Origin: a virus
Reading direction: 5' to 3' (one strand)
Length of the DNA stretch: 64,000 nt
IMG/VR virus record: IMGVR_UViG_3300032093_011758
Location: 1 to 64,000 of that record
Both the position numbers and the translations under genes were made by a program. The notes under the pieces are model-generated. The model made no database searches. It was not told where the DNA came from and saw only the letters and a list, made by a program, of their open reading frames with translations. Below, piece by piece: positions 1-64,000 of the stretch; position 1 is the stretch's first letter, and the number at the start of each line of letters is the position of its first letter.

Positions 1-37
1 GGACCATCAGATGGGGATTCGAATTCCTCCAAGACCT
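1..37 (+). tRNA. tRNA, 3' portion only (identity unknown)
   Basis: A T-arm is visible at 13-29: stem GGGGA, loop TTCGAAT, stem TCCTC with one G-T pair. It is followed by a seven-base acceptor strand CAAGACC and a T discriminator at 37. The 5' half lies outside the window, so the anticodon cannot be read. No CCA is encoded. It heads a run of four complete tRNA genes. Confidence 0.7.
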
Positions 38-45
38 CATAATTA

Positions 46-130
46 GGAAGGGTGTCAGAGTTGGTTTATTGAACCGGTCTTGAAAACCGGAGAACCTTTG
101 GTTCCGTGGGTTCGAATCCCACCTCTTCCT
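46..130 (+). tRNA. tRNA-Ser(UGA)
   Basis: The acceptor strand GGAAGGG (46-52) pairs with CTCTTCC (123-129) through one G-T pair. The anticodon stem is CCGGT/ACCGG (74-78, 86-90) around loop CTTGAAA, giving anticodon TGA. A long variable arm (about 91-105) is the class II feature of serine tRNAs. The T-arm is GTGGG-TTCGAAT-CCCAC. CCA is not encoded. It would read UCA codons, which suit the AT-rich genes here. Confidence 0.92.
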
Positions 131-132
131 CT

Positions 133-209
133 GTGGCCTGAGATGGGTTGGTTACATCGTCAGATTGTGGCTCTGAAGAACACGGGTTCGACTCCCGTAG
201 GTCACACCA
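133..209 (+). tRNA. tRNA-His(GUG)
   Basis: The acceptor GTGGCCT (133-139) pairs with AGGTCAC (199-205); the discriminator is A206 and CCA is encoded at 207-209. The anticodon stem TCAGA/TCTGA encloses loop TTGTGGC, giving GTG. The D-stem is GATG/CATC and the T-arm ACGGG-TTCGACT-CCCGT. The usual histidine identity pair, G at -1 with C73, is not present: the flanking base is T132 and base 73 is A. The anticodon call is firm, while charging by a standard HisRS is uncertain. Confidence 0.88.
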
Positions 210-213
210 AAAA

Positions 214-284
214 TGCCGTGGGTTAGAGGAAAACAACCGTCTCTCATAAGGACGGAGAATGGAGTTCGAACCTCCAACACGGTA
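214..284 (+). tRNA. tRNA with CAU anticodon (Met or Ile2)
   Basis: The anticodon loop CTCATAA sits on stem CGTCT/GGACG (238-242, 250-254), giving anticodon CAT. The T-arm TGGAG-TTCGAAC-CTCCA is at 260-276. The acceptor can be paired as TGCCGTG/CACGGTA, or shifted by one base with a G-A mismatch at its foot; the D-arm is poorly formed. CCA is not encoded. A CAU anticodon could belong to elongator Met, initiator Met or lysidine-modified Ile2. The sequence alone does not settle which. Confidence 0.75.
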
Positions 285-288
285 CAAT

Positions 289-361
289 GGCCGATTAGTT
301 AAGTTGGTTATAACACTTGATTTGTAATCATGAGTCCCCGGTTCAAATCCGGGATTGGCCT
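289..361 (+). tRNA. tRNA-Thr(UGU)
   Basis: The acceptor GGCCGAT (289-295) pairs with ATTGGCC (354-360), with T361 as discriminator. The anticodon loop TTTGTAA gives TGT; its stem CTTGA/TCATG has one T-T mismatch. The T-arm is CCCGG-TTCAAAT-CCGGG. It reads ACA, a frequent codon in these AT-rich genes and in the Thr-rich tail proteins at the right end. Confidence 0.9.
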
Positions 362-370
362 CAAAATTTT

Positions 371-402
371 TTTGGTGGTATTTGAAAAAAGTGGTATTTT
401 TG
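371..402 (+). promoter_or_regulatory. Host-type (TTTG / TAnnTTTG) promoter
   Basis: TTTG at 371-374 and TATTTTTG at 395-402 are separated by 20 bases, matching the Bacteroidetes primary-sigma promoter. Only four bases separate the -7 box from the ATG at 407, so the transcript would be leaderless or nearly so. Confidence 0.55.
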
Positions 403-406
403 TTCT

Positions 407-868
407 ATGAAACAGGATATCAAATACGCCAAACCATCAGAAGTGATTAAGGGTTACACCGAATCCCTGATTGCGAAAAACGAATCTAATGACTGTGTTG
501 TCAGAGCCTTTGCATCATCTTGTGATGTAGATTATGATCGGGCACATTACTTTGTAAAAGAAAAATTTAAGAGACAGAATAGAAAAGGGACACCCAATTT
601 TTATTCAACAATGAGAGCTTTAATAAATCTTTACAACGCCCGTTTGAATGGTAAAAGATTTGAAGAAAAGGATTTGACTGATCTTAAGGTTGAAAATAAA
701 ACCAAATCGGCGACTGTTGGTCAGTTTTTGAAAAAATATAAAACCGGAACATTTCTTGTTGTTGTTAGAGGACATGCTTTCACTATCAAAGAAGGTGTTG
801 TGATTGGAAATGAAGGAGACGCAAAACAACTCAGAAGACCATTTACCAAAGTGTATGAAGTTGTATAA
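407..868 (+). CDS. Papain-like cysteine peptidase-fold protein (putative)
   Basis: A 153-residue protein with an NDC motif at residues 28-30 in front of a helix (VVRAF), and a GHAF motif at 122-125 followed by a strand and G-N-E-G-D. A Cys near the N-terminus with a His and an Asn/Asp near the C-terminus is the order of papain-fold enzymes, and NDCxxRA proteins are common unannotated genes in large phages. Catalysis is inferred; neither substrate nor processing site is known. It is the first gene after the tRNAs and has its own host-type promoter, which suggests early expression. There is no signal peptide, so it should act in the cytoplasm. Confidence 0.5.
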   Translation: MKQDIKYAKPSEVIKGYTESLIAKNESNDCVVRAFASSCDVDYDRAHYFVKEKFKRQNRKGTPNFYSTMRALINLYNARLNGKRFEEKDLTDLKVENKTKSATVGQFLKKYKTGTFLVVVRGHAFTIKEGVVIGNEGDAKQLRRPFTKVYEVV

Positions 869-885
869 TTGTAAAAAACATTATT

Positions 886-1308
886 ATGGGATATAAATTA
901 TTTTTAGACGATATTCGGACCCCAAAAATGGCGTCCCGGGTGAATTATGTTGAACAATTCAAAGACATTTATGATCAACCTGATTGGGTTGTTGTTAGAT
1001 CTCATGATGAGTTCGTCAAACATATCACAGAAAATGGACTACCCGGTTTGATTTCTTTTGATCACGATTTGGGTATTGAACATATCAAATATTATTTTGA
1101 TAATGGTGGTCACGATAATCCCCCCGATCCGGATAAAGGAAGATTTGAAGAAAAAACCGGTAAGGACTGTGCAAAATGGTTGGTTGATTATTGTATTGAC
1201 AATAAATTGGAACTACCAAAATATTATGTTCACTCCGCAAACCCAATTGGAAGAGAAAATATTATTAATTACCTAGAAAACTTTAAGAAAAGTTATGATA
1301 AAAATTGA
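886..1308 (+). CDS. Cyclic-phosphate processing receiver-domain (cREC) protein
   Basis: A 140-residue protein with a receiver-like fold: LFLDDIRTP (5-13) carries the double Asp, SFDHDLG (57-63) the second acidic motif, then TGKDCAKWL (about 93-101) and YVHSANPIG (about 116-124). This set marks the cREC family, receiver domains proposed to process 2',3'-cyclic phosphate RNA ends rather than carry a phospho-signal. No output domain is present. It overlaps the downstream metallophosphoesterase by 14 bases and lies 1.1 kb upstream of an RNA ligase, which fits an RNA end-healing job. Family call good; exact reaction inferred. Confidence 0.75.
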   Translation: MGYKLFLDDIRTPKMASRVNYVEQFKDIYDQPDWVVVRSHDEFVKHITENGLPGLISFDHDLGIEHIKYYFDNGGHDNPPDPDKGRFEEKTGKDCAKWLVDYCIDNKLELPKYYVHSANPIGRENIINYLENFKKSYDKN

Positions 1309-1942
1309 TAAAGATATAAACGTTTGGATCACATCTGATACTCACTACAATCACAAAAATATCTGTCGTTCAACAACTAATTGGAGAACTACAGATGGAG
1401 AGATTCCGGTGAGTCAGACCAGAGATTTCCGTGATTTGAATCATATGAATTCTACTATTATCAATAACATCAATGAATTCGTAGGTCAGGATGATGTGTT
1501 GATTCACTTGGGTGATTGGTCATTTGGAGGATTTGAATATATTCGTGAGTTTTGGGACAGATTGGTGTGTAAAAACATTCACCTTATCTTGGGTAATCAC
1601 GACCACCACATTGAAAGAAATAGGGATGGTGTTCAGGGTTTATTCAAAAGTGTGTCTGTGTATAATACACTACAATATGACGGTTATTACTTCCAACTTA
1701 TGCACTACCCCATTTCTAGCTGGGATGGATTAAATAAGGGTTATATGCACTTACACGGACACTGTCACCTCCCAACTCATATGAGGTTCGGAAATGGTCG
1801 TAGAATGGACGTGGGAATGGATGGTAGCCCGGAATTCAGACCATATAATATCAAAGAGTGTATCAAATTACTCAAAGACCGGGAAAATCTGTCAGAAATG
1901 CCCAAGGATCACCATGTGGAAAGATTAATTGGTAGTTTATAA
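1295..1942 (+). CDS. Calcineurin-like metallophosphoesterase
   Basis: A 215-residue protein with all metal-binding blocks of the superfamily in order: SDTHYNH (14-20), GDxS near 73, GNHDHH near 100, MHYP near 136 and HGHCH near 155. The length matches stand-alone phage phosphoesterases. Its ATG lies inside the end of the cREC gene, implying coupled translation. Substrate is not visible; the neighbouring cREC and RNA ligase make an RNA 2',3'-cyclic phosphate or 3' phosphate plausible, but nucleotide or protein phosphatase activity is also possible. Confidence 0.85.
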   Translation: MIKIDKDINVWITSDTHYNHKNICRSTTNWRTTDGEIPVSQTRDFRDLNHMNSTIINNINEFVGQDDVLIHLGDWSFGGFEYIREFWDRLVCKNIHLILGNHDHHIERNRDGVQGLFKSVSVYNTLQYDGYYFQLMHYPISSWDGLNKGYMHLHGHCHLPTHMRFGNGRRMDVGMDGSPEFRPYNIKECIKLLKDRENLSEMPKDHHVERLIGSL

Positions 1943-1951
1943 TTTATTCCG

Positions 1952-1959
1952 TATCTTCG
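1952..1959 (+). promoter_or_regulatory. Possible host-type -7 box (TATCTTCG)
   Basis: TATCTTCG differs at one base from TAnnTTTG and lies 29 bases before the ATG at 1989, in the only sizeable gap of this early block. No clear -33 element was seen. Confidence 0.35.
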
Positions 1960-1988
1960 TGTTTTATTAACAATTAAAACTTAAAATT

Positions 1989-2264
1989 ATGGCACTTGTA
2001 TATGTGGCGATGTTGAAAGATTATGACGGATCAACAGATATTTTGACCGTTCAATCAGAGAGAAAAGATCTTGAAACTTATGTGAAAGATTATTTTGGAA
2101 TTTCTGAAACAAAAGATTATACCAACCCCGGTGAACTTTTGGGGTATAATAAAATTGAATATTCTGAATTTGAGGGTGATTTGGAAGGCGTATATAAATT
2201 CAAACAAGATGATCAAATTTCGGAAGTATTAGTATATTGTAAATCATTAAATGAAGCACCATGA
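1989..2264 (+). CDS. Hypothetical protein (91 aa)
   Basis: A small acidic protein that I do not recognise, beginning MALVYVAMLKDYD and rich in Asp, Glu, Tyr and Lys. It has no membrane segment and no cysteine cluster apart from one Cys near the end. Its stop overlaps the ATG of the next gene by four bases (ATGA), so the two are probably translated together. It sits between the metallophosphoesterase and the RNA ligase and may belong to the same early operon. A function in RNA repair is only a guess from position. Confidence 0.7.
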   Translation: MALVYVAMLKDYDGSTDILTVQSERKDLETYVKDYFGISETKDYTNPGELLGYNKIEYSEFEGDLEGVYKFKQDDQISEVLVYCKSLNEAP

Positions 2265-2455
2265 GTAATTTTAACATCTCCCCCGATGAGAAAGTTTGTT
2301 ATAACTGCAAACACATCGCTTGGTTAATCGGTGTTGGACAAGGATTAAGATGTTCCAACCCCAAAAAAGGTAAGGTCCCGGAAGTTATCCCGAGTAGAAC
2401 ACACACTTGTGAATTTTTTGATCGTAAGGAAAAATTAAATGAACCAAATTCTTGA
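2261..2455 (+). CDS. Small Cys-rich, possibly zinc-binding protein
   Basis: A 64-residue protein with a CYNC pair at residues 13-16, a single Cys near 32 and another near 50. The spacing C-x2-C-x15-C-x17-C could bind one metal ion as a small zinc ribbon, but no family was recognised. Its ATG overlaps the previous stop, and its own 3' end overlaps the RNA ligase start by 17 bases, so the three genes form a tight coupled run. Confidence 0.65.
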   Translation: MSNFNISPDEKVCYNCKHIAWLIGVGQGLRCSNPKKGKVPEVIPSRTHTCEFFDRKEKLNEPNS

Positions 2456-3503
2456 AAAATATTATTCTGAAGGTCTTTTGCAAAAGCAACATCACCCAAC
2501 CCTTCCATTGACAATTTGGAATTATTCTCCAAAAGTTCAATATGAAAAGTTGTGGGATGAGGTGACCTTGCAAGCTCGTGGTCTTGTCACAGATGATGAG
2601 GGTAACGTGGTTGCCAGACCTTTCAGAAAATTTTTCAACTATGAGGAAATTGAACCCGAACAAATTCCCAATGAAAGATTTGACGTATTCGAAAAGTTGG
2701 ATGGATCATTGGGGATTTTATTTAACTACAAAGGAGAATGGGTTTTGGCAACTCGTGGATCATTTACATCCGATCAAGCAAAAAAAGGGTGGGAAATTCT
2801 TCAGAAGTATGACTACAAAAGATTAATTGAGGATAAAACTTATCTTTTTGAAATAATCTACAAAGAGAATAGAATCGTTGTTGATTATGATTATGAAGAC
2901 CTGATAATGCTTGGAGTGATTGACAATGCGGATGGATATGAATACAGAATATTTGATGAAAAGATTCACTTGGAAGGCATCCGGTTCGTGAATATGTATA
3001 GAAACCTTGGATTCAAGTTTGTCAAAAAATATGATGGAATACAAGATTATACAACCCTTAAAAATATCATTAAAGATAATGAAGAGGGGTTTGTTATAAG
3101 ATTTGAATCCGGATTAAGAATGAAGATCAAGGGGAGTGAATATGTTCGTTTACACAGGATCTTAACCAATATCTCTAACCGAGACATTTGGGAATATCTG
3201 AAAGATGGAAAACCAATGGATGAGATACTTGAAAAAGTTCCGGATGAATTTTACGATTGGGTTAAACAAACAAAAAATAATTTGGAGAAGGAATTCAATA
3301 AATTAAATGATGAATATAAGTGGATTTATAAAATAATATTGAGAGTTCCGAATTGTTGTGATAGAAAACTTTTTGCTTATCATGCAACCAAATACAAACA
3401 TTCGTCTATACTTTTTGCAATGTTTGATCGTAAAAACTACAAACCAATAATTTGGAAATTAATTTACCCCGAATATTCCAAACCGTTCAGAAAAATAGAT
3501 TAA
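2439..3503 (+). CDS. T4 Rnl1-type RNA ligase
   Basis: A 354-residue nucleotidyltransferase with the ligase motif I KLDGS at residues 86-90, where Lys86 would take AMP. It is preceded by ARGLV and RPFRKFFNYEE, the conserved stretch of T4 RNA ligase 1. Motif IV (EEGFVIRFE) is near residue 215 and motif V (MKIKGSEYV) near 228, followed by an alpha-helical C-terminal domain. Length is close to the 374 residues of T4 Rnl1. The enzyme would reseal broken tRNA, as T4 Rnl1 does after PrrC cleavage. No polynucleotide kinase is visible here; the cREC and phosphoesterase upstream may heal ends instead. Confidence 0.88.
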   Translation: MNQILEKYYSEGLLQKQHHPTLPLTIWNYSPKVQYEKLWDEVTLQARGLVTDDEGNVVARPFRKFFNYEEIEPEQIPNERFDVFEKLDGSLGILFNYKGEWVLATRGSFTSDQAKKGWEILQKYDYKRLIEDKTYLFEIIYKENRIVVDYDYEDLIMLGVIDNADGYEYRIFDEKIHLEGIRFVNMYRNLGFKFVKKYDGIQDYTTLKNIIKDNEEGFVIRFESGLRMKIKGSEYVRLHRILTNISNRDIWEYLKDGKPMDEILEKVPDEFYDWVKQTKNNLEKEFNKLNDEYKWIYKIILRVPNCCDRKLFAYHATKYKHSSILFAMFDRKNYKPIIWKLIYPEYSKPFRKID

Positions 3504-3556
3504 CTTGTTGAACAAAAAAAAGTAAATAGTTTTACAAATTTTTTAGATAATCGCTG

Positions 3557-3563
3557 TATTTAT
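3557..3563 (+). promoter_or_regulatory. TATTTAT phage promoter element
   Basis: TATTTAT on the coding strand, 17 bases before the ATG at 3581. It is the first plus-strand copy of the recurring element described in the findings. Confidence 0.5.
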
Positions 3564-3580
3564 AGGTTAAAAAAAGTCCT

Positions 3581-4171
3581 ATGATTACAGCGATTATTGT
3601 TGCATTTATTACCGGTGTTTTGGGTCCCGTGAGTGTTCTATTAATAAGAGCGCATATAGCTAAAAAGAGAAAAAAACCAGATCCTATTAAAGAGGCTCTC
3701 CAAGTTGGTGAACTGGTAAATCATAAATTAGAGGTAATACAACAATATTCTAAAGCAGATAGAGTTTGGATTACACAATTTCATAATGGTGGGAATTTTT
3801 ATCCAACAGGAAAATCAATGACAAAATTCAGTATTATCTACGAAATTGTTGGTCCTTCCGCACAATCAGTTCAAACTAATTTTCAAAATATTCCGGTTAA
3901 TTTGTTTTCCAAGTCAATAAATTATTTATTTGAAAACCATTTCATTGCGATTCCTGATTATAAAGATGAAACAGTTGCAACTCACGGATTGAAATATATT
4001 GCCGAAGATGTTGGTTGTAAATCAGGATATCTTTTCGCGATAAAAACTATTGATGAAAAATTTGTAGGTGTTTTGGGATTAGATTTCACAAAAAGGAAAA
4101 CAAACTTACCGGGAGATATTATTCAAGAATTACTAGTTGACGCGAGTTCTTTGGGTGGGGTTTTGAATTAA
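3581..4171 (+). CDS. Membrane-anchored GAF-like protein (putative)
   Basis: A 196-residue protein whose first 24 residues form one hydrophobic helix followed by a basic run (HIAKKRKKP), so the remainder should face the cytoplasm. The soluble part contains VWITQFHNGG near residue 62, TKFSIIYE near 80 and a closing GVLGLDF strand, which look like the strands of a GAF or PAS-type sensor fold. Catalytic residues are not evident. It ends four bases into the convergent gene at 4168. The GAF assignment is by pattern only. Confidence 0.5.
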   Translation: MITAIIVAFITGVLGPVSVLLIRAHIAKKRKKPDPIKEALQVGELVNHKLEVIQQYSKADRVWITQFHNGGNFYPTGKSMTKFSIIYEIVGPSAQSVQTNFQNIPVNLFSKSINYLFENHFIAIPDYKDETVATHGLKYIAEDVGCKSGYLFAIKTIDEKFVGVLGLDFTKRKTNLPGDIIQELLVDASSLGGVLN

Positions 4172-5022
4172 CCTTTGAACTTTTCATCAGGTGTGGGATC
4201 TTTAACCCAAATGTCATTACCATATGTAAAAACTTCAGGATTTTCTTCTATTCCACCAATATAAGTTCCATTTTCATATATGTCTCCTATTTCAAACGTT
4301 TCACTATCTTCGTGATTAAAGTCACTAATTCTTACCCTCATTGAGATATAAGGATCTAATTTATAGTTTATCCCAATATTTTTTTCTGAATCAGAAAGTT
4401 GTCGTAATTTTTCTCTAAATTTTGGATTCCAACTTAAGTAAGTCGTAACTCTGAAAGGAGTATGGGGATCATAATCTGTATGTCCCCTCCCATCACATTC
4501 ATAACAATCGAAATTACCTGATCCACCACAATTACTACATTCAATTCTTCCATCCCCATCACATTCTCCACAGTCTACCTGTCCGTTTCCTTGACAATCT
4601 TCACAAGGATTACCATCACCATCTTCACCATCACCATCACAGGTTGAGCAAGTTTCACTACCACTAGCATCACATTCATGGCAATCATTAAACCCTTCAC
4701 CGTAACATGTGTCACACGATACAGTACCATCACCATCACAAAAAGAACAATCAACTTCTTCGGTATTTTCATAAAATTGAACTATGGAATAACTAAATAA
4801 AAATTGATCCATTATATGTTCCATACCTTCTTTATATTTTCCTTTTTTCATTAAAGTCGTTAAAAAACAAAGAATGGCCAAATCCCGGGGAGATAATAAA
4901 TCAAGCATAAACTGTAATATTTGATTGGTTTTTATTACCTGAAGAACACCTTCAGGAACTACGTCATTACCACTAATATATTTTAACGGTAATGTTGCTA
5001 ATTTGGCAATATTTTTTTTCAT
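4168..5022 (-). CDS. Protein with eight CxxC pairs, DnaJ-type zinc-finger array
   Basis: A 284-residue protein with a central block (about residues 95-190) holding eight CxxC pairs: CSFC, CDTC, CHEC, CSTC, CEDC, CGEC, CSNC and CYEC. Most are followed by G-x-G, as in the zinc-binding cysteine-rich region of DnaJ, which has four. There is no J domain and no signal peptide. The flanking parts are unassigned; the C-terminal 90 residues look like a small beta domain. It may bind unfolded proteins or act as a redox or zinc scaffold. The TATTTAT element 19 bases upstream suggests the phage's own sigma factor drives it. Confidence 0.75.
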   Translation of the reverse strand: MKKNIAKLATLPLKYISGNDVVPEGVLQVIKTNQILQFMLDLLSPRDLAILCFLTTLMKKGKYKEGMEHIMDQFLFSYSIVQFYENTEEVDCSFCDGDGTVSCDTCYGEGFNDCHECDASGSETCSTCDGDGEDGDGNPCEDCQGNGQVDCGECDGDGRIECSNCGGSGNFDCYECDGRGHTDYDPHTPFRVTTYLSWNPKFREKLRQLSDSEKNIGINYKLDPYISMRVRISDFNHEDSETFEIGDIYENGTYIGGIEENPEVFTYGNDIWVKDPTPDEKFKG

Positions 5023-5041
5023 TATTACTTTTTTCTAATTT

Positions 5042-5048
5042 ATAAATA
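5042..5048 (-). promoter_or_regulatory. TATTTAT phage promoter element (minus strand)
   Basis: ATAAATA on the plus strand, read as TATTTAT toward the gene at 4168-5022 and 19 bases from its ATG. It overlaps the divergent copy at 5047-5053. Confidence 0.5.
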
Positions 5049-5053
5049 TTTAT
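5047..5053 (+). promoter_or_regulatory. TATTTAT phage promoter element
   Basis: TATTTAT 35 bases before the ATG at 5089. Together with the overlapping minus-strand copy it makes a back-to-back promoter pair between divergent genes. Confidence 0.5.
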
Positions 5054-5088
5054 GAAATAAAGTTAATTGCTTTTTTTATATTCAGAAA

Positions 5089-5814
5089 ATGAAAAGAAAA
5101 TTATCAGAGGAAATTTTAAGATTCAAGCAAATCACAAATATCAATGAAGGTGAAGATATTAGAGGTGTTGACGAATTAGTATTTAATCCGGTAACAGGGC
5201 CAGGAGGTAAAATAGGTTTCGGTTATGATCAGGGTAAAAAAAGAAAGGGAATAACATGGAAAAAACATCACGACCATTTACATGTTTCATTTGATGATAA
5301 GCAAGTCGCTATTGAAATTATGGAGAAGGCTCTATCATTAGGACTTTATGTTGCCGAAAACCCTTATTTAGGAAATAAAGACAAAACCGGTAAAGTTGAT
5401 TGGGTTCATGCTGATGATAGTCATCATTATAAAAATTTTGATAACATTCAATTCAAACGTAGTGGTGATTACGGAGGACAAAAAGTTATAGGTAAAGCCG
5501 CAGACATAAGTGGTAACATGAAAAAAATGGAAGAACTAATTAAATGGATTATTGACACATATTCAACCAGTAGTTCAACCGCAGATCCAATATCCACTAA
5601 TACATCATCTTCAACAAGTAATACTACTTCTTCAACCTCAAGTTCTTCAACATCTAATTCCTCTAGTAGTAATTCTTCAAATACTGAAGAAGATAAATTG
5701 TTAGAAAAAATATTGAATACCGAATATTTGGGTAAAGACGTAAAATTTTGGTTGGATATAAATTCAAGTAAATTCAATTTTTTGGATTGGTTGGGTATAA
5801 TACTAAATTTATAA
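5089..5814 (+). CDS. Putative M15-like peptidase with Ser/Thr-rich linker
   Basis: A 241-residue protein. HDHLHV at residues 61-66 resembles the HxHV zinc motif of M15-type D-Ala-D-Ala peptidases, and SHHYKNF (111-117) with GKAADIS (135-141) resembles their H-x(n)-G-x-A-x-D motif. The usual order is reversed. Residues about 160-205 are an almost pure Ser/Thr/Asn linker, leading to a short hydrophobic C-terminal segment. The N-terminus (KLSEEILRFKQI) resembles leader segments of other virion-associated proteins in such phages. It might be a peptidoglycan-cutting virion protein; catalysis is inferred. A terminator follows directly. Confidence 0.5.
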   Translation: MKRKLSEEILRFKQITNINEGEDIRGVDELVFNPVTGPGGKIGFGYDQGKKRKGITWKKHHDHLHVSFDDKQVAIEIMEKALSLGLYVAENPYLGNKDKTGKVDWVHADDSHHYKNFDNIQFKRSGDYGGQKVIGKAADISGNMKKMEELIKWIIDTYSTSSSTADPISTNTSSSTSNTTSSTSSSSTSNSSSSNSSNTEEDKLLEKILNTEYLGKDVKFWLDINSSKFNFLDWLGIILNL

Positions 5815-5824
5815 AAATAAAAAA

Positions 5825-5850
5825 CCCCTCATTTAGAGGGGATTTTTTTT
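5825..5850. terminator. Rho-independent terminator, probably bidirectional
   Basis: Stem CCCCTC/GAGGGG with loop ATTTA, then eight T residues on the plus strand and an A-rich stretch on the other side. It lies between the convergent genes ending at 5814 and 5869. Confidence 0.85.
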
Positions 5851-5868
5851 GGTGTGTGTCTAACAAAA

Positions 5869-6018
5869 TTACTTTGTAGAATCTACTTTCACACTGTCAA
5901 CAACTTGAGTGCTGTCAACTGCAGTTGAATCAACTGTTGTTTCAGTAGTAGTTTCACCTTTAGGTTCACAAGAAACCAAGAAAGAAATTACACTTAACGC
6001 TAAGATTACTTTTTTCAT
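5869..6018 (-). CDS. Small lipoprotein with repeated DST motifs
   Basis: A 49-residue protein starting MKKVILALSVISFLVSC: a lipoprotein signal with Cys17 as the lipidation site. The mature 33 residues are almost only Thr, Val, Asp, Ser and Glu and contain DST three times and DSV once. D-(S/T)-(A/I/L/V/M/T) is the Bacteroidetes O-glycosylation sequon, so the tail could be heavily glycosylated on the cell surface. An upstream in-frame ATG at 6084 would spoil the signal peptide and extend past the promoter, so the 6018 start is preferred. Role unknown; superinfection exclusion or envelope change is possible. Confidence 0.75.
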   Translation of the reverse strand: MKKVILALSVISFLVSCEPKGETTTETTVDSTAVDSTQVVDSVKVDSTK

Positions 6019-6052
6019 GTCTGTTTTTTTAATTTTTATTTTATTTCTGTTT

Positions 6053-6059
6053 ATAAATA
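6053..6059 (-). promoter_or_regulatory. TATTTAT phage promoter element (minus strand)
   Basis: Reads TATTTAT toward the lipoprotein gene, 34 bases before its ATG at 6018. Confidence 0.45.
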
Positions 6060-6085
6060 TATCATAACTCTTCAAAAGAGTCAAG

Positions 6086-6488
6086 TGGTGGAGGTGAGGG
6101 GAGTCGAACCCCTGTCTTGTTCGCCATATTTCAAATGGACTACACGTTTAGTCAATTGGTTCTCAACTGACAAATAGGAAGTTACAGATTGAGATAATTA
6201 CTTCCAAAAATCCCCGAACCGGATTTTCAAGAGCCGTCCGATGTGCTCCAACACTCTTATGGTGGTGTTACACCTTGATCACTTCTGTTCCTAGGTTATA
6301 TGTGAACCGACCCGAAAGCAGTAACTCAATTAAGCGATAACTGCAGACTCTTCTCTGATAAGACCAGCGAGAGCCATTTTGTCTAATACGTTGCCGTTTA
6401 GAATTTACCACCGATTATTAAAGTCGTAGATGATATGCGACTACGTGCCCATTTGCCATACAAACGCCAATCAATGCCGGACACCCCC
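6086..6488 (-). ncRNA. ssrA: Transfer-messenger RNA (tmRNA) with a 21-codon tag
   Basis: The RNA starts GGGGGTG (6488-6482), which pairs with CACCTCC, followed by discriminator A and an encoded CCA (6088-6086). The T-arm is GACAGGGGTTCGACTCCCCT-like, as in all tmRNAs. The tag reading frame runs from GGC at 6395-6393 to a TAA at 6332-6330 and encodes 21 residues starting GNVLD and ending ESAVIA. The resume Gly codon in the context TAAACGGC matches Bacteroidetes tmRNAs. The tag is about twice the usual 8-10 residues and ends in VIA rather than LAA. The RNA would rescue stalled ribosomes and label nascent proteins. A TATCTTTG box (6516-6509) lies 20 bases upstream. Confidence 0.93.
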
Positions 6489-6508
6489 AATAATTTCAAA
6501 GAACATTA

Positions 6509-6516
6509 CAAAGATA
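6509..6516 (-). promoter_or_regulatory. Possible host-type -7 box for the tmRNA
   Basis: The minus strand reads TATCTTTG (TAnnTTTG) 20 bases before the tmRNA 5' end, so a primary transcript would begin a little upstream and be trimmed, as is usual for tmRNA. It partly overlaps the divergent TATTTAT region. Confidence 0.4.
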
Positions 6517-6520
6517 TAAA

Positions 6521-6527
6521 TATTTAT
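6521..6527 (+). promoter_or_regulatory. TATTTAT phage promoter element
   Basis: TATTTAT followed by exactly five bases (CTGAT) and the ATG at 6533. If it is a -10 box, the mRNA would be leaderless. Confidence 0.5.
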
Positions 6528-6532
6528 CTGAT

Positions 6533-7546
6533 ATGTCAAAAAGTAATTTATATCAACAATTGGTGGATTTTACAAATGGAGTAATTTCTGCCGAAGAAAT
6601 AGAAGACCCAAATATTAAAATTGTAAAAACTAATGGCCTTGTTAAGTTAGATTTTGATACTGATGATTATATTGAGATTTTAGTTGGAGATGGTTCAAAT
6701 GAATACTATTATCTTAAAGAGGCTATTGGTGCTTATTATGGATATACAGGATCTTTTATGTATGATGATTGGAGATCCCGGGAAGATTGGGATGAGGGAT
6801 ATATGGTCGAAGGTTTAGATCAGGAAAACATTGATAGGGTTATGGAAATAGTAAATATGCTTGGTTTTCCTCACGATCCCACATCAGTAGATTTTGGTAA
6901 AATCTCAAAATTTTTACACGATAACTTTGAACGTCAAGTTGATGATATTATAGGTGAATACCAAACAATGACAGATGATGCGATGAAAGAGGTGATATCT
7001 AACTTTGCATATGATGAATATTGTAATGTTTTTTTTAGATTCAATATATTTCATAGCTCGGCAAAAAATCTTTGTTTTAAAACTTACACAACTAGTGTTA
7101 AAAATTTAATTTCTCTTTATAAGTCACACGGAAAATATGATTGGAGTTTGAAACAATTACTCAGACAAATATCCAAAGATAATGATTTGGCGGAAGATGA
7201 TTTATTTGATATTGCTATGGAACAATATTGGAGGCATTTTGATAAAAAATATTTCAAAAATTATGTGAAGGGAAAACTTGAAGAAATTAAAGAAAAAATT
7301 GAAGAAGATGCCGAACATATTGATGAATACAGGGAAATAACAGATAGACTAAAAAAATTTAAGTATGGCACATGGTATGATCTACCCAAAAATGATCACA
7401 TAATGTTCAAAATAAATTTTGTATCTCTCAAAACCTTGGATATTAATTTTGCATATAAAAAGAAGGGAACTAATCAAATTACTGACGATATTAACATGGA
7501 TTTAGAAAGATTTCTTCTATTTTTATATCAACCGGAACTTTTTTAG
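6533..7546 (+). CDS. Hypothetical acidic protein (337 aa)
   Basis: I do not recognise this protein. It is acidic, rich in Asp, Glu, Tyr and Phe, with no signal peptide or membrane segment. Residues about 75-110 contain YYGYTGSFMYDDW and a WDEGY motif; the region around 240-265 is a charged helix (KGKLEEIKEKIEEDAE). It stands alone between a TATTTAT element and a host-type promoter for the next gene, so it is probably a single-gene late transcript. The start five bases after the TATTTAT element is the first ATG. Confidence 0.7.
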   Translation: MSKSNLYQQLVDFTNGVISAEEIEDPNIKIVKTNGLVKLDFDTDDYIEILVGDGSNEYYYLKEAIGAYYGYTGSFMYDDWRSREDWDEGYMVEGLDQENIDRVMEIVNMLGFPHDPTSVDFGKISKFLHDNFERQVDDIIGEYQTMTDDAMKEVISNFAYDEYCNVFFRFNIFHSSAKNLCFKTYTTSVKNLISLYKSHGKYDWSLKQLLRQISKDNDLAEDDLFDIAMEQYWRHFDKKYFKNYVKGKLEEIKEKIEEDAEHIDEYREITDRLKKFKYGTWYDLPKNDHIMFKINFVSLKTLDINFAYKKKGTNQITDDINMDLERFLLFLYQPELF

Positions 7547-7567
7547 TTTTTTTTCCACTTTTTTTTG

Positions 7568-7575
7568 TATCTTTG
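7568..7575 (+). promoter_or_regulatory. Host-type -7 box (TATCTTTG)
   Basis: TATCTTTG is a perfect TAnnTTTG match in a T-rich stretch, 13 bases before the ATG at 7589. Its position supports the 7589 start over the in-frame ATG at 7565, which would lie upstream of the transcript. Confidence 0.55.
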
Positions 7576-7588
7576 TAAAAATTTTATT

Positions 7589-8416
7589 ATGCAAGATTTA
7601 CAATTCTTAAAAGAAGTCCTTTCTGTTCCCACCAAAACATATCAGGAGGAAAGGATGGTTCAATATATTGTTGATTGGTTAAGGAATGAGAAAATTGAAC
7701 ACTACGTTGATGAACACATGAACGTTTATGCCATCAAACAAGAAAAAGAGTCCCAAACAGATTTTTATTTCCCCTGTGTTGTTGCACACACTGACACCGT
7801 CCACAATATTGACACCATCAATATCAGAGAGGAAATGAAACCAAACACCTCAGGCGAGTTGAAATTATCACTCAAGGCTTATAACGATGAAGGTAAACCA
7901 ACCGGGATAGGTGGAGATGATAAATGTGGTGTATTTGCCTGTTTGAAACTACTAAAAGAACTCCCTTATCTAAAAGCCGCGTTTTTTGTATCTGAAGAAA
8001 CAGGTTGTCACGGATCAAGAAAGGCCGATGATAGATTTTTCTCAAATGTTGGTTATGTTATTCAGTTTGATGCACCTGAAAATTGGATGGTGACTGAAAC
8101 TTGTTTTGGAGCTAAGTTATTTGAAAAAGAGAGTGAGTTTTTTGAAAAATGTGACAAAGTTTTGGTGGAAGGTATGAATAATAAACAACAATACATGACA
8201 CATCCTTATACAGATGTATACGCACTCAAAACTAAGTTTGATTTTGCCTGTATTAACTTCTCAATTGGTTATTATGACTACCACACAGAAAATGAATATG
8301 TTGTTGTTGAAGACACTATGAATGGGGTTGAAATGGGTAGAAAAATCATTGAATCTTTGGGATATAAAAAATATTTCAAAACAACAGAAAAATCAGAAAG
8401 ATTTAAATATTGGTAA
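7589..8416 (+). CDS. M20-family metallopeptidase (PepT-like)
   Basis: A 275-residue protein with the zinc-ligand motifs of M20 peptidases: AHTDTV near residue 67, GIGGDDKCG near 112 (bridging Asp), SEETGCHGS near 140 (catalytic Glu), an FDAP segment near 162 and YYDYHTENEYV near 230 (C-terminal His). Tripeptidase T and similar enzymes are about 400 residues, so the lid or dimerisation domain appears to be missing or very short. It would cleave small peptides in the cytoplasm, perhaps products of Clp proteolysis given the neighbouring ClpC gene. It has its own host-type promoter and converges on clpC. Confidence 0.82.
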   Translation: MQDLQFLKEVLSVPTKTYQEERMVQYIVDWLRNEKIEHYVDEHMNVYAIKQEKESQTDFYFPCVVAHTDTVHNIDTINIREEMKPNTSGELKLSLKAYNDEGKPTGIGGDDKCGVFACLKLLKELPYLKAAFFVSEETGCHGSRKADDRFFSNVGYVIQFDAPENWMVTETCFGAKLFEKESEFFEKCDKVLVEGMNNKQQYMTHPYTDVYALKTKFDFACINFSIGYYDYHTENEYVVVEDTMNGVEMGRKIIESLGYKKYFKTTEKSERFKYW

Positions 8417-8419
8417 TAA

Positions 8420-8449
8420 AAAAAAGGGAAGTTTAACTTCCCTTTTTTG
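8420..8449. terminator. Bidirectional terminator overlapping the clpC stop
   Basis: Stem AAAAAAGGGAAG/CTTCCCTTTTTT around loop TTTAA, with A and T runs on both sides, between convergent genes. The TAA stop of the minus-strand clpC gene lies in the loop at 8433-8435. Confidence 0.85.
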
Positions 8450-10454
8450 TTTTTGTCATTTGTATGGTTTCCCCATCTTCAGTTTTCAAGGTATACTTGA
8501 CACCTTCTTTTACATTTCCTTTTAGAACTTCTTCGGAGATAAAATCCTCAACTTTATCTTGAATTGCTCTCTTTAACGGACGGGCTCCATACATTTCATC
8601 GAAACCTACTTTGGAGATCATTTTCTCAATTGACTCATCAAATGAGATCAAATATTTCATTCCTTCCAATCTCTTATTTAATTTCTGTAATTCAATCGTA
8701 ACGATCTTACTAACATCTTCTTGTTTCAAAGTTCCGAATACAACAATGTCATCAATTCTGTTTAAGAACTCCGGAGAGAAGAATTTTTTAAGTTCTTTCT
8801 GAAGAGTTTCTTTTCTGAGTTCTTCGTTTGCAAATACATTATTTGCATTTGTGAATCCGACACCAGCTCCGAAATCTTGCATTTTCTTCACACCAAGATT
8901 GGAAGTCATAATGATGATACAGTTTTTGAAGTTGATTTTTCTTCCCAAACCATCGGTCATATGACCATCATCCAACACTTGAAGAAGTGATCCGAAGATA
9001 TCTTTGTTCGCCTTTTCAATCTCATCAAATAAGATCACCGAGTAAGGTTTGTTTTTAACTTGTTCAGTTAATTGACCACCCTCATCATATCCCACGTATC
9101 CGGGAGGTGCCCCGATAAGTTTGGATACTGTATGTTTCTCTTGGTATTCGGACATATCAACTCTGATTAGATTGTCTTCACTACCAAACACTTCTTTTGC
9201 AAGTTGTTTTGCTAAGTATGTTTTACCAACACCGGTTGAACCCAAGAAGATGAATGAACCAATAGGTCTGTTAGGATCTTTGATTCCCAATCTATTTCTT
9301 CTGATTGATTTTGCAATTCTTTTAACGGCTTCAGATTGACCAATTACTTTACTATTAAGTAAATTTTCTAAATTTACAAGAGCTTGAGTATCATCAGAAG
9401 TAAGTTTAGAAACTGGGATCTTTGTCATATTTGAAACAACATCATAAACTAGATCAAGTAATACTTCTCTTTTTTTCTCAATCAATTCGTTATCAAACTT
9501 CTTTTTTTCTTCGTCTAATTTAAGAAGAACCTTTCTTTCTTTGTCTCTGAGTTCTGCGGCTTCTTCAAATTTTTGTTTTTTAACAACTTCAATCTTTTGA
9601 AGTTTAATTTCGGCAGCTTTTTGTTTTAATTCTTCAATTACTTCAGGAAGTTTAATATCTACCTGACTTCTTGCTCCAACTTCGTCCAAAATATCAATTG
9701 CTTTGTCCGGAAACTCTCTATCTGTGATATATCTTTCCGCCAAATTCACACAAGCGTTTAAGACCTCTTCGTTAAAACTTACTTTGTGAAAAGTTTCATA
9801 TCTACTTTTAAGATTTCTCAGAATTTCCAATGTTTCTTCTTTAGATGCCCCATCAACAATGACTTTTTGGAATCTTCTTTCAAGAGCACCATCCTTTTCA
9901 AAATTCTTACGATATTCATCCAAAGTAGTTGCTCCAATACATTGAATTTCTCCTCTAGCAAGAGCAGGTTTGAAGATGTTTGATGCATCTAATGATCCTG
10001 AAGAATTACCCGCACCTACGATGGTGTGAATTTCATCAATGAATACAATAATATCAGGGTTGTCTTGAAGCTCCTCAATGATAACTTTCATCCTTTCTTC
10101 AAATTGTCCTCTATATTTTGTTCCCGCAACAATAGAGGTCATATCCAAAGACAGAATTCTTTTGTCAGATAAATTTCTTGGACAGTTCCCTTCATAAATT
10201 CTCATTGCCAATCCTTCAGCGATGGCCGTTTTACCACAACCCGGTTCACCAATAATAATGGGGTTGTTTTTCTTTCTTCTTGATAAGATCTGAGCAATCC
10301 TCAAAATTTCCTTATCTCTCCCAACTACGGGGTCTAATTTACCTTCTTCCGCTAATTTAATTAGATCTCTACTGAAGTTATCTAACGCGGGTGTTTTGGA
10401 GTCAATTGTTTTTTTTGACTCCCTCTTGTTTTCATTATCCATTGATTCTGTCAT
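8433..10454 (-). CDS. clpC: ClpC-like AAA+ unfoldase lacking the N-terminal domain
   Basis: A 673-residue double AAA+ protein. D1 begins at LDNFSRDL (24-31) with Walker A GEPGCGKT (69-76), IDEIHT Walker B and pore loop KYRG. A UVR-like middle segment (EEAAELRDKE) separates it from D2, which has GSTGVGKT, FDEIEK and pore loop GYVG. The tripeptide VGF at 532-534 sits where ClpC carries its ClpP-binding loop, so it should dock on host ClpP. Bacterial ClpC has about 150 more N-terminal residues for adaptor binding; here that is replaced by about 20 polar residues. It is divergent from hsp20 across a region with two operator-like palindromes. Confidence 0.9.
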   Translation of the reverse strand: MTESMDNENKRESKKTIDSKTPALDNFSRDLIKLAEEGKLDPVVGRDKEILRIAQILSRRKKNNPIIIGEPGCGKTAIAEGLAMRIYEGNCPRNLSDKRILSLDMTSIVAGTKYRGQFEERMKVIIEELQDNPDIIVFIDEIHTIVGAGNSSGSLDASNIFKPALARGEIQCIGATTLDEYRKNFEKDGALERRFQKVIVDGASKEETLEILRNLKSRYETFHKVSFNEEVLNACVNLAERYITDREFPDKAIDILDEVGARSQVDIKLPEVIEELKQKAAEIKLQKIEVVKKQKFEEAAELRDKERKVLLKLDEEKKKFDNELIEKKREVLLDLVYDVVSNMTKIPVSKLTSDDTQALVNLENLLNSKVIGQSEAVKRIAKSIRRNRLGIKDPNRPIGSFIFLGSTGVGKTYLAKQLAKEVFGSEDNLIRVDMSEYQEKHTVSKLIGAPPGYVGYDEGGQLTEQVKNKPYSVILFDEIEKANKDIFGSLLQVLDDGHMTDGLGRKINFKNCIIIMTSNLGVKKMQDFGAGVGFTNANNVFANEELRKETLQKELKKFFSPEFLNRIDDIVVFGTLKQEDVSKIVTIELQKLNKRLEGMKYLISFDESIEKMISKVGFDEMYGARPLKRAIQDKVEDFISEEVLKGNVKEGVKYTLKTEDGETIQMTKTKKGS

Positions 10455-10506
10455 ACAACATTTGTTTTTATTAACGATACAAAATTTATTCTAAAAATAC
10501 AATATT

Positions 10507-10537
10507 GACAATTTGTCGTTATATAGGACATAATGTC
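10507..10537. promoter_or_regulatory. Twin GACAnnnTGTC palindromes between clpC and hsp20
   Basis: GACAATTTGTC (10507-10517) and GACATAATGTC (10527-10537) are two perfect 11-base inverted repeats of the form GACA-N3-TGTC. Their centres lie 20 bases apart, about two helical turns, in the 161-base divergent promoter region. They look like binding sites for a dimeric regulator controlling both chaperone genes. The regulator is not identifiable here. Confidence 0.55.
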
Positions 10538-10615
10538 ATAGTATTATGATACGGCACAAATTTAGTTGACTTATATGAAAATAAAAAATAAATTTATAAA
10601 AAACAAAAAAAAATT

Positions 10616-11002
10616 ATGAGAAACAGAAATTTTGAAAACTTAATTGACTCTTTCTTCTTCGGATATAATCCGGTAAATGTTAGAACTCGTTTACAAGAAG
10701 TCCCTTCAAATGAGTATGAAGTAAATTACACAAAAGATGGTGCTTACTGCTTTTTTGAAGTACCAGGTTTCAATAAGACTAATCTCAAAGTAGAATTTGA
10801 GAATGGTGTTATTGAAATTGAAGGAAAAAGAAATTATAAAGTTGAAGGTGAAGAAAAAACTAAGACTATTTCTCACAGATTCAGAATTGGTGAGGGATAC
10901 GACTCTTCTCTATTAGAAGCTACAGTTGAGGACGGAATTCTTACACTCTTCGTTCCGAATCTAAAAAAACCGGAACCAAAGAAAAGAATCTCCCTTCTTT
11001 AA
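10616..11002 (+). CDS. Small heat-shock protein (Hsp20/alpha-crystallin)
   Basis: A 128-residue protein with an alpha-crystallin domain from about residue 38 to 118: FFEVPGFNKTNLKVEFENGVIEI matches the first strands, SHRFRIGE the middle, and ATVEDGILTLFVP the conserved A-x-x-x-G-I-L strand. The C-terminal ISLL replaces the usual IxI anchor. It would hold unfolded proteins in the cytoplasm during infection. Hsp20 genes occur in T4-like phages of cyanobacteria. Divergence from clpC across shared palindromes suggests co-regulation. Confidence 0.9.
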   Translation: MRNRNFENLIDSFFFGYNPVNVRTRLQEVPSNEYEVNYTKDGAYCFFEVPGFNKTNLKVEFENGVIEIEGKRNYKVEGEEKTKTISHRFRIGEGYDSSLLEATVEDGILTLFVPNLKKPEPKKRISLL

Positions 11003-11006
11003 AATC

Positions 11007-11034
11007 AAAACCCGTCGGATTAGACGGGTTTTTT
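11007..11034. terminator. Bidirectional terminator
   Basis: Stem AAAACCCGTC/GACGGGTTTT with loop GGATTA and T run, just after hsp20 and converging with the gene ending at 11033. Confidence 0.88.
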
Positions 11035-11521
11035 AATTTGTGAGTTTATAGATCGGTACAAACCCATAATTTTCATAAAAATGTGGTGTTATAACCCATT
11101 GTTCGGTATCTTCTTCAATTCCTTCGTAAGGATTGTCATATATAACATCTTCAATTTTTTTGAACTCTTCTTCTTCAGTTTCATTATCTATTGTCGGAAT
11201 TTTACTATTACCATAAGAATATTCTAAATGAAATTCAGGGCCGTCTTTTGTTTTCACGAGTTTGGAACTTATGTAAATTATTTCTAAAAACCCTTCACCG
11301 AAACGAGTATCAATTTCAATCCTTAATTTTTTATTATTGAAATCTTTTCGTAACCCCTCAGAAATTATTTCTTTAGTTTTTTCATAACCAAATTCTTCTA
11401 CCATACTTGGAAGTAATTCCTCACAATCAAACCCGGAATATTTACATATTTCCTGTAATCTTGGATTTGGATATCCGCCGTATTTATCAAAAACTTTAAA
11501 AAGAGTTTTAACATTAACCAT
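11033..11521 (-). CDS. Hypothetical protein (162 aa)
   Basis: I do not recognise this protein. The N-terminal 60 residues are helical (LFKVFDKYGG, EELLPSMVEEFG), and the remainder alternates charged strands with an acidic loop of five Glu around residue 112. No signal peptide, cysteine cluster or membrane segment is present. The TATTTAT element six bases upstream of its ATG overlaps the divergent copy serving the KTSC gene. Confidence 0.65.
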   Translation of the reverse strand: MVNVKTLFKVFDKYGGYPNPRLQEICKYSGFDCEELLPSMVEEFGYEKTKEIISEGLRKDFNNKKLRIEIDTRFGEGFLEIIYISSKLVKTKDGPEFHLEYSYGNSKIPTIDNETEEEEFKKIEDVIYDNPYEGIEEDTEQWVITPHFYENYGFVPIYKLTN

Positions 11522-11527
11522 ACTTAG

Positions 11528-11534
11528 ATAAATA
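11528..11534 (-). promoter_or_regulatory. TATTTAT phage promoter element (minus strand)
   Basis: Reads TATTTAT toward the gene at 11033-11521, six bases before its ATG. Overlaps the plus-strand copy at 11533-11539. Confidence 0.45.
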
Positions 11535-11539
11535 TTTAT
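11533..11539 (+). promoter_or_regulatory. TATTTAT phage promoter element
   Basis: TATTTAT 36 bases before the ATG at 11576, back to back with the minus-strand element. Confidence 0.45.
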
Positions 11540-11575
11540 ATTTTTAAGATGGGTTATTATTTTTAATAAAAAACT

Positions 11576-11818
11576 ATGGGAATAATAAAAGAAGAAATCA
11601 AAGGTACTAAAATAATAAATGAGATTCAGTCTTCTAATTTAGTCAGAACCGAATATGATACGGAAACAAAAAAAATGTTGGCAGAATTTAAAAATGGAGC
11701 CACATATGAATATGAAGATGTCCCTCATTCTGTTTACACCAAGTTTAGGATGTCGGAATCCCAAGGTAAATTTTTCAACACAGAAATTTCAAAAAAGTTC
11801 AATTATAAAAAAATATAA
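11576..11818 (+). CDS. KTSC-domain protein
   Basis: An 80-residue protein matching the short KTSC domain: EIQSSNLVRTEYD, then FKNGATYEYEDVP near residue 38 and the ending ESQGKFFNTEI near 61. The domain is found alone in bacteria and phages and fused to lysyl-tRNA synthetase and nucleic-acid proteins; a nucleic-acid role is suspected but unproven. It is transcribed alone from the TATTTAT element, with another such element right after it. Confidence 0.8.
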   Translation: MGIIKEEIKGTKIINEIQSSNLVRTEYDTETKKMLAEFKNGATYEYEDVPHSVYTKFRMSESQGKFFNTEISKKFNYKKI

Positions 11819-11849
11819 TTTTTTGTAAAGTCTTTTTTAGGGTTTTGAA

Positions 11850-11856
11850 TATTTAT
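11850..11856 (+). promoter_or_regulatory. TATTTAT phage promoter element (lysis cassette)
   Basis: TATTTAT 33 bases before the ATG at 11890. It is the only such element before the five-gene membrane and lysis run ending at 13796, so it probably drives lysis expression. Confidence 0.5.
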
Positions 11857-11889
11857 TAATGAAAATAAATCCTAAAAACCTAATGAAAA

Positions 11890-12192
11890 ATGGCTAGAGC
11901 TAAATCTACAGCTGAAACCGTAGCTGGTGCGGTTAAACCTCCAATTTCCTTCAAAGAATTCTCTAAAGACCCCGTTAAAGGGTTAATGTTCATTTGTATT
12001 ATTGCAGTTGGATACCTTTATGTTGATATTAAAATGTCAAATACAAGTATTCAAGAAAGACAAAATTCAAAAATTGAACTTTTAGAGGGTAAATTAAATC
12101 TTCTAACTGACCAACTTCGTAAGTCAGATAGTACCTCCGCCGCATTGGCATCAAAAATAAACGTATTACAAGAACTTGGAAAAATTAAATAA
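11890..12192 (+). CDS. Single-pass membrane protein with coiled coil; candidate inner-membrane spanin
   Basis: A 100-residue protein: a polar N-terminus of about 30 residues, one membrane helix (GLMFICIIAVGYLYVDI, about 31-47), then a periplasm-length coiled coil (NSKIELLEGKLNLLTDQLRK) ending in a Leu-rich tail. An N-in, C-out helix followed by a coiled coil is the plan of an inner-membrane spanin. A lipoprotein gene starts two bases after its stop, as expected for a spanin pair. No homology was recognised; the call rests on layout and on the holin and endolysin downstream. Confidence 0.55.
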   Translation: MARAKSTAETVAGAVKPPISFKEFSKDPVKGLMFICIIAVGYLYVDIKMSNTSIQERQNSKIELLEGKLNLLTDQLRKSDSTSAALASKINVLQELGKIK

Positions 12193-12193
12193 T

Positions 12194-12529
12194 ATGAAAC
12201 TAATATACACATTATTGTTTTTATTATTAATTGGTTGCGGTTCTGATAAAACAGAAAAAATCGTAGAAAATGAAACAGATACAAAATTTGACTCAATTAT
12301 TAATAAAAGTCAAGAAAATATTACCCTTGTTGCAGGGGCAAGTAGAAAAAGCGATTCAACTATTACAGGGAAAGTCGAAAAAACCGTAAAGAAGATCGCA
12401 AAAATGGAAAAAGAAATAAAACAATTAAAAGAAGAAAATAATGAACTTAAAAAAATACTTTATGATATTGACAATGATCGTGGCCAGCCATATATCATTC
12501 GCACAATATCCGACAACGAAGATTATTAA
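12194..12529 (+). CDS. Lipoprotein with coiled coil; candidate outer-membrane spanin
   Basis: A 111-residue protein starting MKLIYTLLFLLLIGC, a lipoprotein signal with Cys15 lipidated. The mature part has an unordered linker containing DSI and DST triplets (Bacteroidetes O-glycosylation sequon) and a C-terminal coiled coil (KMEKEIKQLKEENNELKK). The upstream ATG at 12176 overlaps the previous gene and would disturb the signal, so 12194 is preferred. It would pair with the preceding membrane protein to fuse the two membranes at lysis. The next gene starts 89 bases before its stop in another frame. Confidence 0.6.
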   Translation: MKLIYTLLFLLLIGCGSDKTEKIVENETDTKFDSIINKSQENITLVAGASRKSDSTITGKVEKTVKKIAKMEKEIKQLKEENNELKKILYDIDNDRGQPYIIRTISDNEDY

Positions 12530-12872
12530 AGGAGAAGAGGTTGTTATTATGACATCATCTCAAGCAAAGGAGATTGATAACAAATTTTTCCAAATGAAAG
12601 ATAGTATCAAATTAATTAATTTGTCTCTTTTTCAAAATAAAGAAAACTTAAGATTGACAAATGAATCTTTACTTAAAACAAATAGGAATTTGTTAATTAC
12701 TCAAGATTCTTTGAAGCAAAGTTTAATGTTGAACAATGTTTACTACAAAGAAATTGAAAAATATAAAAAGATGGAATTTGAAGATAAGAAAGTTCAACAA
12801 ACTGTAGTTATTGGTGTGGTATCGGCATTAGCCGTATGGTTAACCATTTTTATCACCGGAATAAGTCAATAA
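12441..12872 (+). CDS. Secreted coiled-coil protein with C-terminal membrane anchor
   Basis: A 143-residue protein. The N-terminus (MNLKKYFMILTMIVASHISFAQ) is a signal peptide with a typical Bacteroidetes SFAQ cleavage site. The mature part is a long heptad-rich helix with many Leu, Asn and Ser residues, and residues about 121-140 (VVIGVVSALAVWLTIFITG) form a membrane helix. The start is nested inside the lipoprotein gene, reminiscent of Rz/Rz1 nested pairs. It may be part of the spanin complex or a periplasmic lysis regulator. Start at 12462 is also possible. Confidence 0.6.
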   Translation: MNLKKYFMILTMIVASHISFAQYPTTKIIKGEEVVIMTSSQAKEIDNKFFQMKDSIKLINLSLFQNKENLRLTNESLLKTNRNLLITQDSLKQSLMLNNVYYKEIEKYKKMEFEDKKVQQTVVIGVVSALAVWLTIFITGISQ

Positions 12873-12896
12873 AAAATAAAAAAAAATCCGTATCCT

Positions 12897-13172
12897 ATGA
12901 AAAAATTCTTTTACAATCTATTTAGAGATGAGAACGACATCAACGAAAAATCTATAGTTGGTTTTGCGTCATTTGTTGTTATGGTTCTTTTCGCAATTAC
13001 CGATTTAGTAACCGGTTACATGGGTAAACCTTTGTTAGTTACCGAGTTTATTTTCAATTCATTTTTGATCTTAACTCTTGGTTCATTTGGTATTGCATCT
13101 GTGGACAAGTATATTGTTCACAAAACCGCAAAAAAACAAGAAGAAGAAACTAGTGAAGAAATCGCTGAGTAA
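12897..13172 (+). CDS. Holin-like protein (two membrane helices)
   Basis: A 91-residue protein with a short polar N-terminus, two hydrophobic helices (about 21-40, VGFASFVVMVLFAITDLVTG; and 50-68, EFIFNSFLILTLGSFGIA) and a charged C-terminal tail (KKQEEETSEEI). Size, topology and position immediately before a signal-less GH19 endolysin are those of a holin. No sequence family was recognised, so the call rests on layout. It would let the endolysin across the inner membrane. Confidence 0.7.
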   Translation: MKKFFYNLFRDENDINEKSIVGFASFVVMVLFAITDLVTGYMGKPLLVTEFIFNSFLILTLGSFGIASVDKYIVHKTAKKQEEETSEEIAE

Positions 13173-13196
13173 TAAACAAAAACTAAAAACAAAAAA

Positions 13197-13796
13197 ATGG
13201 ATTTGAACAAATTGAAGGGGCACATCCCTGACGCAGTTATCGGACAGATTCCCGATGTTATGGCTAAATTTAACATAAACACAAGTTTGAGACTTGCTCA
13301 CTTCTTGGCTCAGTGTGGTCACGAAAGTGCCGGATTCAAAGCCGTAAATGAAAACCTCAATTACGGTGCGAAAGGTCTTCTTACCACATTTAAGAAGTAT
13401 TTCCCAACTCAAGCTCTTGCAGAACAATATCAGAGAAATCCTGAGAAGATTGCATCAAGAGTTTATGGTGGAAGAATGGGAAATGGCGGTGAGGAAACAA
13501 AAGAAGGTTATAAATTTCGCGGTAGAGGATATATCCAATTAACAGGTAAGGCTAACTATACTGAATTTGATAAAGTTGTTTCTGAAAACATATTAGAAAA
13601 TCCGGATTTAGTTGCCACGAAATATCCATTACTTTCCGCGGCATGGTTTTGGAGTAAAAACGGATTAAATTCTGTGGCAGACAAAGGAGCTACCGATGCG
13701 GATGTAACCGCAATCACCAAAAGAGTAAATGGCGGAACTATCGGATTACCTGATAGAATTAAACATTTCAAAGAATATTATAGCTTGTTGAAATAA
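13197..13796 (+). CDS. GH19-family endolysin (chitinase-like lysozyme)
   Basis: A 199-residue single-domain enzyme. HFLAQCGHESAGF (35-47) carries the likely catalytic Glu43, and YGGRMGNG followed by FRGRGYIQLTG near residue 110 is the conserved GH19 core. Phage GH19 enzymes cut the glycan strands of peptidoglycan. There is no signal peptide and no wall-binding domain, so export should depend on the holin upstream. Gene ends just before another TATTTAT element. Confidence 0.92.
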   Translation: MDLNKLKGHIPDAVIGQIPDVMAKFNINTSLRLAHFLAQCGHESAGFKAVNENLNYGAKGLLTTFKKYFPTQALAEQYQRNPEKIASRVYGGRMGNGGEETKEGYKFRGRGYIQLTGKANYTEFDKVVSENILENPDLVATKYPLLSAAWFWSKNGLNSVADKGATDADVTAITKRVNGGTIGLPDRIKHFKEYYSLLK

Positions 13797-13807
13797 CAAT
13801 TTCGGAG

Positions 13808-13814
13808 TATTTAT
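13808..13814 (+). promoter_or_regulatory. TATTTAT phage promoter element
   Basis: TATTTAT followed by five bases (TTGAT) and the ATG at 13820; almost the same 15 bases as at 6521-6535. Confidence 0.5.
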
Positions 13815-13819
13815 TTGAT

Positions 13820-14563
13820 ATGGAAAAAAACTCCGAAATAATTAAAAGTTTCAAGATTCAAGATAATTTGAATCCGAAAGTTTGGGGTCCCGATAATCAG
13901 ATCAAATCTGATATTCGGGATTCTCTTTTAGAGATATCATATCAGTTTATTGAGTTCATAGGTGTAGACATGTTTGTTAGCGATGTACATTTTACAGGGT
14001 CTCTTGCAAACTATAATTGGTCAAAATATTCTGATGTTGATCTTCACCTTATAGTTGATTATTCGCAATATCCGGAAGATAAAGTAGAACTATATAAAGA
14101 ATTATTCAATCTTAAAAAGATATTATTCAATACCAAACATAATATTAAAATAAAAGGATTTGATGTTGAGGTTTATGTACAAGATATTGATGAACCTCAT
14201 ACCGCAACGGGTCTTTATTCAATTTTGTATGATGAATGGATTGAAAAACCAAAAAAAGTTTCCGTTAAAATAAACGACGAGAAAATTATTAAGAAAGTAA
14301 ACGAATGGATGCAAACTATTGAATGCGTAATCAAAAACGCATCAAAAAAAGATTTGGATGATGCTAAAGAGTTTATAAAAAAGTATAAGGAAAAACTTAA
14401 AAAATTCAGAAAAAGTGGATTAGATAAAAAAGGAGAATTTTCTGATGAGAATTTAGTTTTCAAAGTTTTAAGAAGGAATGGATATATAGAAAAATTATTT
14501 GATTTTGAAGATAAAATGTTGGATAAATCTTTATCTATGCATGAACTAAAAATGACAAATTAA
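13820..14563 (+). CDS. Nucleotidyltransferase (pol-beta superfamily)
   Basis: A 247-residue protein. GSLANYNWSKYSDVDLHL (about 62-79) is the GS-x(n)-DxD signature, and DVEVYVQD near residue 115 supplies the third carboxylate. The C-terminal half is helical and basic. Such proteins are frequent in large phages and often called plain nucleotidyltransferases; the acceptor (tRNA, protein or small molecule) is not known. It lies between the lysis cassette and the virion genes under its own TATTTAT element. Confidence 0.82.
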   Translation: MEKNSEIIKSFKIQDNLNPKVWGPDNQIKSDIRDSLLEISYQFIEFIGVDMFVSDVHFTGSLANYNWSKYSDVDLHLIVDYSQYPEDKVELYKELFNLKKILFNTKHNIKIKGFDVEVYVQDIDEPHTATGLYSILYDEWIEKPKKVSVKINDEKIIKKVNEWMQTIECVIKNASKKDLDDAKEFIKKYKEKLKKFRKSGLDKKGEFSDENLVFKVLRRNGYIEKLFDFEDKMLDKSLSMHELKMTN

Positions 14564-14573
14564 TATATTGATA

Positions 14574-14580
14574 TATTTAT
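14574..14580 (+). promoter_or_regulatory. TATTTAT phage promoter element (virion operon)
   Basis: TATTTAT 16 bases before the ATG at 14597, probably the start of the operon running to 18823. Confidence 0.5.
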
Positions 14581-14596
14581 ATAGAAATATTTCGTT

Positions 14597-14782
14597 ATGC
14601 CAACAACAATAAGTGCCGGTACATTCACATCAAAAATTTGTTATGAGTGCCCTGATGGTTCAGGGGGTACAATTGTAACCGCAATTGATGCTCCACATCC
14701 GACCTATACAGACGGTCAAAATAATTCAATTATACAACTTGATATGGTTGTAATTGGTGGGCCTAACGGATTAAACAGCTAA
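14597..14782 (+). CDS. Hypothetical small protein (61 aa)
   Basis: A small Gly-, Thr- and Ile-rich protein beginning MPTTISAGTF with two Cys near residue 18. The composition suggests a compact beta protein, perhaps a minor virion component, but no family was recognised. It is the first gene behind a TATTTAT element, 19 bases before the next gene. Confidence 0.55.
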   Translation: MPTTISAGTFTSKICYECPDGSGGTIVTAIDAPHPTYTDGQNNSIIQLDMVVIGGPNGLNS

Positions 14783-14801
14783 AAAATTAAATAAAAATAA
14801 C

Positions 14802-16199
14802 ATGGGAGATTTAAAAGCATTAGGTAGTGAAAAATTAGATGGAATGAATAAAATCAAAAGAATCTTGGAAATTTCAAGATATAATGAAAACATTCCAAAT
14901 CCTGTTAATGAAACATCCAAAGATCAGTATAGAATTACTTTAGCAGATGGTAATGAATATCAAATTGTTAAAGAAAAAACAGGTTACATTATTAAAAGAA
15001 CTATTAGTGAATCTGTTGCGGAATATATTGATCCTATGAAACACAGAAAATATTATCCATCTTATTCTCAAGCTTTAAAAAGATTGAATTTGATGGCTAA
15101 AGAAACAAATACTTTATACGAAAATGAAGAAGGTATTTCTTTGTTTGAACAAAAGAAATTTGTTTTGAAAACTCCTAAACCTGCAGCGGCACCACCTCCA
15201 CCGGCTGACGAAGAAGTAGAAAATGTTCCACCTCCACCACCAGCTCCACCTGCGGGAGGATCAACACCTCCACCACCACCTCCACCGGGAGGGGACATGG
15301 GAGGAGCTCCGCCGCCCCCACCGCCTCCTGATGAAGAAATGGGAGGTGAGGCGCCACCTGAAGAAGAGGAAGGAGGAGATCAATCAATGCCGGATGAAGG
15401 TGGAGACGAATCATCACCTGATCAAGAAGAAGTTGTGACTTTTAAAAGTATCCAAAAACTTGTAGGTAGATTAGGTCAAAAACTGAGAACTATAAATTCA
15501 GATGAGGAAAATCAACTTTCTTCAAAAGATGTTAAATACGTTATAAACTCTATTTTATCCGCACTTGAATTAGAAAATCTTGATGAAGACGATAAGGAAC
15601 AAATTATAACCAAAATAGAAGGTGAAGAAGAAGGTAATATAGATGGTGAAGCACCTCCTGAAGAAGAAAATATGGGTATGGGTGATGAGGAAGGTATGGG
15701 TGATGAGGAAGGTATGGGAAATCAACCTGAAGAACCAACGGAAGGTTATCATGAAATGAAAGAAAGTGGTGATTTTTGGGGAAACACTGCGGCTAATATG
15801 GTCTCAAAGAAAATTACTAATAGTTTAACACCTCATGAATTTAAAGAAGAGGATGATGACGTAGATGTAACTCATTTGAAAACAATTGCTGACGGGATGT
15901 TTCTTGAACACAAAGTAGGTGATATTTTGGAAAAATATTTTGTGGAAACAAAATCTGAAAAAAAGTTCAATAAGATTATTAGTGAAAATAGAAGGGAGCA
16001 AAATAATAAAAGAAAAAGTATCTTGAACAATGAAATCAAAAGATTATCCGAATCTGTTTTACAAGAGGTTTCGGCTAGAAGATTAATGGAAAAGTTCCCT
16101 AAACTAAAATTTGTTGGTAAGTCTAATAAGAAAAATTTAGTATTTGAAAATAGTAATCTTAAACAATTTAAAATTACACCAAAAGGACAGGTAATATGA
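14802..16199 (+). CDS. Virion-associated low-complexity protein (Pro-rich and acidic)
   Basis: A 465-residue protein in distinct segments: a folded-looking N-terminus with repeated Tyr and Lys (to about 120), a Pro-rich stretch with several runs of five to seven prolines (about 125-185), an acidic Glu/Asp/Gly region, a helical block (EEVVTFKSIQKLVGRLGQKL, near 208), a second acidic Met/Gly repeat (GDEEGMGDEEGMG) and a basic helical C-terminus. Such mosaic proteins occur next to the terminase in related phages; a head or internal-protein role is inferred. Its stop overlaps the next start (ATGA). Confidence 0.65.
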   Translation: MGDLKALGSEKLDGMNKIKRILEISRYNENIPNPVNETSKDQYRITLADGNEYQIVKEKTGYIIKRTISESVAEYIDPMKHRKYYPSYSQALKRLNLMAKETNTLYENEEGISLFEQKKFVLKTPKPAAAPPPPADEEVENVPPPPPAPPAGGSTPPPPPPPGGDMGGAPPPPPPPDEEMGGEAPPEEEEGGDQSMPDEGGDESSPDQEEVVTFKSIQKLVGRLGQKLRTINSDEENQLSSKDVKYVINSILSALELENLDEDDKEQIITKIEGEEEGNIDGEAPPEEENMGMGDEEGMGDEEGMGNQPEEPTEGYHEMKESGDFWGNTAANMVSKKITNSLTPHEFKEEDDDVDVTHLKTIADGMFLEHKVGDILEKYFVETKSEKKFNKIISENRREQNNKRKSILNNEIKRLSESVLQEVSARRLMEKFPKLKFVGKSNKKNLVFENSNLKQFKITPKGQVI

Positions 16200-16609
16200 A
16201 TTATTTAATATTTGTGAATAGTTTAGGTCCTAATTACAAAGGGGATAACATTTACGAATTTATATTTTCAGATACTACCAAAAATATTTGGGATGAAACG
16301 TGGAATTCTAAACCATCTTCAGGATACCCAAAACCACCTAAATTAGAGTTTATATCTAAGGTAGGGATATTGAAAAACACAAATATTGAACTTGACTTGA
16401 TTCAGAATTCGGATTTTTTTAGTTTTATAGATAGTATGGATGATGTTATATCATTAGCTTGGGAAAAAGAAACTGAAGAAATTGATTTTTCAAATGTAAA
16501 AAGGTTAACATTCAGGTTTGGTCAAACAGAAAAGGAAATCAAAGATAAATTGTATGAGAGAGATTTAATTCTCCAATTTGAAAAAACAGAAGTATATGAA
16601 AACAAATAA
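16196..16609 (+). CDS. Hypothetical protein (137 aa)
   Basis: I do not recognise this protein. It begins MNYLIFVNSLGPNYKGD and is mixed alpha/beta in appearance with no membrane segment or cysteines. It is translationally coupled to the gene on each side (four-base overlap before, 14-base overlap after), so it belongs to the virion operon; an assembly or structural role is likely but unproven. Confidence 0.7.
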   Translation: MNYLIFVNSLGPNYKGDNIYEFIFSDTTKNIWDETWNSKPSSGYPKPPKLEFISKVGILKNTNIELDLIQNSDFFSFIDSMDDVISLAWEKETEEIDFSNVKRLTFRFGQTEKEIKDKLYERDLILQFEKTEVYENK

Positions 16610-17519
16610 GTTTGCAGATCTTATAAAATTTGGATTAAAACCAAATACTTTGTTGCGTTTAAGCGAATCAGATTTAGGTCAACTCCATAAGAGTTTGATC
16701 AAAAAAAATAAAAAAATAAATGCAAATGAAGCTCAAGTCACAACAAAATCAACAACAGAAAAGGTGGTGACAGCACTCAAACCGGGTGACGTTATACCAA
16801 CTAATAAAGCGGGGTCCATCAAAGTTATTGATTCTAATACTTTGGAGTTGAATAATTCAGAAGTTAAAGAATCAGGTAAAAGAACAAAAAATAATCCTTT
16901 TGCAATTTGTACTGCAGAATTAGGAAAAAAATTCGGAACGACTAAAAGAAGTCAATGGACACCTTCTCAAGAAAAAAAATATGAAGCTTGTAAGGCTGAG
17001 GTTGGAGAATCTTTAAAAGAAGGAAAAAATTATTTTGATATCATTTTAGAAAGAAAAATCGTATCTTTACTTGAAACAAATTTAAGTCCGAAAATTACAA
17101 AAGGAGATTTAGTCAGATTGTTGGAAGCTAAGAAAAAACAAATAAAAAAACCTATTGGTAAAATAGCCTCTTTCGGTGTTAAGACTGAAAATAAAGAATC
17201 TGATACCAAAACTAAACCTAAAACAAAACCCGGCACAAAAACCCCCCCAAAGGAAAAACCACATGATCCTTTTAAACCTTCTCCAAGTAAACAACCAAAA
17301 CCAAAGGCAAAAAAAGAAGAAAGTAATGAAGCGGTAATGGATGCCCCGGCTAAACCTAAAACATCTCCAACTACCAAACCTGGAACTAAAACTCCACCGA
17401 GAGAAAAACCACATGACCCTTTTAAACCTTCTCCAAGTAAACAACCAAAACCAAAAGCTGGAAGAAAATTACCAAGCTGGTTAACATTTAATAGCTTAGG
17501 AATTAAATTTAAAAAATAA
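16596..17519 (+). CDS. Lys/Pro-rich virion-type protein with a duplicated segment
   Basis: A 307-residue basic protein. Residues about 90-140 (NPFAICTAELGKKFG, TPSQEKKYEACK) carry two Cys in a motif common in phage virion genes. The C-terminal third has a roughly 30-residue unit, beginning KPGTKTPP and ending KQPKPKA, present twice (about 209-238 and 255-285) with only a few changes. Such Lys/Pro repeats are unstructured and would bind DNA or another protein. The start at 16596 is preferred to 16578 because it overlaps the upstream gene less. It is coupled to the next gene through TAATG. Confidence 0.65.
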   Translation: MKTNKFADLIKFGLKPNTLLRLSESDLGQLHKSLIKKNKKINANEAQVTTKSTTEKVVTALKPGDVIPTNKAGSIKVIDSNTLELNNSEVKESGKRTKNNPFAICTAELGKKFGTTKRSQWTPSQEKKYEACKAEVGESLKEGKNYFDIILERKIVSLLETNLSPKITKGDLVRLLEAKKKQIKKPIGKIASFGVKTENKESDTKTKPKTKPGTKTPPKEKPHDPFKPSPSKQPKPKAKKEESNEAVMDAPAKPKTSPTTKPGTKTPPREKPHDPFKPSPSKQPKPKAGRKLPSWLTFNSLGIKFKK

Positions 17520-18823
17520 TGAAAAAAATAATCACAAGAGAACAAATGGAGTTCGGAGATTTACCCGGAGACATTAGACCTGATCCAAGTATTCAAAGAA
17601 AAGTAGAAAGAGGTGAAACTCCATATTCTAAACATCCCGCAATGCCTGAAGGGCCCAAAAATTTTGACCAAATTGTTTCATCTAAAAGATTCAAGGATGT
17701 TGTAGAAAAGTTTGCTAGATATGCCGGAAGCACTCAAGCTTTGAGAGGTAGAAACGCGTTTCAAAATTTGATGATGAGTGCAATGGGTATGATGCAAAAT
17801 ATTGCTATGATTGAGATGAGAAACAAAGATTATCTTGAAAGATTAGCAGTTGAACTTGTACGTCAAGAAATGGGTATTCCTGAGGGAAAGATTAATTTTG
17901 AAGCGGAATTGGTTCCTATGGGGTCATTAAGAGCCGCTAGAGATATGCAAGGTGAAGCCGAAGAATATACGGACGAAGAGATTAAGGATGCTTTTGAAGA
18001 AAACACTAGTGAATTAGAAGATTTTGTTGACGCCTTTGAGAAATTTAATATGGAGAAGGCAAAAAGAAGATTCATGAATTCACTCATTCAAGGTGCGGCT
18101 AAAAAAGGACACTATATGTTTGAGTTAGTAAGGTCTGAATTAGATACGATAAGTCCACAACTCAGTAATTTATATGGTCTTTCTATGTCAACTCTTGATT
18201 ATCTTTATTGGTTATATCCGGAAGATATGGTTCAACAAATGGCTTCATCTGGTCAAGGTCAAGCCGGACAAGAAGAAGTTGATTTACAAACCGACCCCCC
18301 GACAGTAAGAGCGAAAGGTTCTAGTTTTCCTATATTAGTTCATGAGTTATTAAAAGGTGTTTATGATATTTTAGCATCGCACGGATTACCTGACGATCCA
18401 AGACAATCTGAAATGGTTCTTGGATCAGAAGATACGTTACCTGCTGAAATTTGGGATATTAGACTTGGTCCTATTTTTTGGGAAAAATTTTTGGAAGCGT
18501 TTCCTGACAAATTGTTTGAAGATGATCAGAAAATGATTAGGAATTATCTTATTTCAAGATTTTCTATGTTGACAGCCGAAGAGTTTTTAGACATTTCTAA
18601 ATCAGTTTTAGCGGGAGAATCAAGAGGTTCTAAATTTATAAAAGATTTAGTTGACACAATTGTTTCGGAACTAAAACAACAAGAGTACGATCAGGCAACA
18701 GGTGAATATGATGATGAAGAGGGTGGTTTAACCACGACTGACGGCGAGGATGAAGGTCCGGATGATGACGATGATGATGATTTAGGATTCTTATCTAAAT
18801 TAGGTATCAGTAGACCTAAATAA
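17519..18823 (+). CDS. Hypothetical virion-type protein (434 aa)
   Basis: A 434-residue, mainly helical protein. The middle has Met-rich helices (NLMMSAMGMMQNIAMIEM), an acidic stretch near 145-180, and a conserved-looking segment with SNLYGLSMSTLDYLYWLYPEDM. The C-terminus ends in a run of seven Asp before LGFLSKLGISR. No enzyme motif is visible. It immediately precedes the terminase and overlaps the previous stop (TAATG); it could fill a small-terminase or head-completion role, but this is inference from position only. Confidence 0.65.
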   Translation: MKKIITREQMEFGDLPGDIRPDPSIQRKVERGETPYSKHPAMPEGPKNFDQIVSSKRFKDVVEKFARYAGSTQALRGRNAFQNLMMSAMGMMQNIAMIEMRNKDYLERLAVELVRQEMGIPEGKINFEAELVPMGSLRAARDMQGEAEEYTDEEIKDAFEENTSELEDFVDAFEKFNMEKAKRRFMNSLIQGAAKKGHYMFELVRSELDTISPQLSNLYGLSMSTLDYLYWLYPEDMVQQMASSGQGQAGQEEVDLQTDPPTVRAKGSSFPILVHELLKGVYDILASHGLPDDPRQSEMVLGSEDTLPAEIWDIRLGPIFWEKFLEAFPDKLFEDDQKMIRNYLISRFSMLTAEEFLDISKSVLAGESRGSKFIKDLVDTIVSELKQQEYDQATGEYDDEEGGLTTTDGEDEGPDDDDDDDLGFLSKLGISRPK

Positions 18824-18846
18824 CTATAATCTTTTAAAAAACAATT

Positions 18847-18871
18847 AAACCCCTCATTTTTGAGGGGTTTT
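18847..18871 (+). terminator. Rho-independent terminator
   Basis: Ten-base stem AAACCCCTCA/TGAGGGGTTT with loop TTTT and a short T run, separating the virion operon from the terminase gene. Confidence 0.8.
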
Positions 18872-18873
18872 GA

Positions 18874-18880
18874 TATTTAT
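18874..18880 (+). promoter_or_regulatory. TATTTAT phage promoter element (terminase)
   Basis: TATTTAT, five bases (AACAT), then the ATG at 18886. It starts within three bases of the preceding terminator. Confidence 0.5.
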
Positions 18881-18885
18881 AACAT

Positions 18886-20652
18886 ATGGGGCTAACAAAA
18901 GAACAATTAATTGTGGAGTATTCAAAGTGTGTAAAAAATACTCCATATGCGTTAAAAACTTACTTACAAACATACGATAATACCGTATCCCAATATGTTC
19001 CTTTGGAACTTTTTCCGGATCAGGAATCGTTGTTAGAGGATTATGAAAAGTATAATGAAAACATCGCTTTGAAATATCGTCAAGCGGGAGTATCTACAGT
19101 AACCGCGGCTTGGATATCCAAAAAGATTGCTTTTGCACAAAAGAAAAAACCGGAAAAAATTCTAATAATTGCAAATAAGTTAGATACCGCAATTGAAATG
19201 GCAAATAAGGTTCGTTCATTTACAGAACAATGGCCGAAATGGACTGGTATCGCTTTTTCAAAAGAAAAGGATTCTCAGAGACATTATAAATTGAACAATG
19301 GTTGTGAAGTTAAAGCGGTAGCAACCTCAAAAGATGCCCTTCGTGGATATACACCAACAATACTGATATTTGACGAGGCCGCGTATATTGAGGCTGATAG
19401 TGATTTCTGGGCGGCTTGTATGGCCTCTCTTTCTACCGGTGGTAAAGTTATAGTTATTTCAACACCTAATGGATTTGACCCCATATATTACGAGATATAC
19501 GATCAAGCCTTGAGATCTATGAATGAATTCAAAATTTCTGAGATGTATTGGTTTAAAGATCCAAGATATACCAAAGATTTGAGACTTCTCAAAGTTGACG
19601 ATTTAATTCATTATCTATTGAATAGAGAAGATTATAAAAATATTGATACTATAGATTATTCTCATCTGAGTTTTACACAAAGGAATTTTGATGAGATAAA
19701 ACAGAAGATTGCGGATGGATATAAACCTACTTCAACATGGTTTGAAGGGATGGTTAAAAAATTAAAGTTTGACAAACGTAAAGTATCTCAGGAATTGGAG
19801 TGTAATTTTTTGGGATCCGGTGATAATGTATTTGATGCAAAATTAATGCAAAGTATTCATCAAAACTTCATCAAAGATCCTGAAAATAAAATGATGGGTG
19901 GGTCATTATGGATGTGGAAAGAACCGAAAGCTGATCATAAGTATATTCTTGGTATGGACGTATCAAGAGGAGATTCTGAGGATTTTACATCTATCATTAT
20001 AATTGATTTTGACGAGAGAGAACAGGTCCTTGAATACCTTGGTAAGGTTCCCCCGGATGTTGCCGCCGAGATTGCTTATAAATGGGGAATGATGTATAAC
20101 GCGTTCATAGTTATTGATATCACCGGAGGTATGGGTGTGTCAAGTGCAAGGAAACTTCAAGAGATGGGGTATAAGAATTTATACGTGGATAATATTGAAG
20201 CAAATAATCCTTGGAAATACAACGCGAAATTACTTGAAAAAATACCAGGCATAAACTTCAACAATAAAAGAGTTCAGATTATTGCGGCTTTTGAAGAGGC
20301 AATCAGACACGGGTTTAAAATTTATAGTCAAAGATTGTTTAATGAAATGAACACCTTCATTTACATAAACGGAAGACCAGACCATCAAAAAGGACATCAC
20401 GATGACCTGATTATGGGAATATCTATGGCTGTTTATGTTGGTGAAAACTCATTTTCACAACTCAAAAAAGTTGGAGAACAAACAAAGGCCATGATTGAAT
20501 CATGGACAGTAAATTCAAATGAAAATAGTAGTAAGCAAATATCATTCAACCCTGTATTACCTGCCGGACCTATCATGGGAAATCAAAGAATGAATGAACC
20601 CACTAGAAAAGATTATGAAACTTACGGGTGGTTATTTGGTGGAAGGAGATAG
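18886..20652 (+). CDS. Terminase large subunit (gp17-like)
   Basis: A 588-residue packaging motor with ATPase and nuclease domains. YRQAGVST (64-71) is the deviant Walker A; the usual GKT lysine is absent, and Arg65 may serve, as in other terminases. LIFDEAAYIE (about 160-169) is Walker B with the catalytic Glu, and STPNG the coupling motif. The nuclease domain has GMDVSRGDSEDF near 356 and HHDDLIMG near 505 as acidic metal ligands. It docks on the portal encoded just downstream and cuts and packages concatemeric DNA. Length is close to T4 gp17 (610). Confidence 0.95.
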   Translation: MGLTKEQLIVEYSKCVKNTPYALKTYLQTYDNTVSQYVPLELFPDQESLLEDYEKYNENIALKYRQAGVSTVTAAWISKKIAFAQKKKPEKILIIANKLDTAIEMANKVRSFTEQWPKWTGIAFSKEKDSQRHYKLNNGCEVKAVATSKDALRGYTPTILIFDEAAYIEADSDFWAACMASLSTGGKVIVISTPNGFDPIYYEIYDQALRSMNEFKISEMYWFKDPRYTKDLRLLKVDDLIHYLLNREDYKNIDTIDYSHLSFTQRNFDEIKQKIADGYKPTSTWFEGMVKKLKFDKRKVSQELECNFLGSGDNVFDAKLMQSIHQNFIKDPENKMMGGSLWMWKEPKADHKYILGMDVSRGDSEDFTSIIIIDFDEREQVLEYLGKVPPDVAAEIAYKWGMMYNAFIVIDITGGMGVSSARKLQEMGYKNLYVDNIEANNPWKYNAKLLEKIPGINFNNKRVQIIAAFEEAIRHGFKIYSQRLFNEMNTFIYINGRPDHQKGHHDDLIMGISMAVYVGENSFSQLKKVGEQTKAMIESWTVNSNENSSKQISFNPVLPAGPIMGNQRMNEPTRKDYETYGWLFGGRR

Positions 20653-20659
20653 TATTTAT
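20653..20659 (+). promoter_or_regulatory. TATTTAT phage promoter element
   Basis: TATTTAT immediately after the terminase stop and 29 bases before the portal ATG at 20689. Confidence 0.45.
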
Positions 20660-20688
20660 TAAAAAAAAGGATATATTAAATTTATAGA

Positions 20689-22521
20689 ATGGAACAAAAT
20701 AATAAAAATATGACAATTTGGCAAAGGCTATCAACCGCTTTTGGCCCAAATTCCCTTTTGAGTCAAGATTATCCTACGTTCAGGTATGATAAAAAAGAAT
20801 TACTCAAAACCACAAATAAACAAGAGTACGAGAAACAAAAATTACAGGCTCAACAGACTGTATATCTTGCCAATCAGTGGACAAAAATAGAAAATAATCT
20901 TTATGTTCAAGGAGTTTATTTTGAACCGACACGTTTGGCTTCGTATTATGATTATGAATCCATGGAATACACACCGGAGATATCTGCCGCGTTAGATATA
21001 TATGCTGAAGAATCAACTACAACAAGTCAGAATGGTTATGTCTTACAAATTTATTCTGAATCAAAAAGAATTAAATCGGTGTTAGCGGACTTGTTTAATA
21101 ATGCACTTGATATCAATACTAATCTTGTAATGTGGACAAGAAATACTTGTAAATATGGTGACAATTTTGTGTACCTAAAATTGGACCCTGAGAAAGGTGT
21201 TGTTGGTTGTTTGCAACTTCCTAATATTGAAATTGAAAGAGTTGAAAGAAGTATGAAGGGTAAATCAACTTTGGATAGTGGTGATTCAGAACAAAAAGCG
21301 TTGAAGTTTCATTGGAAAAATAGAGATTTAGAATTTAATACTTGGGAGATAGCACACTTTAGATTACTCGGTGATGATAGAAAATTACCTTACGGAACTT
21401 CTATGTTGGAAAAGGCAAGAAGAATTTGGAAACAGCTCCTTTTGTCAGAAGATGCTATGTTAATTTACAGAACCTCAAGAGCACCTGAAAGAAGGGTATT
21501 TAAGGTTTTTGTTGGTAATATGGATGATAAAGACGTTGAACAATACGTACAACGTGTTGCAAACAAATTCAAAAGAGATCAGGTTGTGGATCACAAAACA
21601 GGTAATGTTGATTTGAGATTTAATCAAATGGCGGTGGATCAGGATTATTTTATTCCGGTTAGAGACCCCGCACAAACTATGCCAATTGAAACTTTACCAG
21701 GAGGTACCAATCTATCTGAGATAGCAGATATTGAATACATTCAAAAGAAATTATTAACCGCTTTGAGAGTTCCAAAAGCTTTCTTAGGGTTTGAAGAAGT
21801 CACTGGAGAAGGTAAAAATTTATCTTTACAGGATATCAGGTTTGCAAGAACTATCAACAGAATCCAAAAAAATATGTTGGCGGAGTTAAATAAAATAGCC
21901 ATTATACATTTATTTTTATTAGGTTTTGAAGATGAATTATCAAACTTTGTTCTCACTTTAAATAATCCATCTAGCCAAGCGGATCTATTGAAAGTGGAAG
22001 TTTGGAAAGAAAAAATTACGCTATATAAAGATGCGGTTGGAGCTATTGATGGTATTGCACCTGTTTCACAATCATGGGCGAAAAAGAATATTCTTGGATT
22101 CTCTGATGAAGAAATCAAACTTGATATACAACAACAAAGAATTGAAAAAGCGGTGGCCAAAGAACTTGAAAATACTCCTAATGTCATTATGAAAACCGGA
22201 ATTTTTGATGGTGTTGATAAGTTATACGGTGTTACCTCCGGTACTACAGGTGGAGGTGAATCTATTAGTGGTGGAGAAAGTGGAGGAGGATCAAGTCCTG
22301 CAGGATTAGGAGGACCAAGTCCCGAACCTCCGGGTGGCGGGGAAGAACCAGGTGGTCCGCCTCCAGGTGGTGAATTAACACCCGAATCAAAGAAAGATAA
22401 TTTGAACATTTTATTGGAAAATGATGATTTTTTAAGTGATGATTTGCTGATAGATTTATCCAAAGCTAAAAATTCTTTGGGTGAGATGGAAAAAGAATTG
22501 GAAAAACTTTTGAATAGTTAA
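20689..22521 (+). CDS. Portal protein (gp20-like)
   Basis: A 610-residue protein resembling T4 gp20. PEISAALDIYAEESTT near residue 105, the NTCKYGDNFVYLKLDPEKG segment near 157, and the RVPKAFLGFEE and GKNLSLQDIRFA stretch near 365 are typical portal signatures. The C-terminus is extended by a Gly/Pro/Ser-rich region (about 515-570). It forms the dodecameric vertex through which DNA enters. Order terminase-portal-protease-scaffold-capsid matches T4. Confidence 0.93.
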   Translation: MEQNNKNMTIWQRLSTAFGPNSLLSQDYPTFRYDKKELLKTTNKQEYEKQKLQAQQTVYLANQWTKIENNLYVQGVYFEPTRLASYYDYESMEYTPEISAALDIYAEESTTTSQNGYVLQIYSESKRIKSVLADLFNNALDINTNLVMWTRNTCKYGDNFVYLKLDPEKGVVGCLQLPNIEIERVERSMKGKSTLDSGDSEQKALKFHWKNRDLEFNTWEIAHFRLLGDDRKLPYGTSMLEKARRIWKQLLLSEDAMLIYRTSRAPERRVFKVFVGNMDDKDVEQYVQRVANKFKRDQVVDHKTGNVDLRFNQMAVDQDYFIPVRDPAQTMPIETLPGGTNLSEIADIEYIQKKLLTALRVPKAFLGFEEVTGEGKNLSLQDIRFARTINRIQKNMLAELNKIAIIHLFLLGFEDELSNFVLTLNNPSSQADLLKVEVWKEKITLYKDAVGAIDGIAPVSQSWAKKNILGFSDEEIKLDIQQQRIEKAVAKELENTPNVIMKTGIFDGVDKLYGVTSGTTGGGESISGGESGGGSSPAGLGGPSPEPPGGGEEPGGPPPGGELTPESKKDNLNILLENDDFLSDDLLIDLSKAKNSLGEMEKELEKLLNS

Positions 22522-22528
22522 TATTTAT
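22522..22528 (+). promoter_or_regulatory. TATTTAT phage promoter element
   Basis: TATTTAT directly after the portal stop and 15 bases before the ATG at 22544. Confidence 0.45.
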
Positions 22529-22543
22529 TAATAAAATTACAAT

Positions 22544-23248
22544 ATGGAATTCGGACTATTAAAATCCAAAATAGAAAAAAAATTAGCAGATTCTTATCTG
22601 AATGAATCTTTCAAAAAAGAAATAGCTAATTTTAAAAAAATTGTTTTAAGTAATGAAAGCTTAAGTAAAGCGTTTCATATCTATAACGAACTAAATGATA
22701 ATAAAAATTATTCAGACAGATTTGCTGAAGATTTTTTGGAGGAATGTATTGATCTTTATAATAGATTAGAGGTTGATGAAAAAAGTTTTTTTCTTTTAGA
22801 GAAATGGGTAAGCGATGTTAAAACTGAAAACAATTATACAGTTATAGATAAAGTTTTAAACAAAGGTTCAGTATTAATAGAAGATAGAATTAAATCTAAA
22901 ACTATTATCATTGAAAAACTTAAAAAACCGAAGATTAAAAAAGAAACTATCAATATTTCTCTTTCTGAAATGGTAAATGTTGCAAATCAAAATTTAGAAA
23001 AATATCTATCTGAGTTGAATGAGTCAGATCTGAACATGATAAAGAAATATAAATCACTGAACGAATCAGATTTGAAAAAAAGATATGAGGTGATAAGTGA
23101 AATTGTTATAGAAAAATTAGATCAAATTCAGAAAAACTCAAATGAAGAAATAAAAGGTAAAATTAATGAGACTATAAATAAAATCAAAAGTCAAGATATT
23201 AATCCGCTAAATTTAGTTAAGTTAATTAGTTTGAACGAAACTTTATAA
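22544..23248 (+). CDS. Hypothetical prohead-region protein (234 aa)
   Basis: A 234-residue, highly charged, helical protein rich in Lys, Glu, Asn and Ser, with repeated LNESDL motifs near 164 and 176. No enzyme motif is present. It sits between portal and protease, the position of the small prohead core proteins gp67 and gp68 in T4, so a core or chaperone role in head assembly is plausible. Its last six bases overlap the convergent bS21 gene. Confidence 0.65.
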   Translation: MEFGLLKSKIEKKLADSYLNESFKKEIANFKKIVLSNESLSKAFHIYNELNDNKNYSDRFAEDFLEECIDLYNRLEVDEKSFFLLEKWVSDVKTENNYTVIDKVLNKGSVLIEDRIKSKTIIIEKLKKPKIKKETINISLSEMVNVANQNLEKYLSELNESDLNMIKKYKSLNESDLKKRYEVISEIVIEKLDQIQKNSNEEIKGKINETINKIKSQDINPLNLVKLISLNETL

Positions 23249-23434
23249 ACTTTTTGATTTTAATTTTTGTCTGTAAATCGCCTTCTTTTTTTCAGTTCTT
23301 AATACTACAGATTTTTTCGTGAATTCTTTTTTATCTCTTAACAATTCGTTTTGTTTAGATTTAATGACCTTCTGTTTCAGAACTTTCAAGGCTTTTTCTA
23401 ATGTTAAGTTTTTATCTAAATTTATTATAAACAT
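23243..23434 (-). CDS. rpsU: Ribosomal protein bS21, phage-encoded
   Basis: A 63-residue basic protein that matches the Bacteroidetes form of bS21: MFIINLDKN at the start, LEKALKVLKQK (12-22), ELLRDKKEFTKKSVVLR (30-46) and AIYRQKL (52-58). A Tyr lies at position 54, near the C-terminus, where Flavobacterium bS21 contacts the 16S 3' end. It could replace host bS21 in the 30S subunit. A longer frame to 23476 exists, but its extra codons cover the TATTTAT element at 23451-23457, which favours this start. It is alone on the minus strand inside the head block. Confidence 0.9.
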   Translation of the reverse strand: MFIINLDKNLTLEKALKVLKQKVIKSKQNELLRDKKEFTKKSVVLRTEKKKAIYRQKLKSKSL

Positions 23435-23450
23435 TAAATAACTTTTATAT

Positions 23451-23457
23451 ATAAATA
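23451..23457 (-). promoter_or_regulatory. TATTTAT phage promoter element (bS21)
   Basis: Reads TATTTAT toward the bS21 gene, 16 bases before its ATG at 23434, and gives this gene its own late-type promoter against the direction of the head operon. Confidence 0.5.
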
Positions 23458-23530
23458 TACTGAAGTTTTTTGACATGGATGTTTTATTTTCATATTTTTT
23501 TTAAAATAAACTTTATGAATATGAAAATTA

Positions 23531-23980
23531 ATGAAAAAAGGAAAAAACTCTAAATTGACCGGACATAAATCATTCAAAATAAATTATGGCACCGTAGATT
23601 CAAAAAATTTAAAATCTGTTTATCTCACAATTCAAACATGGGCTGAACCTAAAAAAGAAATAAATTCTCCAACAAGATCCGTAAATTTTCTATCAAGACA
23701 AATCAAACATTCAATATTGGACATACTTGATAAAAACCTATTCAACGAAAAATTTATAGTTGATTTAGATCTAAGATCAAGTGGTATACAAATGGGAAAA
23801 AAATCATTCCTTAATTTAGAATGTTTTTTTTACTTGAAAGAAGAAGAAGATTTTAAATCATACAGATTGAAAAATGAAATAAAAAAAGTTTGTGATTACA
23901 TCATCAAAAAAAATTTCATCACATCTGAAACTTATACATTTTCTTTAACTAAAAAGGACAAAGCATTAAGAGAAAATTGA
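23531..23980 (+). CDS. Hypothetical head-region protein (149 aa)
   Basis: A basic 149-residue protein of unknown family with alternating strands and helices (LKSVYLTIQTWAEPKK, IKHSILDILDKNLF, FLNLECFFYL). No TATTTAT element lies before it; an overlapping 12-codon frame beginning ATGAATATG precedes it and may be a chance leader. It is placed between the prohead-region gene and the protease and is probably a virion or assembly protein. Confidence 0.65.
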   Translation: MKKGKNSKLTGHKSFKINYGTVDSKNLKSVYLTIQTWAEPKKEINSPTRSVNFLSRQIKHSILDILDKNLFNEKFIVDLDLRSSGIQMGKKSFLNLECFFYLKEEEDFKSYRLKNEIKKVCDYIIKKNFITSETYTFSLTKKDKALREN

Positions 23981-23998
23981 ATTAATAAACTTTTAATA

Positions 23999-24005
23999 TA
24001 TTTAT
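23999..24005 (+). promoter_or_regulatory. TATTTAT phage promoter element (protease)
   Basis: TATTTAT 13 bases before the ATG of the prohead protease at 24019. Confidence 0.5.
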
Positions 24006-24018
24006 ATTAAAAAACAAA

Positions 24019-24747
24019 ATGAGAATACTAGGCCCAAATGAAATAGGTAAAGGAATATTAGTTGAGTATGACGCGGGTTATATTTCCCCAACAGATAAAT
24101 ACAACATTGAAATAATTAAGGAATCTAAAAATTTTTTAGATTATTCCAAACCTTTTGAGTTTTATGCTGTTCTTCAAAAGTATAATACACCAAATAGAAA
24201 CGGAAGAATTTATCCTGAAAAGATTCTGAAAAGGGAAGCTGATAACTATAAAAAAATTATTCAGAAAGGAACCGCTCTTTCAGAATTAAATCACCCTGAA
24301 TCTTCATTAATTGATCTTGATAGAGTTTCACATATGATTAGTGACGTTTGGTGGGAAGGTAATATTTTGATGGGAAAGTTGAAATTATTAACATCTCCGG
24401 GTTTTCATGAGAGAGGTATAATTTCTTGTAAAGGGGATATCGCAGCAAACTATCTTAGACAAGGGGTTACATTAGGAATTTCATCAAGAGGTGTTGGATC
24501 ACTGGCTAAGAAAGGAGATCAAAATGAAGTACAGGATGATTTTGAACTTATATGTTTTGACCTTGTGTCTTCTCCATCTACACCAGGTGCTTATTTGTTT
24601 TTGAACGCGGAAGATAGAAATAAATATGAAGAAAATTTGGAGGAAGAAAACAAGATGAAACAAAGTAGAATATCTCCTCTTGATAGTTCACAGACCGATA
24701 AGTCGCTTGATTTAATGAAAAAATTGTCTACATTTCTTGAAAAATAA
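24019..24747 (+). CDS. Prohead maturation protease (gp21-like)
   Basis: A 242-residue serine protease of the T4 gp21 type. FYAVLQKYNTPNRNGRIYP near residue 51 is the family's entry motif, SELNHPE near 93 supplies the catalytic His, and GISSRGVGS near 155 the nucleophile Ser. PSTPGAYLF closes the domain and a polar tail follows. It would cleave scaffold and capsid proteins during head maturation. Its targets probably include the acidic scaffold and capsid proteins encoded next. Confidence 0.9.
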   Translation: MRILGPNEIGKGILVEYDAGYISPTDKYNIEIIKESKNFLDYSKPFEFYAVLQKYNTPNRNGRIYPEKILKREADNYKKIIQKGTALSELNHPESSLIDLDRVSHMISDVWWEGNILMGKLKLLTSPGFHERGIISCKGDIAANYLRQGVTLGISSRGVGSLAKKGDQNEVQDDFELICFDLVSSPSTPGAYLFLNAEDRNKYEENLEEENKMKQSRISPLDSSQTDKSLDLMKKLSTFLEK

Positions 24748-24750
24748 ATT

Positions 24751-24960
24751 ATGGAAGAAAAGTATTTTGTAGCAAAAATTCAGTATGATTTACCGGATGA
24801 AGCAACTGGTAAAATTAAAAAAATCAGAGAAGAAAAATTAGTAAGAGGTTATTCTGTAACAGATGTTGAAGCTAAAGTTACTAAAGCTTATGAAAGTTTT
24901 AGTCAAGAATGGAGAATCACATCAGTTGCGGAAAGTAAAATTGATGAAGTGATTAACTAA
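24751..24960 (+). CDS. DUF4494-like small protein
   Basis: A 69-residue protein whose pattern (KYFVAKIQYD, LVRGYSVTDVEAKV, WRITSVAESKIDEV) fits the DUF4494 family, which is largely confined to Bacteroidetes and their phages. Function unknown. It starts three bases after the protease stop and is followed by a strong terminator, so it is the last gene of that transcript. Confidence 0.6.
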   Translation: MEEKYFVAKIQYDLPDEATGKIKKIREEKLVRGYSVTDVEAKVTKAYESFSQEWRITSVAESKIDEVIN

Positions 24961-24979
24961 TAAAATTAATTTTTTTTAC

Positions 24980-25007
24980 AAAGGAGAGTGTTAACTCTCC
25001 TTTTTTT
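24980..25007 (+). terminator. Rho-independent terminator
   Basis: Stem AAAGGAGAGT/ACTCTCCTTT with loop GTTA, followed by a run of seven T. Confidence 0.88.
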
Positions 25008-25018
25008 ATTATTGGAAA

Positions 25019-25025
25019 TATTTAT
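25019..25025 (+). promoter_or_regulatory. TATTTAT phage promoter element
   Basis: TATTTAT immediately followed by ATG of a 27-codon frame at 25026; a second copy lies 81 bases on. Confidence 0.4.
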
Positions 25026-25109
25026 ATGATAAATAAACCGGATATAACTTCTCTTAAGTACAAAAAAATAAAAAGATTGTACTTTTTGATAAGTTGTAAT
25101 ATTTATTGA
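25026..25109 (+). CDS. Possible 27-residue peptide
   Basis: An ATG abutting a TATTTAT element opens a 27-codon frame (MINKPDITSLKYKK..., basic, with a hydrophobic end LYFLISCNIY) that stops within the second TATTTAT element. It may be a leader peptide or chance frame in the untranslated region of the scaffold gene. No similarity was recognised. Confidence 0.2.
   Translation: MINKPDITSLKYKKIKRLYFLISCNIY
25100..25106 (+). promoter_or_regulatory. TATTTAT phage promoter element (scaffold/capsid)
   Basis: TATTTAT 18 bases before the scaffold ATG at 25125; probably also drives the capsid gene. Confidence 0.5.
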
Positions 25110-25124
25110 AAATAATAAAATTAA

Positions 25125-26690
25125 ATGGCAGAAAAAAAATCTTTAGTAGAAGAAACATTAATCCAAATGAAAGATTTGGAAAATGTTATTTCTGAAAACG
25201 CAAAAGGAATACTTCAATCTACAATGAAAGAAGAAATCGGAGAATTAGTAAAAGAATCATTGATGGAACAAGATGAAGAACCATCAGTTGGTTTCAAAGA
25301 TGAAGAAGATGTTGAAGTTGATGTTGAAGACAATTTGGAAATGCCGGGTGATGAAGATTCAGATGAATTTGAAGTACCTACGGATACCGATGTTGATCAA
25401 CCAATTGACTTAACTCAGGCTTCAGATGAAGAAATACTCAAAGTATTCAAAGGTATGGGTGAAGATGATGGTATTATTATCAAAAAAGATGGTAATATTA
25501 TAGATCTTGAAGATACCGATGAAGATGTTGAGTATAAAATTCAAATGGGCGAATCAGAAGAAGAAAATTTTGATTTCTCTGAATTTCATGATGATGAAGA
25601 TGATGATTATGAAATTGATCTCATGGGAAATAATGACGATGATCATAAATTTAAACCTATGGGTAAAATGAAAATGGATTCTGAAGAAACGTTCTTTGAT
25701 GATGAGGATGATGAATATTCTCCGATGATTGCAAAAGAAGACATCGTCTACGAAATTGAAATGGGTGATACAAATGATTTGGAAGAATCTGAAGAAGATG
25801 GGGAATATGACCTTGAAGAATCTGAAGAAGATGGGGAATATGACCTTGAAGAATCTGAAGAAGATGGGGAATATGACCTTGAAGAATCTGAAGAAGATGG
25901 GGAATATGACCTTGAAGAATCTGAAGAAGATGAAGAAGAAATTGTTTACGAAATTGAAGTAGACGAAGACGAAAACGAAGATGATTATGGAAAAGTAGAA
26001 GAAGGTTTCAAACGCAAAAAAGGAAAACCAACTTTTAAGTACAAAACTCAATCAGGTGGTTTTGATGAACACATGAAAGAAGGTCCAAAATCCGTTGGTA
26101 CGGGTAGTGCTAAAAAGTTTAAGTATTCCGATGGTGAGAACGCCGGTAGTAAATTGGGTAAGAATAAAATAGTTAAAAAGTCTGAAACAAAAGAAGCTTC
26201 AAGAACTTTAGGTGCTGGTAGATATTTTGGAAAAAAAGGATTACCAAAACCTAAAGCGGCTCCAAGACATCTTAGAGTTGAATCTAACGAAGTTGAATTA
26301 AATTTGTTAAGAGAGAAGAATGAAGAGTACAGAAAAGCTCTTAATTTATTCAGAGGCAAATTAAATGAAGTTGCAGTTTTTAATTCTAATTTGGCTTACG
26401 CAACAAGATTGTTTACCGAGCATTCAACAACTAAACAAGAAAAAATCAATATCTTAAGAAGATTTGATTCAGTTGAAACTTTAAAAGAGTCAAAATCTCT
26501 TTACAAAACAATAAAAGATGAACTTTCATCTCAAACTAGTAACAAACCTACAAAAGAGGCAATCCAAGAACAGATTGAAAGAACTCCGGCGTCAGGTTCT
26601 GCGACTAACTTAATTGAGTCAAAAACTTATGAAAATCCTCAATTTATGAGAATGAAAGACTTGATGGTCAAAATGAACATCAAAAACTAA
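25125..26690 (+). CDS. Acidic prohead scaffold protein (gp22-like position)
   Basis: A 521-residue protein. Residues about 50-290 are extremely acidic and include four perfect tandem copies of an 11-residue unit EESEEDGEYDL plus a partial fifth (about 220-270). The C-terminal third is basic and helical, with a segment RKALNLFRGKLNEVAVFNS that resembles the conserved end of phage scaffolds. It lies between protease and capsid genes as gp22 does in T4, and would form the core that the protease later destroys. Identity is from position and composition. Confidence 0.75.
   Translation: MAEKKSLVEETLIQMKDLENVISENAKGILQSTMKEEIGELVKESLMEQDEEPSVGFKDEEDVEVDVEDNLEMPGDEDSDEFEVPTDTDVDQPIDLTQASDEEILKVFKGMGEDDGIIIKKDGNIIDLEDTDEDVEYKIQMGESEEENFDFSEFHDDEDDDYEIDLMGNNDDDHKFKPMGKMKMDSEETFFDDEDDEYSPMIAKEDIVYEIEMGDTNDLEESEEDGEYDLEESEEDGEYDLEESEEDGEYDLEESEEDGEYDLEESEEDEEEIVYEIEVDEDENEDDYGKVEEGFKRKKGKPTFKYKTQSGGFDEHMKEGPKSVGTGSAKKFKYSDGENAGSKLGKNKIVKKSETKEASRTLGAGRYFGKKGLPKPKAAPRHLRVESNEVELNLLREKNEEYRKALNLFRGKLNEVAVFNSNLAYATRLFTEHSTTKQEKINILRRFDSVETLKESKSLYKTIKDELSSQTSNKPTKEAIQEQIERTPASGSATNLIESKTYENPQFMRMKDLMVKMNIKN
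25782..25930 (+). repeat. 33-base tandem repeat within the scaffold gene
   Basis: Four identical 33-base units (25782-25814, 25815-25847, 25848-25880, 25881-25913) plus a partial fifth encode EESEEDGEYDL. Identity at the DNA level, including third codon positions, points to recent expansion by slippage or unequal exchange. Confidence 0.95.
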
Positions 26691-26716
26691 TAAACTAAAA
26701 ATTAAATAAAAACAAA

Positions 26717-28522
26717 ATGGGTGCATTATTAGAAAGTGGTCTCGTTGGTAATATTGGATTAAAACACCTTAAAGTTATCAAAGAAGACACAATTAGCAAA
26801 TGGGACAAATTAGGATTCTTAGAGGGTCTTAGAGGTCACCTTAAAGAGAACGTTGCTCAGTTATATGAAAACCAAGCATCATTCTTAATCAACGAAGCTT
26901 CTGCGACAGATTCTTCTGGTTCTTTTGAAACAGTTGTATTTCCTATCGTAAGAAGAGTATTCTCTAAACTTTTAGCTAACGACATCGTGTCTGTACAAGC
27001 AATGAACTTACCTATCGGTAAATTATTCTACTTTGTTCCTAAAATTCAGGGATACAGTGGAGGAACCGCTAACAGAAGTGGTGAACACAGAGCTCCAATC
27101 GGATCTCCAGGTAACTATCCTGGTGATGCTAACGCAGGTTACGAAGGTGCTTCAGCTTATAAGAAAAATCTTTATGATCTATTTTATGAAGGTTCTGAAC
27201 CAACATTAAATCCTGGTGGTCTTTTTGATTATTCTAAAGGTCAGTGGACAGCTATCACGGCTACTACTACAGTTGTTGAATGGTCAAATGGTGACTTAGT
27301 TCCAACTGATTCTCTTACAGGTGAACACAGAAAAATCCTAATCAAAATGTGCGGTTTCAACGACACTGGTTATGGTAAATTAATCGGACCTGATGGTTCT
27401 GAAATGGATACAGAAAGCTTCTTGTCAGATCTTCATGTTGTTGCAGGTACCGGATTGGATGTTGTTGCAGGTTGTGTTGATACAACTGCAAGTGCTCTTC
27501 CTTTCAGAGTTGTAACTCAGAAATATGGTAAAGGTATCGTTAATCCTAACTACGAAACAAGAACAACTGCTTGGCCTAATACAAGTGGTGGTAAATATGA
27601 CGATGTTTGTAGTGTTGACGGATGTATCATTCTTGAAGTTGATCTTCAATGTCCTGTATGTGTTAACTGTGGTCAAAGTACTCCTGATGGATACAGTGGA
27701 GTTACAGTAACATCTGCAGCTTCTGCAACATCTTTCGTAGCTGTTTTCAGAAGATATGAAGAACTTGAGTTTGAAGATAAGATCGGTGAGGTTTCTTTTG
27801 ATCTTGAATCAGTAACAGTTTCTGTAACTGAAAGAAAGTTAAGAGCTCAGTGGTCTCCTGAATTGGCTCAAGACGTTGCGGCTTTCCACAACATTGACGC
27901 TGAAGCTGAACTTACAGCATTACTTTCTGAGCAAGTTGCTGCTGAGATTGATAGAGAAATCTTAAGAGATCTTAGAAAAGGCGCGGCTTGGACTTTAAGA
28001 TGGGATTACAACGGTTGGAAAAGACTCGGTGTTACTACATCTTACACTCAGAAAGATTGGAACCAAACTCTTATCACAGCAATCAACCAAGTATCTGCAC
28101 AGATCCACAAATCAACTCTTAGAGGTGGTGCTAACTGGATCGTGGTTTCTTCTGAAATCAGTGCAATATTTGATGATTTAGAGTATTTCCACGTTTCAAA
28201 CGCTTCTCCGGAGCAAGATCAGTACAACATGGGTATTGAAAGAGTAGGTACTCTTGCAGGTAGATACCAAGTATATCGTGATCCTTACTTCCCACCAAAC
28301 ACAGTATTGATGGGTCACAAAGGTACATCACTTCTTGATACAGGTTACATCTACGCTCCTTATGTACCTCTTCAATTAACACCTACAATGTACAATCCGT
28401 TCAACTTTACTCCTATCAAGGGTATTATGACGAGATACGCTAAGAAAATGGTTAACAACCGTTTCTACGGACGTATTCAAGTTGATGGTGTTAGAACGTT
28501 TGATTTACAAGAGTTGAGATAA
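26717..28522 (+). CDS. Major capsid protein (gp23-like)
   Basis: A 601-residue protein. ETVVFPIVRRVFSKLLANDIVSVQAMNLPIGKLFYFVPK (shown in parts: VVFPIVRRVFSKL near 75, VQAMNLPIGKLF near 95) corresponds to the conserved gp23 N-terminal core; the LRAQWSPELAQDV and AAEIDREIL segments near 375-415 and the end RFYGRIQVDGVRTF also fit. It is longer than T4 gp23 (521), mainly through an insertion at about 155-345 holding a cluster of Cys (CSVDGC, CPVCVNC). The N-terminus is probably removed by the protease. Codon use is visibly more C-rich than in neighbours, as in highly expressed genes. Confidence 0.92.
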   Translation: MGALLESGLVGNIGLKHLKVIKEDTISKWDKLGFLEGLRGHLKENVAQLYENQASFLINEASATDSSGSFETVVFPIVRRVFSKLLANDIVSVQAMNLPIGKLFYFVPKIQGYSGGTANRSGEHRAPIGSPGNYPGDANAGYEGASAYKKNLYDLFYEGSEPTLNPGGLFDYSKGQWTAITATTTVVEWSNGDLVPTDSLTGEHRKILIKMCGFNDTGYGKLIGPDGSEMDTESFLSDLHVVAGTGLDVVAGCVDTTASALPFRVVTQKYGKGIVNPNYETRTTAWPNTSGGKYDDVCSVDGCIILEVDLQCPVCVNCGQSTPDGYSGVTVTSAASATSFVAVFRRYEELEFEDKIGEVSFDLESVTVSVTERKLRAQWSPELAQDVAAFHNIDAEAELTALLSEQVAAEIDREILRDLRKGAAWTLRWDYNGWKRLGVTTSYTQKDWNQTLITAINQVSAQIHKSTLRGGANWIVVSSEISAIFDDLEYFHVSNASPEQDQYNMGIERVGTLAGRYQVYRDPYFPPNTVLMGHKGTSLLDTGYIYAPYVPLQLTPTMYNPFNFTPIKGIMTRYAKKMVNNRFYGRIQVDGVRTFDLQELR

Positions 28523-28541
28523 TATTCTCTAATCAAATAAC

Positions 28542-28572
28542 AAAAGGGACAAGAAATTGTCCCTTTTTTTTT
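28542..28572 (+). terminator. Rho-independent terminator after the capsid gene
   Basis: Eleven-base stem AAAAGGGACAA/TTGTCCCTTTT with GAAA tetraloop and nine T residues. Confidence 0.92.
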
Positions 28573-28613
28573 ATTTGACATTTATTATATTGTTAGTATT
28601 TTTCTATTAAAAA

Positions 28614-29849
28614 ATGATAAATTATTGTGAAATAGATAAGTGCCCAATAACCGGTGACGATAAAAAAATCGTTTATTTGGACTTAGGTTTAATGCCTTTG
28701 GTAAATAATTTAAATAATACAAGAGAGGATTCCCTAAATTGTGATAAATTTCCATTGGCGGTTCAAGTTTTCATGAAGAGTCAATTATCTACATTGACTA
28801 TTGAAGTGGATCCCACAATTTTGTATAATCATTATTTATATAAATCAAGTGTTTCTCAACCATATATTGAACATTGTAAAGAAATGTTTTGGTTTCTGAA
28901 TACGTATTTACAATTGAAAGGAGGTGACAATATTTTAGATATTGGTGGAAATGATGGAACTTTATTAAAAACTTTTCTAAGTTTTAAACCTGATTTAAAT
29001 GTTTTAAATATTGATGCATCAAAAAACCTTACTATAGAATCCGAAAAAAATGGTATACCATCACTGAATCAATTTTGGAATTCAAATTTAGCTCAATCAA
29101 TTGATCGTAAATTCAAATTGATAACAACAACTAACTGTTTCCAACATACTAAACCTATAGAAAGTTTCGTTCAAGGAATTTCTTTGAGCTTAGATAAATT
29201 CGGGATTTGGTGTTTAGAATTCCCATATTGGAAAAAAAGTATGGAAACAGATCAATTTGATCAAATATATCATGAACACATCTATTATTATTTAGTAGAA
29301 CCATTAACTAAATTATTTGATAAATATAATTTAAGGATTATAAAAGCAGTACAATATCCTATTCACGGAGGAACAATGAGATTATTAATATCCCATAAAG
29401 GAGAGCTAGGCGAAGCTTTCCAACCTTGTGATTATAGTATTCCTCCTATATTAGAAAATGAAAAGTTTACTTTAGAGGATTATGTTAAATGGGGGGATAA
29501 AATAAAAAATAAATTTGAAAAGACTAAAGATTTTTTAGTTTCATTGAAAAATCAAGGTTATAAAATAGCCGGTTTCGGAGCGGCGGCTAAAGGTTGTGTA
29601 TTTCTCAATGCCGCTCAAATTGATTATCAAATCATAGATTATGTAATTGATGATACTTATATAAAACAAAATAAATTTATCCCGGGTACTGGTATTGAAA
29701 TAGTTTCAAGAGAAGAATTGAAACGCTCTCAAGTTGACTATATTTTAATTTTAGCTCATAATTTTTTAGATTATATTATAAAACTTTTGAGATATGATGG
29801 GTATGAAGGTAAATTCATTGTATTGATACCTGAAACCAAAATTTTATAG
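28614..29849 (+). CDS. Sugar C-methyltransferase (NovU/TylC3-like)
   Basis: A 411-residue protein in three parts. The N-terminus (CEIDKCPITG, YLDLGLMPLVNNL) resembles the zinc-binding domain of sugar C-methyltransferases, although only two of the usual Cys are clear. A SAM-binding domain follows, with NILDIGGNDGTLL near residue 105, and then a C-terminal domain with GFGAAAKGCVFLN near 320. These enzymes methylate a carbon of dTDP-ketosugars. It should work with the glycan genes at 41-56 kb although separated by over 10 kb. A weak CATTTAT element lies upstream. Confidence 0.82.
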   Translation: MINYCEIDKCPITGDDKKIVYLDLGLMPLVNNLNNTREDSLNCDKFPLAVQVFMKSQLSTLTIEVDPTILYNHYLYKSSVSQPYIEHCKEMFWFLNTYLQLKGGDNILDIGGNDGTLLKTFLSFKPDLNVLNIDASKNLTIESEKNGIPSLNQFWNSNLAQSIDRKFKLITTTNCFQHTKPIESFVQGISLSLDKFGIWCLEFPYWKKSMETDQFDQIYHEHIYYYLVEPLTKLFDKYNLRIIKAVQYPIHGGTMRLLISHKGELGEAFQPCDYSIPPILENEKFTLEDYVKWGDKIKNKFEKTKDFLVSLKNQGYKIAGFGAAAKGCVFLNAAQIDYQIIDYVIDDTYIKQNKFIPGTGIEIVSREELKRSQVDYILILAHNFLDYIIKLLRYDGYEGKFIVLIPETKIL

Positions 29850-29852
29850 TTT

Positions 29853-30221
29853 TCAATATAAAACTTGATTATATTTCTTAAGTATTTTATAACCTAAATT
29901 TATTCTAGGTTCTATTTGTGGTATAGAAAAGGAAATCAGATCTTTTATCTCATATAAAATTTCGTTGTTCTCACCTTCCAATTTTATGTTTTCAAAAAAA
30001 ACATATCTGTTTTTATCAAATGTGATTTTTATTTTAGAAAAGGAGGATTCAAATCCAATTAGTTCATCAATAATTCTCTCTAAATGAAGTAGATGAGGTG
30101 ATAAAACTTTATTATGGAAATCATAATCCACTTTTTGTAGATATGAAAAAAGTAAATATTCTTTATATTCTGAATCTAATGGAGAATCAATGTACCAAGT
30201 TAAAGATAATAAATTTTCCAT
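29853..30221 (-). CDS. Hypothetical protein (122 aa)
   Basis: Unrecognised. The first half is helical (LTWYIDSPLD, YKEYLLFSYLQKVDYDFH), the second consists of strands with Asn and Glu. No membrane segment or cysteine. Transcribed from its own TATTTAT element 15 bases upstream. Confidence 0.6.
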   Translation of the reverse strand: MENLLSLTWYIDSPLDSEYKEYLLFSYLQKVDYDFHNKVLSPHLLHLERIIDELIGFESSFSKIKITFDKNRYVFFENIKLEGENNEILYEIKDLISFSIPQIEPRINLGYKILKKYNQVLY

Positions 30222-30236
30222 AACTAAGGTTTTATT

Positions 30237-30243
30237 ATAAATA
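30237..30243 (-). promoter_or_regulatory. TATTTAT phage promoter element (minus strand)
   Basis: Reads TATTTAT toward the gene at 29853-30221, 15 bases before its ATG. Confidence 0.45.
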
Positions 30244-30270
30244 TAATATAGTTATTTTTAAATAATAAAG

Positions 30271-30277
30271 TATTTAT
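30271..30277 (+). promoter_or_regulatory. TATTTAT phage promoter element
   Basis: TATTTAT 15 bases before the ATG at 30293, divergent from the preceding minus-strand copy. Confidence 0.45.
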
Positions 30278-30292
30278 TAAAAAATAATTGTT

Positions 30293-31537
30293 ATGATAAA
30301 AAACTTATTTGAGGTATCTCAAGAAGAAAAAAATAGAATTTTGAGATTGCATGAAACGGCAACAAAAAAACAATATTTAATATTTGAACAAACTGAAAAC
30401 CCAGATCCTTCGGAATTTGGACCTGTGAATTTGGGTCAACATTTCGGATATGCCGATTATGAATCGGAAGCCGTTAAAGCAGACATACAAAAATTAAAAC
30501 CTCAAATTGAAAAATTTATTTCGGAAAACACATCTTATTCTAAATTTGAAGTGAAAATTGAAGGTGGAGAATCTAGAGTTACAAACCCAGAAAAATTTAA
30601 ACAACAAGGAAGTTTAGCATTGGCAAGAGCAAATAGTGTTAAAAAGTATTTTGAAGAAATTTTTCCCGAACAAATAAAAAACGGGGTTTTAGTAATTAAT
30701 GCTCCAACTGATGTAAATCAAATCGAAATTGGTACAACACCATATGGAGGACCCGGTAGTGGGGATCATACAGATAAAGCTAAAATACCTCTATATGAAA
30801 AAGAACAATTTGTTAGATTTCAAATTAAAGGTATCGGAGAAAAAACATCAATTCCACTAACAGGAACTACCGGTAATACTTTAAGTTGTCAAGAATCATT
30901 AACATCCTCCGGATTACAAGGTTTTGGAGATGTGACAAAGGATTTTACAGTATCAATAGATACTGAATTAACCATTGAAAAAGGTGAGTTCACAATAGAT
31001 GGCTATACATACGACATGCCAGATATATTATATTTTAGTTTGGATGGAAATACTAACTTCAAAAATAATTCTGGAAAGTTCAGAGGTGTTGACGCTCCAT
31101 GGACTAGAATATTTTTAGGAACTGCATTAAGAACAAAATATGGTACAAATCTACCAGAAACCTTATCTTCACAAGGGTATTCAATAACTATACCTGACAT
31201 AACATTTTTAAGACGAAACTTAATTTCGGCGTTCAACAGTTGGAATATTACTTCTTTTCATAATTTGTTTTTAAATTCACCATATAAAAATGATAGTTGG
31301 TGGACATCAATGTCAAACTACCATAATTCAAAAAGAAAAAATAATGATTTAAACTTATTATTGAAAGAGTTAGGTGATGAATTTCCATGGGGTTATCTGA
31401 ATGGTGATATTCTTAGCCCACGATTCAGTGTCGGACCAATCAAAGTGGATACACCGGGAAAACCACAAAAACTAACAGTAATCAACTTTGCTCCAAATGG
31501 TAATACTAACTGGGAGTTTCAAATAATTTGTAAATAA
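30293..31537 (+). CDS. Putative virion protein with OmpA-like segment
   Basis: A 414-residue protein. The N-terminus (LFEVSQEEKNRILRLHE) is a helix of the kind found at the start of several phage virion proteins of this group. Residues about 65-120 (FEVKIEGGESRVTNPE then LALARANSVKKYFEE) look like the OmpA C-terminal peptidoglycan-binding pattern, with a strand followed by the RA-x-x-V helix. The rest is beta-rich with one Cys pair. No signal peptide is present, so a virion-borne wall-binding role is possible; the OmpA call is tentative. Confidence 0.45.
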   Translation: MIKNLFEVSQEEKNRILRLHETATKKQYLIFEQTENPDPSEFGPVNLGQHFGYADYESEAVKADIQKLKPQIEKFISENTSYSKFEVKIEGGESRVTNPEKFKQQGSLALARANSVKKYFEEIFPEQIKNGVLVINAPTDVNQIEIGTTPYGGPGSGDHTDKAKIPLYEKEQFVRFQIKGIGEKTSIPLTGTTGNTLSCQESLTSSGLQGFGDVTKDFTVSIDTELTIEKGEFTIDGYTYDMPDILYFSLDGNTNFKNNSGKFRGVDAPWTRIFLGTALRTKYGTNLPETLSSQGYSITIPDITFLRRNLISAFNSWNITSFHNLFLNSPYKNDSWWTSMSNYHNSKRKNNDLNLLLKELGDEFPWGYLNGDILSPRFSVGPIKVDTPGKPQKLTVINFAPNGNTNWEFQIICK

Positions 31538-31538
31538 A

Positions 31539-31919
31539 TTAATCAATTGAACAGTTTCTTCTTGAGTGGGTTCTAACAGATAGTACAACTAAATTAGTTT
31601 CTTGAGTTGCAACATTTTTTAATGGTATCGTTAATGGAAATGTTAAATTATTTTTTTTAAATAATGAATCAAGAGATTCATTGCAATAATAAGAATATTT
31701 GTTACTTAAAGTATCCAAAACTCCTATCATTGAAAGTTCATACCTCAACGAATCTTTTATTTCTGTTTTATACCCATTCAATAAGTAGAAACTTACTTTA
31801 ACATTTAAAATTTCGGAAAGATAATTGTAGATATTATCATTAGTTGTTGGTTTTCTGACTTGAGAAAAACTAACGAAGGAGAATCCAAGGAATACTAGTG
31901 TGATCAGTTGTTTTTTCAT
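31539..31919 (-). CDS. Secreted hypothetical protein (126 aa)
   Basis: The N-terminus MKKQLITLVFLGFSFVSFSQ is a clear signal peptide with an SFSQ cleavage site typical of Flavobacteria. The mature 106 residues are unrecognised, with two Cys (near 79 and 123) that could form a disulphide. No lipobox and no later membrane helix, so it should be periplasmic. It may change the infected envelope, for example in exclusion, but nothing in the sequence proves this. Confidence 0.65.
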   Translation of the reverse strand: MKKQLITLVFLGFSFVSFSQVRKPTTNDNIYNYLSEILNVKVSFYLLNGYKTEIKDSLRYELSMIGVLDTLSNKYSYYCNESLDSLFKKNNLTFPLTIPLKNVATQETNLVVLSVRTHSRRNCSID

Positions 31920-31947
31920 CTTTTTTAAATTTAGAATGTAAAGATAA

Positions 31948-32202
31948 CTAATTTTCCTGAATATCTGGTGTAGAAATTTTTCTTAAAGCTTTAGATAATA
32001 ATTCTGATTCTAATAATGAGTACGCATTTCTCTTATAGGCCGATTGGGCAGCCTGAATTAAACAATATAAAGCTTGTTCATAAGTTAAATTATTTATAAA
32101 CTTTTCAATGTCTTCATTTTTGTAAAAATTGATATTATCAAATAGTATACCCATCGGGATATCATAATTTGGGATATTTTCCTCTTTGTGATCCATAAAC
32201 AT
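31948..32202 (-). CDS. Hypothetical protein (84 aa)
   Basis: A small helical protein starting MFMDHKEENIPNYD with a segment LTYEQALYCLIQAAQSAYKRNAYSLLESELLSKAL resembling a single helical hairpin (quoted span begins LTYEQALYCL and ends LLSKAL). No family recognised. It is divergent from the gene at 32243 across 40 bases that contain one TATTTAT element facing the other way. Confidence 0.55.
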   Translation of the reverse strand: MFMDHKEENIPNYDIPMGILFDNINFYKNEDIEKFINNLTYEQALYCLIQAAQSAYKRNAYSLLESELLSKALRKISTPDIQEN

Positions 32203-32213
32203 TACTTATTAGA

Positions 32214-32220
32214 TATTTAT
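32214..32220 (+). promoter_or_regulatory. TATTTAT phage promoter element
   Basis: TATTTAT 22 bases before the ATG at 32243. Confidence 0.45.
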
Positions 32221-32242
32221 AATATAACTATTTTTTTTAATA

Positions 32243-32926
32243 ATGTCTAATAATTTCAAGAAAATAAATGAAGCAACTTCCGCCGGAAATGCTGGTGGAT
32301 ATAGAAACCCATTAGTCATGGGTCTGAAATTATGGGGTAAAAAAACATTAGAACCCTACAATAAAAAAGTTTCCAAATACGACAACCCTCAACTCGCACA
32401 TGATAGTTATGATGGAAAATTGAATGTTTCAAAAAAGAAAGCCGCACAAATGGAAAAATTATCAAAAAAAATTGCTAACTATTTAAAAAAACACCCAACT
32501 CTTAATGACACAGATGGTGATAATATCAATGGTGGAAATGGTCCTAAACAAAAAACTAAACCTTTGAATGAGGATCTTGCGGTTTGGTTCGGAACGAAAA
32601 AAAAACCAAAAGGAAGTAGTCAACCTAAAGGTCCATGGGTTAATATTTGTAGAAAAAAGGAAGGTGGAGGACATCCCCCTTGTGGTAGACCTGAAGCAGA
32701 ACCGGGATCATATCCTAAATGTAGAGCGGCGGGTGTTGCGGCTAAAATGACTGATGCACAAAAAAGATCTGCATGTCAGCAAAAAAGAAGGGCCGAAAAA
32801 TCAGACCCCAAAATCGGTAAAGGAAATAAACCTACCATGGTTTCCTACAAACCAAAGAAAAAAACTTCAGAGGATATAGTTTTAGAAAATTTAATCAAAA
32901 ATATTTTGAGACGTATGTTTATCTAA
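32243..32926 (+). CDS. Lys-rich virion-type protein with Cys module
   Basis: A 227-residue, very basic protein. Residues about 130-195 hold a module with WVNICRKKEGGGHPPCGR, YPKCRAAGVAAKM and SACQQKRRAEK: four Cys spaced among Lys and Arg. Modules of this kind recur, without known function, in structural genes of large phages. N- and C-termini are disordered-looking. It could be a DNA-binding internal head protein. Family name not assigned with confidence. Confidence 0.55.
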   Translation: MSNNFKKINEATSAGNAGGYRNPLVMGLKLWGKKTLEPYNKKVSKYDNPQLAHDSYDGKLNVSKKKAAQMEKLSKKIANYLKKHPTLNDTDGDNINGGNGPKQKTKPLNEDLAVWFGTKKKPKGSSQPKGPWVNICRKKEGGGHPPCGRPEAEPGSYPKCRAAGVAAKMTDAQKRSACQQKRRAEKSDPKIGKGNKPTMVSYKPKKKTSEDIVLENLIKNILRRMFI

Positions 32927-33331
32927 ATTACTCAGAATATTTTTTAATGAATATTCAATGTTTGATTTTATTTCCTCTTCCAATTCAATTCTTTTTCTTT
33001 CTTGTTCTTTATCTATGAGTTGTATTATTTCAAAATAATATTTATCCTCCTCAAAATATACATCGTATCTATAACTATCGTTGATAATTGACGCCATTCT
33101 GTTTTCAATCACAACAAACATTTTCAGAGAATCATTTTTCAAATATCTTTTATTTGACAATGGTGCGCTTGTAATTTTTGTGTCTTTTAAAGGGATTAAT
33201 TTTTTACAGATTTCAAAACAAATTATTTGTTCTTCTGAAATGGGTTTTGGATGATCAAATTTATTTTTTAAAAATAAATAAACTTTGTATAATAATCTTG
33301 GGATGTAACCTACAATTTCTTTGTTGTCCAT
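32891..33331 (-). CDS. Hypothetical protein (146 aa)
   Basis: Unrecognised, helical and charged (EEQIICFEICKKLIPLKD, EQERKRIELEEEIKSNIEY). Its 3' end overlaps the convergent gene by 36 bases. A host-type TAACTTTG box lies only four bases before its ATG, an arrangement like that of the gene at 407, so it may be an early gene with a leaderless transcript. Confidence 0.6.
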   Translation of the reverse strand: MDNKEIVGYIPRLLYKVYLFLKNKFDHPKPISEEQIICFEICKKLIPLKDTKITSAPLSNKRYLKNDSLKMFVVIENRMASIINDSYRYDVYFEEDKYYFEIIQLIDKEQERKRIELEEEIKSNIEYSLKNILSNLDKHTSQNIFD

Positions 33332-33335
33332 ATAT

Positions 33336-33343
33336 CAAAGTTA
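33336..33343 (-). promoter_or_regulatory. Host-type -7 box (TAACTTTG, minus strand)
   Basis: Perfect TAnnTTTG on the minus strand, four bases before the ATG at 33331. Confidence 0.45.
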
Positions 33344-33408
33344 AAAAAAAATAATTAAAAATAATTTCTTTTTCTAATTTTTTTTTGTTATTCTTAAAAA
33401 AAAAACAT

Positions 33409-33834
33409 ATGTCAAAAGTAAAAAACGGAGACACAATTAGTGTCCACTACACAGGTAAATTAGAAGACGGTACTGTCTTTGATTCTTCTTTATTGAATAA
33501 CAGACAACCATTGAAAGCGACTTTAGGTCAAAATCAATTGATTAAAGGGTTTGAGAGTGGTTTAATTGATATGGAAGTTGGTTCTAAAAAAACAATTACA
33601 ATTGAACCATCAAATGCTTATGGTGAATTAAATGAACAGATGGTAATTGAAGTACCTAAAAACAAGGTTCCTGAAAATGTTGAGGTTGGTCATACTTTAC
33701 AAGCTCAAACACCACAAGGACCTGTAAATGTCTTAGTTAAAGAGATTAAAGAAGAGTCGGTAATTTTGGATGGTAATCATCCATTAGCCGGAAAAACTTT
33801 GATTTTTGATCTTGAACTAATGGGAATTGAATAA
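33409..33834 (+). CDS. SlyD-like FKBP-type prolyl isomerase
   Basis: A 141-residue FKBP. VKNGDTISVHYTGKLEDGTVFDSS (in parts: VHYTGKLEDGTVFDSS near residue 12) and LIKGFESGLIDMEVG near 45 are the FKBP active-site segments; the residues from about 68 to 125 form the inserted flap domain of SlyD, which acts as a chaperone. The His-rich metal-binding tail of E. coli SlyD is absent. An in-frame ATG at 33385 is passed over because MSKVKNGD begins the domain. It would speed proline isomerisation of newly made proteins, possibly the Pro-rich tail protein at the right end. Confidence 0.9.
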   Translation: MSKVKNGDTISVHYTGKLEDGTVFDSSLLNNRQPLKATLGQNQLIKGFESGLIDMEVGSKKTITIEPSNAYGELNEQMVIEVPKNKVPENVEVGHTLQAQTPQGPVNVLVKEIKEESVILDGNHPLAGKTLIFDLELMGIE

Positions 33835-33840
33835 AAAATT

Positions 33841-33866
33841 AACCCCTCGTTTAAGAGGGGTTTTTT
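33841..33866. terminator. Bidirectional terminator
   Basis: Stem AACCCCTC/GAGGGGTT with loop GTTTAA and T run, flanked by A-rich sequence, between convergent genes. Confidence 0.88.
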
Positions 33867-33869
33867 AAT

Positions 33870-34676
33870 TTAACAATAAGGTGGGGAACATCTTTTTTTA
33901 CCATCAGTTCCTGGCATTTTTCCTTTGCAAACTTGTACAGCGTATCCGTTTGCATATGCTGAGGGGTAAACTTTAAATTTAGCCTTTGCTGCTGACTTAC
34001 CTCTAGCACATAATTTGGTTCCTGTTTTTTTTCTTCCTTCTGAAACCATATCAGAGTCATCAGATATCACATCAAAATCCGTGTCGGCTTCGTTTGTCAG
34101 AAAATCAAATACTTGGTCTATTGACTCTTTGGCAGTTGCAACATGATCTTGAGCCCAATCATGACCATTTTCTAAAACTTGTGAAATCATATTTTCATCC
34201 ATATCTAATAACAAATCACATTGTCTTTTGATTTGTTCTAAATTTTGGAAAAACATGTATCTATCGTTTCTTTGTTCCTTCAAAACCTTTTTGATAACTT
34301 TTTGAAGATAACTTTCTTCAACATGTTTTTCTCCTTTCATTTTTAAATATTTGTCTAAAGGTAGGTCATCAGATTTTATTGGAGAGTAAGGTTTTTGTTC
34401 TTTCCATTTTTCACTTCTACCTCCGATGGCTTGTTTGTAATTACGTCCTTTAGATCTCATTTTGTCTTGGAATTCTTCATCGTAATCGTCAAATGCTTCA
34501 TAACCTTCCGGTGTATCATAGTCATTGGAATCATTTTCAAATTCAGTGTCATAAGTTTCTTCATCGTCTATTGTATCAGATGTGTCAATAGAATAAATTA
34601 AAGGATCTTCCGATGATAAATCTTCATCATTTTTTTTATACTTGAAATCGTATGGATTTATAGGTTTTTTCTTCAT
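33870..34676 (-). CDS. Acidic virion-type protein with DUF5872-like C-terminus
   Basis: A 268-residue protein. The first 90 residues are acidic and disordered-looking (many Asp, Glu, Tyr and Ser). A helical part follows with ENMISQVLENGHDWAQDH near 160. The last 50 residues (LCARGKSAAKAKFKVYPSAY in part, then VCKGKMPG and two further Cys) match a short motif with KVYPSAYAN that recurs in phage and algal-virus proteins. It directly follows the tail gene at 34678 and is probably a virion protein. Confidence 0.6.
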   Translation of the reverse strand: MKKKPINPYDFKYKKNDEDLSSEDPLIYSIDTSDTIDDEETYDTEFENDSNDYDTPEGYEAFDDYDEEFQDKMRSKGRNYKQAIGGRSEKWKEQKPYSPIKSDDLPLDKYLKMKGEKHVEESYLQKVIKKVLKEQRNDRYMFFQNLEQIKRQCDLLLDMDENMISQVLENGHDWAQDHVATAKESIDQVFDFLTNEADTDFDVISDDSDMVSEGRKKTGTKLCARGKSAAKAKFKVYPSAYANGYAVQVCKGKMPGTDGKKRCSPPYC

Positions 34677-34677
34677 G

Positions 34678-36180
34678 TTACTTTTTATTTACAATTTGAA
34701 ATTTTATTGTTCTTTTATAAGTATCTACAATCCCACTTGTGTTTACTTTAATATCTACAAAATACTCGTTTGGTATTTTATCTCTTGTGTCAAATATAAA
34801 GTAGTATTCGTTAGTGGTCCTATTAAGTTTGGTCCAATCCTGAACTTGAACTTCTGTGTTTCCTTCTCTAACGTATATTCTATAAAATCCATCCACATTT
34901 TGAAGTAGATGTTTGGTTGTGTAAGCTTTTTTGATTACTACCCCCACTTTTCTGATATCAGTGTTCAATATTTTTTCATCTTGTTTTATTCCGTAAAAAT
35001 CAAACCCATAAATTTCAGGTTCTTTAGATTGAACACCCAACATTATTTTGTTTTTATAAGGTAATAATGTAAATTCATTTTCTATGTTAGGTAATAATTC
35101 ACCATTCAACTTTACATTAGACCAAACATCAGAAAATTGACAAGGGGTTTTAAATCCATTTATAGGAGGAATTTGAACCTCATAAACCCCTTTTGTCTTT
35201 CTACATGTAGGTAGACCTATTAATGTTGGAATAGGGTCTCCATTGGGGTCTAAAATAGTTACTGAAGGATTCTCATCTAAGTTCACATAATCTCCATTGA
35301 TATATGCGAACAAATAAAGTTTGTTAGGGGTATTTTCAACAAATAAATTTCTATCATCTTCTATTAAATCATTATATGTTGTCAACAGGTATGGTTCGTA
35401 AAAAGTTTGTGTGTGTCTTGTAAAAAATGAAACACTATAGTTAGATGTAAGTCCGGTAATGTTTTCAAACTCAGGTCTGAAAGCTATACCCCATCCGGTT
35501 ACGTCGGTTATAGATCCGTTGATAATTCCATTTATTTCATTGGTCATATCAAAATTGATATCCTCATTTCCTTTATCAAAATGTTGAATATCTACAATTA
35601 CTAAGTCATCATAATTGACAAATGATGAAGTATTTTTATTACTATACATTCCTTCCTCAGACCAAAAATCCAAGTTTGTATTTTGGTACCAATTTGAAGG
35701 CCTATCAGAAACAGGATTGTCAACTAATGGTTCTGTGACCAATTGTACACCAACAAAGTTGTTAAGAGCTCTACTAGTATCATTGAAATCGTAACCAACT
35801 CCTTCATCCCAATTTTGTGGGTTTCCGTTTACACCTAATGTTTTTGGTATTCTGAATAATATCAAATCAAAAGAACTGGCTCTTTTTCTTTCGTCTGAAT
35901 TAAATGAATTCAAAAGTTCCTCATTGAATTTGATTGTGTTGGTCATCGTCAATGTATGTGTCAAATTATCAACACAACTTGTGCTTATAGTACCATCTAA
36001 AATCTTTTGAAATAATGTTGTAAAATCTATATTGAATATAAATCTACTGAACCCTTGAGGTGAAATACTTTCTCTATTAGATCCGTAATAGATATCCGTT
36101 ACAGGATTTCTACCGGTATTTAAAGTACTTTCAAATAATATCGTATTATTTTTGTTAAAATATGACCTATGTATGGACAT
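34678..36180 (-). CDS. Tail/baseplate structural protein (500 aa)
   Basis: A 500-residue, beta-rich protein without recognised enzyme motifs. It begins MSIHRSYFNKNNTILFE and contains stretches of aromatic and Asn-rich strands, including GWGIAFRPEFENITG and YEPYLLTTYND near 240-265, typical of phage baseplate or fibre proteins. The C-terminal 150 residues look like immunoglobulin-like strands. It lies downstream of the OB-fold baseplate gene and has its own TATTTAT element 12 bases upstream. Confidence 0.65.
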   Translation of the reverse strand: MSIHRSYFNKNNTILFESTLNTGRNPVTDIYYGSNRESISPQGFSRFIFNIDFTTLFQKILDGTISTSCVDNLTHTLTMTNTIKFNEELLNSFNSDERKRASSFDLILFRIPKTLGVNGNPQNWDEGVGYDFNDTSRALNNFVGVQLVTEPLVDNPVSDRPSNWYQNTNLDFWSEEGMYSNKNTSSFVNYDDLVIVDIQHFDKGNEDINFDMTNEINGIINGSITDVTGWGIAFRPEFENITGLTSNYSVSFFTRHTQTFYEPYLLTTYNDLIEDDRNLFVENTPNKLYLFAYINGDYVNLDENPSVTILDPNGDPIPTLIGLPTCRKTKGVYEVQIPPINGFKTPCQFSDVWSNVKLNGELLPNIENEFTLLPYKNKIMLGVQSKEPEIYGFDFYGIKQDEKILNTDIRKVGVVIKKAYTTKHLLQNVDGFYRIYVREGNTEVQVQDWTKLNRTTNEYYFIFDTRDKIPNEYFVDIKVNTSGIVDTYKRTIKFQIVNKK

Positions 36181-36192
36181 AATCTTTTAACA

Positions 36193-36199
36193 ATAAATA
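36193..36199 (-). promoter_or_regulatory. TATTTAT phage promoter element (minus strand)
   Basis: Reads TATTTAT toward the 500-residue tail gene, 12 bases before its ATG at 36180. Confidence 0.5.
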
Positions 36200-36211
36200 T
36201 CAATAAAACAA

Positions 36212-37759
36212 TTAATTAATCCTAATGTTTTGATTGAGGATCTTTTTATTTGCGTTTTGTAGTTCTGTTAGTATTTTGGCACTTGAAGTCCCGTCAGTTG
36301 CAACAGGAACTGGTGGTAAACCAGGAAATGCGTGGACATGACTGATCAAAAATTTTACAATTAAATTCATAAATTTGATCAGTTCCTCACCTCTCACAAG
36401 TGAATTAGTATATGGTAAAACACTTTCAGCTAAAAATCCTTGTTCCAACTTAACCGCTGTTGATTCGTCCAAAATAATTTTTTTACCATTAATTTCTGAT
36501 TCATGGGATAAAAAAACTAATTTATCGGCACCCATTACACCATATGTTGTTGAAACATTTTGTCTACTTATATCTTTCGTATAATCAATTCTTGGTGTGG
36601 TCTGTTGTCCGACTAAAAAAGGTGAAAATAATAATCCGTAACCTTCTTTTCCTTCTTTTTTGAATTTAATTTTTTCTGCGATTTTTATTACATTTTTGTA
36701 TTCAGGTAAGGTTGAGTTATTGGCATCTGATATCCACTTGTAGGTCATTTTGTTTGGTCTGAAAACTATAGGATGAGGTTTTCGTATTCTTGTTATTGGA
36801 TAGGGGTCTAAATTTATTTTGGCATTATCAGATTGTTTCAATACTTTATTTATTTTGTCAATAATTTGTTGTGAAGTGAGATTATTGTACGTTAATTTCA
36901 AAATTAATGCTTTGTCCATATCATTTATCTCCGAAGAAATAGTAATTTGATTCGTAGTGTAAGCGGAATTTTCTGGTAACCCATAAATATAAACCTCTAA
37001 ATCAAAGTTGTCTTGTAAATTTTCGGGACGACCTATGTTCCATTCAATTAAAGTTTTTACAAACTGAACATTAGGTTCTAACCTTAATTGTGGGATGTTA
37101 CCATTGAAGTTTATTCTATCTGAAAAATTTGATAGCTGCAGGAAACTTCTAGTTTTTTTAAATTCAATAGGAGTGTTCCTATTTAATGGATAGGACTTAC
37201 TTTTACCCGCCCTTAAAATGACATCATCATCTTTGAGAATCAAATCACAAGTTCCTCTTCCTTGTAAGGCAACATCGTCCGGTTCCGCAAAGATTCCCTT
37301 CTGAGTTTCTAAATAATATTCTCCATTTTCGGGATTTTTCAAATATACCGAGCCCTGTAATCTATCTCTTGATGCGAATAATCTTGATGATGCAGCATCT
37401 TCCCTATAAGAAGTTAGAATTGAAGAAAAAACACCCTGAATATAATATTGTTCTCCAAATTTATATTCAGGATTTGGCCACATTATATTAACTGATTCAC
37501 CTACTTTTGGTGTTGTTTTTAGAAGGACAGGAATCAAAGGTAAACAACAAAATGGATCAAGTTTTGTCCACTGAAATTCAGGTTTCAAGTCACCCGAATC
37601 TTTTGTTTCTTTACCATCATAAGTGTCAGGAACACCATCTAATATTGATTGGTCATTTGCATTGTCAATTATTGTGTCAAAACTGACTCTCACTCTGTTC
37701 ATCATTAGAGGGTCATTAACACTTTTCACTTTTCCTGTATATATAAATTTTTTATCCAT
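36212..37759 (-). CDS. Baseplate protein with gp5/VgrG-type OB-fold
   Basis: A 515-residue protein. The N-terminus, GKVKSVNDPLMMNRVRVSF (9-27), is the OB-fold entry seen in T4 gp5 and in baseplate assembly protein V, continued by TTPKVGESVNIMWPNPEY near 84 and YYIQGVFSS near 105. The C-terminal part has LISHVHAFPGLPPVP near 470, as in baseplate spike proteins. No lysozyme domain is present, unlike T4 gp5. It probably sits at the hub under the tail tube. Confidence 0.75.
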   Translation of the reverse strand: MDKKFIYTGKVKSVNDPLMMNRVRVSFDTIIDNANDQSILDGVPDTYDGKETKDSGDLKPEFQWTKLDPFCCLPLIPVLLKTTPKVGESVNIMWPNPEYKFGEQYYIQGVFSSILTSYREDAASSRLFASRDRLQGSVYLKNPENGEYYLETQKGIFAEPDDVALQGRGTCDLILKDDDVILRAGKSKSYPLNRNTPIEFKKTRSFLQLSNFSDRINFNGNIPQLRLEPNVQFVKTLIEWNIGRPENLQDNFDLEVYIYGLPENSAYTTNQITISSEINDMDKALILKLTYNNLTSQQIIDKINKVLKQSDNAKINLDPYPITRIRKPHPIVFRPNKMTYKWISDANNSTLPEYKNVIKIAEKIKFKKEGKEGYGLLFSPFLVGQQTTPRIDYTKDISRQNVSTTYGVMGADKLVFLSHESEINGKKIILDESTAVKLEQGFLAESVLPYTNSLVRGEELIKFMNLIVKFLISHVHAFPGLPPVPVATDGTSSAKILTELQNANKKILNQNIRIN

Positions 37760-37767
37760 TAAGAAAA

Positions 37768-37968
37768 TTATTTTGTTCTTTTTTCATATTCCTTCAGGAC
37801 CTTGTTGTATAGTAGTTCAGTTTTGTCCAAATGACTTGTGAGTTTAATAATACTTTGTTTTGTTTGTTCAAAATCGTTATTGAAAAACTCCAAGCAAAAT
37901 ATTAGTTCTTTGTTTGTACTGTCAGTGATATTTTTAAGTATTTCATTTACTTTATCTCGTTCTTCCAT
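37768..37968 (-). CDS. Hypothetical small helical protein (66 aa)
   Basis: A 66-residue protein made of one or two amphipathic helices (EILKNITDSTNKELIFCLEF, IIKLTSHLDKTELLYNKVL). Unrecognised. It is tightly packed between two baseplate genes (2 and 8 bases), so it is likely an assembly factor or minor tail part. Confidence 0.6.
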   Translation of the reverse strand: MEERDKVNEILKNITDSTNKELIFCLEFFNNDFEQTKQSIIKLTSHLDKTELLYNKVLKEYEKRTK

Positions 37969-37970
37969 CT

Positions 37971-39875
37971 TTACATTTTTTTACCAAAACTATTACCATT
38001 ACCTATGGTTAATCCACCCGGAGTCATAGTCAATGGTGGAGTGAAAACTTGTACTTTACCATTTTCATTTTCCTCTTTTTGCATTGCGCTCATTGAACCA
38101 AAAAGACTTGTCAACATTAAATTTGGACTACCATCCGGCATGGCCCCTGTCGGTAATCCTAATTTTTGGAATTCTTCAATCATATTGATATTAGCTCTCG
38201 CAGAAGAAAATCCTGGAAGTAAACTTGAGGCTGCAAGTAAAGGACCGGGTAATTTTAAAGGGTTTCCGATAAAAGCCAACAAAGCTAAAATTTCATCAAC
38301 AACACTTTTACATTTTCTCCAATCATCAACAAACTTAGCCACTATTAATAATAATTCAACGAGTTTTAGGATTATTGCTAATTTTTTACTGGCAGTTTCC
38401 CTTGCGATTTCACTTACAATTTGTCTAGCAATTACTTTTATGTCTTTTTCAATAATATAAAAAAGTTCTTCAACAAATAAGGCGGCAATTTTAGACATTA
38501 CATTAAGACTAAATTTGAAGAAACTTTTAACAAAAGTCATGAAATCTTCTATTTCATCTGAAATAAGTTGCCCCAAAGCTTTTGACATTATCACTAATGG
38601 GAGTATAACTTTCGGTGTTAATAATGCAAACATAATCGCTTTAGGTAATGTTTCCAAAAAACTCAAATCAATCTTTAGATCTAAATCAAAACTATTTGGG
38701 AACAAAAGTTTCCACTTAGGGTTATCTGTTATTGAAGAAGTTAAAGACTCGGCAATTTCTTGTTGGTCGTTAATATTGTCTGCTCTGTTGAAACTTAAAA
38801 TTGCGTCTATTAAACTTTGTGAGTCAACAGGTAAAAATACGTTTTCGCAATCTTCAAATTCCATTACTCCATTTCTTATATTTGAAATTTGTGACTCTAT
38901 ATTTCTCAAATCAATACTATTGAATTCAAAAAAACTTTGGTCTATTCCATCTAATTCTGAAACCTTTGAGTTTCCGGTCACATCAATTTCTTTTTTTGAG
39001 TCAAAACATAATCCTAAAATTCTTTGTAAAATTATAGAAAATTTACTTTTTATTTCTAGTTCCCCCACTCCGATACTTAGAGAAAAAGAAAATGCCCCGG
39101 ATATTAAATCAATCAGTTGAAAAAAAATGTTTGAAAGATCAACAACTTTAATGGATCTATAATAATCAACTAAAAAATCCACAACTTTATTCAGGTTGTT
39201 TATTGATCCACCGGCGAGAACAACTCTAAAAAAATCACCACTAATGTTTCCGGGTTGAGCAACTGTTACGTATGAAATTTCAAAAAGTTTATTACCTGAA
39301 ACTCCAAAAATATCTATCGGTACGTTTACGTTTTGAGTGCATTCCCACAAGGCCCTATTCATACTATAGGGTCTTTGATTATTAGATGGTGGATTTTTTT
39401 CATAAGCGAGAGCTGCGACTTCATCGTTCGGGTCCCTTTTCAGTAGATTTTGTATATCAACACTACTTACTTTAATGTAAAACCCTAATCCATCCGGAAA
39501 AGTTTGTTGTTGTGAACATCCTAAAGTTTTCACTGTTTCATTCAGAAGTATTTTTGCAACTTTTGGTTCTATATTCAGAGCAGCTTGTACAAATTTTGAT
39601 TTAATATACCTCATAGTTGAGGATCCGTTACCAAGATTGAATTGTGAAATATCTAGTAACTGACTCAACTGAGATTTAACCTCTCTCTGAAACCTTTTTT
39701 TTTGTTCTTTTAATTGATCAATTGAGCTTGATATTTGATCATTTTTTTTAGTCAAATTATTAAGCTGATCATTGAGTATTTTTTTTCTGTCTTTTGATAC
39801 CTCTAAAAAAGTATTTGCAGCCTTTATCTTACTCTCTACGTTACCATATGAATTTTGTAAATCTACAGACATCAC
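37971..39875 (-). CDS. Large tail/baseplate protein (634 aa)
   Basis: A 634-residue protein. Residues 1-75 form a coiled coil (KDRKKILNDQLNNLTKKNDQ, IDQLKEQKKRFQREV). A beta-containing middle follows, then from about 385 a long series of hydrophobic helices (LPKAIMFALLTPKVILPLVI, KLAIILKLVELLLIVAKFVD). The Gly/Pro-rich end (TPPLTMTPGGLTIGNGNSFG) suggests it contacts other proteins. Position and size suggest a baseplate structural protein; no homologue was recognised. Its ATG overlaps the upstream stop (ATGA). Confidence 0.65.
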   Translation of the reverse strand: MMSVDLQNSYGNVESKIKAANTFLEVSKDRKKILNDQLNNLTKKNDQISSSIDQLKEQKKRFQREVKSQLSQLLDISQFNLGNGSSTMRYIKSKFVQAALNIEPKVAKILLNETVKTLGCSQQQTFPDGLGFYIKVSSVDIQNLLKRDPNDEVAALAYEKNPPSNNQRPYSMNRALWECTQNVNVPIDIFGVSGNKLFEISYVTVAQPGNISGDFFRVVLAGGSINNLNKVVDFLVDYYRSIKVVDLSNIFFQLIDLISGAFSFSLSIGVGELEIKSKFSIILQRILGLCFDSKKEIDVTGNSKVSELDGIDQSFFEFNSIDLRNIESQISNIRNGVMEFEDCENVFLPVDSQSLIDAILSFNRADNINDQQEIAESLTSSITDNPKWKLLFPNSFDLDLKIDLSFLETLPKAIMFALLTPKVILPLVIMSKALGQLISDEIEDFMTFVKSFFKFSLNVMSKIAALFVEELFYIIEKDIKVIARQIVSEIARETASKKLAIILKLVELLLIVAKFVDDWRKCKSVVDEILALLAFIGNPLKLPGPLLAASSLLPGFSSARANINMIEEFQKLGLPTGAMPDGSPNLMLTSLFGSMSAMQKEENENGKVQVFTPPLTMTPGGLTIGNGNSFGKKM

Positions 39876-40240
39876 TTATTCAATTTATAAATTTGATTAT
39901 CTCTATCAACGTCTTTTTGGATTATAGATTGAACTAAATCTTCATCCAAATCTTCCAAAGTAAAATCTTCTTGTTCTTTACTATTCTTCTCCCAAATTGT
40001 TGATTGTAGTTTTGATAATGTCAGTTTTTTTTCTACACAGTCATTTATGATTTTTTGTTGTTCTTTTATGACTGGACCGATGGTTTGCATGTCTTCAGAA
40101 TCTTTCATTAAAGACAACATTTTATTTTGTATTCGTATTGCAGTATTCCTTTGTTCCACAATTTCATTATAAATTTCTTGCATTATGGATAAAATTGAAT
40201 CCTTAGTGAACTTTATTTCTTTTTTCTTTGGTCTACTCAT
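39872..40240 (-). CDS. Hypothetical helical protein (122 aa)
   Basis: A 122-residue, mostly helical protein: basic N-terminus (SRPKKKEIKFTKDSILSIMQ), then a coiled-coil-like middle and acidic end (FTLEDLDEDLVQSIIQK). Unrecognised. First gene of the baseplate operon, behind a TATTTAT element with five-base spacing to the ATG. Confidence 0.65.
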   Translation of the reverse strand: MSRPKKKEIKFTKDSILSIMQEIYNEIVEQRNTAIRIQNKMLSLMKDSEDMQTIGPVIKEQQKIINDCVEKKLTLSKLQSTIWEKNSKEQEDFTLEDLDEDLVQSIIQKDVDRDNQIYKLNK

Positions 40241-40245
40241 AATCT

Positions 40246-40252
40246 ATAAATA
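40246..40252 (-). promoter_or_regulatory. TATTTAT phage promoter element (baseplate operon)
   Basis: Reads TATTTAT, five bases, then the ATG at 40240 on the minus strand; the same spacing as at 6521, 13808 and 18874. Confidence 0.5.
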
Positions 40253-40259
40253 TTCTGAC

Positions 40260-41012
40260 TTAGTTTTTTAAAATGTTACTTAAAAGACCCACGTATAACT
40301 TTTTGTATTTTTTCATTGAATTTCTTATTTCTTTAGTGGTCAAATTTGTCATTTCTCTTAAGGAGAGTAAAACGATGTTTTTATTGAATTTGTTGTTATC
40401 TGTATTTGATATTAAACTTTCATAGTTATCAAAAATATCTAAAAGAGCAATTCCAAGTTTCTTTTCATTCTCGTTTAGTTGTTGCTTATTGATATAATTT
40501 TTCAAGTCTATTTTAAACTGAATGATTATATTTTCAGAACTGAAATCATTTTCTTCTATTGTATATGAATATTTAACGTTTTCTTCAATAGAGGATGAAA
40601 TATCTTCATAAGATATTTTTCTATTCATTTCTTTTTGGTCTTTAATTATCTGACCCATCAGATAATTTTTACAAATAGTACCGAAATAAGAATACGCCTT
40701 TTTTTCCTTTGATGGTTTGAATTTATCAATTTTCGTCATCAAGAAGGAATGAGTATCCGCATGAATTTCTTCAAAATTCATATCCTTTCTATACAACTTA
40801 TACCTTCTAATAATTGAAGATATCATTTTGTCTAAGGGATCCCTTAAGTATTGATTATAAATTTTGTTTCTACCTTCAAATGTTTCTTCTTGTAAAAACA
40901 TTCTAACGGCCATTTCTTCTTTTACATCAAAATAATTCTCTTGTTTTGATCTTCTACCTCTTTTTTTTGTTTCATTACTTATAGAAATTCCGGTCAGTTC
41001 ATAAGATTCCAT
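40260..41012 (-). CDS. Phage late sigma factor (gp55-like)
   Basis: A 250-residue protein with a sigma-70 region 2: FEEIHADTHSFLMTKIDKF near residue 78 followed by KKAYSYFGTICKNYLMGQIIKDQ (in part AYSYFGTICKNYLMGQII), the core-binding and -10 recognition helices. The C-terminal half has no clear region 4, as in T4 gp55, which reads a -10 box only. The start at 41012 overlaps the upstream stop as TAATG; the longer frame to 41084 is less likely. It is the best candidate to direct host RNA polymerase to the TATTTAT elements. Confidence 0.78.
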   Translation of the reverse strand: MESYELTGISISNETKKRGRRSKQENYFDVKEEMAVRMFLQEETFEGRNKIYNQYLRDPLDKMISSIIRRYKLYRKDMNFEEIHADTHSFLMTKIDKFKPSKEKKAYSYFGTICKNYLMGQIIKDQKEMNRKISYEDISSSIEENVKYSYTIEENDFSSENIIIQFKIDLKNYINKQQLNENEKKLGIALLDIFDNYESLISNTDNNKFNKNIVLLSLREMTNLTTKEIRNSMKKYKKLYVGLLSNILKN

Positions 41013-41815
41013 TAAAATTGAGGCGTAAATTTCAATTGTCTTTCGTCTTTGAAGAAATATTCTTTTTTCGCGGATTCTATCCAAAATTTAACTTCTTGTT
41101 CAGTCAAGATGTTATCACCATTCTTGTAGTTCCAAAAAATAGATCCTTCTCTGAGATTGACGTGTTTATATCCCAATTTGGGGATGGTCATTATTTTGAC
41201 AGAATTAAAAGTTAATCTTAATAAGAATTCATATACGAAGGTTAGTTTAAAATTTCCTTTGAAGCCTCCATATTCTTTGATGATATCTTTTTTGACTACC
41301 ATACCCGCAGTTTGAAAGTTTTGAAAATTATGTAAAGTTTCATTTGTTAAAAAACCTACCTCTTGACTGAAATTAGATGCGAAAGTCGCTTCATTTGTAA
41401 ATCCAGCAAACAAACCCTTTTCATCAACATCAATAACAATAGGTAAAAAAGCTTTTACATCTTTGTAAAGATCTATGTATTTTTTTACATTATCAAACCA
41501 AATACCGGAGTATTCATCATCAAATTCTAAAAATGAAACCCATTCTGAAGATGCGGATTCAATTCCGGCATTCATTTGTTTTGCAAAATTTGGTTCATCA
41601 ATCCATTTGACTTTTTTTACATTTAAACTACCGAAATCATAATTGTTCAATTTGGTTTCTAAAAGTTCTTCATCTGTATGAACTATAACAAGTTCATTTA
41701 CAGAAACTTTTTGATTGATGATAGAATCAATTGCTTTTTTCAAATAGTCGTCAAAATCTCTAGCCGTGGCTGTCTTTATTGGTAAAATTATTGATACGTC
41801 AATTTTATTATCCAT
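41012..41815 (-). CDS. Family 2-like glycosyltransferase
   Basis: A 267-residue GT-A enzyme. DVSIILPIKTATARDFDDYL at the start, ELVIVHTDEE near 45 and FLEFDDEYSG near 96 (the DDE corresponds to the metal-binding DxD). The later part has a conserved Asn-rich GG segment. It would transfer a sugar from a nucleotide donor in the cytoplasm. It overlaps the neighbouring glycosyltransferase by eight bases and is coupled to the sigma gene after it. Confidence 0.8.
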   Translation of the reverse strand: MDNKIDVSIILPIKTATARDFDDYLKKAIDSIINQKVSVNELVIVHTDEELLETKLNNYDFGSLNVKKVKWIDEPNFAKQMNAGIESASSEWVSFLEFDDEYSGIWFDNVKKYIDLYKDVKAFLPIVIDVDEKGLFAGFTNEATFASNFSQEVGFLTNETLHNFQNFQTAGMVVKKDIIKEYGGFKGNFKLTFVYEFLLRLTFNSVKIMTIPKLGYKHVNLREGSIFWNYKNGDNILTEQEVKFWIESAKKEYFFKDERQLKFTPQF

Positions 41816-42869
41816 TTTCTTCAGTTTTTAATTTGTTTAATTGTTCTGTGAAAGATTTTTCTCTAATTTCTAAATATTCAGTAAATAATGTGACCACATT
41901 ATTTTCAAAAGTTTCTTTATTTGGTAAAGAATCCACCGTTTTTTTCATACCTTCATAGAGATCGGGACTTATGTTATCTTCCAACCAATTTTGTAAGAAA
42001 TCGGCAACGAAATCAGGTAATTTATTGTCTTCAGTAATCCAAATACCATTCTCAGCGTTTAACCAATGCGGATATAATGTAGGTACTTTTCCTATAACCG
42101 GTACTCCGCACTTCATTGATTCCAAAGGAAATGTACCAAAACCACTTGTTTCATCTATCCAAACACTTAAAAAACATTCTTTCAAGAAATTTGCAAAATC
42201 ACTTTCACTCAAACCTCTCATATCTCTGAAGGTTACCCATCTATATTGTGGAAATTTAAGGTAAAAAGTTTTAATGAAATTAATCGTTTTTCTCGGATCT
42301 CTTGAATGTACCGCCACAAAAGGTTTGGGTGGATATTTGTTTGTTTCAAAGCTCTCCGAGATCATAGGTGTCAAAACATCAATTGAAACATTCCTCATAA
42401 CTGTTGAAATGTATTCTTTTTGAAATTCAGACGTTGTGATACATTTTAAGAATCCGTAATTAGCCCAACCATATCCAGGTTGAAGTGTCTCTAACATATG
42501 GTCGTATGCTTGACATAAAACAACTTTACCACAAGGTAAATCCTTAATTTGTTCCATTACAAAACCATAAATTTCAGGAATAATGATTAAATCTTCAGGT
42601 GATATTTCTAAATTTTGACCTTCAATTGATTTGTGAGGTAATTCCATATACTCTTCACCTAACCATTCAGAAACACCCGTGTAATCAGGTTTTTCATGTA
42701 AGATTATTGGGTTAAACCCTGATTTTTTTAAGGCAAAACCTAACTGATAAATGTATCTAACTCCGGCTTTAGGATTTCCTTTTGTATCCTGAACAAATAG
42801 ATAAATTCTAGAACTTTTATTTTTTAGGTTTTCAATTGATTTTTCTAACTTTTCTACTTTTTGATCCAT
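41808..42869 (-). CDS. GT-B glycosyltransferase
   Basis: A 353-residue protein. RIYLFVQDTKGNPKAGVRY near residue 21 is the N-terminal Rossmann loop with the acceptor-side Gly run; the second domain has VAVHSRDPRKTINFIKTF near 193 and VWIDETSGFGTFPLESMKCGVPVIG near 245 (in part), the GT4 E-x7-E donor-site pattern. A soluble cytoplasmic transferase with unknown sugar. Coupled to the next transferase by overlap. Confidence 0.8.
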   Translation of the reverse strand: MDQKVEKLEKSIENLKNKSSRIYLFVQDTKGNPKAGVRYIYQLGFALKKSGFNPIILHEKPDYTGVSEWLGEEYMELPHKSIEGQNLEISPEDLIIIPEIYGFVMEQIKDLPCGKVVLCQAYDHMLETLQPGYGWANYGFLKCITTSEFQKEYISTVMRNVSIDVLTPMISESFETNKYPPKPFVAVHSRDPRKTINFIKTFYLKFPQYRWVTFRDMRGLSESDFANFLKECFLSVWIDETSGFGTFPLESMKCGVPVIGKVPTLYPHWLNAENGIWITEDNKLPDFVADFLQNWLEDNISPDLYEGMKKTVDSLPNKETFENNVVTLFTEYLEIREKSFTEQLNKLKTEENG

Positions 42870-42871
42870 GA

Positions 42872-43147
42872 TTAATATGATTTAATTATTCTTTTATTCA
42901 ATAAGGTGTTAAATGCCAATCTAAATGGTATAGAAAGATGTTTTGAACTTTTTGAACCTAATGACTCATCAATTTCTTCACCTCCGTCCATTAACACTTC
43001 TAGCATAAGTTTTATTGATTCATACCTAACAATATTGATGTGATGTTCTCCGGTTAAACCGCTGATTGGATTATCAATCATAACATACTTATCAATTTCA
43101 TCAGTATCTATAAAGTAATGTTCATTCATTATTTCTAACATACTCAT
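42872..43147 (-). CDS. Hypothetical protein (91 aa)
   Basis: Unrecognised small protein starting MSMLEIMNEHYFIDTD, acidic, with a helix HHINIVRYESIKLMLEVLMD. Overlaps the upstream gene by four bases (ATGA) and precedes the glycosyltransferase by two, so it is part of the long minus-strand operon. Confidence 0.6.
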   Translation of the reverse strand: MSMLEIMNEHYFIDTDEIDKYVMIDNPISGLTGEHHINIVRYESIKLMLEVLMDGGEEIDESLGSKSSKHLSIPFRLAFNTLLNKRIIKSY

Positions 43148-43791
43148 AAATTTAAATTTTTGATTATAGATTTTAACTCCTTAATAGATGAAATTGTCAG
43201 ATCATTCTTAATTTCTTTATTGTATGAAGTTTCAAATTTTATAATAATTTTATTTTTGGGGTAATTCAATAATAAGTCAGGATTAGCAGTAAGTAAAATG
43301 TCTAATTCATCCCACATAGATTTTTTAGTGGAATTACTAAAAAATTTTATTTTTTCTAATAAACATCCAAATTTTGAGAGAAAAAAAAGAGTTGCGGGTT
43401 TTGATTTACCTATTTCATCTGAAACAATTAGTAAGTCATGACTATCTCTAATGTCTAAATAAAACTCATTTAAATCGTTCATAGAAGACATTTCAGTAGA
43501 TCCTGCATGACCAAATATTTGCATAGGAAAATCTCTATACATAAAATCGTATAGTTCTTCATCTGATTGAAATGCAAAATGTTCTCTTAAATTCAATGAG
43601 GTGATTTCACTTAAGATCTCATATTTGAACGGTTTGAAGATTTCTAACTCCGTATTACCTGATGAATCTAATTGATAAGTTTCAGTATCAGAATCATTTT
43701 GGCTTTCGTCTACTAAATGTTTCTGATATAATTGGGATATTTTTCCAACAGTGTCTCTTAAAACACCATTTATATCAATCGCTATTCTCAT
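43144..43791 (-). CDS. HAD-superfamily phosphatase-like protein
   Basis: A 215-residue protein starting MRIAIDINGVLRDT: the HAD motif I, but with Asn where the second catalytic Asp normally stands (DIN for DxD). SDEIGKSKPATLFFLSKFG near 120 carries the motif III Lys, and DELDILLTANPDLLL near 160 the motif IV acidic pair. It may be a nucleotidase-like enzyme or an inactive relative. It overlaps the PhoH gene by 17 bases. Confidence 0.7.
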   Translation of the reverse strand: MRIAIDINGVLRDTVGKISQLYQKHLVDESQNDSDTETYQLDSSGNTELEIFKPFKYEILSEITSLNLREHFAFQSDEELYDFMYRDFPMQIFGHAGSTEMSSMNDLNEFYLDIRDSHDLLIVSDEIGKSKPATLFFLSKFGCLLEKIKFFSNSTKKSMWDELDILLTANPDLLLNYPKNKIIIKFETSYNKEIKNDLTISSIKELKSIIKNLNL

Positions 43792-44530
43792 TATTTTCGT
43801 AATTTTTTAATAATTTGGATATCAAAGGATTTCTTACAACATCTTCATCTTTAAATTGAAAGATCCCGACATCATCAGTGTTTTTGTGTTTTCTTAAGGC
43901 GTCCCACAATCCTGTTTGAGTTTTGTTTTTGTGTCTATCAAACTGCTCCAAATCCCCTGAGATAAAAAATTTAGAATTGAATCCGATCCTTGTCAATAGT
44001 AATTTCATTTGTCCGGGAGTTGCGTTTTGAGCTTCTTCAAAAATTAATATAGTATTATCTATGTTCATTCCTCTCATGTAAGCTAATGCAAAAACCTCAA
44101 TAACATCAATTTCTTTTAGTTTTTCGCGAGCCTCTTTACCTATAATTTTATTAAGAAGATAATAAGAAGGGAAAATATACGGATCTAATTTTTCTTCCAC
44201 ATTTCCCGGTAGTGATCCTAATTTTTCTTCGGCTTCTACTGCGGGTCTTACAATTACTATTTTTTCGTAGGGTGTTGTTGGGTCTGATAAAAGATCAACA
44301 GCCGCTTTCATGGATATATAGCTTTTACCAACACCGGCAGGTCCTGAACAAATAGTGATTTGATTTTTAGTTAAAATATCATAGTATATTTTTTGACTCT
44401 CAGATAAAAATTTTTCCTTTGTCTTTTTTTTAATTATTTGAGTTATCTGTTCTTTTTTAGTTAATTTTGGTTTAAACTCAGTTTGAGTTTCTTCTTTTTT
44501 TACTGTTGTTCTTTTTTTTCTTTCTGTCAT
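43775..44530 (-). CDS. phoH: PhoH-like ATPase
   Basis: A 251-residue protein with CSGPAGVGKSYISMKAA near residue 58 (Walker A), IVIVRPAVEAEEKLGSLPG near 88 and TILIFEEAQNATPGQMKLLL near 155 (Walker B), closing with FISGDLEQFD. These are the PhoH signatures. PhoH is common in marine phages; it is a nucleotide-driven, RNA-related enzyme of uncertain role. The 40-residue Lys-rich N-terminus is a disordered extension. It lies between HAD and methyltransferase genes. Confidence 0.92.
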   Translation of the reverse strand: MTERKKRTTVKKEETQTEFKPKLTKKEQITQIIKKKTKEKFLSESQKIYYDILTKNQITICSGPAGVGKSYISMKAAVDLLSDPTTPYEKIVIVRPAVEAEEKLGSLPGNVEEKLDPYIFPSYYLLNKIIGKEAREKLKEIDVIEVFALAYMRGMNIDNTILIFEEAQNATPGQMKLLLTRIGFNSKFFISGDLEQFDRHKNKTQTGLWDALRKHKNTDDVGIFQFKDEDVVRNPLISKLLKNYENNENSD

Positions 44531-44538
44531 AAATTAAA

Positions 44539-45129
44539 TTATTTTTTTACTACAATTAGTAAATCATCATATCTCCTTTTTATATGTCTAAGATCAACTA
44601 ATTCTATGCTTTTGTGTTCTATATTTTTAATACTTTCCATCAATATTTTAACATAATTACCATCTTGAATATCTTCTATTATTAGAATTCCGTTTTCTTT
44701 GAGTAAAGGTAAATAATTTTGTAGTGTATATATTTGTGAATCTAAAGAATGTGGGCCGTCTTCTACAATTATATCAAACCCTTCAGGGTACGTATCAGAT
44801 AAAAATTTAAGATTTTCGTCTTTGAAGGCATCTATTTCGTAAAACACATATCTTTCAGGATTCATTGACGAAAATATATACTCATTTACTTGATTTTTAA
44901 TATCAACTAAAACCAGTTGTGATTGGGGTAAATAATCATGCCACAGTAAGGATGACCCACCGTATTGTACCCCTATCTCAAGAATTGTTGTTTTTTTATT
45001 GAGATATGATTCAAAACTTTCGGCGTAAAAGTTATCGTAACTATGGTCTGAAGCTTTATCGGTACCACCTCTATGATTAAATCCGTTTATTTGATGTTTT
45101 TCTAAAATTTCTATAATTTTGTTAGTCAT
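44539..45129 (-). CDS. Class I SAM methyltransferase (glycan type)
   Basis: A 196-residue protein with TTILEIGVQYGGSSLLW near residue 44 as the SAM-binding loop, QLVLVDIKNQ as the second acidic residue and FDIIVEDGPHSLDSQI near 117, with an Asp-Gly-x-His metal motif, as in MycE-type sugar O-methyltransferases. Its reading frame overlaps the next methyltransferase by eight bases. Acceptor unknown; a sugar hydroxyl is likely from context. Confidence 0.8.
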   Translation of the reverse strand: MTNKIIEILEKHQINGFNHRGGTDKASDHSYDNFYAESFESYLNKKTTILEIGVQYGGSSLLWHDYLPQSQLVLVDIKNQVNEYIFSSMNPERYVFYEIDAFKDENLKFLSDTYPEGFDIIVEDGPHSLDSQIYTLQNYLPLLKENGILIIEDIQDGNYVKILMESIKNIEHKSIELVDLRHIKRRYDDLLIVVKK

Positions 45130-45772
45130 ATTTTTTTAAAATTTTAATTCCTGTATAGTCAATTTTTTCAATTTTATATTTGATTCCCGAAGATTCAAAA
45201 TATTCATCTACGGCCTTTTTAGAACCCGCCCAATGTCCATAGTCATCTACAATTAAAATCCCACGATCAACTAATTTTGGGTATAGAACATCAAGTTCTT
45301 TTTTTGTTGATTTATACCAATCTGTGTCTAATCTTAAAATACATATATTTTCAGGAGTATTTGACAACTCATCTAAAGTTTCACAAACGTCTCCTACTAC
45401 AAATTTTATGTTCTCTTTAGGAAACATAGAGGAAGATAAATTATTTTTTACTTCGCTTAAAGAAGAATAACAAAAAACTTGAGGTAAAATATCTGAAGCT
45501 TTACGGTTGTTTAAATCAATGTCAACTTCTTCGGGTTCAGTCATCCCTCTGAAAGTATCGTACAACCAAACTTTTTTGTCAAAAATTTCGTGAAAATTAA
45601 GATATTCAATAATACCTAGTATATTACCTCCTTTCCAAACACCACATTCTACAATATCACCACTTATTCTTTCTTTACGTATGTACTCTAAAGAATTATA
45701 TAACTCAGATATTCTTTCAACAGATGTCATTGAGTAGGGACTGACAAGTTTTATGAATTTTTCAAGGTTCAT
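45122..45772 (-). CDS. TylF/MycF-family O-methyltransferase
   Basis: A 216-residue protein. DIVECGVWKGGNILGII near residue 39 is the SAM loop, VWLYDTFRGMTEPE near 67 matches the LYDTFxGM motif of the TylF family, and LRLDTDWYKSTKKELDVLYP near 150 with LIVDDYGHWAGSKKAVD near 180 carry the metal-binding Asp residues. These enzymes methylate hydroxyls of deoxysugars in macrolide and polysaccharide pathways. Confidence 0.88.
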   Translation of the reverse strand: MNLEKFIKLVSPYSMTSVERISELYNSLEYIRKERISGDIVECGVWKGGNILGIIEYLNFHEIFDKKVWLYDTFRGMTEPEEVDIDLNNRKASDILPQVFCYSSLSEVKNNLSSSMFPKENIKFVVGDVCETLDELSNTPENICILRLDTDWYKSTKKELDVLYPKLVDRGILIVDDYGHWAGSKKAVDEYFESSGIKYKIEKIDYTGIKILKKYD

Positions 45773-45778
45773 ATTTTT

Positions 45779-46321
45779 TTACTTTTTTGTTAAACAGAAT
45801 GATGGACAACCATCTTTTGTAAGATATTTCATTTCATAATTTTCTTGATTACAAAATTCATCAATCGCTCTCACAACACCAGGAAACATAGCTTTAGAAT
45901 AATCATGACCACAGATAAGTCCATCCTTTTTAATTTTTTTAAAAGAAATTATCAAATCTTTTTTCACCCCTTCGTAAGAATGATCACCATCAATGTAAAT
46001 ATAATCAAAATATTCATTAGGGAAAGTTTCAAGAATATCTTGACTATATCCTTTATGTAAAGTCACGACTTTATTGTCTGAATATGTTTTTTTTAAATTT
46101 TCATATTCAGATTCTAAGGAAGTCCAAACAATATTATTACCATCTTTATCCCCTGAACACATTTGACCTTCAAAAATATCAATTAAATGTAATTCTTCCG
46201 GATCCATTTTTTGTAAAATCAACTTAGAAAAATCCCCTTTGAAAACGCCGATTTCACAAAATTTTTTTTTCTTGTCAAGAATTTCAATTAATTCATCTCT
46301 TGAGTTTAAAATATTTATCAT
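45779..46321 (-). CDS. Class I SAM methyltransferase (Methyltransf_24 type)
   Basis: A 180-residue protein: KKFCEIGVFKGDFSKLIL near residue 19 (SAM loop), ELHLIDIFEG near 45, DYIYIDGDHSYEGVKKDL near 108 (metal or acceptor motif DGDHSY), ICGHDYSKAMFPGV near 137. The arrangement matches class I sugar methyltransferases. Six bases separate it from TylF-like gene downstream, implying a common methylation pathway. Confidence 0.82.
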   Translation of the reverse strand: MINILNSRDELIEILDKKKKFCEIGVFKGDFSKLILQKMDPEELHLIDIFEGQMCSGDKDGNNIVWTSLESEYENLKKTYSDNKVVTLHKGYSQDILETFPNEYFDYIYIDGDHSYEGVKKDLIISFKKIKKDGLICGHDYSKAMFPGVVRAIDEFCNQENYEMKYLTKDGCPSFCLTKK

Positions 46322-46326
46322 ATTAT

Positions 46327-47052
46327 TTAATTTTTATATTTAAATTCTTTCATTTTTGAAAATTTATTGGAATAATTACCGGGACCGCCAGCAAAATGTA
46401 ATGCCGACCCATTATACTCTTTAAGATTGTATCCATTGTGACTTACCATGTTTGATAAATCTGTTTTATATAAATTGTTTCTAAAAAGATAGACATTAAA
46501 AAATGGTTGCTCTAAACATATATTTACCAATTGTTTATTTTGCAATAAAAAAGTTTCAATCTTTTCAAGATGATTCACAAGTTTTGAGTTGAATCCAAAA
46601 ATTCCGGCATTAATTCCTTTAATTTGTTTTTTTTCTATGATCAATTTTTCCTCAGTTGTTAATATTTTTCCTCCCCACCATTCTTCAGACATTAATGAAT
46701 TTTCATTACTTACATAAAAAAAATCTTCATTTATGTTATTAAAAATATTATCAGGTGAGGATGTCCAAACTATATCCGCATCACAAAAAATTATTTTATC
46801 ATAATCTTTTAAATTTGGGTATTTATAAATTTTTAATTTATTTGCACTAGATTCTAACAAACCCGAAGTTTCAATAGTTAGAAATAAAGGTTTTTTTTCA
46901 AATTCTAAACTATTCAAAAGTAATTCTTGTAAATTGGTGATGAAAAGTACGTCACCATCATACTTTTGATAATACAAACTTTCTAAACATATTTTGAGAA
47001 GGTTTATGTATTCGGGATTATTACTAATAGTGAAATATATTAATTTTCTCAT
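46327..47052 (-). CDS. GT8-like glycosyltransferase
   Basis: A 241-residue GT-A protein. KIIFCDADIVWTSSPDNIF near residue 86 has the DAD metal motif, GINAGIFGFNSK near 143 the conserved NAG-F loop, and ALHFAGGPGNYSNK near 215 the C-terminal HFxGxxKP-like segment of family 8. Retaining transfer from UDP-sugar is expected from the family. Overlaps the upstream transferase by four bases. Confidence 0.8.
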   Translation of the reverse strand: MRKLIYFTISNNPEYINLLKICLESLYYQKYDGDVLFITNLQELLLNSLEFEKKPLFLTIETSGLLESSANKLKIYKYPNLKDYDKIIFCDADIVWTSSPDNIFNNINEDFFYVSNENSLMSEEWWGGKILTTEEKLIIEKKQIKGINAGIFGFNSKLVNHLEKIETFLLQNKQLVNICLEQPFFNVYLFRNNLYKTDLSNMVSHNGYNLKEYNGSALHFAGGPGNYSNKFSKMKEFKYKN

Positions 47053-47825
47053 TTTGAACTAATTATTTTATTTTTCCAAAATTCGCAATCCAACATTTTT
47101 TTATCAAAATGTTTTTTTTTAATTTCATTATACTTTTCGTTTATGAGTTCTTCATCATTCAGTTCGTTAATAGAATTCAAAATAATAATTGGAAACATTT
47201 TATACATTTCATAAATTTTGAAATTTCCGGTTTTAATTGTGATTGGTATGCGATCAGAGTATAAAACTTCCCACAACCTGTGTGTATCCACTCCATTTCC
47301 GGCGGGACACACGACCATTTCATAATCTAGAATTTTGTCAAAAAATTCTCTAAGTGATAAGTTGGGTCCCTCCCAATCAATGAATTTTGAAATTAAACAT
47401 TTCTGTTTTACTTCGTTTCTATGTGAATAATTAGTGTTTATCTGAAAATTTGAATAAATCTTTCTTTTTGGTTTTATATTTAATTTGCGATTAAGTAATA
47501 TTTCTTTTTCTAATACTCTTTCATGATATCCAATCCCATGACCATTTCTAAAACTCTCTATTTTATTTTCTATACCAAGAGGTATTGGTTCAACAATATT
47601 ATTATTACTTAATATATTTTGACCATACCATTTTTTTACATTTTTAGGTAATATTTTTAAATGTTGGTCTGTAATAGGGTAATCTGAATTACCAGTGATC
47701 AATATTATGTCATTATCCAAATTTGATATCGTGTCAAAATCACTTACTATAAAATCTGTTTTACAGAAAAAAATACGTTTCCCATCGTGGAGTTCTGAAA
47801 ATTTATTCAATTGTAAAAAATCCAT
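47049..47825 (-). CDS. Exostosin-like glycosyltransferase
   Basis: A 258-residue protein. EPIPLGIENK near residue 83 and DYEMVVCPAGNGVDTHRLWE near 180 followed by VLYSDRIPITIK form the pattern of exostosin (GT47)-like donor domains: an Asp/Asn-Gly-x-Asp-x-x-Arg-x-(F/W)-E core. It is shorter than full-length exostosins and lacks a membrane anchor. Soluble transferase of unknown specificity within the coupled glycan operon. Confidence 0.65.
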   Translation of the reverse strand: MDFLQLNKFSELHDGKRIFFCKTDFIVSDFDTISNLDNDIILITGNSDYPITDQHLKILPKNVKKWYGQNILSNNNIVEPIPLGIENKIESFRNGHGIGYHERVLEKEILLNRKLNIKPKRKIYSNFQINTNYSHRNEVKQKCLISKFIDWEGPNLSLREFFDKILDYEMVVCPAGNGVDTHRLWEVLYSDRIPITIKTGNFKIYEMYKMFPIIILNSINELNDEELINEKYNEIKKKHFDKKMLDCEFWKNKIISSK

Positions 47826-47827
47826 AA

Positions 47828-48421
47828 TTATTTTTTTTCAAAAATTGCAAACCCATTTCCTTCATGTGAATACTCAATCATTTGGTATGTGTCATCAATT
47901 TTTAACTCGTCAAATATTTTTTTTGTTTTGATTTCTCTGATATCATCTAAAATTACTGTATTAGTAATATCTTTTAGTTTCTGCCATTCCAAATAGGTTG
48001 AAAACTCACCGCCATCCAAGATTAATAAATCTATTTTTTTAGGTAGTTTTTCTAAAACAAATTCACACATATCCAAATTTTCCAAATCTTCCTTTAACCA
48101 AGTTTTTCTTGGTTCTTCTAATTGCATGTCAGATGTATAGTTTTCAACTTCATCTTTTGTTACAATTGATCCATTTAATAGTGTAAACTTATCTAAGAAA
48201 TTTAACAAATTTTTTTTAGCTATTTTGTAAAAATTAGGATTTGACTCCAATGAAAAGAACTTTGTATCTTCTTTTATATTTTCTAATATACAAGAAGTTG
48301 ACCCTAAACCATTCCAACATCCAATTTCTACTATAGTTTCGTAATTTTTTTGATTAATGGTTTTTATTAAAATTTTTCCTCTTTCAGTATTTGAATTAAT
48401 TTGACCCGGAGTATTAATCAT
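47828..48421 (-). CDS. Class I SAM methyltransferase (197 aa)
   Basis: A 197-residue protein with YETIVEIGCWNGLGSTSCIL near residue 28 (SAM loop), KFFSLESNPNFYKIAKKNLL near 55 and IDLLILDGGEFSTYLEWQKL near 136. NTVILDDIRE near 160 completes the fold. Fourth methyltransferase of this operon. Its ATG overlaps the stop of the upstream epimerase-like gene. Confidence 0.78.
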   Translation of the reverse strand: MINTPGQINSNTERGKILIKTINQKNYETIVEIGCWNGLGSTSCILENIKEDTKFFSLESNPNFYKIAKKNLLNFLDKFTLLNGSIVTKDEVENYTSDMQLEEPRKTWLKEDLENLDMCEFVLEKLPKKIDLLILDGGEFSTYLEWQKLKDITNTVILDDIREIKTKKIFDELKIDDTYQMIEYSHEGNGFAIFEKK

Positions 48422-49239
48422 TTTTTTAAATTTTTTAATTTAATTTTCAAATCTTGAATTGTGTCATTCAAGAGTTCCTTATAAGGATAAAAACAAGTAT
48501 CACTTTTTAAATAGTATTCTTTTTTGATTTCATATTCGTTGTATTTATTTTTGTTTTCTATCACAAAATCTTCATATGATAATTCAAAATTATCGTATAT
48601 ATCTCTAATGAAATCATTTACAAAAGTTAATCTACCTGATCCAATTATTGTGTGTTCCGATTGTTCAATTGATTTTTTCACTACAAATTTGGGGTGTATT
48701 AAATCTCTGTAAAAATAGGTATCACCTATGTCAATTTTGTTTTTGTTTATTATTGAGTTAAACACTTTACCGAAAAGAAAATTATTATCTCTATAGATGG
48801 AATTGAAGTTAAAGGGGAATAAAATTACTACGTTTTTGAATTCTTCCTTATTTTTTATTATATAGTCATATATTCTATATTTTGAATTTAAATAGGGTGT
48901 TTCGTAAAAATTTGGTTTCATAGATAAATCTATCCTACCGTCATATTTGTTCCATAGTTCACAAGTTGAATATATTACTATTTTGTTTGATATTGATTTG
49001 AATTTATTTATAATGTCTAAAGTTAAATGAAAATTGACTTGATCGTAAATTTCTATATTTTCAATATATTTTCTTGACTCTCCTAAACATATAAAAACAT
49101 TATTCCAATTGTTTTTAGTATATATTTTTTCTTCTATGTTCCTTGATGAAACTTTTACATATTCGTTGGGGAAGTAATAGGATAACTGTGAGGTGTTCCC
49201 TATTACAATATTCCTAAACGTTTGGTTTGAGTTTTTCAT
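48418..49239 (-). CDS. NAD(P)-dependent sugar epimerase/dehydratase-like protein
   Basis: A 273-residue Rossmann-fold protein of the extended SDR type. IVIYSTCELWNKYDG near residue 98 gives the active-site Ser/Thr region, and YLNSKYRIYDY near 130 the Y-x3-K catalytic pair. The N-terminal nucleotide loop (VIGNTSQLSYYF) lacks the full GxxGxxG, so cofactor binding may be altered or weak. It would modify a nucleotide sugar used by neighbouring transferases. Overlaps both neighbours. Confidence 0.68.
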   Translation of the reverse strand: MKNSNQTFRNIVIGNTSQLSYYFPNEYVKVSSRNIEEKIYTKNNWNNVFICLGESRKYIENIEIYDQVNFHLTLDIINKFKSISNKIVIYSTCELWNKYDGRIDLSMKPNFYETPYLNSKYRIYDYIIKNKEEFKNVVILFPFNFNSIYRDNNFLFGKVFNSIINKNKIDIGDTYFYRDLIHPKFVVKKSIEQSEHTIIGSGRLTFVNDFIRDIYDNFELSYEDFVIENKNKYNEYEIKKEYYLKSDTCFYPYKELLNDTIQDLKIKLKNLKK

Positions 49240-49579
49240 ATCCCATTTTTTTTTCGTTTAGAACAGAAGAAAAAAACTTTTTTTGTAAACTTTCTTTGCT
49301 TATCATTCTTTGATAGTTACATTTGTCCACATAACTGGCTAAAACATCATCAGTTTTTGCTTTGTCGACGGCTTCAAAGGTTAAATTGTTGGATTCAGTT
49401 AAATCAGAATATTCTTTTGAATGAATTATTTCTTCAAATTTCTGATGTCCTATTTGTTCAATCAATTCATTTTTGATTTTTTCCTGATATTCTGAAACAT
49501 CTGACCCTTTTTGTTTTTTTAACTCTAAAATTGACAAGAAATCAAACGCATAAGCTTCATCTACACTTATTTTTAACAT
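49214..49579 (-). CDS. Hypothetical helical protein (121 aa)
   Basis: A 121-residue charged helical protein starting MLKISVDEAYAFDFLSILEL. Residues 5-60 form two helices with a heptad-like spacing. No motif recognised. Embedded in the glycan operon with 26-base overlap to the epimerase-like gene, so it may be a partner protein rather than an enzyme. Confidence 0.6.
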   Translation of the reverse strand: MLKISVDEAYAFDFLSILELKKQKGSDVSEYQEKIKNELIEQIGHQKFEEIIHSKEYSDLTESNNLTFEAVDKAKTDDVLASYVDKCNYQRMISKESLQKKFFSSVLNEKKMGYEKLKPNV

Positions 49580-49582
49580 AAA

Positions 49583-50236
49583 TTAATATATAATTTTGAA
49601 TTTATTTAACCCTACTGAATTCAAATACGGACTATAATTTCTCACATATTGGTGGTAATAGAAGGTGGGGTTATCCATTTTATAACTGTTTACTAAACAT
49701 TTTATACTTGATTCCATTAAATGGACTTCTTCGGCATTTTCTATTAATGTTATCAAATTAAATATATTATATTTTTTAGGATTTTCAATTATTTTTATAT
49801 CTTTTCTTACTTTATTTAGATCTACATTATGTGTAAAGATATACTTTTCTTTTTGTGGGTTAAGATCTTCAACAATTTTTTTTTCTAACTCATAATCTCT
49901 TTCTAAATAAAATTCATCGTATCTCATAGAGAAAGGGAGAGATTTACCAACATAAAAAGATTCATCAAATGTTTGACCCCCGGTCATGAATTCAAAACCT
50001 ACTCGTATTACATCTTTTTGAATGTTTTTTTCTTTTATAAATTTTTCTACATCTTTATCCTCACCAATATTCAATATTTTTATATTATCATTATCTCGAT
50101 ACATGTATTCCACATTTTCAAAGTTGTGTGGTTTGCAGAAAATTGAAATATTATCATATACTTTTTGAAAGTGTCTTGAAAGTCCATTGCATATTATGTG
50201 ATCACCTAGACCTAAATGATGATAGATGTATTTCAT
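49583..50236 (-). CDS. Glycosyltransferase-like protein (GT9-like)
   Basis: A 217-residue protein starting MKYIYHHLGLGDHIICNGL: the G-x-GDxI pattern of heptosyltransferase-type GT-B enzymes. VHLMESSIKCLVNSYKMD near residue 173 resembles the donor-binding helix. It is shorter than GT9 enzymes (about 350), so one domain may be reduced. Overlaps the upstream gene by four bases. Confidence 0.65.
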   Translation of the reverse strand: MKYIYHHLGLGDHIICNGLSRHFQKVYDNISIFCKPHNFENVEYMYRDNDNIKILNIGEDKDVEKFIKEKNIQKDVIRVGFEFMTGGQTFDESFYVGKSLPFSMRYDEFYLERDYELEKKIVEDLNPQKEKYIFTHNVDLNKVRKDIKIIENPKKYNIFNLITLIENAEEVHLMESSIKCLVNSYKMDNPTFYYHQYVRNYSPYLNSVGLNKFKIIY

Positions 50237-50922
50237 TTTGAAAAATTTTTGTAAACTGACTCCATTTCATATGATTTTATATAATGAAATGTAAGTGGTT
50301 TATCAATTAACTTAGAATAAAATGAAGGTGATTGAGAATACATACCATCACCATGAGTCAATTTCAGATTTAAAAATTTTTTTACCATATAGCTTATCGC
50401 AATATCACCACATGCGTAGCATGATTCCACAAGTTTTCCATTGATATACATATCTAACCACTCTTTATTGAATTGATCTATGAAAGGATATATTTTTTTC
50501 ATTGCTGAATTACTCAAAAAAAACCCTGCACCCCCAGCAAAAACCTCAAAATCTAAACCATCTAATTTTTCAAATCTGTTATATGTTTCACAAAATATGG
50601 TGTCAATACTAGAATCTTGTTCTCGTAAAAAAGAACTGATACTATCTTTAAAAAGCACGTGGTCACAACCTACAACACAATACCAATCATCTTCAGGATT
50701 TTTTTCATACATGAATTTTAATGCATATTGTTGTTTAGGAAAAAAACTATTATAATCTTCATTCGCATCAGGAACCCGTATCAGATTAGTATTTTCAACA
50801 TTATTACCACCAAAATAATATATGTGGTCAAAATCTTTTCCCCATGAATTTTGGCATGAGGTATATCTATCTTTTAAATTTATTGATGTTACAACACCAA
50901 TTGATACTATACTTTTTGTCAT
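50233..50922 (-). CDS. Fringe-like (GT31) glycosyltransferase
   Basis: A 229-residue protein. DDWYCVVGCDHVLF near residue 71 carries the metal-binding acidic region, FEVFAGGAGFFLSNSAMKKI near 122 matches the GGAGxxLS loop of Fringe-type beta-1,3-transferases, CGDIAISYMVKK near 167 gives the catalytic Asp, and TFHYIKSYEM near 214 the C-terminal His. It lacks the membrane anchor of eukaryotic relatives. Such enzymes extend O-linked sugars, which fits a protein-glycosylation role here. Confidence 0.75.
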   Translation of the reverse strand: MTKSIVSIGVVTSINLKDRYTSCQNSWGKDFDHIYYFGGNNVENTNLIRVPDANEDYNSFFPKQQYALKFMYEKNPEDDWYCVVGCDHVLFKDSISSFLREQDSSIDTIFCETYNRFEKLDGLDFEVFAGGAGFFLSNSAMKKIYPFIDQFNKEWLDMYINGKLVESCYACGDIAISYMVKKFLNLKLTHGDGMYSQSPSFYSKLIDKPLTFHYIKSYEMESVYKNFSK

Positions 50923-51662
50923 AAATAGTTTTTAAAGTAATTTTTTATTATTTTATTTTTATAATCAGATTCTGCTGTGAAAGAAAAACATCTATTATGT
51001 TTTTCTAAAATAGGTTTTAGTACAGGATAAAGACATACTGCCTGATGTCTTACCATACCCACCCAAAATTCGGCAAAAAATCTATCAGGTGAAGTTGTTT
51101 TTAACAAATATTCAGATATACTTGGTAACGAAGATAAGAATTCAGATTTTGACCACCAAAAATTTCCTGAAAAGTGGGCTGTGGATCCAGGTACTGATCC
51201 GGAAGGTATATAGTTACATCCAACAATATCGTAGTTTTTTAATTCTTCAATACAAATATTATAGTGATCTATACAAAAATGTTCCATGATGTTTCTCCAA
51301 TTTTCTACATTTTTGTACGAATAATTACCGTAATCTTGATCTAAGATTCTTGTTGCACCTTTCGTGTGAAAATACAAGTAATATTGATCATTATTTTTAA
51401 TCGCGTGTTTTTGTAGTAAATCTAATGTAGATAACTCATATAAATTACTTGGAGAAAATGTAATATTTCTTGTAATAGATTCAAATAGGTTCAAAATTGT
51501 TTCAGAAGGTTTTATAGAATTTTCTTCTAGCGCAAAATTTATATAAAAATCAATATTTTCTATTTTTTCTTCTAAGAATTTGATCTTAGAAAATTGATCA
51601 ATTATTATTGATTCTGAATTTTTTTTCCAAAAAACATGATAAAAAACATTAATTTTATTCAT
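50919..51662 (-). CDS. Glycosyltransferase-like protein (HxKG / HFSGNFWW type)
   Basis: A 247-residue protein with YYLYFHTKGATRI near residue 97, WRNIMEHFCIDHY near 125 and TAHFSGNFWWSKSEFLSSLP near 161. This combination occurs in an unnumbered group of bacterial and phage GT-A-like proteins found in polysaccharide clusters. No classic DxD was located. Call rests on the family pattern and operon context. Confidence 0.65.
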   Translation of the reverse strand: MNKINVFYHVFWKKNSESIIIDQFSKIKFLEEKIENIDFYINFALEENSIKPSETILNLFESITRNITFSPSNLYELSTLDLLQKHAIKNNDQYYLYFHTKGATRILDQDYGNYSYKNVENWRNIMEHFCIDHYNICIEELKNYDIVGCNYIPSGSVPGSTAHFSGNFWWSKSEFLSSLPSISEYLLKTTSPDRFFAEFWVGMVRHQAVCLYPVLKPILEKHNRCFSFTAESDYKNKIIKNYFKNYL

Positions 51663-52324
51663 TATATACTAACCCTTAAATAATCATATCCGATTGGTTT
51701 ATCATTTTCGTCTAATCTATCACCAACGAATCTCCCAATTTCTCTTGATATTGGGAATGGTTTTTTTTCAAAAAACTCGTCATGGGTGCATCTATCATTT
51801 TCAAAGATAGAATAAATAGTTTTAAGAAATGCTTGGTCATTTCCATAAATGTTTTGTTTGGTAAGTTGGGATTTATAGATCATATCTTTAAGAGGAACTA
51901 CTCCCGATTTTATTCCCCACATACCGCCTAAAATACCTAATGAATCATTTCCATAAGGGATTCTATGTGCCGGATGGTCTCTCATTACATGTAAAGATTT
52001 ACCGGAACTAATCCATTCATCAACCGCCAACTTTTCCCTCAAAGTTATTCTTGAATCTGCATCTCTGAAAATTGCATATTCTGAATATGGTAAACTTTCA
52101 GCCAAGAAACGCCAAAACATTCCGTACAAATTTTCATTCGTAACATCAATGACTTCTACATTTAATTCTTTTAAACTTTGTATTGTAAGATCCGGAACGG
52201 AGTTGTCATAATAAACAACCATTTGCCAATCAGGATAAATTTGTTTCCAAAGTTCGGCGTTTCTAATTGCACCAATATTATATACTGGTTTATCACCCCA
52301 TAAACTAAAACTTAGATACTTCAT
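51662..52324 (-). CDS. GT-A glycosyltransferase-like protein (DADSR type)
   Basis: A 220-residue protein. LSFSLWGDKPVYNIGAIRN at the start, FWRFLAESLPYSEYAIFRDADSRI near residue 70 (in part, metal-binding DADS), HVMRDHPAH near 112 and ILGGMWGIKSG near 130. This pattern recurs in phage and bacterial glycan loci. Overlaps both neighbours by one to four bases. Confidence 0.72.
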   Translation of the reverse strand: MKYLSFSLWGDKPVYNIGAIRNAELWKQIYPDWQMVVYYDNSVPDLTIQSLKELNVEVIDVTNENLYGMFWRFLAESLPYSEYAIFRDADSRITLREKLAVDEWISSGKSLHVMRDHPAHRIPYGNDSLGILGGMWGIKSGVVPLKDMIYKSQLTKQNIYGNDQAFLKTIYSIFENDRCTHDEFFEKKPFPISREIGRFVGDRLDENDKPIGYDYLRVSI

Positions 52325-53745
52325 AGATTTTCAACTAATTTTTTCATTCCAGTTTCAAAATCCATTTTATGAGGTTGGGTTTCGTGTGAATTCATTTGAA
52401 GGTGTTGTATTAATCCTCTTGTTAATGCAACTTTTTTACTCTTAAGAAGATAGAAAAAAGATATCGCCCTTTCAAAAGAATGTCCACAATACGTGTCTTC
52501 TTTTATAAAATCTATAAGTGGGTCAAACCAACTCATAAACTCATCAAAAATCTCACTCTTCATTGTGATATTACTTGTGCTTGACCACAACAAATTAGGG
52601 TTATTTCTAATTGTTGCTGTCAAAGTTTTTTCAAAATCAATTTTATATACTGATTTTATACCTTCAAATAATTTATCAACTAACTTTCTTTCTCTTATGT
52701 ATTGGCTATGATTTGCGGGGAATGGTATATATCCAACCATCTCCCAATTTTCATAAAAGAATTTACTCTGAGATTGAGGGACGTTTTCGGCTAAAATGAT
52801 ATCATATTCAAATAAGTTTACGTATCTCTTAGTTATTAATTTATTCTTCCACAAAAGATACCATCCTGTAAATGCGGTAAATAATGGGTACTTTTCTAAA
52901 TTATTTTCAAAGTTTCTTGCTACAATTACATTTGGCAAAGATTCAACTTTATCTATGTCTCTATTACCCAAAAATACGTATTTGTAGTTTTTGAAATTTT
53001 TGAATTTTCCTTTTTCCTCAAAGTCCAAAACTATCCTTTGATCATGGACAAAAATAAATGTCTCACAATCATCTTCAATTTTTGTTATATCCATTGGTAA
53101 ATTATTTTTATATTTTTCTGCGAATTCAATTCTATTTGATTCCCATTGTTGATTTGTTTGACCAATAGATAAATGAGTGACTCTGTTATTGAAAGTAACT
53201 CCTACTTTTACACCATCTATAAAATTAGGTAAACAAAATCCTAAATCGTAAAAGTGAAATCCATCAATAGATTCATCAAACTTATGTTTTATTTTTGTTT
53301 TATCAAATGCGATGAATAACCCATCAACTATGACAGTTTCTTCAATTTTATCATTTAGATTTTGAGAGTAAGTTGATGTCCATTTTTTTCCTTCATGTTT
53401 GTGATTAACAATACCATACATTGTTTGTGGTACTTTCCACCATTGTCCGGATTTGTCTAAAAATTTAGTTCCTGCTAAACCAAGAATACCATACTCAGGA
53501 TTTTTTTCAAAACTCCTCAACAATTTATCCCCCCAGTTTTTTGTGTCAAATTCTAAATCATCATGACACAATACAATAATATCATGATTTGATTCTTCAA
53601 TTATTTCATTGTAAACCTGAGATAACGATTTTTCTCCATTGTTTATCTTTTCAATAATTTGAACTTCTTTATACATACATGTCTTTTGTAAGTAATCCTT
53701 GTATGTCGGGTTTGAATTTCTTGTACTATATCCTATCGTTATCAT
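52321..53745 (-). CDS. Family 2-type glycosyltransferase with C-terminal extension
   Basis: A 474-residue protein. The N-terminal 220 residues form a GT-A domain: ITIGYSTRNSNPTYKDYLQ, then DIIVLCHDDLEFDTKNW near residue 54 (HDD metal motif) and VDGLFIAFDKTKI near 140. The C-terminal 250 residues look like a second domain (YKYVFLGNRDIDKV, AFTGWYLLWKNKLI, IILAENVPQS) with an acidic pair near 312 that may be another transferase domain. First enzyme after dUTPase in the block. Confidence 0.75.
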   Translation of the reverse strand: MITIGYSTRNSNPTYKDYLQKTCMYKEVQIIEKINNGEKSLSQVYNEIIEESNHDIIVLCHDDLEFDTKNWGDKLLRSFEKNPEYGILGLAGTKFLDKSGQWWKVPQTMYGIVNHKHEGKKWTSTYSQNLNDKIEETVIVDGLFIAFDKTKIKHKFDESIDGFHFYDLGFCLPNFIDGVKVGVTFNNRVTHLSIGQTNQQWESNRIEFAEKYKNNLPMDITKIEDDCETFIFVHDQRIVLDFEEKGKFKNFKNYKYVFLGNRDIDKVESLPNVIVARNFENNLEKYPLFTAFTGWYLLWKNKLITKRYVNLFEYDIILAENVPQSQSKFFYENWEMVGYIPFPANHSQYIRERKLVDKLFEGIKSVYKIDFEKTLTATIRNNPNLLWSSTSNITMKSEIFDEFMSWFDPLIDFIKEDTYCGHSFERAISFFYLLKSKKVALTRGLIQHLQMNSHETQPHKMDFETGMKKLVENL

Positions 53746-53757
53746 AATTTAACATTT

Positions 53758-54327
53758 TTAAATCCCTGTTGATCCGAATCCATTTTCATCTCTATCTTTT
53801 TTATCAACCGATTCAACTCTCGTTAGTGTTACCCAATCACCATTAATTACGGGGCTTAATACGGCTTGAGCAATTTTCATACCCTTATGAATTTTAATTT
53901 TTTCTTTTGAGGTGTTGAATAAAATTACTTTGATTTCCCCATTATATCCTGAATCTACAGTACCTGGAGTGTTTAATACAGTTAACCCTAAGTTCAAGGC
54001 TAAACCACTTTTTGGTCTTATTTGAATTTCTGTACCATCAGGAATATTAAATTTCAACCCTGTAGGAACTAACAATCTTCCAAAAGGTTCTATTTCTCCA
54101 TCAATTATTGAATATAAATCAAAGCCCGAGTCTGAAGGGTAGTTATATCCCGGTTCTACAGCATCTTCATTTGTCACCTCATACTTTACATCTCTTGTGG
54201 GATGATAATTATCAAATTGTTCTTCTAAATATTTTAAATCCAAACCGATATTTTTCATAATATCGTTAATTTTATCTTCTGAAAAATCATCATCTTCAAA
54301 AAATTTTGAAATGTCTTCGTTGATCAT
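53758..54327 (-). CDS. dut: dUTPase
   Basis: A 189-residue trimeric-type dUTPase with all five motifs: SDSGFDLYS (near 67), RPKSGLAL (near 106), LNTPGTVDSGYNGEI (near 118), GMKIAQAVL (near 145) and the C-terminal GFGSTG. An N-terminal extension of about 50 acidic residues is unusual. It hydrolyses dUTP to dUMP and keeps uracil out of phage DNA. It overlaps nothing but lies one base from the exonuclease gene. Confidence 0.93.
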   Translation of the reverse strand: MINEDISKFFEDDDFSEDKINDIMKNIGLDLKYLEEQFDNYHPTRDVKYEVTNEDAVEPGYNYPSDSGFDLYSIIDGEIEPFGRLLVPTGLKFNIPDGTEIQIRPKSGLALNLGLTVLNTPGTVDSGYNGEIKVILFNTSKEKIKIHKGMKIAQAVLSPVINGDWVTLTRVESVDKKDRDENGFGSTGI

Positions 54328-54328
54328 G

Positions 54329-55030
54329 TTACTCTAAATTTTTTAATTTTTTTATTATGTGTATTAATACTTCAACATCTTTTTCGCAGTATTCTGTAAT
54401 TTCTTTTAATTTGTTTTCTTCCCAATATGCGTGATGTACTTTATCTCCGGTTACCTCACCATCTTTTGGTGTTGGTATATCCATAGTTGTACATAAAAGA
54501 TCTAATGAACCTATTGAGGTGTAAGCTCCGTATTGCCAAATTTCTTTTGTGTCTATCGCTTTGATCTCCCAAGGTTTTGTATCATATGATGGAAGAATAG
54601 AAGGAGGCATAAGTCCATTTATAATCATACGTTTCGCCAGCATCGGTATGTCAAAGTTCTTTAAATTATGCCCGCAAAGATAAAAATCTAACTTACCACA
54701 TCTATCTAAAAGTTTCTGACAATCTTTTAGAAGTTGCTTTTCATCATCACCTGAAAATGTTTGTTTTTTTATTTCATCTTTATCTGTGACAAATGCAACA
54801 CTTACACATACAATTTTTGCAAATTCAGGAACAAGAGCCGCTCTTTTTAAGAAAACCTGATCTAATGATAACGTATCATCTTCAGGAAATCTTTTCCTGA
54901 ACCAATCAATGTACTTAATATACTGATCTGCAACCTTTGGGTTAGATGTTCTACAATCTTCATACGACTTACATCCACCGACAGTTTCAATATCAAGAAA
55001 CAAAATTTTTGTTAAAGGAATCTTAATCAT
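54329..55030 (-). CDS. DnaQ-like 3'-5' exonuclease (PolB-exo2 type)
   Basis: A 233-residue protein with LFLDIETVGG near residue 10 (ExoI, DxE), LCGHNLKNFDIPMLAKR near 118 (ExoII, N-x(2)-FD) and TEYCEKDVEVLIHII near 214 (ExoIII, YxxxD-like). The spacing matches predicted 3'-5' exonucleases related to PolB proofreading domains. It would trim or repair DNA in replication. It is alone without a polymerase in this window. Confidence 0.85.
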   Translation of the reverse strand: MIKIPLTKILFLDIETVGGCKSYEDCRTSNPKVADQYIKYIDWFRKRFPEDDTLSLDQVFLKRAALVPEFAKIVCVSVAFVTDKDEIKKQTFSGDDEKQLLKDCQKLLDRCGKLDFYLCGHNLKNFDIPMLAKRMIINGLMPPSILPSYDTKPWEIKAIDTKEIWQYGAYTSIGSLDLLCTTMDIPTPKDGEVTGDKVHHAYWEENKLKEITEYCEKDVEVLIHIIKKLKNLE

Positions 55031-55035
55031 TTATT

Positions 55036-56250
55036 TTATTTTACAAGTGAACGATACCATTCCGCTCTATCTTTGGTTACTTTGTTAAGATCGTATGTGT
55101 CTTTAACTGTTTCATATAATCTTTCTCCCATATCAGTAATTAAGTTTGGATTCTTAACTAATTTCTCAATATACTTAGCCCAATCAGAGTGATTTCTGTT
55201 TTCATCAACTAATAAAGCGTTTCCATCCACAAAATTACCATTTTTTAAGCAATGTGTCAAATCTATTGTGTAAGGACCCACATTAGACGCTATGAGGGCC
55301 TTTTTATAAAATCCCGCTTCAATAACCTTCAGTTGAGATTTCATTCGGTTGAATATGTGATTTTTGATCGGAGCTAAAGATATGTCAAATTTTGAATAAT
55401 TTTTAGCGTAAGAAGTGACAGGTCTTGTCCAAACCCTTGAATAGTTTAAATTTTCAACACCCGGATATTCTTCCTCTTTGAATTTTTTCAGGAATTTTAT
55501 GTAGTCTTCAGGTAATCCATAATAATTATCTGTTACGATTTGTTCATATGTGGCCCAAACTGTTTCTTCAGGTTTGATTGGTCTTTGTTTTTGTTCTCCG
55601 GTTTTTTGATTTATCTCTGTAATTGTACCCCGAGTATCAAAACCACATAAAACCATTTGTAGTTTGTCTCTCATAGAACTTATTTTTGACATTGAAGGAA
55701 TCATAAGTTCCAAATCGTGCAGATGAGAAGAACCTCCTAACCAGCCGATTCTGATTCTTTCATTTTCTGGTGTTGGTTCTTTAAACTGAGGTTCGTCCGG
55801 ATTGATTGCATTAGGAAAAATAAAAACATTTTTATTGAACTTAGAAATCTCATCTGCAAACAAAGATGTTGTAGTCGTTACAAACTCTGAGTTTTTAAGA
55901 TTATTGACGATCTTTTCATTTATTTTATTGATTCTAATGATGTCGTGAATTGGATGTTCTTTGGTTGGAAGCCAATAATCATCAATATCCACGATAGCCT
56001 TAATACCTTGGTTTTTTAACCAATTGAGAATTTGAGGGGTGTTTTCATAAATATGTCCGATATTTCTGTGAATATGTACAATTTGGTAATTTTTCCAATA
56101 ATTAGGATCATTCAATTTAGGTTCATAATCAATATCAACATGAAATTCATCGGGATACATGTTTTGTAGGAAAATGTGAGGATCAACAGATCTGAACTTC
56201 CCAACACCTGTTTTATCGGATGGGAGAACTAAAACATTAATTTTTGTCAT
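55036..56250 (-). CDS. GT4-like glycosyltransferase (404 aa)
   Basis: A 404-residue GT-B protein. KINVLVLPSDKTGVGKFRSV at the start, IVHIHRNIGHIY near residue 57, VDIDDYWLP near 89, RIGWLGGSSHLHDL near 178, and an acceptor/donor region ending KSQLKVIEAGFYKKALIAS near 304 (the E-x-G donor site). It would use a nucleotide sugar. Its own TATTTAT element lies 67 bases upstream, so it may start the long transcript through the glycan block. Confidence 0.82.
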   Translation of the reverse strand: MTKINVLVLPSDKTGVGKFRSVDPHIFLQNMYPDEFHVDIDYEPKLNDPNYWKNYQIVHIHRNIGHIYENTPQILNWLKNQGIKAIVDIDDYWLPTKEHPIHDIIRINKINEKIVNNLKNSEFVTTTTSLFADEISKFNKNVFIFPNAINPDEPQFKEPTPENERIRIGWLGGSSHLHDLELMIPSMSKISSMRDKLQMVLCGFDTRGTITEINQKTGEQKQRPIKPEETVWATYEQIVTDNYYGLPEDYIKFLKKFKEEEYPGVENLNYSRVWTRPVTSYAKNYSKFDISLAPIKNHIFNRMKSQLKVIEAGFYKKALIASNVGPYTIDLTHCLKNGNFVDGNALLVDENRNHSDWAKYIEKLVKNPNLITDMGERLYETVKDTYDLNKVTKDRAEWYRSLVK

Positions 56251-56317
56251 TACTTTTTAAAGAAGAATAACAAAAATTAGATTATAAAGAAAGAATTATG
56301 CTACTTTTTTTATTTAA

Positions 56318-56324
56318 ATAAATA
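56318..56324 (-). promoter_or_regulatory. TATTTAT phage promoter element (glycan operon)
   Basis: Reads TATTTAT on the minus strand in the 86-base gap before the GT4-like gene, with a 67-base leader; probable start of the long transcript toward 40260. Confidence 0.4.
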
Positions 56325-56336
56325 GACAAAATAAAA

Positions 56337-57167
56337 TTAGAAAGAAATAGACGATTGAACGGATTCAATCCTTTTTTTTATTATTTCATAATATTCTACA
56401 GAAATTTCACTTCCTATGTAATTTCTACCTTTCAATATACAAGCCTTTGCTGTTGTTCCACTACCCATAAACGGGTCATAGACTAAATCCCCTTCGTTAG
56501 TCCAAGACAACAAGTTATCAATTACTAATTGTGTTGGAAATATCGCGGGGTGATTATATGCAATTTCATCTTCTTGACCATTTTTAGAAGTTTTAAAAGT
56601 CCATACATTATATCTTTGACCGAATTCCTCTATAATTTTTTTCTTTCTTTCCACCATTGATCCGTCAACTTGTCTAGATGTATTTTTACCCCAACTACCG
56701 ACTTGTCCACCATATACATTCTTCCTATCTTTTATAGGATTAAAAGTTTTAGGCTTACCTTTACTTAATATAAACATATATTCAAAAATTTGATGATACC
56801 TATTTGAAGAGGGGTTTGAAAAGTTATTTTTCATATAAATCATCGTGTCGTGAATATTAAATCCGATTTCTTTGAAAAAAAGTGCCTGTCTAAATGAGGT
56901 TCCGGTCTCACTTCCTTTTTCTGTTGCATCTCCCACAATCCAAGTTATTACCCCCCCCTTTTTTAATGTTCTATATAATTCTTTAGCAATGTTTTCAAAA
57001 TCAAACGAATAACCATTAAATTCTGTTTTATTTCCTAAAATATGATTATTGTAATTCCTCAGATCGTCGTAAGGTGGTGATGTAATAACATAATCTAAAA
57101 ATTCATTTTCCATTTTAGATAGGGTTAATAAACAATCTTCATTATAATTTTTATTTATCTCAATCAT
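56337..57167 (-). CDS. Beta-class DNA methyltransferase (N6-A or N4-C)
   Basis: A 276-residue protein. DYVITSPPYDDLRNY near residue 24 is the catalytic motif IV (SPPY type), YDPFMGSGTTAKAC near 238 is SAM motif I, placed after the catalytic motif as in beta-class enzymes. TSPPY is seen in both N4-cytosine and N6-adenine methylases, so the target base is uncertain. It overlaps by eight bases a gene with nuclease-like features, suggesting a restriction-modification or self-protection pair. Confidence 0.88.
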   Translation of the reverse strand: MIEINKNYNEDCLLTLSKMENEFLDYVITSPPYDDLRNYNNHILGNKTEFNGYSFDFENIAKELYRTLKKGGVITWIVGDATEKGSETGTSFRQALFFKEIGFNIHDTMIYMKNNFSNPSSNRYHQIFEYMFILSKGKPKTFNPIKDRKNVYGGQVGSWGKNTSRQVDGSMVERKKKIIEEFGQRYNVWTFKTSKNGQEDEIAYNHPAIFPTQLVIDNLLSWTNEGDLVYDPFMGSGTTAKACILKGRNYIGSEISVEYYEIIKKRIESVQSSISF

Positions 57168-57612
57168 ATAGCTTGAAAAATTTTTTAGAGGTTATTGATT
57201 TATTCTTTCCTAGTTTCATATTTTTAATATCTTCTTTAGTCACTTCAATACTTGTATATTCCCCATTATACAAATTTCTTAAATCTAAAACCACAAATCT
57301 ATCTAAAGATTCTAGTTTTTTATTAAACCCTTCTTCTGTAACCTTTCTACCATATCCGATCTCTTTTGAGGAAGCAAATGAAACGGTTTTAGTTATGGAT
57401 CTTATTTCTGTTTTAATGTTATCAGGTTCAATAATATCAAAAGATGAATTTTCTTTTTCTCGTTTACCCTTATTAAAATTTGAATGTGTGAATTCTCCTA
57501 ATCTACCCATAATTCTTCCATCATTTAAGAATGATAAAGCTTGAGTTTCAGTAAGACCTAAAGATTTTGCAAATAGGGGGATATCTATTGAGAAAGTGTT
57601 AAGTTTTTTCAT
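57160..57612 (-). CDS. Possible PD-(D/E)XK-type endonuclease
   Basis: A 150-residue protein preferred from MKKLNTFS because the upstream 12 residues are hydrophobic and unsupported. SFDIIEP near residue 56 followed by KTEIRSI near 66 gives D-x(n)-E-x-R, a weak fit to the PD-(D/E)XK core, and SSKEIGYGR near 81 with GFNKKLES and RFVVLDLRNLY near 105 resemble restriction enzymes paired with beta methylases. Coupling to the methylase supports this. Alternative: a DNA-binding partner without cleavage. Confidence 0.45.
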   Translation of the reverse strand: MKKLNTFSIDIPLFAKSLGLTETQALSFLNDGRIMGRLGEFTHSNFNKGKREKENSSFDIIEPDNIKTEIRSITKTVSFASSKEIGYGRKVTEEGFNKKLESLDRFVVLDLRNLYNGEYTSIEVTKEDIKNMKLGKNKSITSKKFFKLYD

Positions 57613-57651
57613 TGAAATAATGATAACAAATTCAATGAAAAAATTCAAATA

Positions 57652-58242
57652 CTATTCTTTAATTTTTTTTATTTTGGTTATCTTACCCTCAAAAATATGT
57701 TGACCAACCTTAATTGAGACAACCTCACTTGTTTTAGATGTTGATTCGGCAATCAATCCGTTTTCTTTGAAAACTTCTTGAACCACTTCTTTGATCATTT
57801 TTTTCAAATCAGTATTATTAGTTTGAGGTTGTGGCGTATTTGTTGTTTTTTTCACTATTTGTGGTTCTTGTCTTGTATTTCCCATCAACTTTGTTGCCTT
57901 TTCAATTAGTTCATCAGATAAAATTGATTCTGACCCCATTAAAGGGTTGGAAGGCGTAATTGGGTTTTCAATCATTAACTTTTTAATTTCGTCTGGTAAC
58001 TTTGAGTTCATGATTAAATCTTTTGTGATTGGTTGGTTAGCGGTTTTCTTTGCGGTTGGTAAAGAATTTTCTGAAAGGAATTCTTGAGGTATATTATAAT
58101 TCGCAGTGGGAACTGAAAAATCTTCAACTTCAGGATTAGTAATATTAACCATAGGTTCAGTTGCACCTCCCCTTTTGATTTGATTGTGTTTATCCATAAT
58201 TGCTTTGGATATCGCTAACTTTTGCATTAAATCTGCACTCAT
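57652..58242 (-). CDS. Hypothetical structural-type protein (196 aa)
   Basis: A 196-residue protein with low-complexity stretches rich in Pro, Asn and Thr (NYNIPQEFLSENSLPTAKK, NTPQPQTNNTD) and a basic, strand-like C-terminus VSIKVGQHIFEGKITKIKK. The helix MIKEVVQEVFKENGLIAES near 145 may be an oligomerisation element. Unrecognised; its layout fits a virion or tail-assembly protein. Confidence 0.6.
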   Translation of the reverse strand: MSADLMQKLAISKAIMDKHNQIKRGGATEPMVNITNPEVEDFSVPTANYNIPQEFLSENSLPTAKKTANQPITKDLIMNSKLPDEIKKLMIENPITPSNPLMGSESILSDELIEKATKLMGNTRQEPQIVKKTTNTPQPQTNNTDLKKMIKEVVQEVFKENGLIAESTSKTSEVVSIKVGQHIFEGKITKIKKIKE

Positions 58243-58243
58243 A

Positions 58244-58654
58244 TTATGCTAAATTTTCTATATTTTGATTATCGTCAAATTTTGCGTTGACGGTCACACT
58301 CACCATACTATCATCACCATTAAAATTATAATTTGGTCTTGGTTCATTGTAAACTTCTCCTGTTGGTTTAGCACTTAGAATTTTATCTAACCTGAAAAGC
58401 CTCCATCCAGGAAGCGGTTGTTCTTTTGTTTTGTCGGTGTGCGATGCCCCTTCAATATCCCAAGCTCTGAGAACTCTATTATTAGCCTTACTAACTCCTA
58501 TACAAACAGGTTCTATTCTTCGCAAACCTTTACCTCCATCCTCATCTCCGTCATAGCTGATTATCAGTATTTTTCTTTTTTTTACCGCATCAACTAAATC
58601 TCCGAAATAGGCTTGTTCAATTAATAAATTTTTTAATGATCCTAAAAGTTTCAT
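58244..58654 (-). CDS. Single WYL-like domain protein
   Basis: A 136-residue protein: AVKKRKILIISYDGDE near residue 22, RRIEPVCIGVSKANNRVLRAWDIEG near 44 (in part) and WRLFRLDKILSAKPTGE near 81 form a small beta-barrel pattern like WYL domains, which sense nucleic-acid ligands or nucleotides. No helix-turn-helix is present. Located among structural-type genes; ligand unknown. Its ATG shares a base with the stop of the upstream gene. Confidence 0.65.
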   Translation of the reverse strand: MKLLGSLKNLLIEQAYFGDLVDAVKKRKILIISYDGDEDGGKGLRRIEPVCIGVSKANNRVLRAWDIEGASHTDKTKEQPLPGWRLFRLDKILSAKPTGEVYNEPRPNYNFNGDDSMVSVTVNAKFDDNQNIENLA

Positions 58655-58947
58655 TAGAAGTCAGGATATGTTTTCTTTTGATTATACCTATTAATTTTAA
58701 TTCCTTCCTTTCTTTCAACGTTATCAATGTTGTTTCCAGCTATGTTATTGTAAACATCTAAAAAACCACCAGTACCTTTTCCTTGTTCATCACCTGTGGC
58801 CAACGCGTCAGGGCTAACCGCGGAATATGTCTTTGATGTGTTGTAGTTGTTTTTAGGGAATAATTTTTTTCTTTCTTGATCCGCATATTGACTCAATGCG
58901 TTATTCTCTGTTTGAGATAAATCAATAGGTTCTAATTGATCTGCCAT
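58654..58947 (-). CDS. Hypothetical protein (97 aa)
   Basis: An unrecognised, disordered-looking 97-residue protein (MADQLEPIDLSQTENNALSQ at the start; Gly/Asn-rich middle; basic end NRYNQKKTYPDF). It is coupled with the WYL-like gene and separated by two bases from the next upstream gene. Probably a minor virion protein. Confidence 0.55.
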   Translation of the reverse strand: MADQLEPIDLSQTENNALSQYADQERKKLFPKNNYNTSKTYSAVSPDALATGDEQGKGTGGFLDVYNNIAGNNIDNVERKEGIKINRYNQKKTYPDF

Positions 58948-58949
58948 AG

Positions 58950-59342
58950 TTAAATTAATTTTGACATTATTTGGTTTATTCTTTTAAGCGCTTCAGTTAT
59001 TTTAACATCTTGATTTACATCATTATGGTTACTAAATCCTTGTTTTTCGTGAGGTCTGATAAATTGATTTTGCATTCCGGTGTCTGATTTAACTTTTTTT
59101 GATGTCTCAATTGATCCTCTATCGGAATTTAATGTTTGGTTTACCCAATTATAAAAAGAATCCTCACCTAATTCTTTTTTTTCACCATTTTCCATTCTGT
59201 GTTTCAACTTTTTCATTTGAGAATATGAGATATTTCCATTTGATAATAAATTGGAAATAGATTCATTATTTGAATATTTTTTCAAATGATCCAAAATGTT
59301 ATTAGGTATCTTGTATTGTTTTCCGTATAAGTCCTTATTCAC
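58950..59342 (-). CDS. Hypothetical protein (130 aa)
   Basis: A 130-residue basic protein with helix-rich start (NILDHLKKYSNNESISNLLS) and a segment SQMKKLKHRMENGEKKELG. Unrecognised. Overlaps the upstream 283-residue gene by eight bases, part of the same transcript from the TATTTAT element at 60199. Confidence 0.6.
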   Translation of the reverse strand: MNKDLYGKQYKIPNNILDHLKKYSNNESISNLLSNGNISYSQMKKLKHRMENGEKKELGEDSFYNWVNQTLNSDRGSIETSKKVKSDTGMQNQFIRPHEKQGFSNHNDVNQDVKITEALKRINQIMSKLI

Positions 59343-60186
59343 TTTTTAACATTTTAATAAGTTGATTTAGAGTTATTCCTTCTCTATCTGCAATTTTTTT
59401 TAATGAATCTATATTTTTTTTCACAATCTTTGAAATCGGTTTTTCTTTTTCGTTAATCTCTCTATCATCTCCTTTTCCTTTCATAAGTAGATCCTCAACC
59501 ATTTTGATCATTTTGTTTTTTTCAATTTCACTTAATGTCATTCTATCTATAAATCCAGGTTTTTTTCTTATTCTTGCGGGGGCTTTTTTTGTTCTTTTTC
59601 CTAAAGGATCTTTTCCTTGTTGTTTTGTTCTTTGTTTTGCGTCGTCAGGATCCATATCAAGTTTCTTGACATAATACTTGTAGGTATTTTTTCCATCCAT
59701 ATCTTTTGTTTCCTCGTAACCGAAAGCGTCTGAAAAGTCTACTTCATTCATAACATTTTCTTGTTCAATTGATTCACCATAGTATCTTCTATAACCCCTT
59801 GTTACAGGATTATTTGTCATTCTAGCCATAACGATTGTTTGGTCTGTCGTTTTTCTAGGTGCCATGGCCATATCAAGTTTTGGAATTCTTGAACTTTTGA
59901 ATGTGCCATCCGCATCAATAAATTCCTCAATTTCCCCCGACTTTTTAACCGGTTCAAAAAATTTTTTAATTTGCCCTTTTGTTTTTATTTTTTTGTCTTT
60001 CAAAATTTTCAATATACCTTTTCTCACTTTATCTTTATCCTTTTTTTCAAAATCAAGTTTTTCGTCTTCTTTCTTGGATTCATTTAAAGTATTTCCTATA
60101 GAGTAATAAAGGGATATTCTATCACTCTTTTCAGTTAGAAAAAAATAATAGGGTTTAAAAAAATATTCTTTGCCTATTTCTATCAT
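59335..60186 (-). CDS. Hypothetical structural-type protein (283 aa)
   Basis: A 283-residue, Lys-rich protein. Early residues have KEYFFKPYYFFLTEKSDRI; the middle has RMTNNPVTRGYRRYYGESIEQ near 118, which resembles segments shared by phage virion proteins, and a basic repeat of KKAPARIRKKPG. The last 50 residues are helical. No enzyme motif is seen. First gene of the 57.6-60.2 kb operon. Confidence 0.6.
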   Translation of the reverse strand: MIEIGKEYFFKPYYFFLTEKSDRISLYYSIGNTLNESKKEDEKLDFEKKDKDKVRKGILKILKDKKIKTKGQIKKFFEPVKKSGEIEEFIDADGTFKSSRIPKLDMAMAPRKTTDQTIVMARMTNNPVTRGYRRYYGESIEQENVMNEVDFSDAFGYEETKDMDGKNTYKYYVKKLDMDPDDAKQRTKQQGKDPLGKRTKKAPARIRKKPGFIDRMTLSEIEKNKMIKMVEDLLMKGKGDDREINEKEKPISKIVKKNIDSLKKIADREGITLNQLIKMLKSE

Positions 60187-60198
60187 CTTTTTTTATAT

Positions 60199-60205
60199 AT
60201 AAATA
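60199..60205 (-). promoter_or_regulatory. TATTTAT phage promoter element (minus strand)
   Basis: Reads TATTTAT toward the gene ending at 60186, 12 bases before its ATG; divergent from the copy at 60219. Confidence 0.5.
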
Positions 60206-60218
60206 CTGCGATACAAGG

Positions 60219-60225
60219 TATTTAT
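60219..60225 (+). promoter_or_regulatory. TATTTAT phage promoter element
   Basis: TATTTAT nine bases before the ATG at 60235. An out-of-frame ATG at 60228 lies between them. Confidence 0.5.
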
Positions 60226-60234
60226 CTATGAATT

Positions 60235-62421
60235 ATGGCATATCAGAATATTAATCAATATGTTTTTAAGAAATGGCGTATAATTGAAAGACCAATAATA
60301 CAAGATTTCTCTCTTGCATCAGATGAAAAAGACTACAAAGAGGAGGTAATCTTCTCAAGACAAATTATTGCCCATGATGATGGAAACAAATTACCAATAA
60401 GTTTTGATTTGGATGATTCCAATTCAAGTGAATTGTTTGTTCTAAATTACAAAAACTATAACCCTTTCAATAATATTATATCTACTAATTTTTATAACCC
60501 TAAGAACGAAGATTTGACTTGTTTTAGTTCACAAACTTCTTGTGATATAGGTCTTACAGGTATAGATAATGGGTTAGTATCTGAAATGACAGGACAAACA
60601 ATAACATTTACAAAAGGTTTATTGCCTGATTCTGAAAAGTTTGACAGGTTATCATTTGATAGAAGATTAAAATTACATCAGGTTACTGGGTATACTTGGC
60701 AACCTAATTTGCAGTTTTCAGGGTTACCTGAGAATATGTTATTTGAAGTCGTATCAAAACAAAATAGTAAAGTTGGTGTGTATCACGAACTTTATGGTGG
60801 GTTTTATCAAGGATTTTATAAATTATTCGGATATGATTATGAAACATTTCCAAGTAGGGTAAACAAAGGGTGGTCAGTTGAGATGTTGATCAAACCAAGA
60901 ATTGTGGATGAATTTGTTCCAAATCCTGATGAAACATCATTAAATGAAGTTTATCCAAATAACAAAAATATTTTCTTTTATTTGGGAACTAGATCGGAGA
61001 ATAAATTTTATCACCACGCTGATGGATCACCAAGTTCTTTGTCAGAATATAGTAGAGTTACTTCAAGTCTGACATCTTTAGAAACTTGTGCTTGTTGTAA
61101 CCCTGAAAATACAAACTCAAGATGCATATATGTTTATCCCCCAAGATCTATAAATAACGAACACGATCCTCATAATAACTATGGATGTAATGTGTGTGGG
61201 GCGAGTTATGAATTCATGAAACCAACTTGTGAGTGTAATTGTGATCCGATACCCACATGTGGATGGGAGTGTAAACAACATGGTTGTGTAACAAAATATA
61301 CAACAACCACAACAACTCAAAAATCTGATTGTGGAACACCTTGTGAAACATGTCAAAGCTGTGAATCGGTATCTTATGGTTCGGTTGAAAACACTTGTGA
61401 AACAGATCCATTGTATGATGGAATGTCAAATGCAATATCTTTCAAATTATGTGGAGACCCCAAAAATCCTGGTATCGGAGTTAGAATACTTCGTTTTACC
61501 GGGGGATGTGAAGTTTCCGGATCATGTCCCACAGGTGCAACATACACGACGGGATATACTGTAGATGACTACTGCACGACTAAAAAGATTTATGACTATT
61601 GTATCGCAGAAGGAAACCCTGAGTTCTTGGAACAGGAACATTGGATCCAAGTAAACTTTGTTTGGGAAAGATATTCCAACTTAGAAGATTGTGATTTGGT
61701 AAATAAAGGGGGATTAGGATTAATTACTGAAATTGAATATTTGGATTCATTAGCAAATAATTCGGTGTCTCTTATAAAACCACCTGTAACTCAAGGGTGT
61801 AGTTCGGCGGATGAAATAGAACTTGTGAATCTTAATCAAAATTGGTTAGATGAGAAGAAATATAGAATGGGTAGATTAAAAATTTATGTTAATGGTAGAG
61901 TGTTTGAAGTATTAGAAAATATAGAAGAAATAATCCCAAGAGCCCTTAATACTGATAAAGAAAAACAAGTTGGGGTTCCGTTTAATATTTCTTGGGGTGG
62001 AGGAACTCAAGGATTACATAACCATTTAACGTTCACAGGAATACCCGAATCAACATCAGGTTTGATCTATCAACAAGATCCGGAATTATTTCCAACAAAC
62101 ATTTTGAGTGGAACTACCTTCTCTGAACTTAAAACAAACATACTTTTAGAACAAAACTTTGGTGGAACATTTGAAGGAGGAATTTCTCAATTCAGAATGT
62201 ACACCCAACCTTTGAGTGCTGATGAGGTAAAACACAACTTTTTATTATTAAAAAATAAATTTGACTTGTTCGACTATGATTGTCCGAATTGTTGTTTGGG
62301 TGATGATTTTGAATTTACACTACCAACACCAATTACTACGACAACCACTACTTACGTACCAATTACAACCACAACGACATTCATTCCTGTAACAACTACA
62401 ACAACTTATTTTGGTGGATGA
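60235..62421 (+). CDS. Large tail/adhesin protein with Cys-rich insert
   Basis: A 728-residue protein. The N-terminal 280 residues and the part after about 440 look like beta-sandwich folds ([28 protein letters not shown]-like strands), the latter resembling a lectin/LamG-type jelly roll ending [20 protein letters not shown]. Between about 283 and 390 lie some 20 cysteines, several in C-x-C or C-x(2)-C form. The tail is nearly pure Thr ([20 protein letters not shown]). It probably binds a surface sugar. The next gene begins one base after its stop. Confidence 0.65.
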
Positions 62422-62422
62422 T

Positions 62423-64000
62423 ATGAATAATTTGATAACGATACAAAGTAAAATATATAGTGGAAAAACTCTCAATATTGTTTTTATCCCGGATAATCAA
62501 CACATTAAAATTGATTTGGGTAATCACGTTATTCCTTATAATTTTAATTCTGCATTGTTGTCACCCCCTCGTGAAGTTTATGGTCAATATATCATAAATT
62601 CTTTGAGTGGAGATTGTTTATTTAATTTATTTGTTGTAAGACCAACACCTACTAACACACCATCACCAACTAAAACACCTACAAATACTCAAACACCTTC
62701 CGTTACATCAACTAATACTTTAACACCGACTCCAACTCCAACGAATACAGAATGCTTCTTCCCGACATATACTCCAACTAGTACACCTACATCGACAAAC
62801 ACACCAACACCGACTAATACACCTACAAATACGGAGTGTTTCTTCCCAACATTACCTAATGTCACACCTACTAACACACCAAGTAATTCATCAACACCTT
62901 CTAATACACCAACTAACACAGGCACACCAACTCAAACTTCTACACCCACAATTACCCCAACTCCAACAAATTTACCGATACAAACTCCGACTGTTACTCC
63001 AACCAACACACAAACTCCAACTAATACAGAAACATCTACTAATACCCCAACTCCTACAAATACACAAACACCAACTAATACAAATACTCAAACACCCACA
63101 ACAACCAATACACAAACACCAACAAACACAGAAACACCTACACAAACTTCAACCCCAACTAATACACAAACACCAACAAACACAGAAACCCCTACCAATA
63201 CTCCGACTCCTTCAGTTACAATAGGATTAACCCCAACTGCAACAGAAACTCCCACCCCTACAAATACACAAACACCAACTAATACAGAAACTCCCACCCC
63301 TACAAATACAAGCACTCAAACTCCAACTAACACAGAAACTTCAACCCCAACGAATACACCAACTCAAACTCAAACACAAACTCCGACTAACACTCCAACT
63401 CCAACTAACACAGAAACCTCAACACCTACCAATACTCCAACTAACACAGAAACACCAACTCAAACTCCAACACAAACAACTCCATTGAGTTGTGACTTTA
63501 CATACACGTTGATTGAAAATTGTGACGCCGAATATCAATTTTTAGGCGTCCCTCCGAGTTTATTTGTTTGGGAATATTTGAATCCCGGAGATTACATAGA
63601 CGGATCATTACAAACAAATAGAGGAACATCATCTGTTAAAATGACAACTTCAGGTGGTAGTTTGGTTCCTGATTGTGTCACGAGCGGAATAACATTTGCC
63701 GGTTTAGGAACTGAAGTTCCACAATTTCAAAACTACTTGGTTTGTGGAATACCAAACACTTTAACCACGGATGCTTATAGGGTTATATCACCAATAGAGA
63801 TGACATTCACATTCACACCCGCAGTCACAAATCCATTACTCGCTTTTTGGTCTTTGGGTCAATCGGGAATATGTCAAACTTTTAGTGCCGACACTAACTT
63901 CCAAAACTTCCCGTATTGTTATAATACAGCCGAGCAACCATTAACACTCAATTTGGTTAATAGAACTATAACCGCATGTGAAGGATTTGGTGTAATTGAG
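62423..64000 (+). CDS. Pro/Thr-rich stalk tail protein, 3' end outside the window
   Basis: An open frame of 526 codons running to the window edge without a stop; ATG at 62423 is one base after the preceding TGA. Residues 1-71 are a small folded-looking domain ([20 protein letters not shown]). About 72-353 is a long repeat of TPTNTxTPTNT-like units, interrupted twice by TECFFPT. From about 354 a globular domain begins ([20 protein letters not shown]) with several Cys and aromatic residues. A mucin-like rigid stalk carrying a receptor domain is the likely plan, perhaps glycosylated by the transferases at 41-56 kb. Confidence 0.75.
62630..63482 (+). repeat. Degenerate short-period repeat encoding the TP stalk
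   Basis: About 850 bases made of variants of ACACCAACTAATACA-type units with six- to twelve-base periodicity. The protein repeat is constant while the bases vary, pointing to an old expansion kept by selection rather than a fresh slippage event. Confidence 0.85.

Follow-up and report, generated by a model that had tools for sequence, protein, structure and literature searches.

What a large lake phage builds with about ten glycosyltransferases (GTs), and on what it builds it, is the question raised by the minus-strand locus at positions 41012-56250 of our window, the first 64,000 nucleotides of the virus record IMGVR_UViG_3300032093_011758. The original prediction counted about nine GTs and four SAM methyltransferases here and read the span as a glycan factory. 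The counts mostly stand: eight GTs are supported and two are probable, and three methyltransferases are sound, whereas the fourth is weak. The span is less uniform than proposed, since five genes inside it (PhoH, HAD, a 91-aa ORF, dUTPase and exonuclease) belong to the lineage core and not to glycan synthesis. Overlaps of a few bases, said to join most genes, occur at about half of the junctions (1-26 bp), the other genes being spaced within ~15 bp. A product of eight or more sugars does not follow, because genes fix neither donors, linkages nor acceptors and the GTs need not share one chain; gene counts cannot give chain size.

Table 1. Features of the window, with the match or observation behind each assignment and the number of related loci in which the gene was found
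Position	Strand	Feature	Basis	Loci
28614..29849	+	Sugar C-methyltransferase	PF08484 3e-30; directly downstream of major capsid gene	
41012..41815	-	Core GT2B	PF00535 1.1e-6, over cut-off	11
41808..42869	-	Core GT4b	PF00534 7.5e-5, below curated cut-off	20
from 42872	-	91-aa ORF, core, not glycan		
43144..43791	-	Core HAD-like phosphatase gene	NT5C-like start, weak (0.07)	29
43775..44530	-	Core PhoH-like ATPase, not glycan	By eye; right border of cassette	32
44549..51676 (vs L004); 44474-51680 (vs L005)	-	Exchangeable cassette	blastn boundaries, replacement in relatives	
44539..45129	-	SAM methyltransferase	Methyltransf_24 1.6e-8, over cut-off	
45122..45772	-	TylF-type O-methyltransferase	PF05711 9.8e-42, over cut-off	
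45779..46321	-	SAM methyltransferase	Methyltransf_24 1.5e-17, over cut-off	
46327..47052	-	GT8-like GT	PF01501 8e-4, below curated cut-off	
47049..47825	-	Exostosin/RXYLT1-like GT (RXYLT1_C)	PF24785 4e-4, below curated cut-off	
47828..48421	-	Weak SAM methyltransferase	PF13578 0.003, below curated cut-off	
48418..49239	-	ORF earlier called epimerase-like SDR	No match	
49214..49579	-	121-aa ORF	No match	
49583..50236	-	GT9-like probable GT	N-terminal motif HLGxGDHIICNGL invariant in 6 relatives; no profile match	
50233..50922	-	Fringe/GT31-like GT	PF02434 1.3e-7, over cut-off	
50919..51662	-	GTu2, probable GT, family unassigned	Homologs in S-SRM01, LR756501; no profile match	
51662..52324	-	GTu1, GT-A fold, glycogenin/GT8-like, semi-core	Foldseek 3e-8, pLDDT 87	18
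52321..53745	-	Core GT2A, tandem two-domain GT (GT2_5)	PF13712 4.5e-25, over cut-off	62
53758..54327	-	Core dUTPase-like gene, not glycan	dUTPase motifs by eye	61
54329..55030	-	Core DNA-polymerase-type 3'-5' exonuclease, not glycan	PF10108 1.5e-14	57
55036..56250	-	Core GT4a, GT4-like	phrog_7162 9e-46, Pfam 3e-4; left end of frame	58
60235..62421	+	Fibre-like protein with poly-Thr tracts, candidate acceptor		46
62411..64000	+	Thr/Pro-rich (TPTNT repeat) protein, candidate acceptor	Continues to record base 64099	

The family assignments are of unequal strength (Table 1). GT2 and GT31 score over the Pfam cut-offs and GT4a is recognized by phrog_7162; the GT8 and exostosin-like matches are weak, and the GT9-like label derives solely from a motif. 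Pfam bears out the TylF-type enzyme and confirms the sugar C-methyltransferase proposed at 28.6 kb as real. The epimerase-like SDR is not confirmed: its product has no Pfam, NCBIfam or PDB match, no N-terminal Gly-rich motif and no relative among the island proteins. NCBIfam profiles gave nothing useful on the unassigned cassette genes, and PDB sequence searches with GT2A, GTu1, the GT9-like protein and the 48418 product returned no credible match. The tandem architecture of GT2A is apparent from a Pfam match covering its N-terminal half and from its best fold matches, bifunctional WbbM and heparosan synthase 2, the structure model being good for the C-terminal domain and poor for the N-terminal one. 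Substrates can be assigned only weakly to the four core GTs, and no priming enzyme was identified. In most lineage members the activated sugars probably come from the host, since NTP_transferase is present in only 3 of 23 lineage records; relatives of the TylF enzyme in bacterial genomes, limited to a Pelagibacteraceae MAG and Marivirga, do not allow a host to be inferred.

Judged from its gene types, the lineage is probably that of the moraphages, described in 2025 as freshwater large T4-like phages with four core putative GTs, variable islands and PhoH-like, dUTPase, sigma factor and ClpA-like protease core genes (Perez-Hernandez et al. 2025, PMC12619734). Compared by type, the window holds all four of these core genes as well as four GTs. 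Moraphages, of which 25 genomes have been published, are predicted to infect freshwater Bacteroidota. The 2025 paper gives no account of the GT frame, the cassette site, the exchange or the enzyme content. The main new point, missed by the original prediction, is that the locus consists of an exchangeable middle within a conserved frame. The order GT4a-exonuclease-dUTPase-GT2A ... PhoH-HAD-GT4b-GT2B is constant across 63 related contigs, and between GT2A and PhoH both the content and the number of genes vary. Against two relatives whose flanks are 77-87% identical in DNA, blastn homology is lost at ~51,680 and comes back at ~44,500; GTu1, with its invariant RDxDSR motif, marks the left edge of the exchanged DNA. 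Residues 1-220 of the adjoining GT2A are constant within the lineage and its C-terminal domain varies by class, with lengths of 469-477, 507-514, 541-547 and 709-842 aa among relatives. Pairs with 80-95% identical flank proteins have on average 17% of island families in common. The families recognized are GTs, sugar-nucleotide enzymes and methyl-, acetyl- and sulfotransferases, and the islands of relatives encode sulfotransferases, acetyltransferases, aminotransferases, sugar dehydratases and UDP-galactopyranose mutase. Conserved flanks, a middle replaced wholesale and glycan enzymes within it are the makeup of an exchangeable glycan locus, and because the middle is swapped for other sugar genes at one site, the data suggest that these phages vary their particle sugar coat much as bacteria vary surface antigens.

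A general cargo hot spot, in which the cassette genes would not make up one pathway and many would be passengers, could account for the 73 of 151 island families that are singletons and for a handful of members outside the theme (NAD synthase and alcohol dehydrogenase, for example). We nevertheless consider it highly improbable: the listed families are overwhelmingly glycan-related, the islands are flanked by pairs of core GTs, and a comparable set of GTs and methyltransferases recurs in the 735-kb phage LR756501, including the C-methyltransferase and a GTu2 homolog fused to GT31. The C-methyltransferase homolog, at the 49% identity level, sits inside a cassette-like GT run of that phage, which strengthens the functional tie between this enzyme and the cassette; the enzyme was not found in the 22 other lineage records.

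Where the glycan is assembled can be judged from the enzymes that are missing. None of the 568 island proteins looks polytopic (at least two hydrophobic segments), and searches with positive controls found no Bac_transf, Wzx-type flippase or GtrA in 23 lineage records (3.1 Mb). The predicted absence of a flippase, polymerase and membrane-anchored enzyme thus extends to the whole lineage and supports a stepwise cytoplasmic pathway for a methylated glycan. The same absence bears on the view that the enzymes act during infection on the host's own surface glycans or lipid-linked sugars, remodelling them to exclude superinfecting phages, convert the serotype or divert energy. Cyanophage sugar clusters have previously been interpreted as remodelling host glycans, and the gene content here does resemble that of an O-antigen locus. 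However, the island proteins and the 23 records searched show none of what Gtr-type serotype conversion or lipid-linked O-antigen synthesis requires (GtrA, a polyprenyl-phosphate sugar transferase, a flippase and a polytopic GT), and host flippases and acceptors would be needed throughout, making this reading unlikely.

The acceptor was originally proposed to be a phage protein or DNA, and the second half of that proposal is now weakened. DNA is a well-known target of phage GTs. Here the enzymes would hyper-modify a modified base, and cassette swaps would track host restriction or glycan-sensing defence; every enzyme is soluble, and DNA modification is one option offered for moraphages (PMC12619734). 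Yet seven thymidylate-synthase-family genes, found in 7 of the 23 records, resemble ordinary ThyA and all keep, by eye, the Asn of dUMP-type thymidylate synthase, which makes a DNA acceptor less likely. No base hydroxymethylase was recognized in the 23 records, whose incompleteness means that one could be missed; Tet_JBP and HMUDK were not found either, a result that carries little weight, having no positive control. About ten GTs together with acetyl- and sulfotransferases would also be unusual for DNA modification, and we regard a glycan on DNA as improbable.

Among proteins, the candidates closest at hand are the fibre-like and Thr/Pro-rich products encoded beside the locus. The gene at 62411 is followed by two further Thr/Pro-rich genes, and such proteins adjoin the glycan locus in 34 of 63 loci. 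They are candidates only, because environmental phages often encode repeats of this kind, in most cases in records that lack GT4a: a pattern scan found Thr/Pro-rich ORFs in all 80 environmental-phage loci read and GT4a in 8 of 30 longer contigs. The scan having shown the association to be non-specific, it was dropped as positive evidence. A T4-late-promoter-like TATAAATA precedes the fibre-like gene (at 60198) and not the glycan genes.

We give a little better than an even chance to a constant-frame glycan locus with an exchangeable middle, whose product is assembled stepwise in the cytoplasm on a virion protein and whose cassette replacement changes the coat. We infer that the soluble core GTs (GT4a, tandem GT2A, GT4b and GT2B) would make a lineage-wide core oligosaccharide, to which the cassette GTs and methyltransferases, joined in relatives by sugar-nucleotide enzymes and acetyl- and sulfotransferases, would add a phage-specific outer part. 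Sugars would be transferred one after another, from nucleotide sugars in the host cytoplasm, to a virion protein, with the neighbouring Thr/Pro-rich fibre-like proteins as leading candidates and the capsid as the alternative. Replacement of a whole cassette would then alter the particle's sugar coat, the probable benefit being (i) altered surface interactions, (ii) protection of exposed stalks, or (iii) escape from readers of virion sugars. The genes, the constant frame, the sharp limits of exchange and the lack of membrane enzymes are observed; the acceptor, the division into core and outer part and the benefit are inferred. Closely related phages are predicted to differ in particle sugars with the cassette they carry. 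Virion glycosylation in phages is little explored; if this reading is true, this freshwater lineage would be a case of antigen-like diversification of particles in bacteriophages, part of the moraphage islands would be explained, and soluble, clustered enzymes for methylated and sulfated glycans would become available.

No isolate is available for comparison, because a nucleotide search of the phage collection gave no DNA match and tblastn with GT2A and GT4b gave none; single genes do have relatives elsewhere. GT4a homologs occur in phi92-like phages and a 735-kb phage, with gp163 and gp164 of the phi92 GT run gp163-166 resembling GT4a at 26%. The cultured phage S-SRM01 encodes a GTu2 homolog in a GT/sulfotransferase/dehydratase cluster downstream of its long-tail-fibre genes, and an Mtase24 homolog near tail-fibre genes. 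Phi92 and S-SRM01 belong to different phage families, however, and do not have the frame. Mycobacteriophage-encoded GTs glycosylate capsid and tail-tube subunits, according to Freeman et al. (2023) as cited in PMC12619734. That system uses few GTs, compared with about ten in this locus. We know of no exchangeable cassette for it. Fap1 and related serine-rich-repeat adhesins are O-glycosylated step by step by soluble GTs, among them a two-domain enzyme, whose substrate is a Ser/Thr-rich repeat protein and which need no flippase (PMC5207161). The phage lineage likewise has soluble GTs only and no flippase, although Fap1 is a bacterial adhesin. As for the GtfA/GtfB pair that primes a Ser/Thr-repeat acceptor there, the phages have two GT4-like core enzymes and nearby Thr/Pro-repeat proteins, and a GT4a profile matched no PDB chain at E 0.1, not even a known O-GlcNAc primer. 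Megavirinae encode clade-specific clusters, 6-33 genes in size, that serve rare-sugar synthesis and methylation and decorate the capsid fibrils (PMC10117803), but these giant viruses infect amoebae and their sugars have been demonstrated, whereas our lineage consists of bacteriophages known through their genes. Chlorovirus N-glycans, as outlined in PMC7826918, combine a conserved core with a virus-specific outer part, both made by viral GTs; there the glycan is N-linked to the capsid protein of a eukaryotic virus and its chemistry is established, whereas the phage glycan is read from gene content. It is possible, though somewhat short of an even chance, that the locus is a phage "serotype" locus, with glycan cassettes swapped among tailed phages, genes common even to a 735-kb phage, and methylated, acetylated or sulfated coats on mucin-like Thr/Pro fibres; it would then be, just as tentatively, the phage counterpart of the bacterial O-antigen loci.

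The variable part of the glycan locus has a fixed site, lies between constant glycosyltransferases and is exchanged wholesale. Searching with the protein GT2A recovered 63 related viral contigs of up to 380 kb, one of which (L003) is the same phage as the window. In the others, as far as each extends, a single gene order is nearly universal: s5-s4-s3-s2-s1-GT4a-exonuclease-dUTPase-GT2A-(GTu1)-[variable]-PhoH-HAD-u91-GT4b-GT2B-sigma-like, where s1-s5 are conserved genes beyond GT4a. GT4a is present in 58 related loci, GT2A in 62 and dUTPase in 61; GT2A is itself modular, with residues 1-220 constant and a C-terminal part that falls into length classes. The variable part spans 1.6-9.6 kb in 33 complete islands, counting that of the window, and the 568 genes of complete and partial islands form 151 families, 73 of them singletons. 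Pairs whose flank proteins are 80-95% identical have on average 17% of island families in common, and 34% of these pairs have none; at flank identities of at least 95%, 93% of families are shared, but eight of the nine such pairs are effectively the same phage. With the constant flanking intervals as an internal control, DNA of the relatives L004 and L005 is 77-87% identical to the window on either flank and has no match within 44549-51676 (L004) or 44474-51680 (L005), the exchanged stretch measuring 7.1 kb in the window versus about 3.3 kb in both relatives. Cassette genes are somewhat AT-richer (GC 0.24-0.29) than left frame genes (0.29-0.33).

Features of the glycan span (window 41012-56250, minus strand), its surroundings and related loci
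Record	Position	Feature	Assignment or observation
Window	40260-41084	Sigma-70-like protein	Weak (TIGR02937, 0.003); adjoins the glycan frame on its downstream side, conserved with it
Window	41012	GT2B	GT2, above Pfam cut-off
Window	41808	GT4b	GT4, below cut-off
Window	44539	Methyltransferase	Above Pfam cut-off
Window	45122	Methyltransferase	TylF, above Pfam cut-off
Window	45779	Methyltransferase	Above Pfam cut-off
Window	46327		GT8, below cut-off
Window	47049		Exostosin-like, below cut-off
Window	47828	Methyltransferase	Below cut-off
Window	49583	Probable GT	No match in profile searches; GT9-like N-terminal start invariant among homologs
Window	50233		Fringe/GT31, above Pfam cut-off
Window	50919	GTu2, probable GT	No match in profile searches; homolog fused to GT31 in a 735-kb phage
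Window	51662	GTu1	GT-A, glycogenin/GT8-like fold (AlphaFold, Foldseek)
Window	52321	GT2A	GT2_5, above Pfam cut-off
Window	55036	GT4a	GT4, PHROGs match
Window	56315-57661	Insertion between s1 and GT4a	N6/N4 DNA methylase (56337-57167) and 162-aa ORF; confined to this phage, both sides contiguous in L004
Window	58244-58654	136-aa protein	Weak WYL domain (6e-5); just upstream of the glycan frame, conserved in 53 related loci; possible regulator
Window; L002	62411-64000; 1734-3038, 3929-6136	Three consecutive Thr/Pro-rich TPTNT-repeat proteins	Half of the residues Thr across long stretches; type widespread in environmental phages
LR756501.1 (L202)	318290-336958	About 20 glycan-type genes	GT31-GTu2 fusion; 1122-aa multidomain ORF
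NC_070963.1 (L201)	219508-238065	S-SRM01 sugar-enzyme cluster	GT2-methyltransferase fusion is gp347

The window, bases 1-64000 of a 72,361-bp IMG/VR record, is a T4-like phage fragment encoding terminase, portal, major capsid protein and an ATP-dependent protease. In the phage collection its TerL comes closest to those of a metagenomic 484-kb phage, Flavobacterium phage immuto and cyanophages, at an identity of just 25-29%; at the DNA level, nothing among the 50,697 phage records matches the glycan locus. About nine glycosyltransferases had been proposed here: eight are supported by Pfam, PHROGs, fold or sub-cut-off matches, and two more are probable. Three of the four predicted methyltransferases held up, the last falling below the cut-off, and the epimerase-like SDR at 48418 was not confirmed. 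The AlphaFold model of GT2A suggests a tandem glycosyltransferase: its top Foldseek matches are bifunctional WbbM and heparosan synthase 2, with the C-terminal domain modeled well and the N-terminal domain, modeled poorly, assigned through Pfam. PhoH, HAD, the 91-aa ORF (u91), dUTPase and exonuclease are non-glycan genes within the span.

Judged from one representative protein per family, the islands hold, among the families listed, transferases (GT2, GT11, exostosin, Caps_synth), methyltransferases (FkbM, TylF, CmcI and others), sugar-nucleotide enzymes (GDP-mannose dehydratase, NAD-dependent epimerase, RmlD, DegT aminotransferase, UDP-galactopyranose mutase), hexapeptide and GNAT acetyltransferases, and sulfotransferases. 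Apart from the missing membrane part, such a repertoire is that of an O-antigen locus. The original prediction that flippases and membrane-anchored enzymes are lacking is borne out: each of the 568 island proteins has at most one hydrophobic segment, and searches for Bac_transf, Wzx and GtrA came back empty in 23 records (3.1 Mb, partly redundant), with positive controls in 9, 13 and 7 genomes. Stepwise assembly in the cytoplasm is the simplest reading.

Cassette genes also occur beyond this lineage. One stretch of the 735-kb metagenomic phage LR756501, a same-strand run of about 20 genes, carries homologs of GTu1, of the 50233 and GTu2 proteins as a fusion, of the 49583 protein and of several methyltransferases; because it also holds a homolog (49%) of the C-methyltransferase at 28.6 kb, we tie the latter gene to the cassette. 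This run also suggests that cassette genes move between unrelated phages. The cultured cyanophage S-SRM01 has a GTu2 homolog in a cluster that lies downstream of its baseplate and long-tail-fibre genes and also encodes a GT2-methyltransferase fusion, an enzyme resembling GDP-mannose dehydratase and an annotated sulfotransferase. Phage phi92 has four consecutive annotated glycosyltransferases, and its gp163 and gp164 resemble GT4a.

We lean, by a modest margin over even odds, toward a virion protein as the acceptor of the glycan. Thr/Pro-rich repeat proteins adjoin the locus in the window and in 34 of 63 loci, many of the remaining loci being incomplete; since proteins of this type are frequent in environmental phages, mostly in records that do not encode GT4a, they are candidate acceptors only. 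Glycosylation of DNA, the other acceptor originally proposed, appears improbable: Asn versus Asp distinguishes thymidylate synthase from dCMP hydroxymethylase, and the thymidylate-synthase-family genes of seven relatives resemble ordinary ThyA. The relative L074 (G008) encodes a divergent 281-aa protein of this family, unlike the longer ThyA of other relatives. Decoration of the host surface is equally doubtful, given the absence of membrane machinery from the islands and records searched, and a mixed cargo site or some other arrangement takes up what likelihood is left. A protein acceptor is favored by the S-SRM01 neighborhood and by precedents in mycobacteriophages (as cited in PMC12619734), Megavirinae (PMC10117803), chloroviruses (PMC7826918) and Fap1 (PMC5207161).

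This lineage is consistent with the moraphages described in November 2025 (PMC12619734); the authors of that work list four core putative glycosyltransferases, consider DNA or virion glycosylation and urge study of the variable islands. Going by their description, we infer that these four are the frame glycosyltransferases of the present lineage. What is new here is the anatomy of the locus, along with an O-antigen-like enzyme set devoid of membrane proteins and the sharing of genes with a huge phage; in kind, the locus belongs among the virus-encoded glycan clusters already known.
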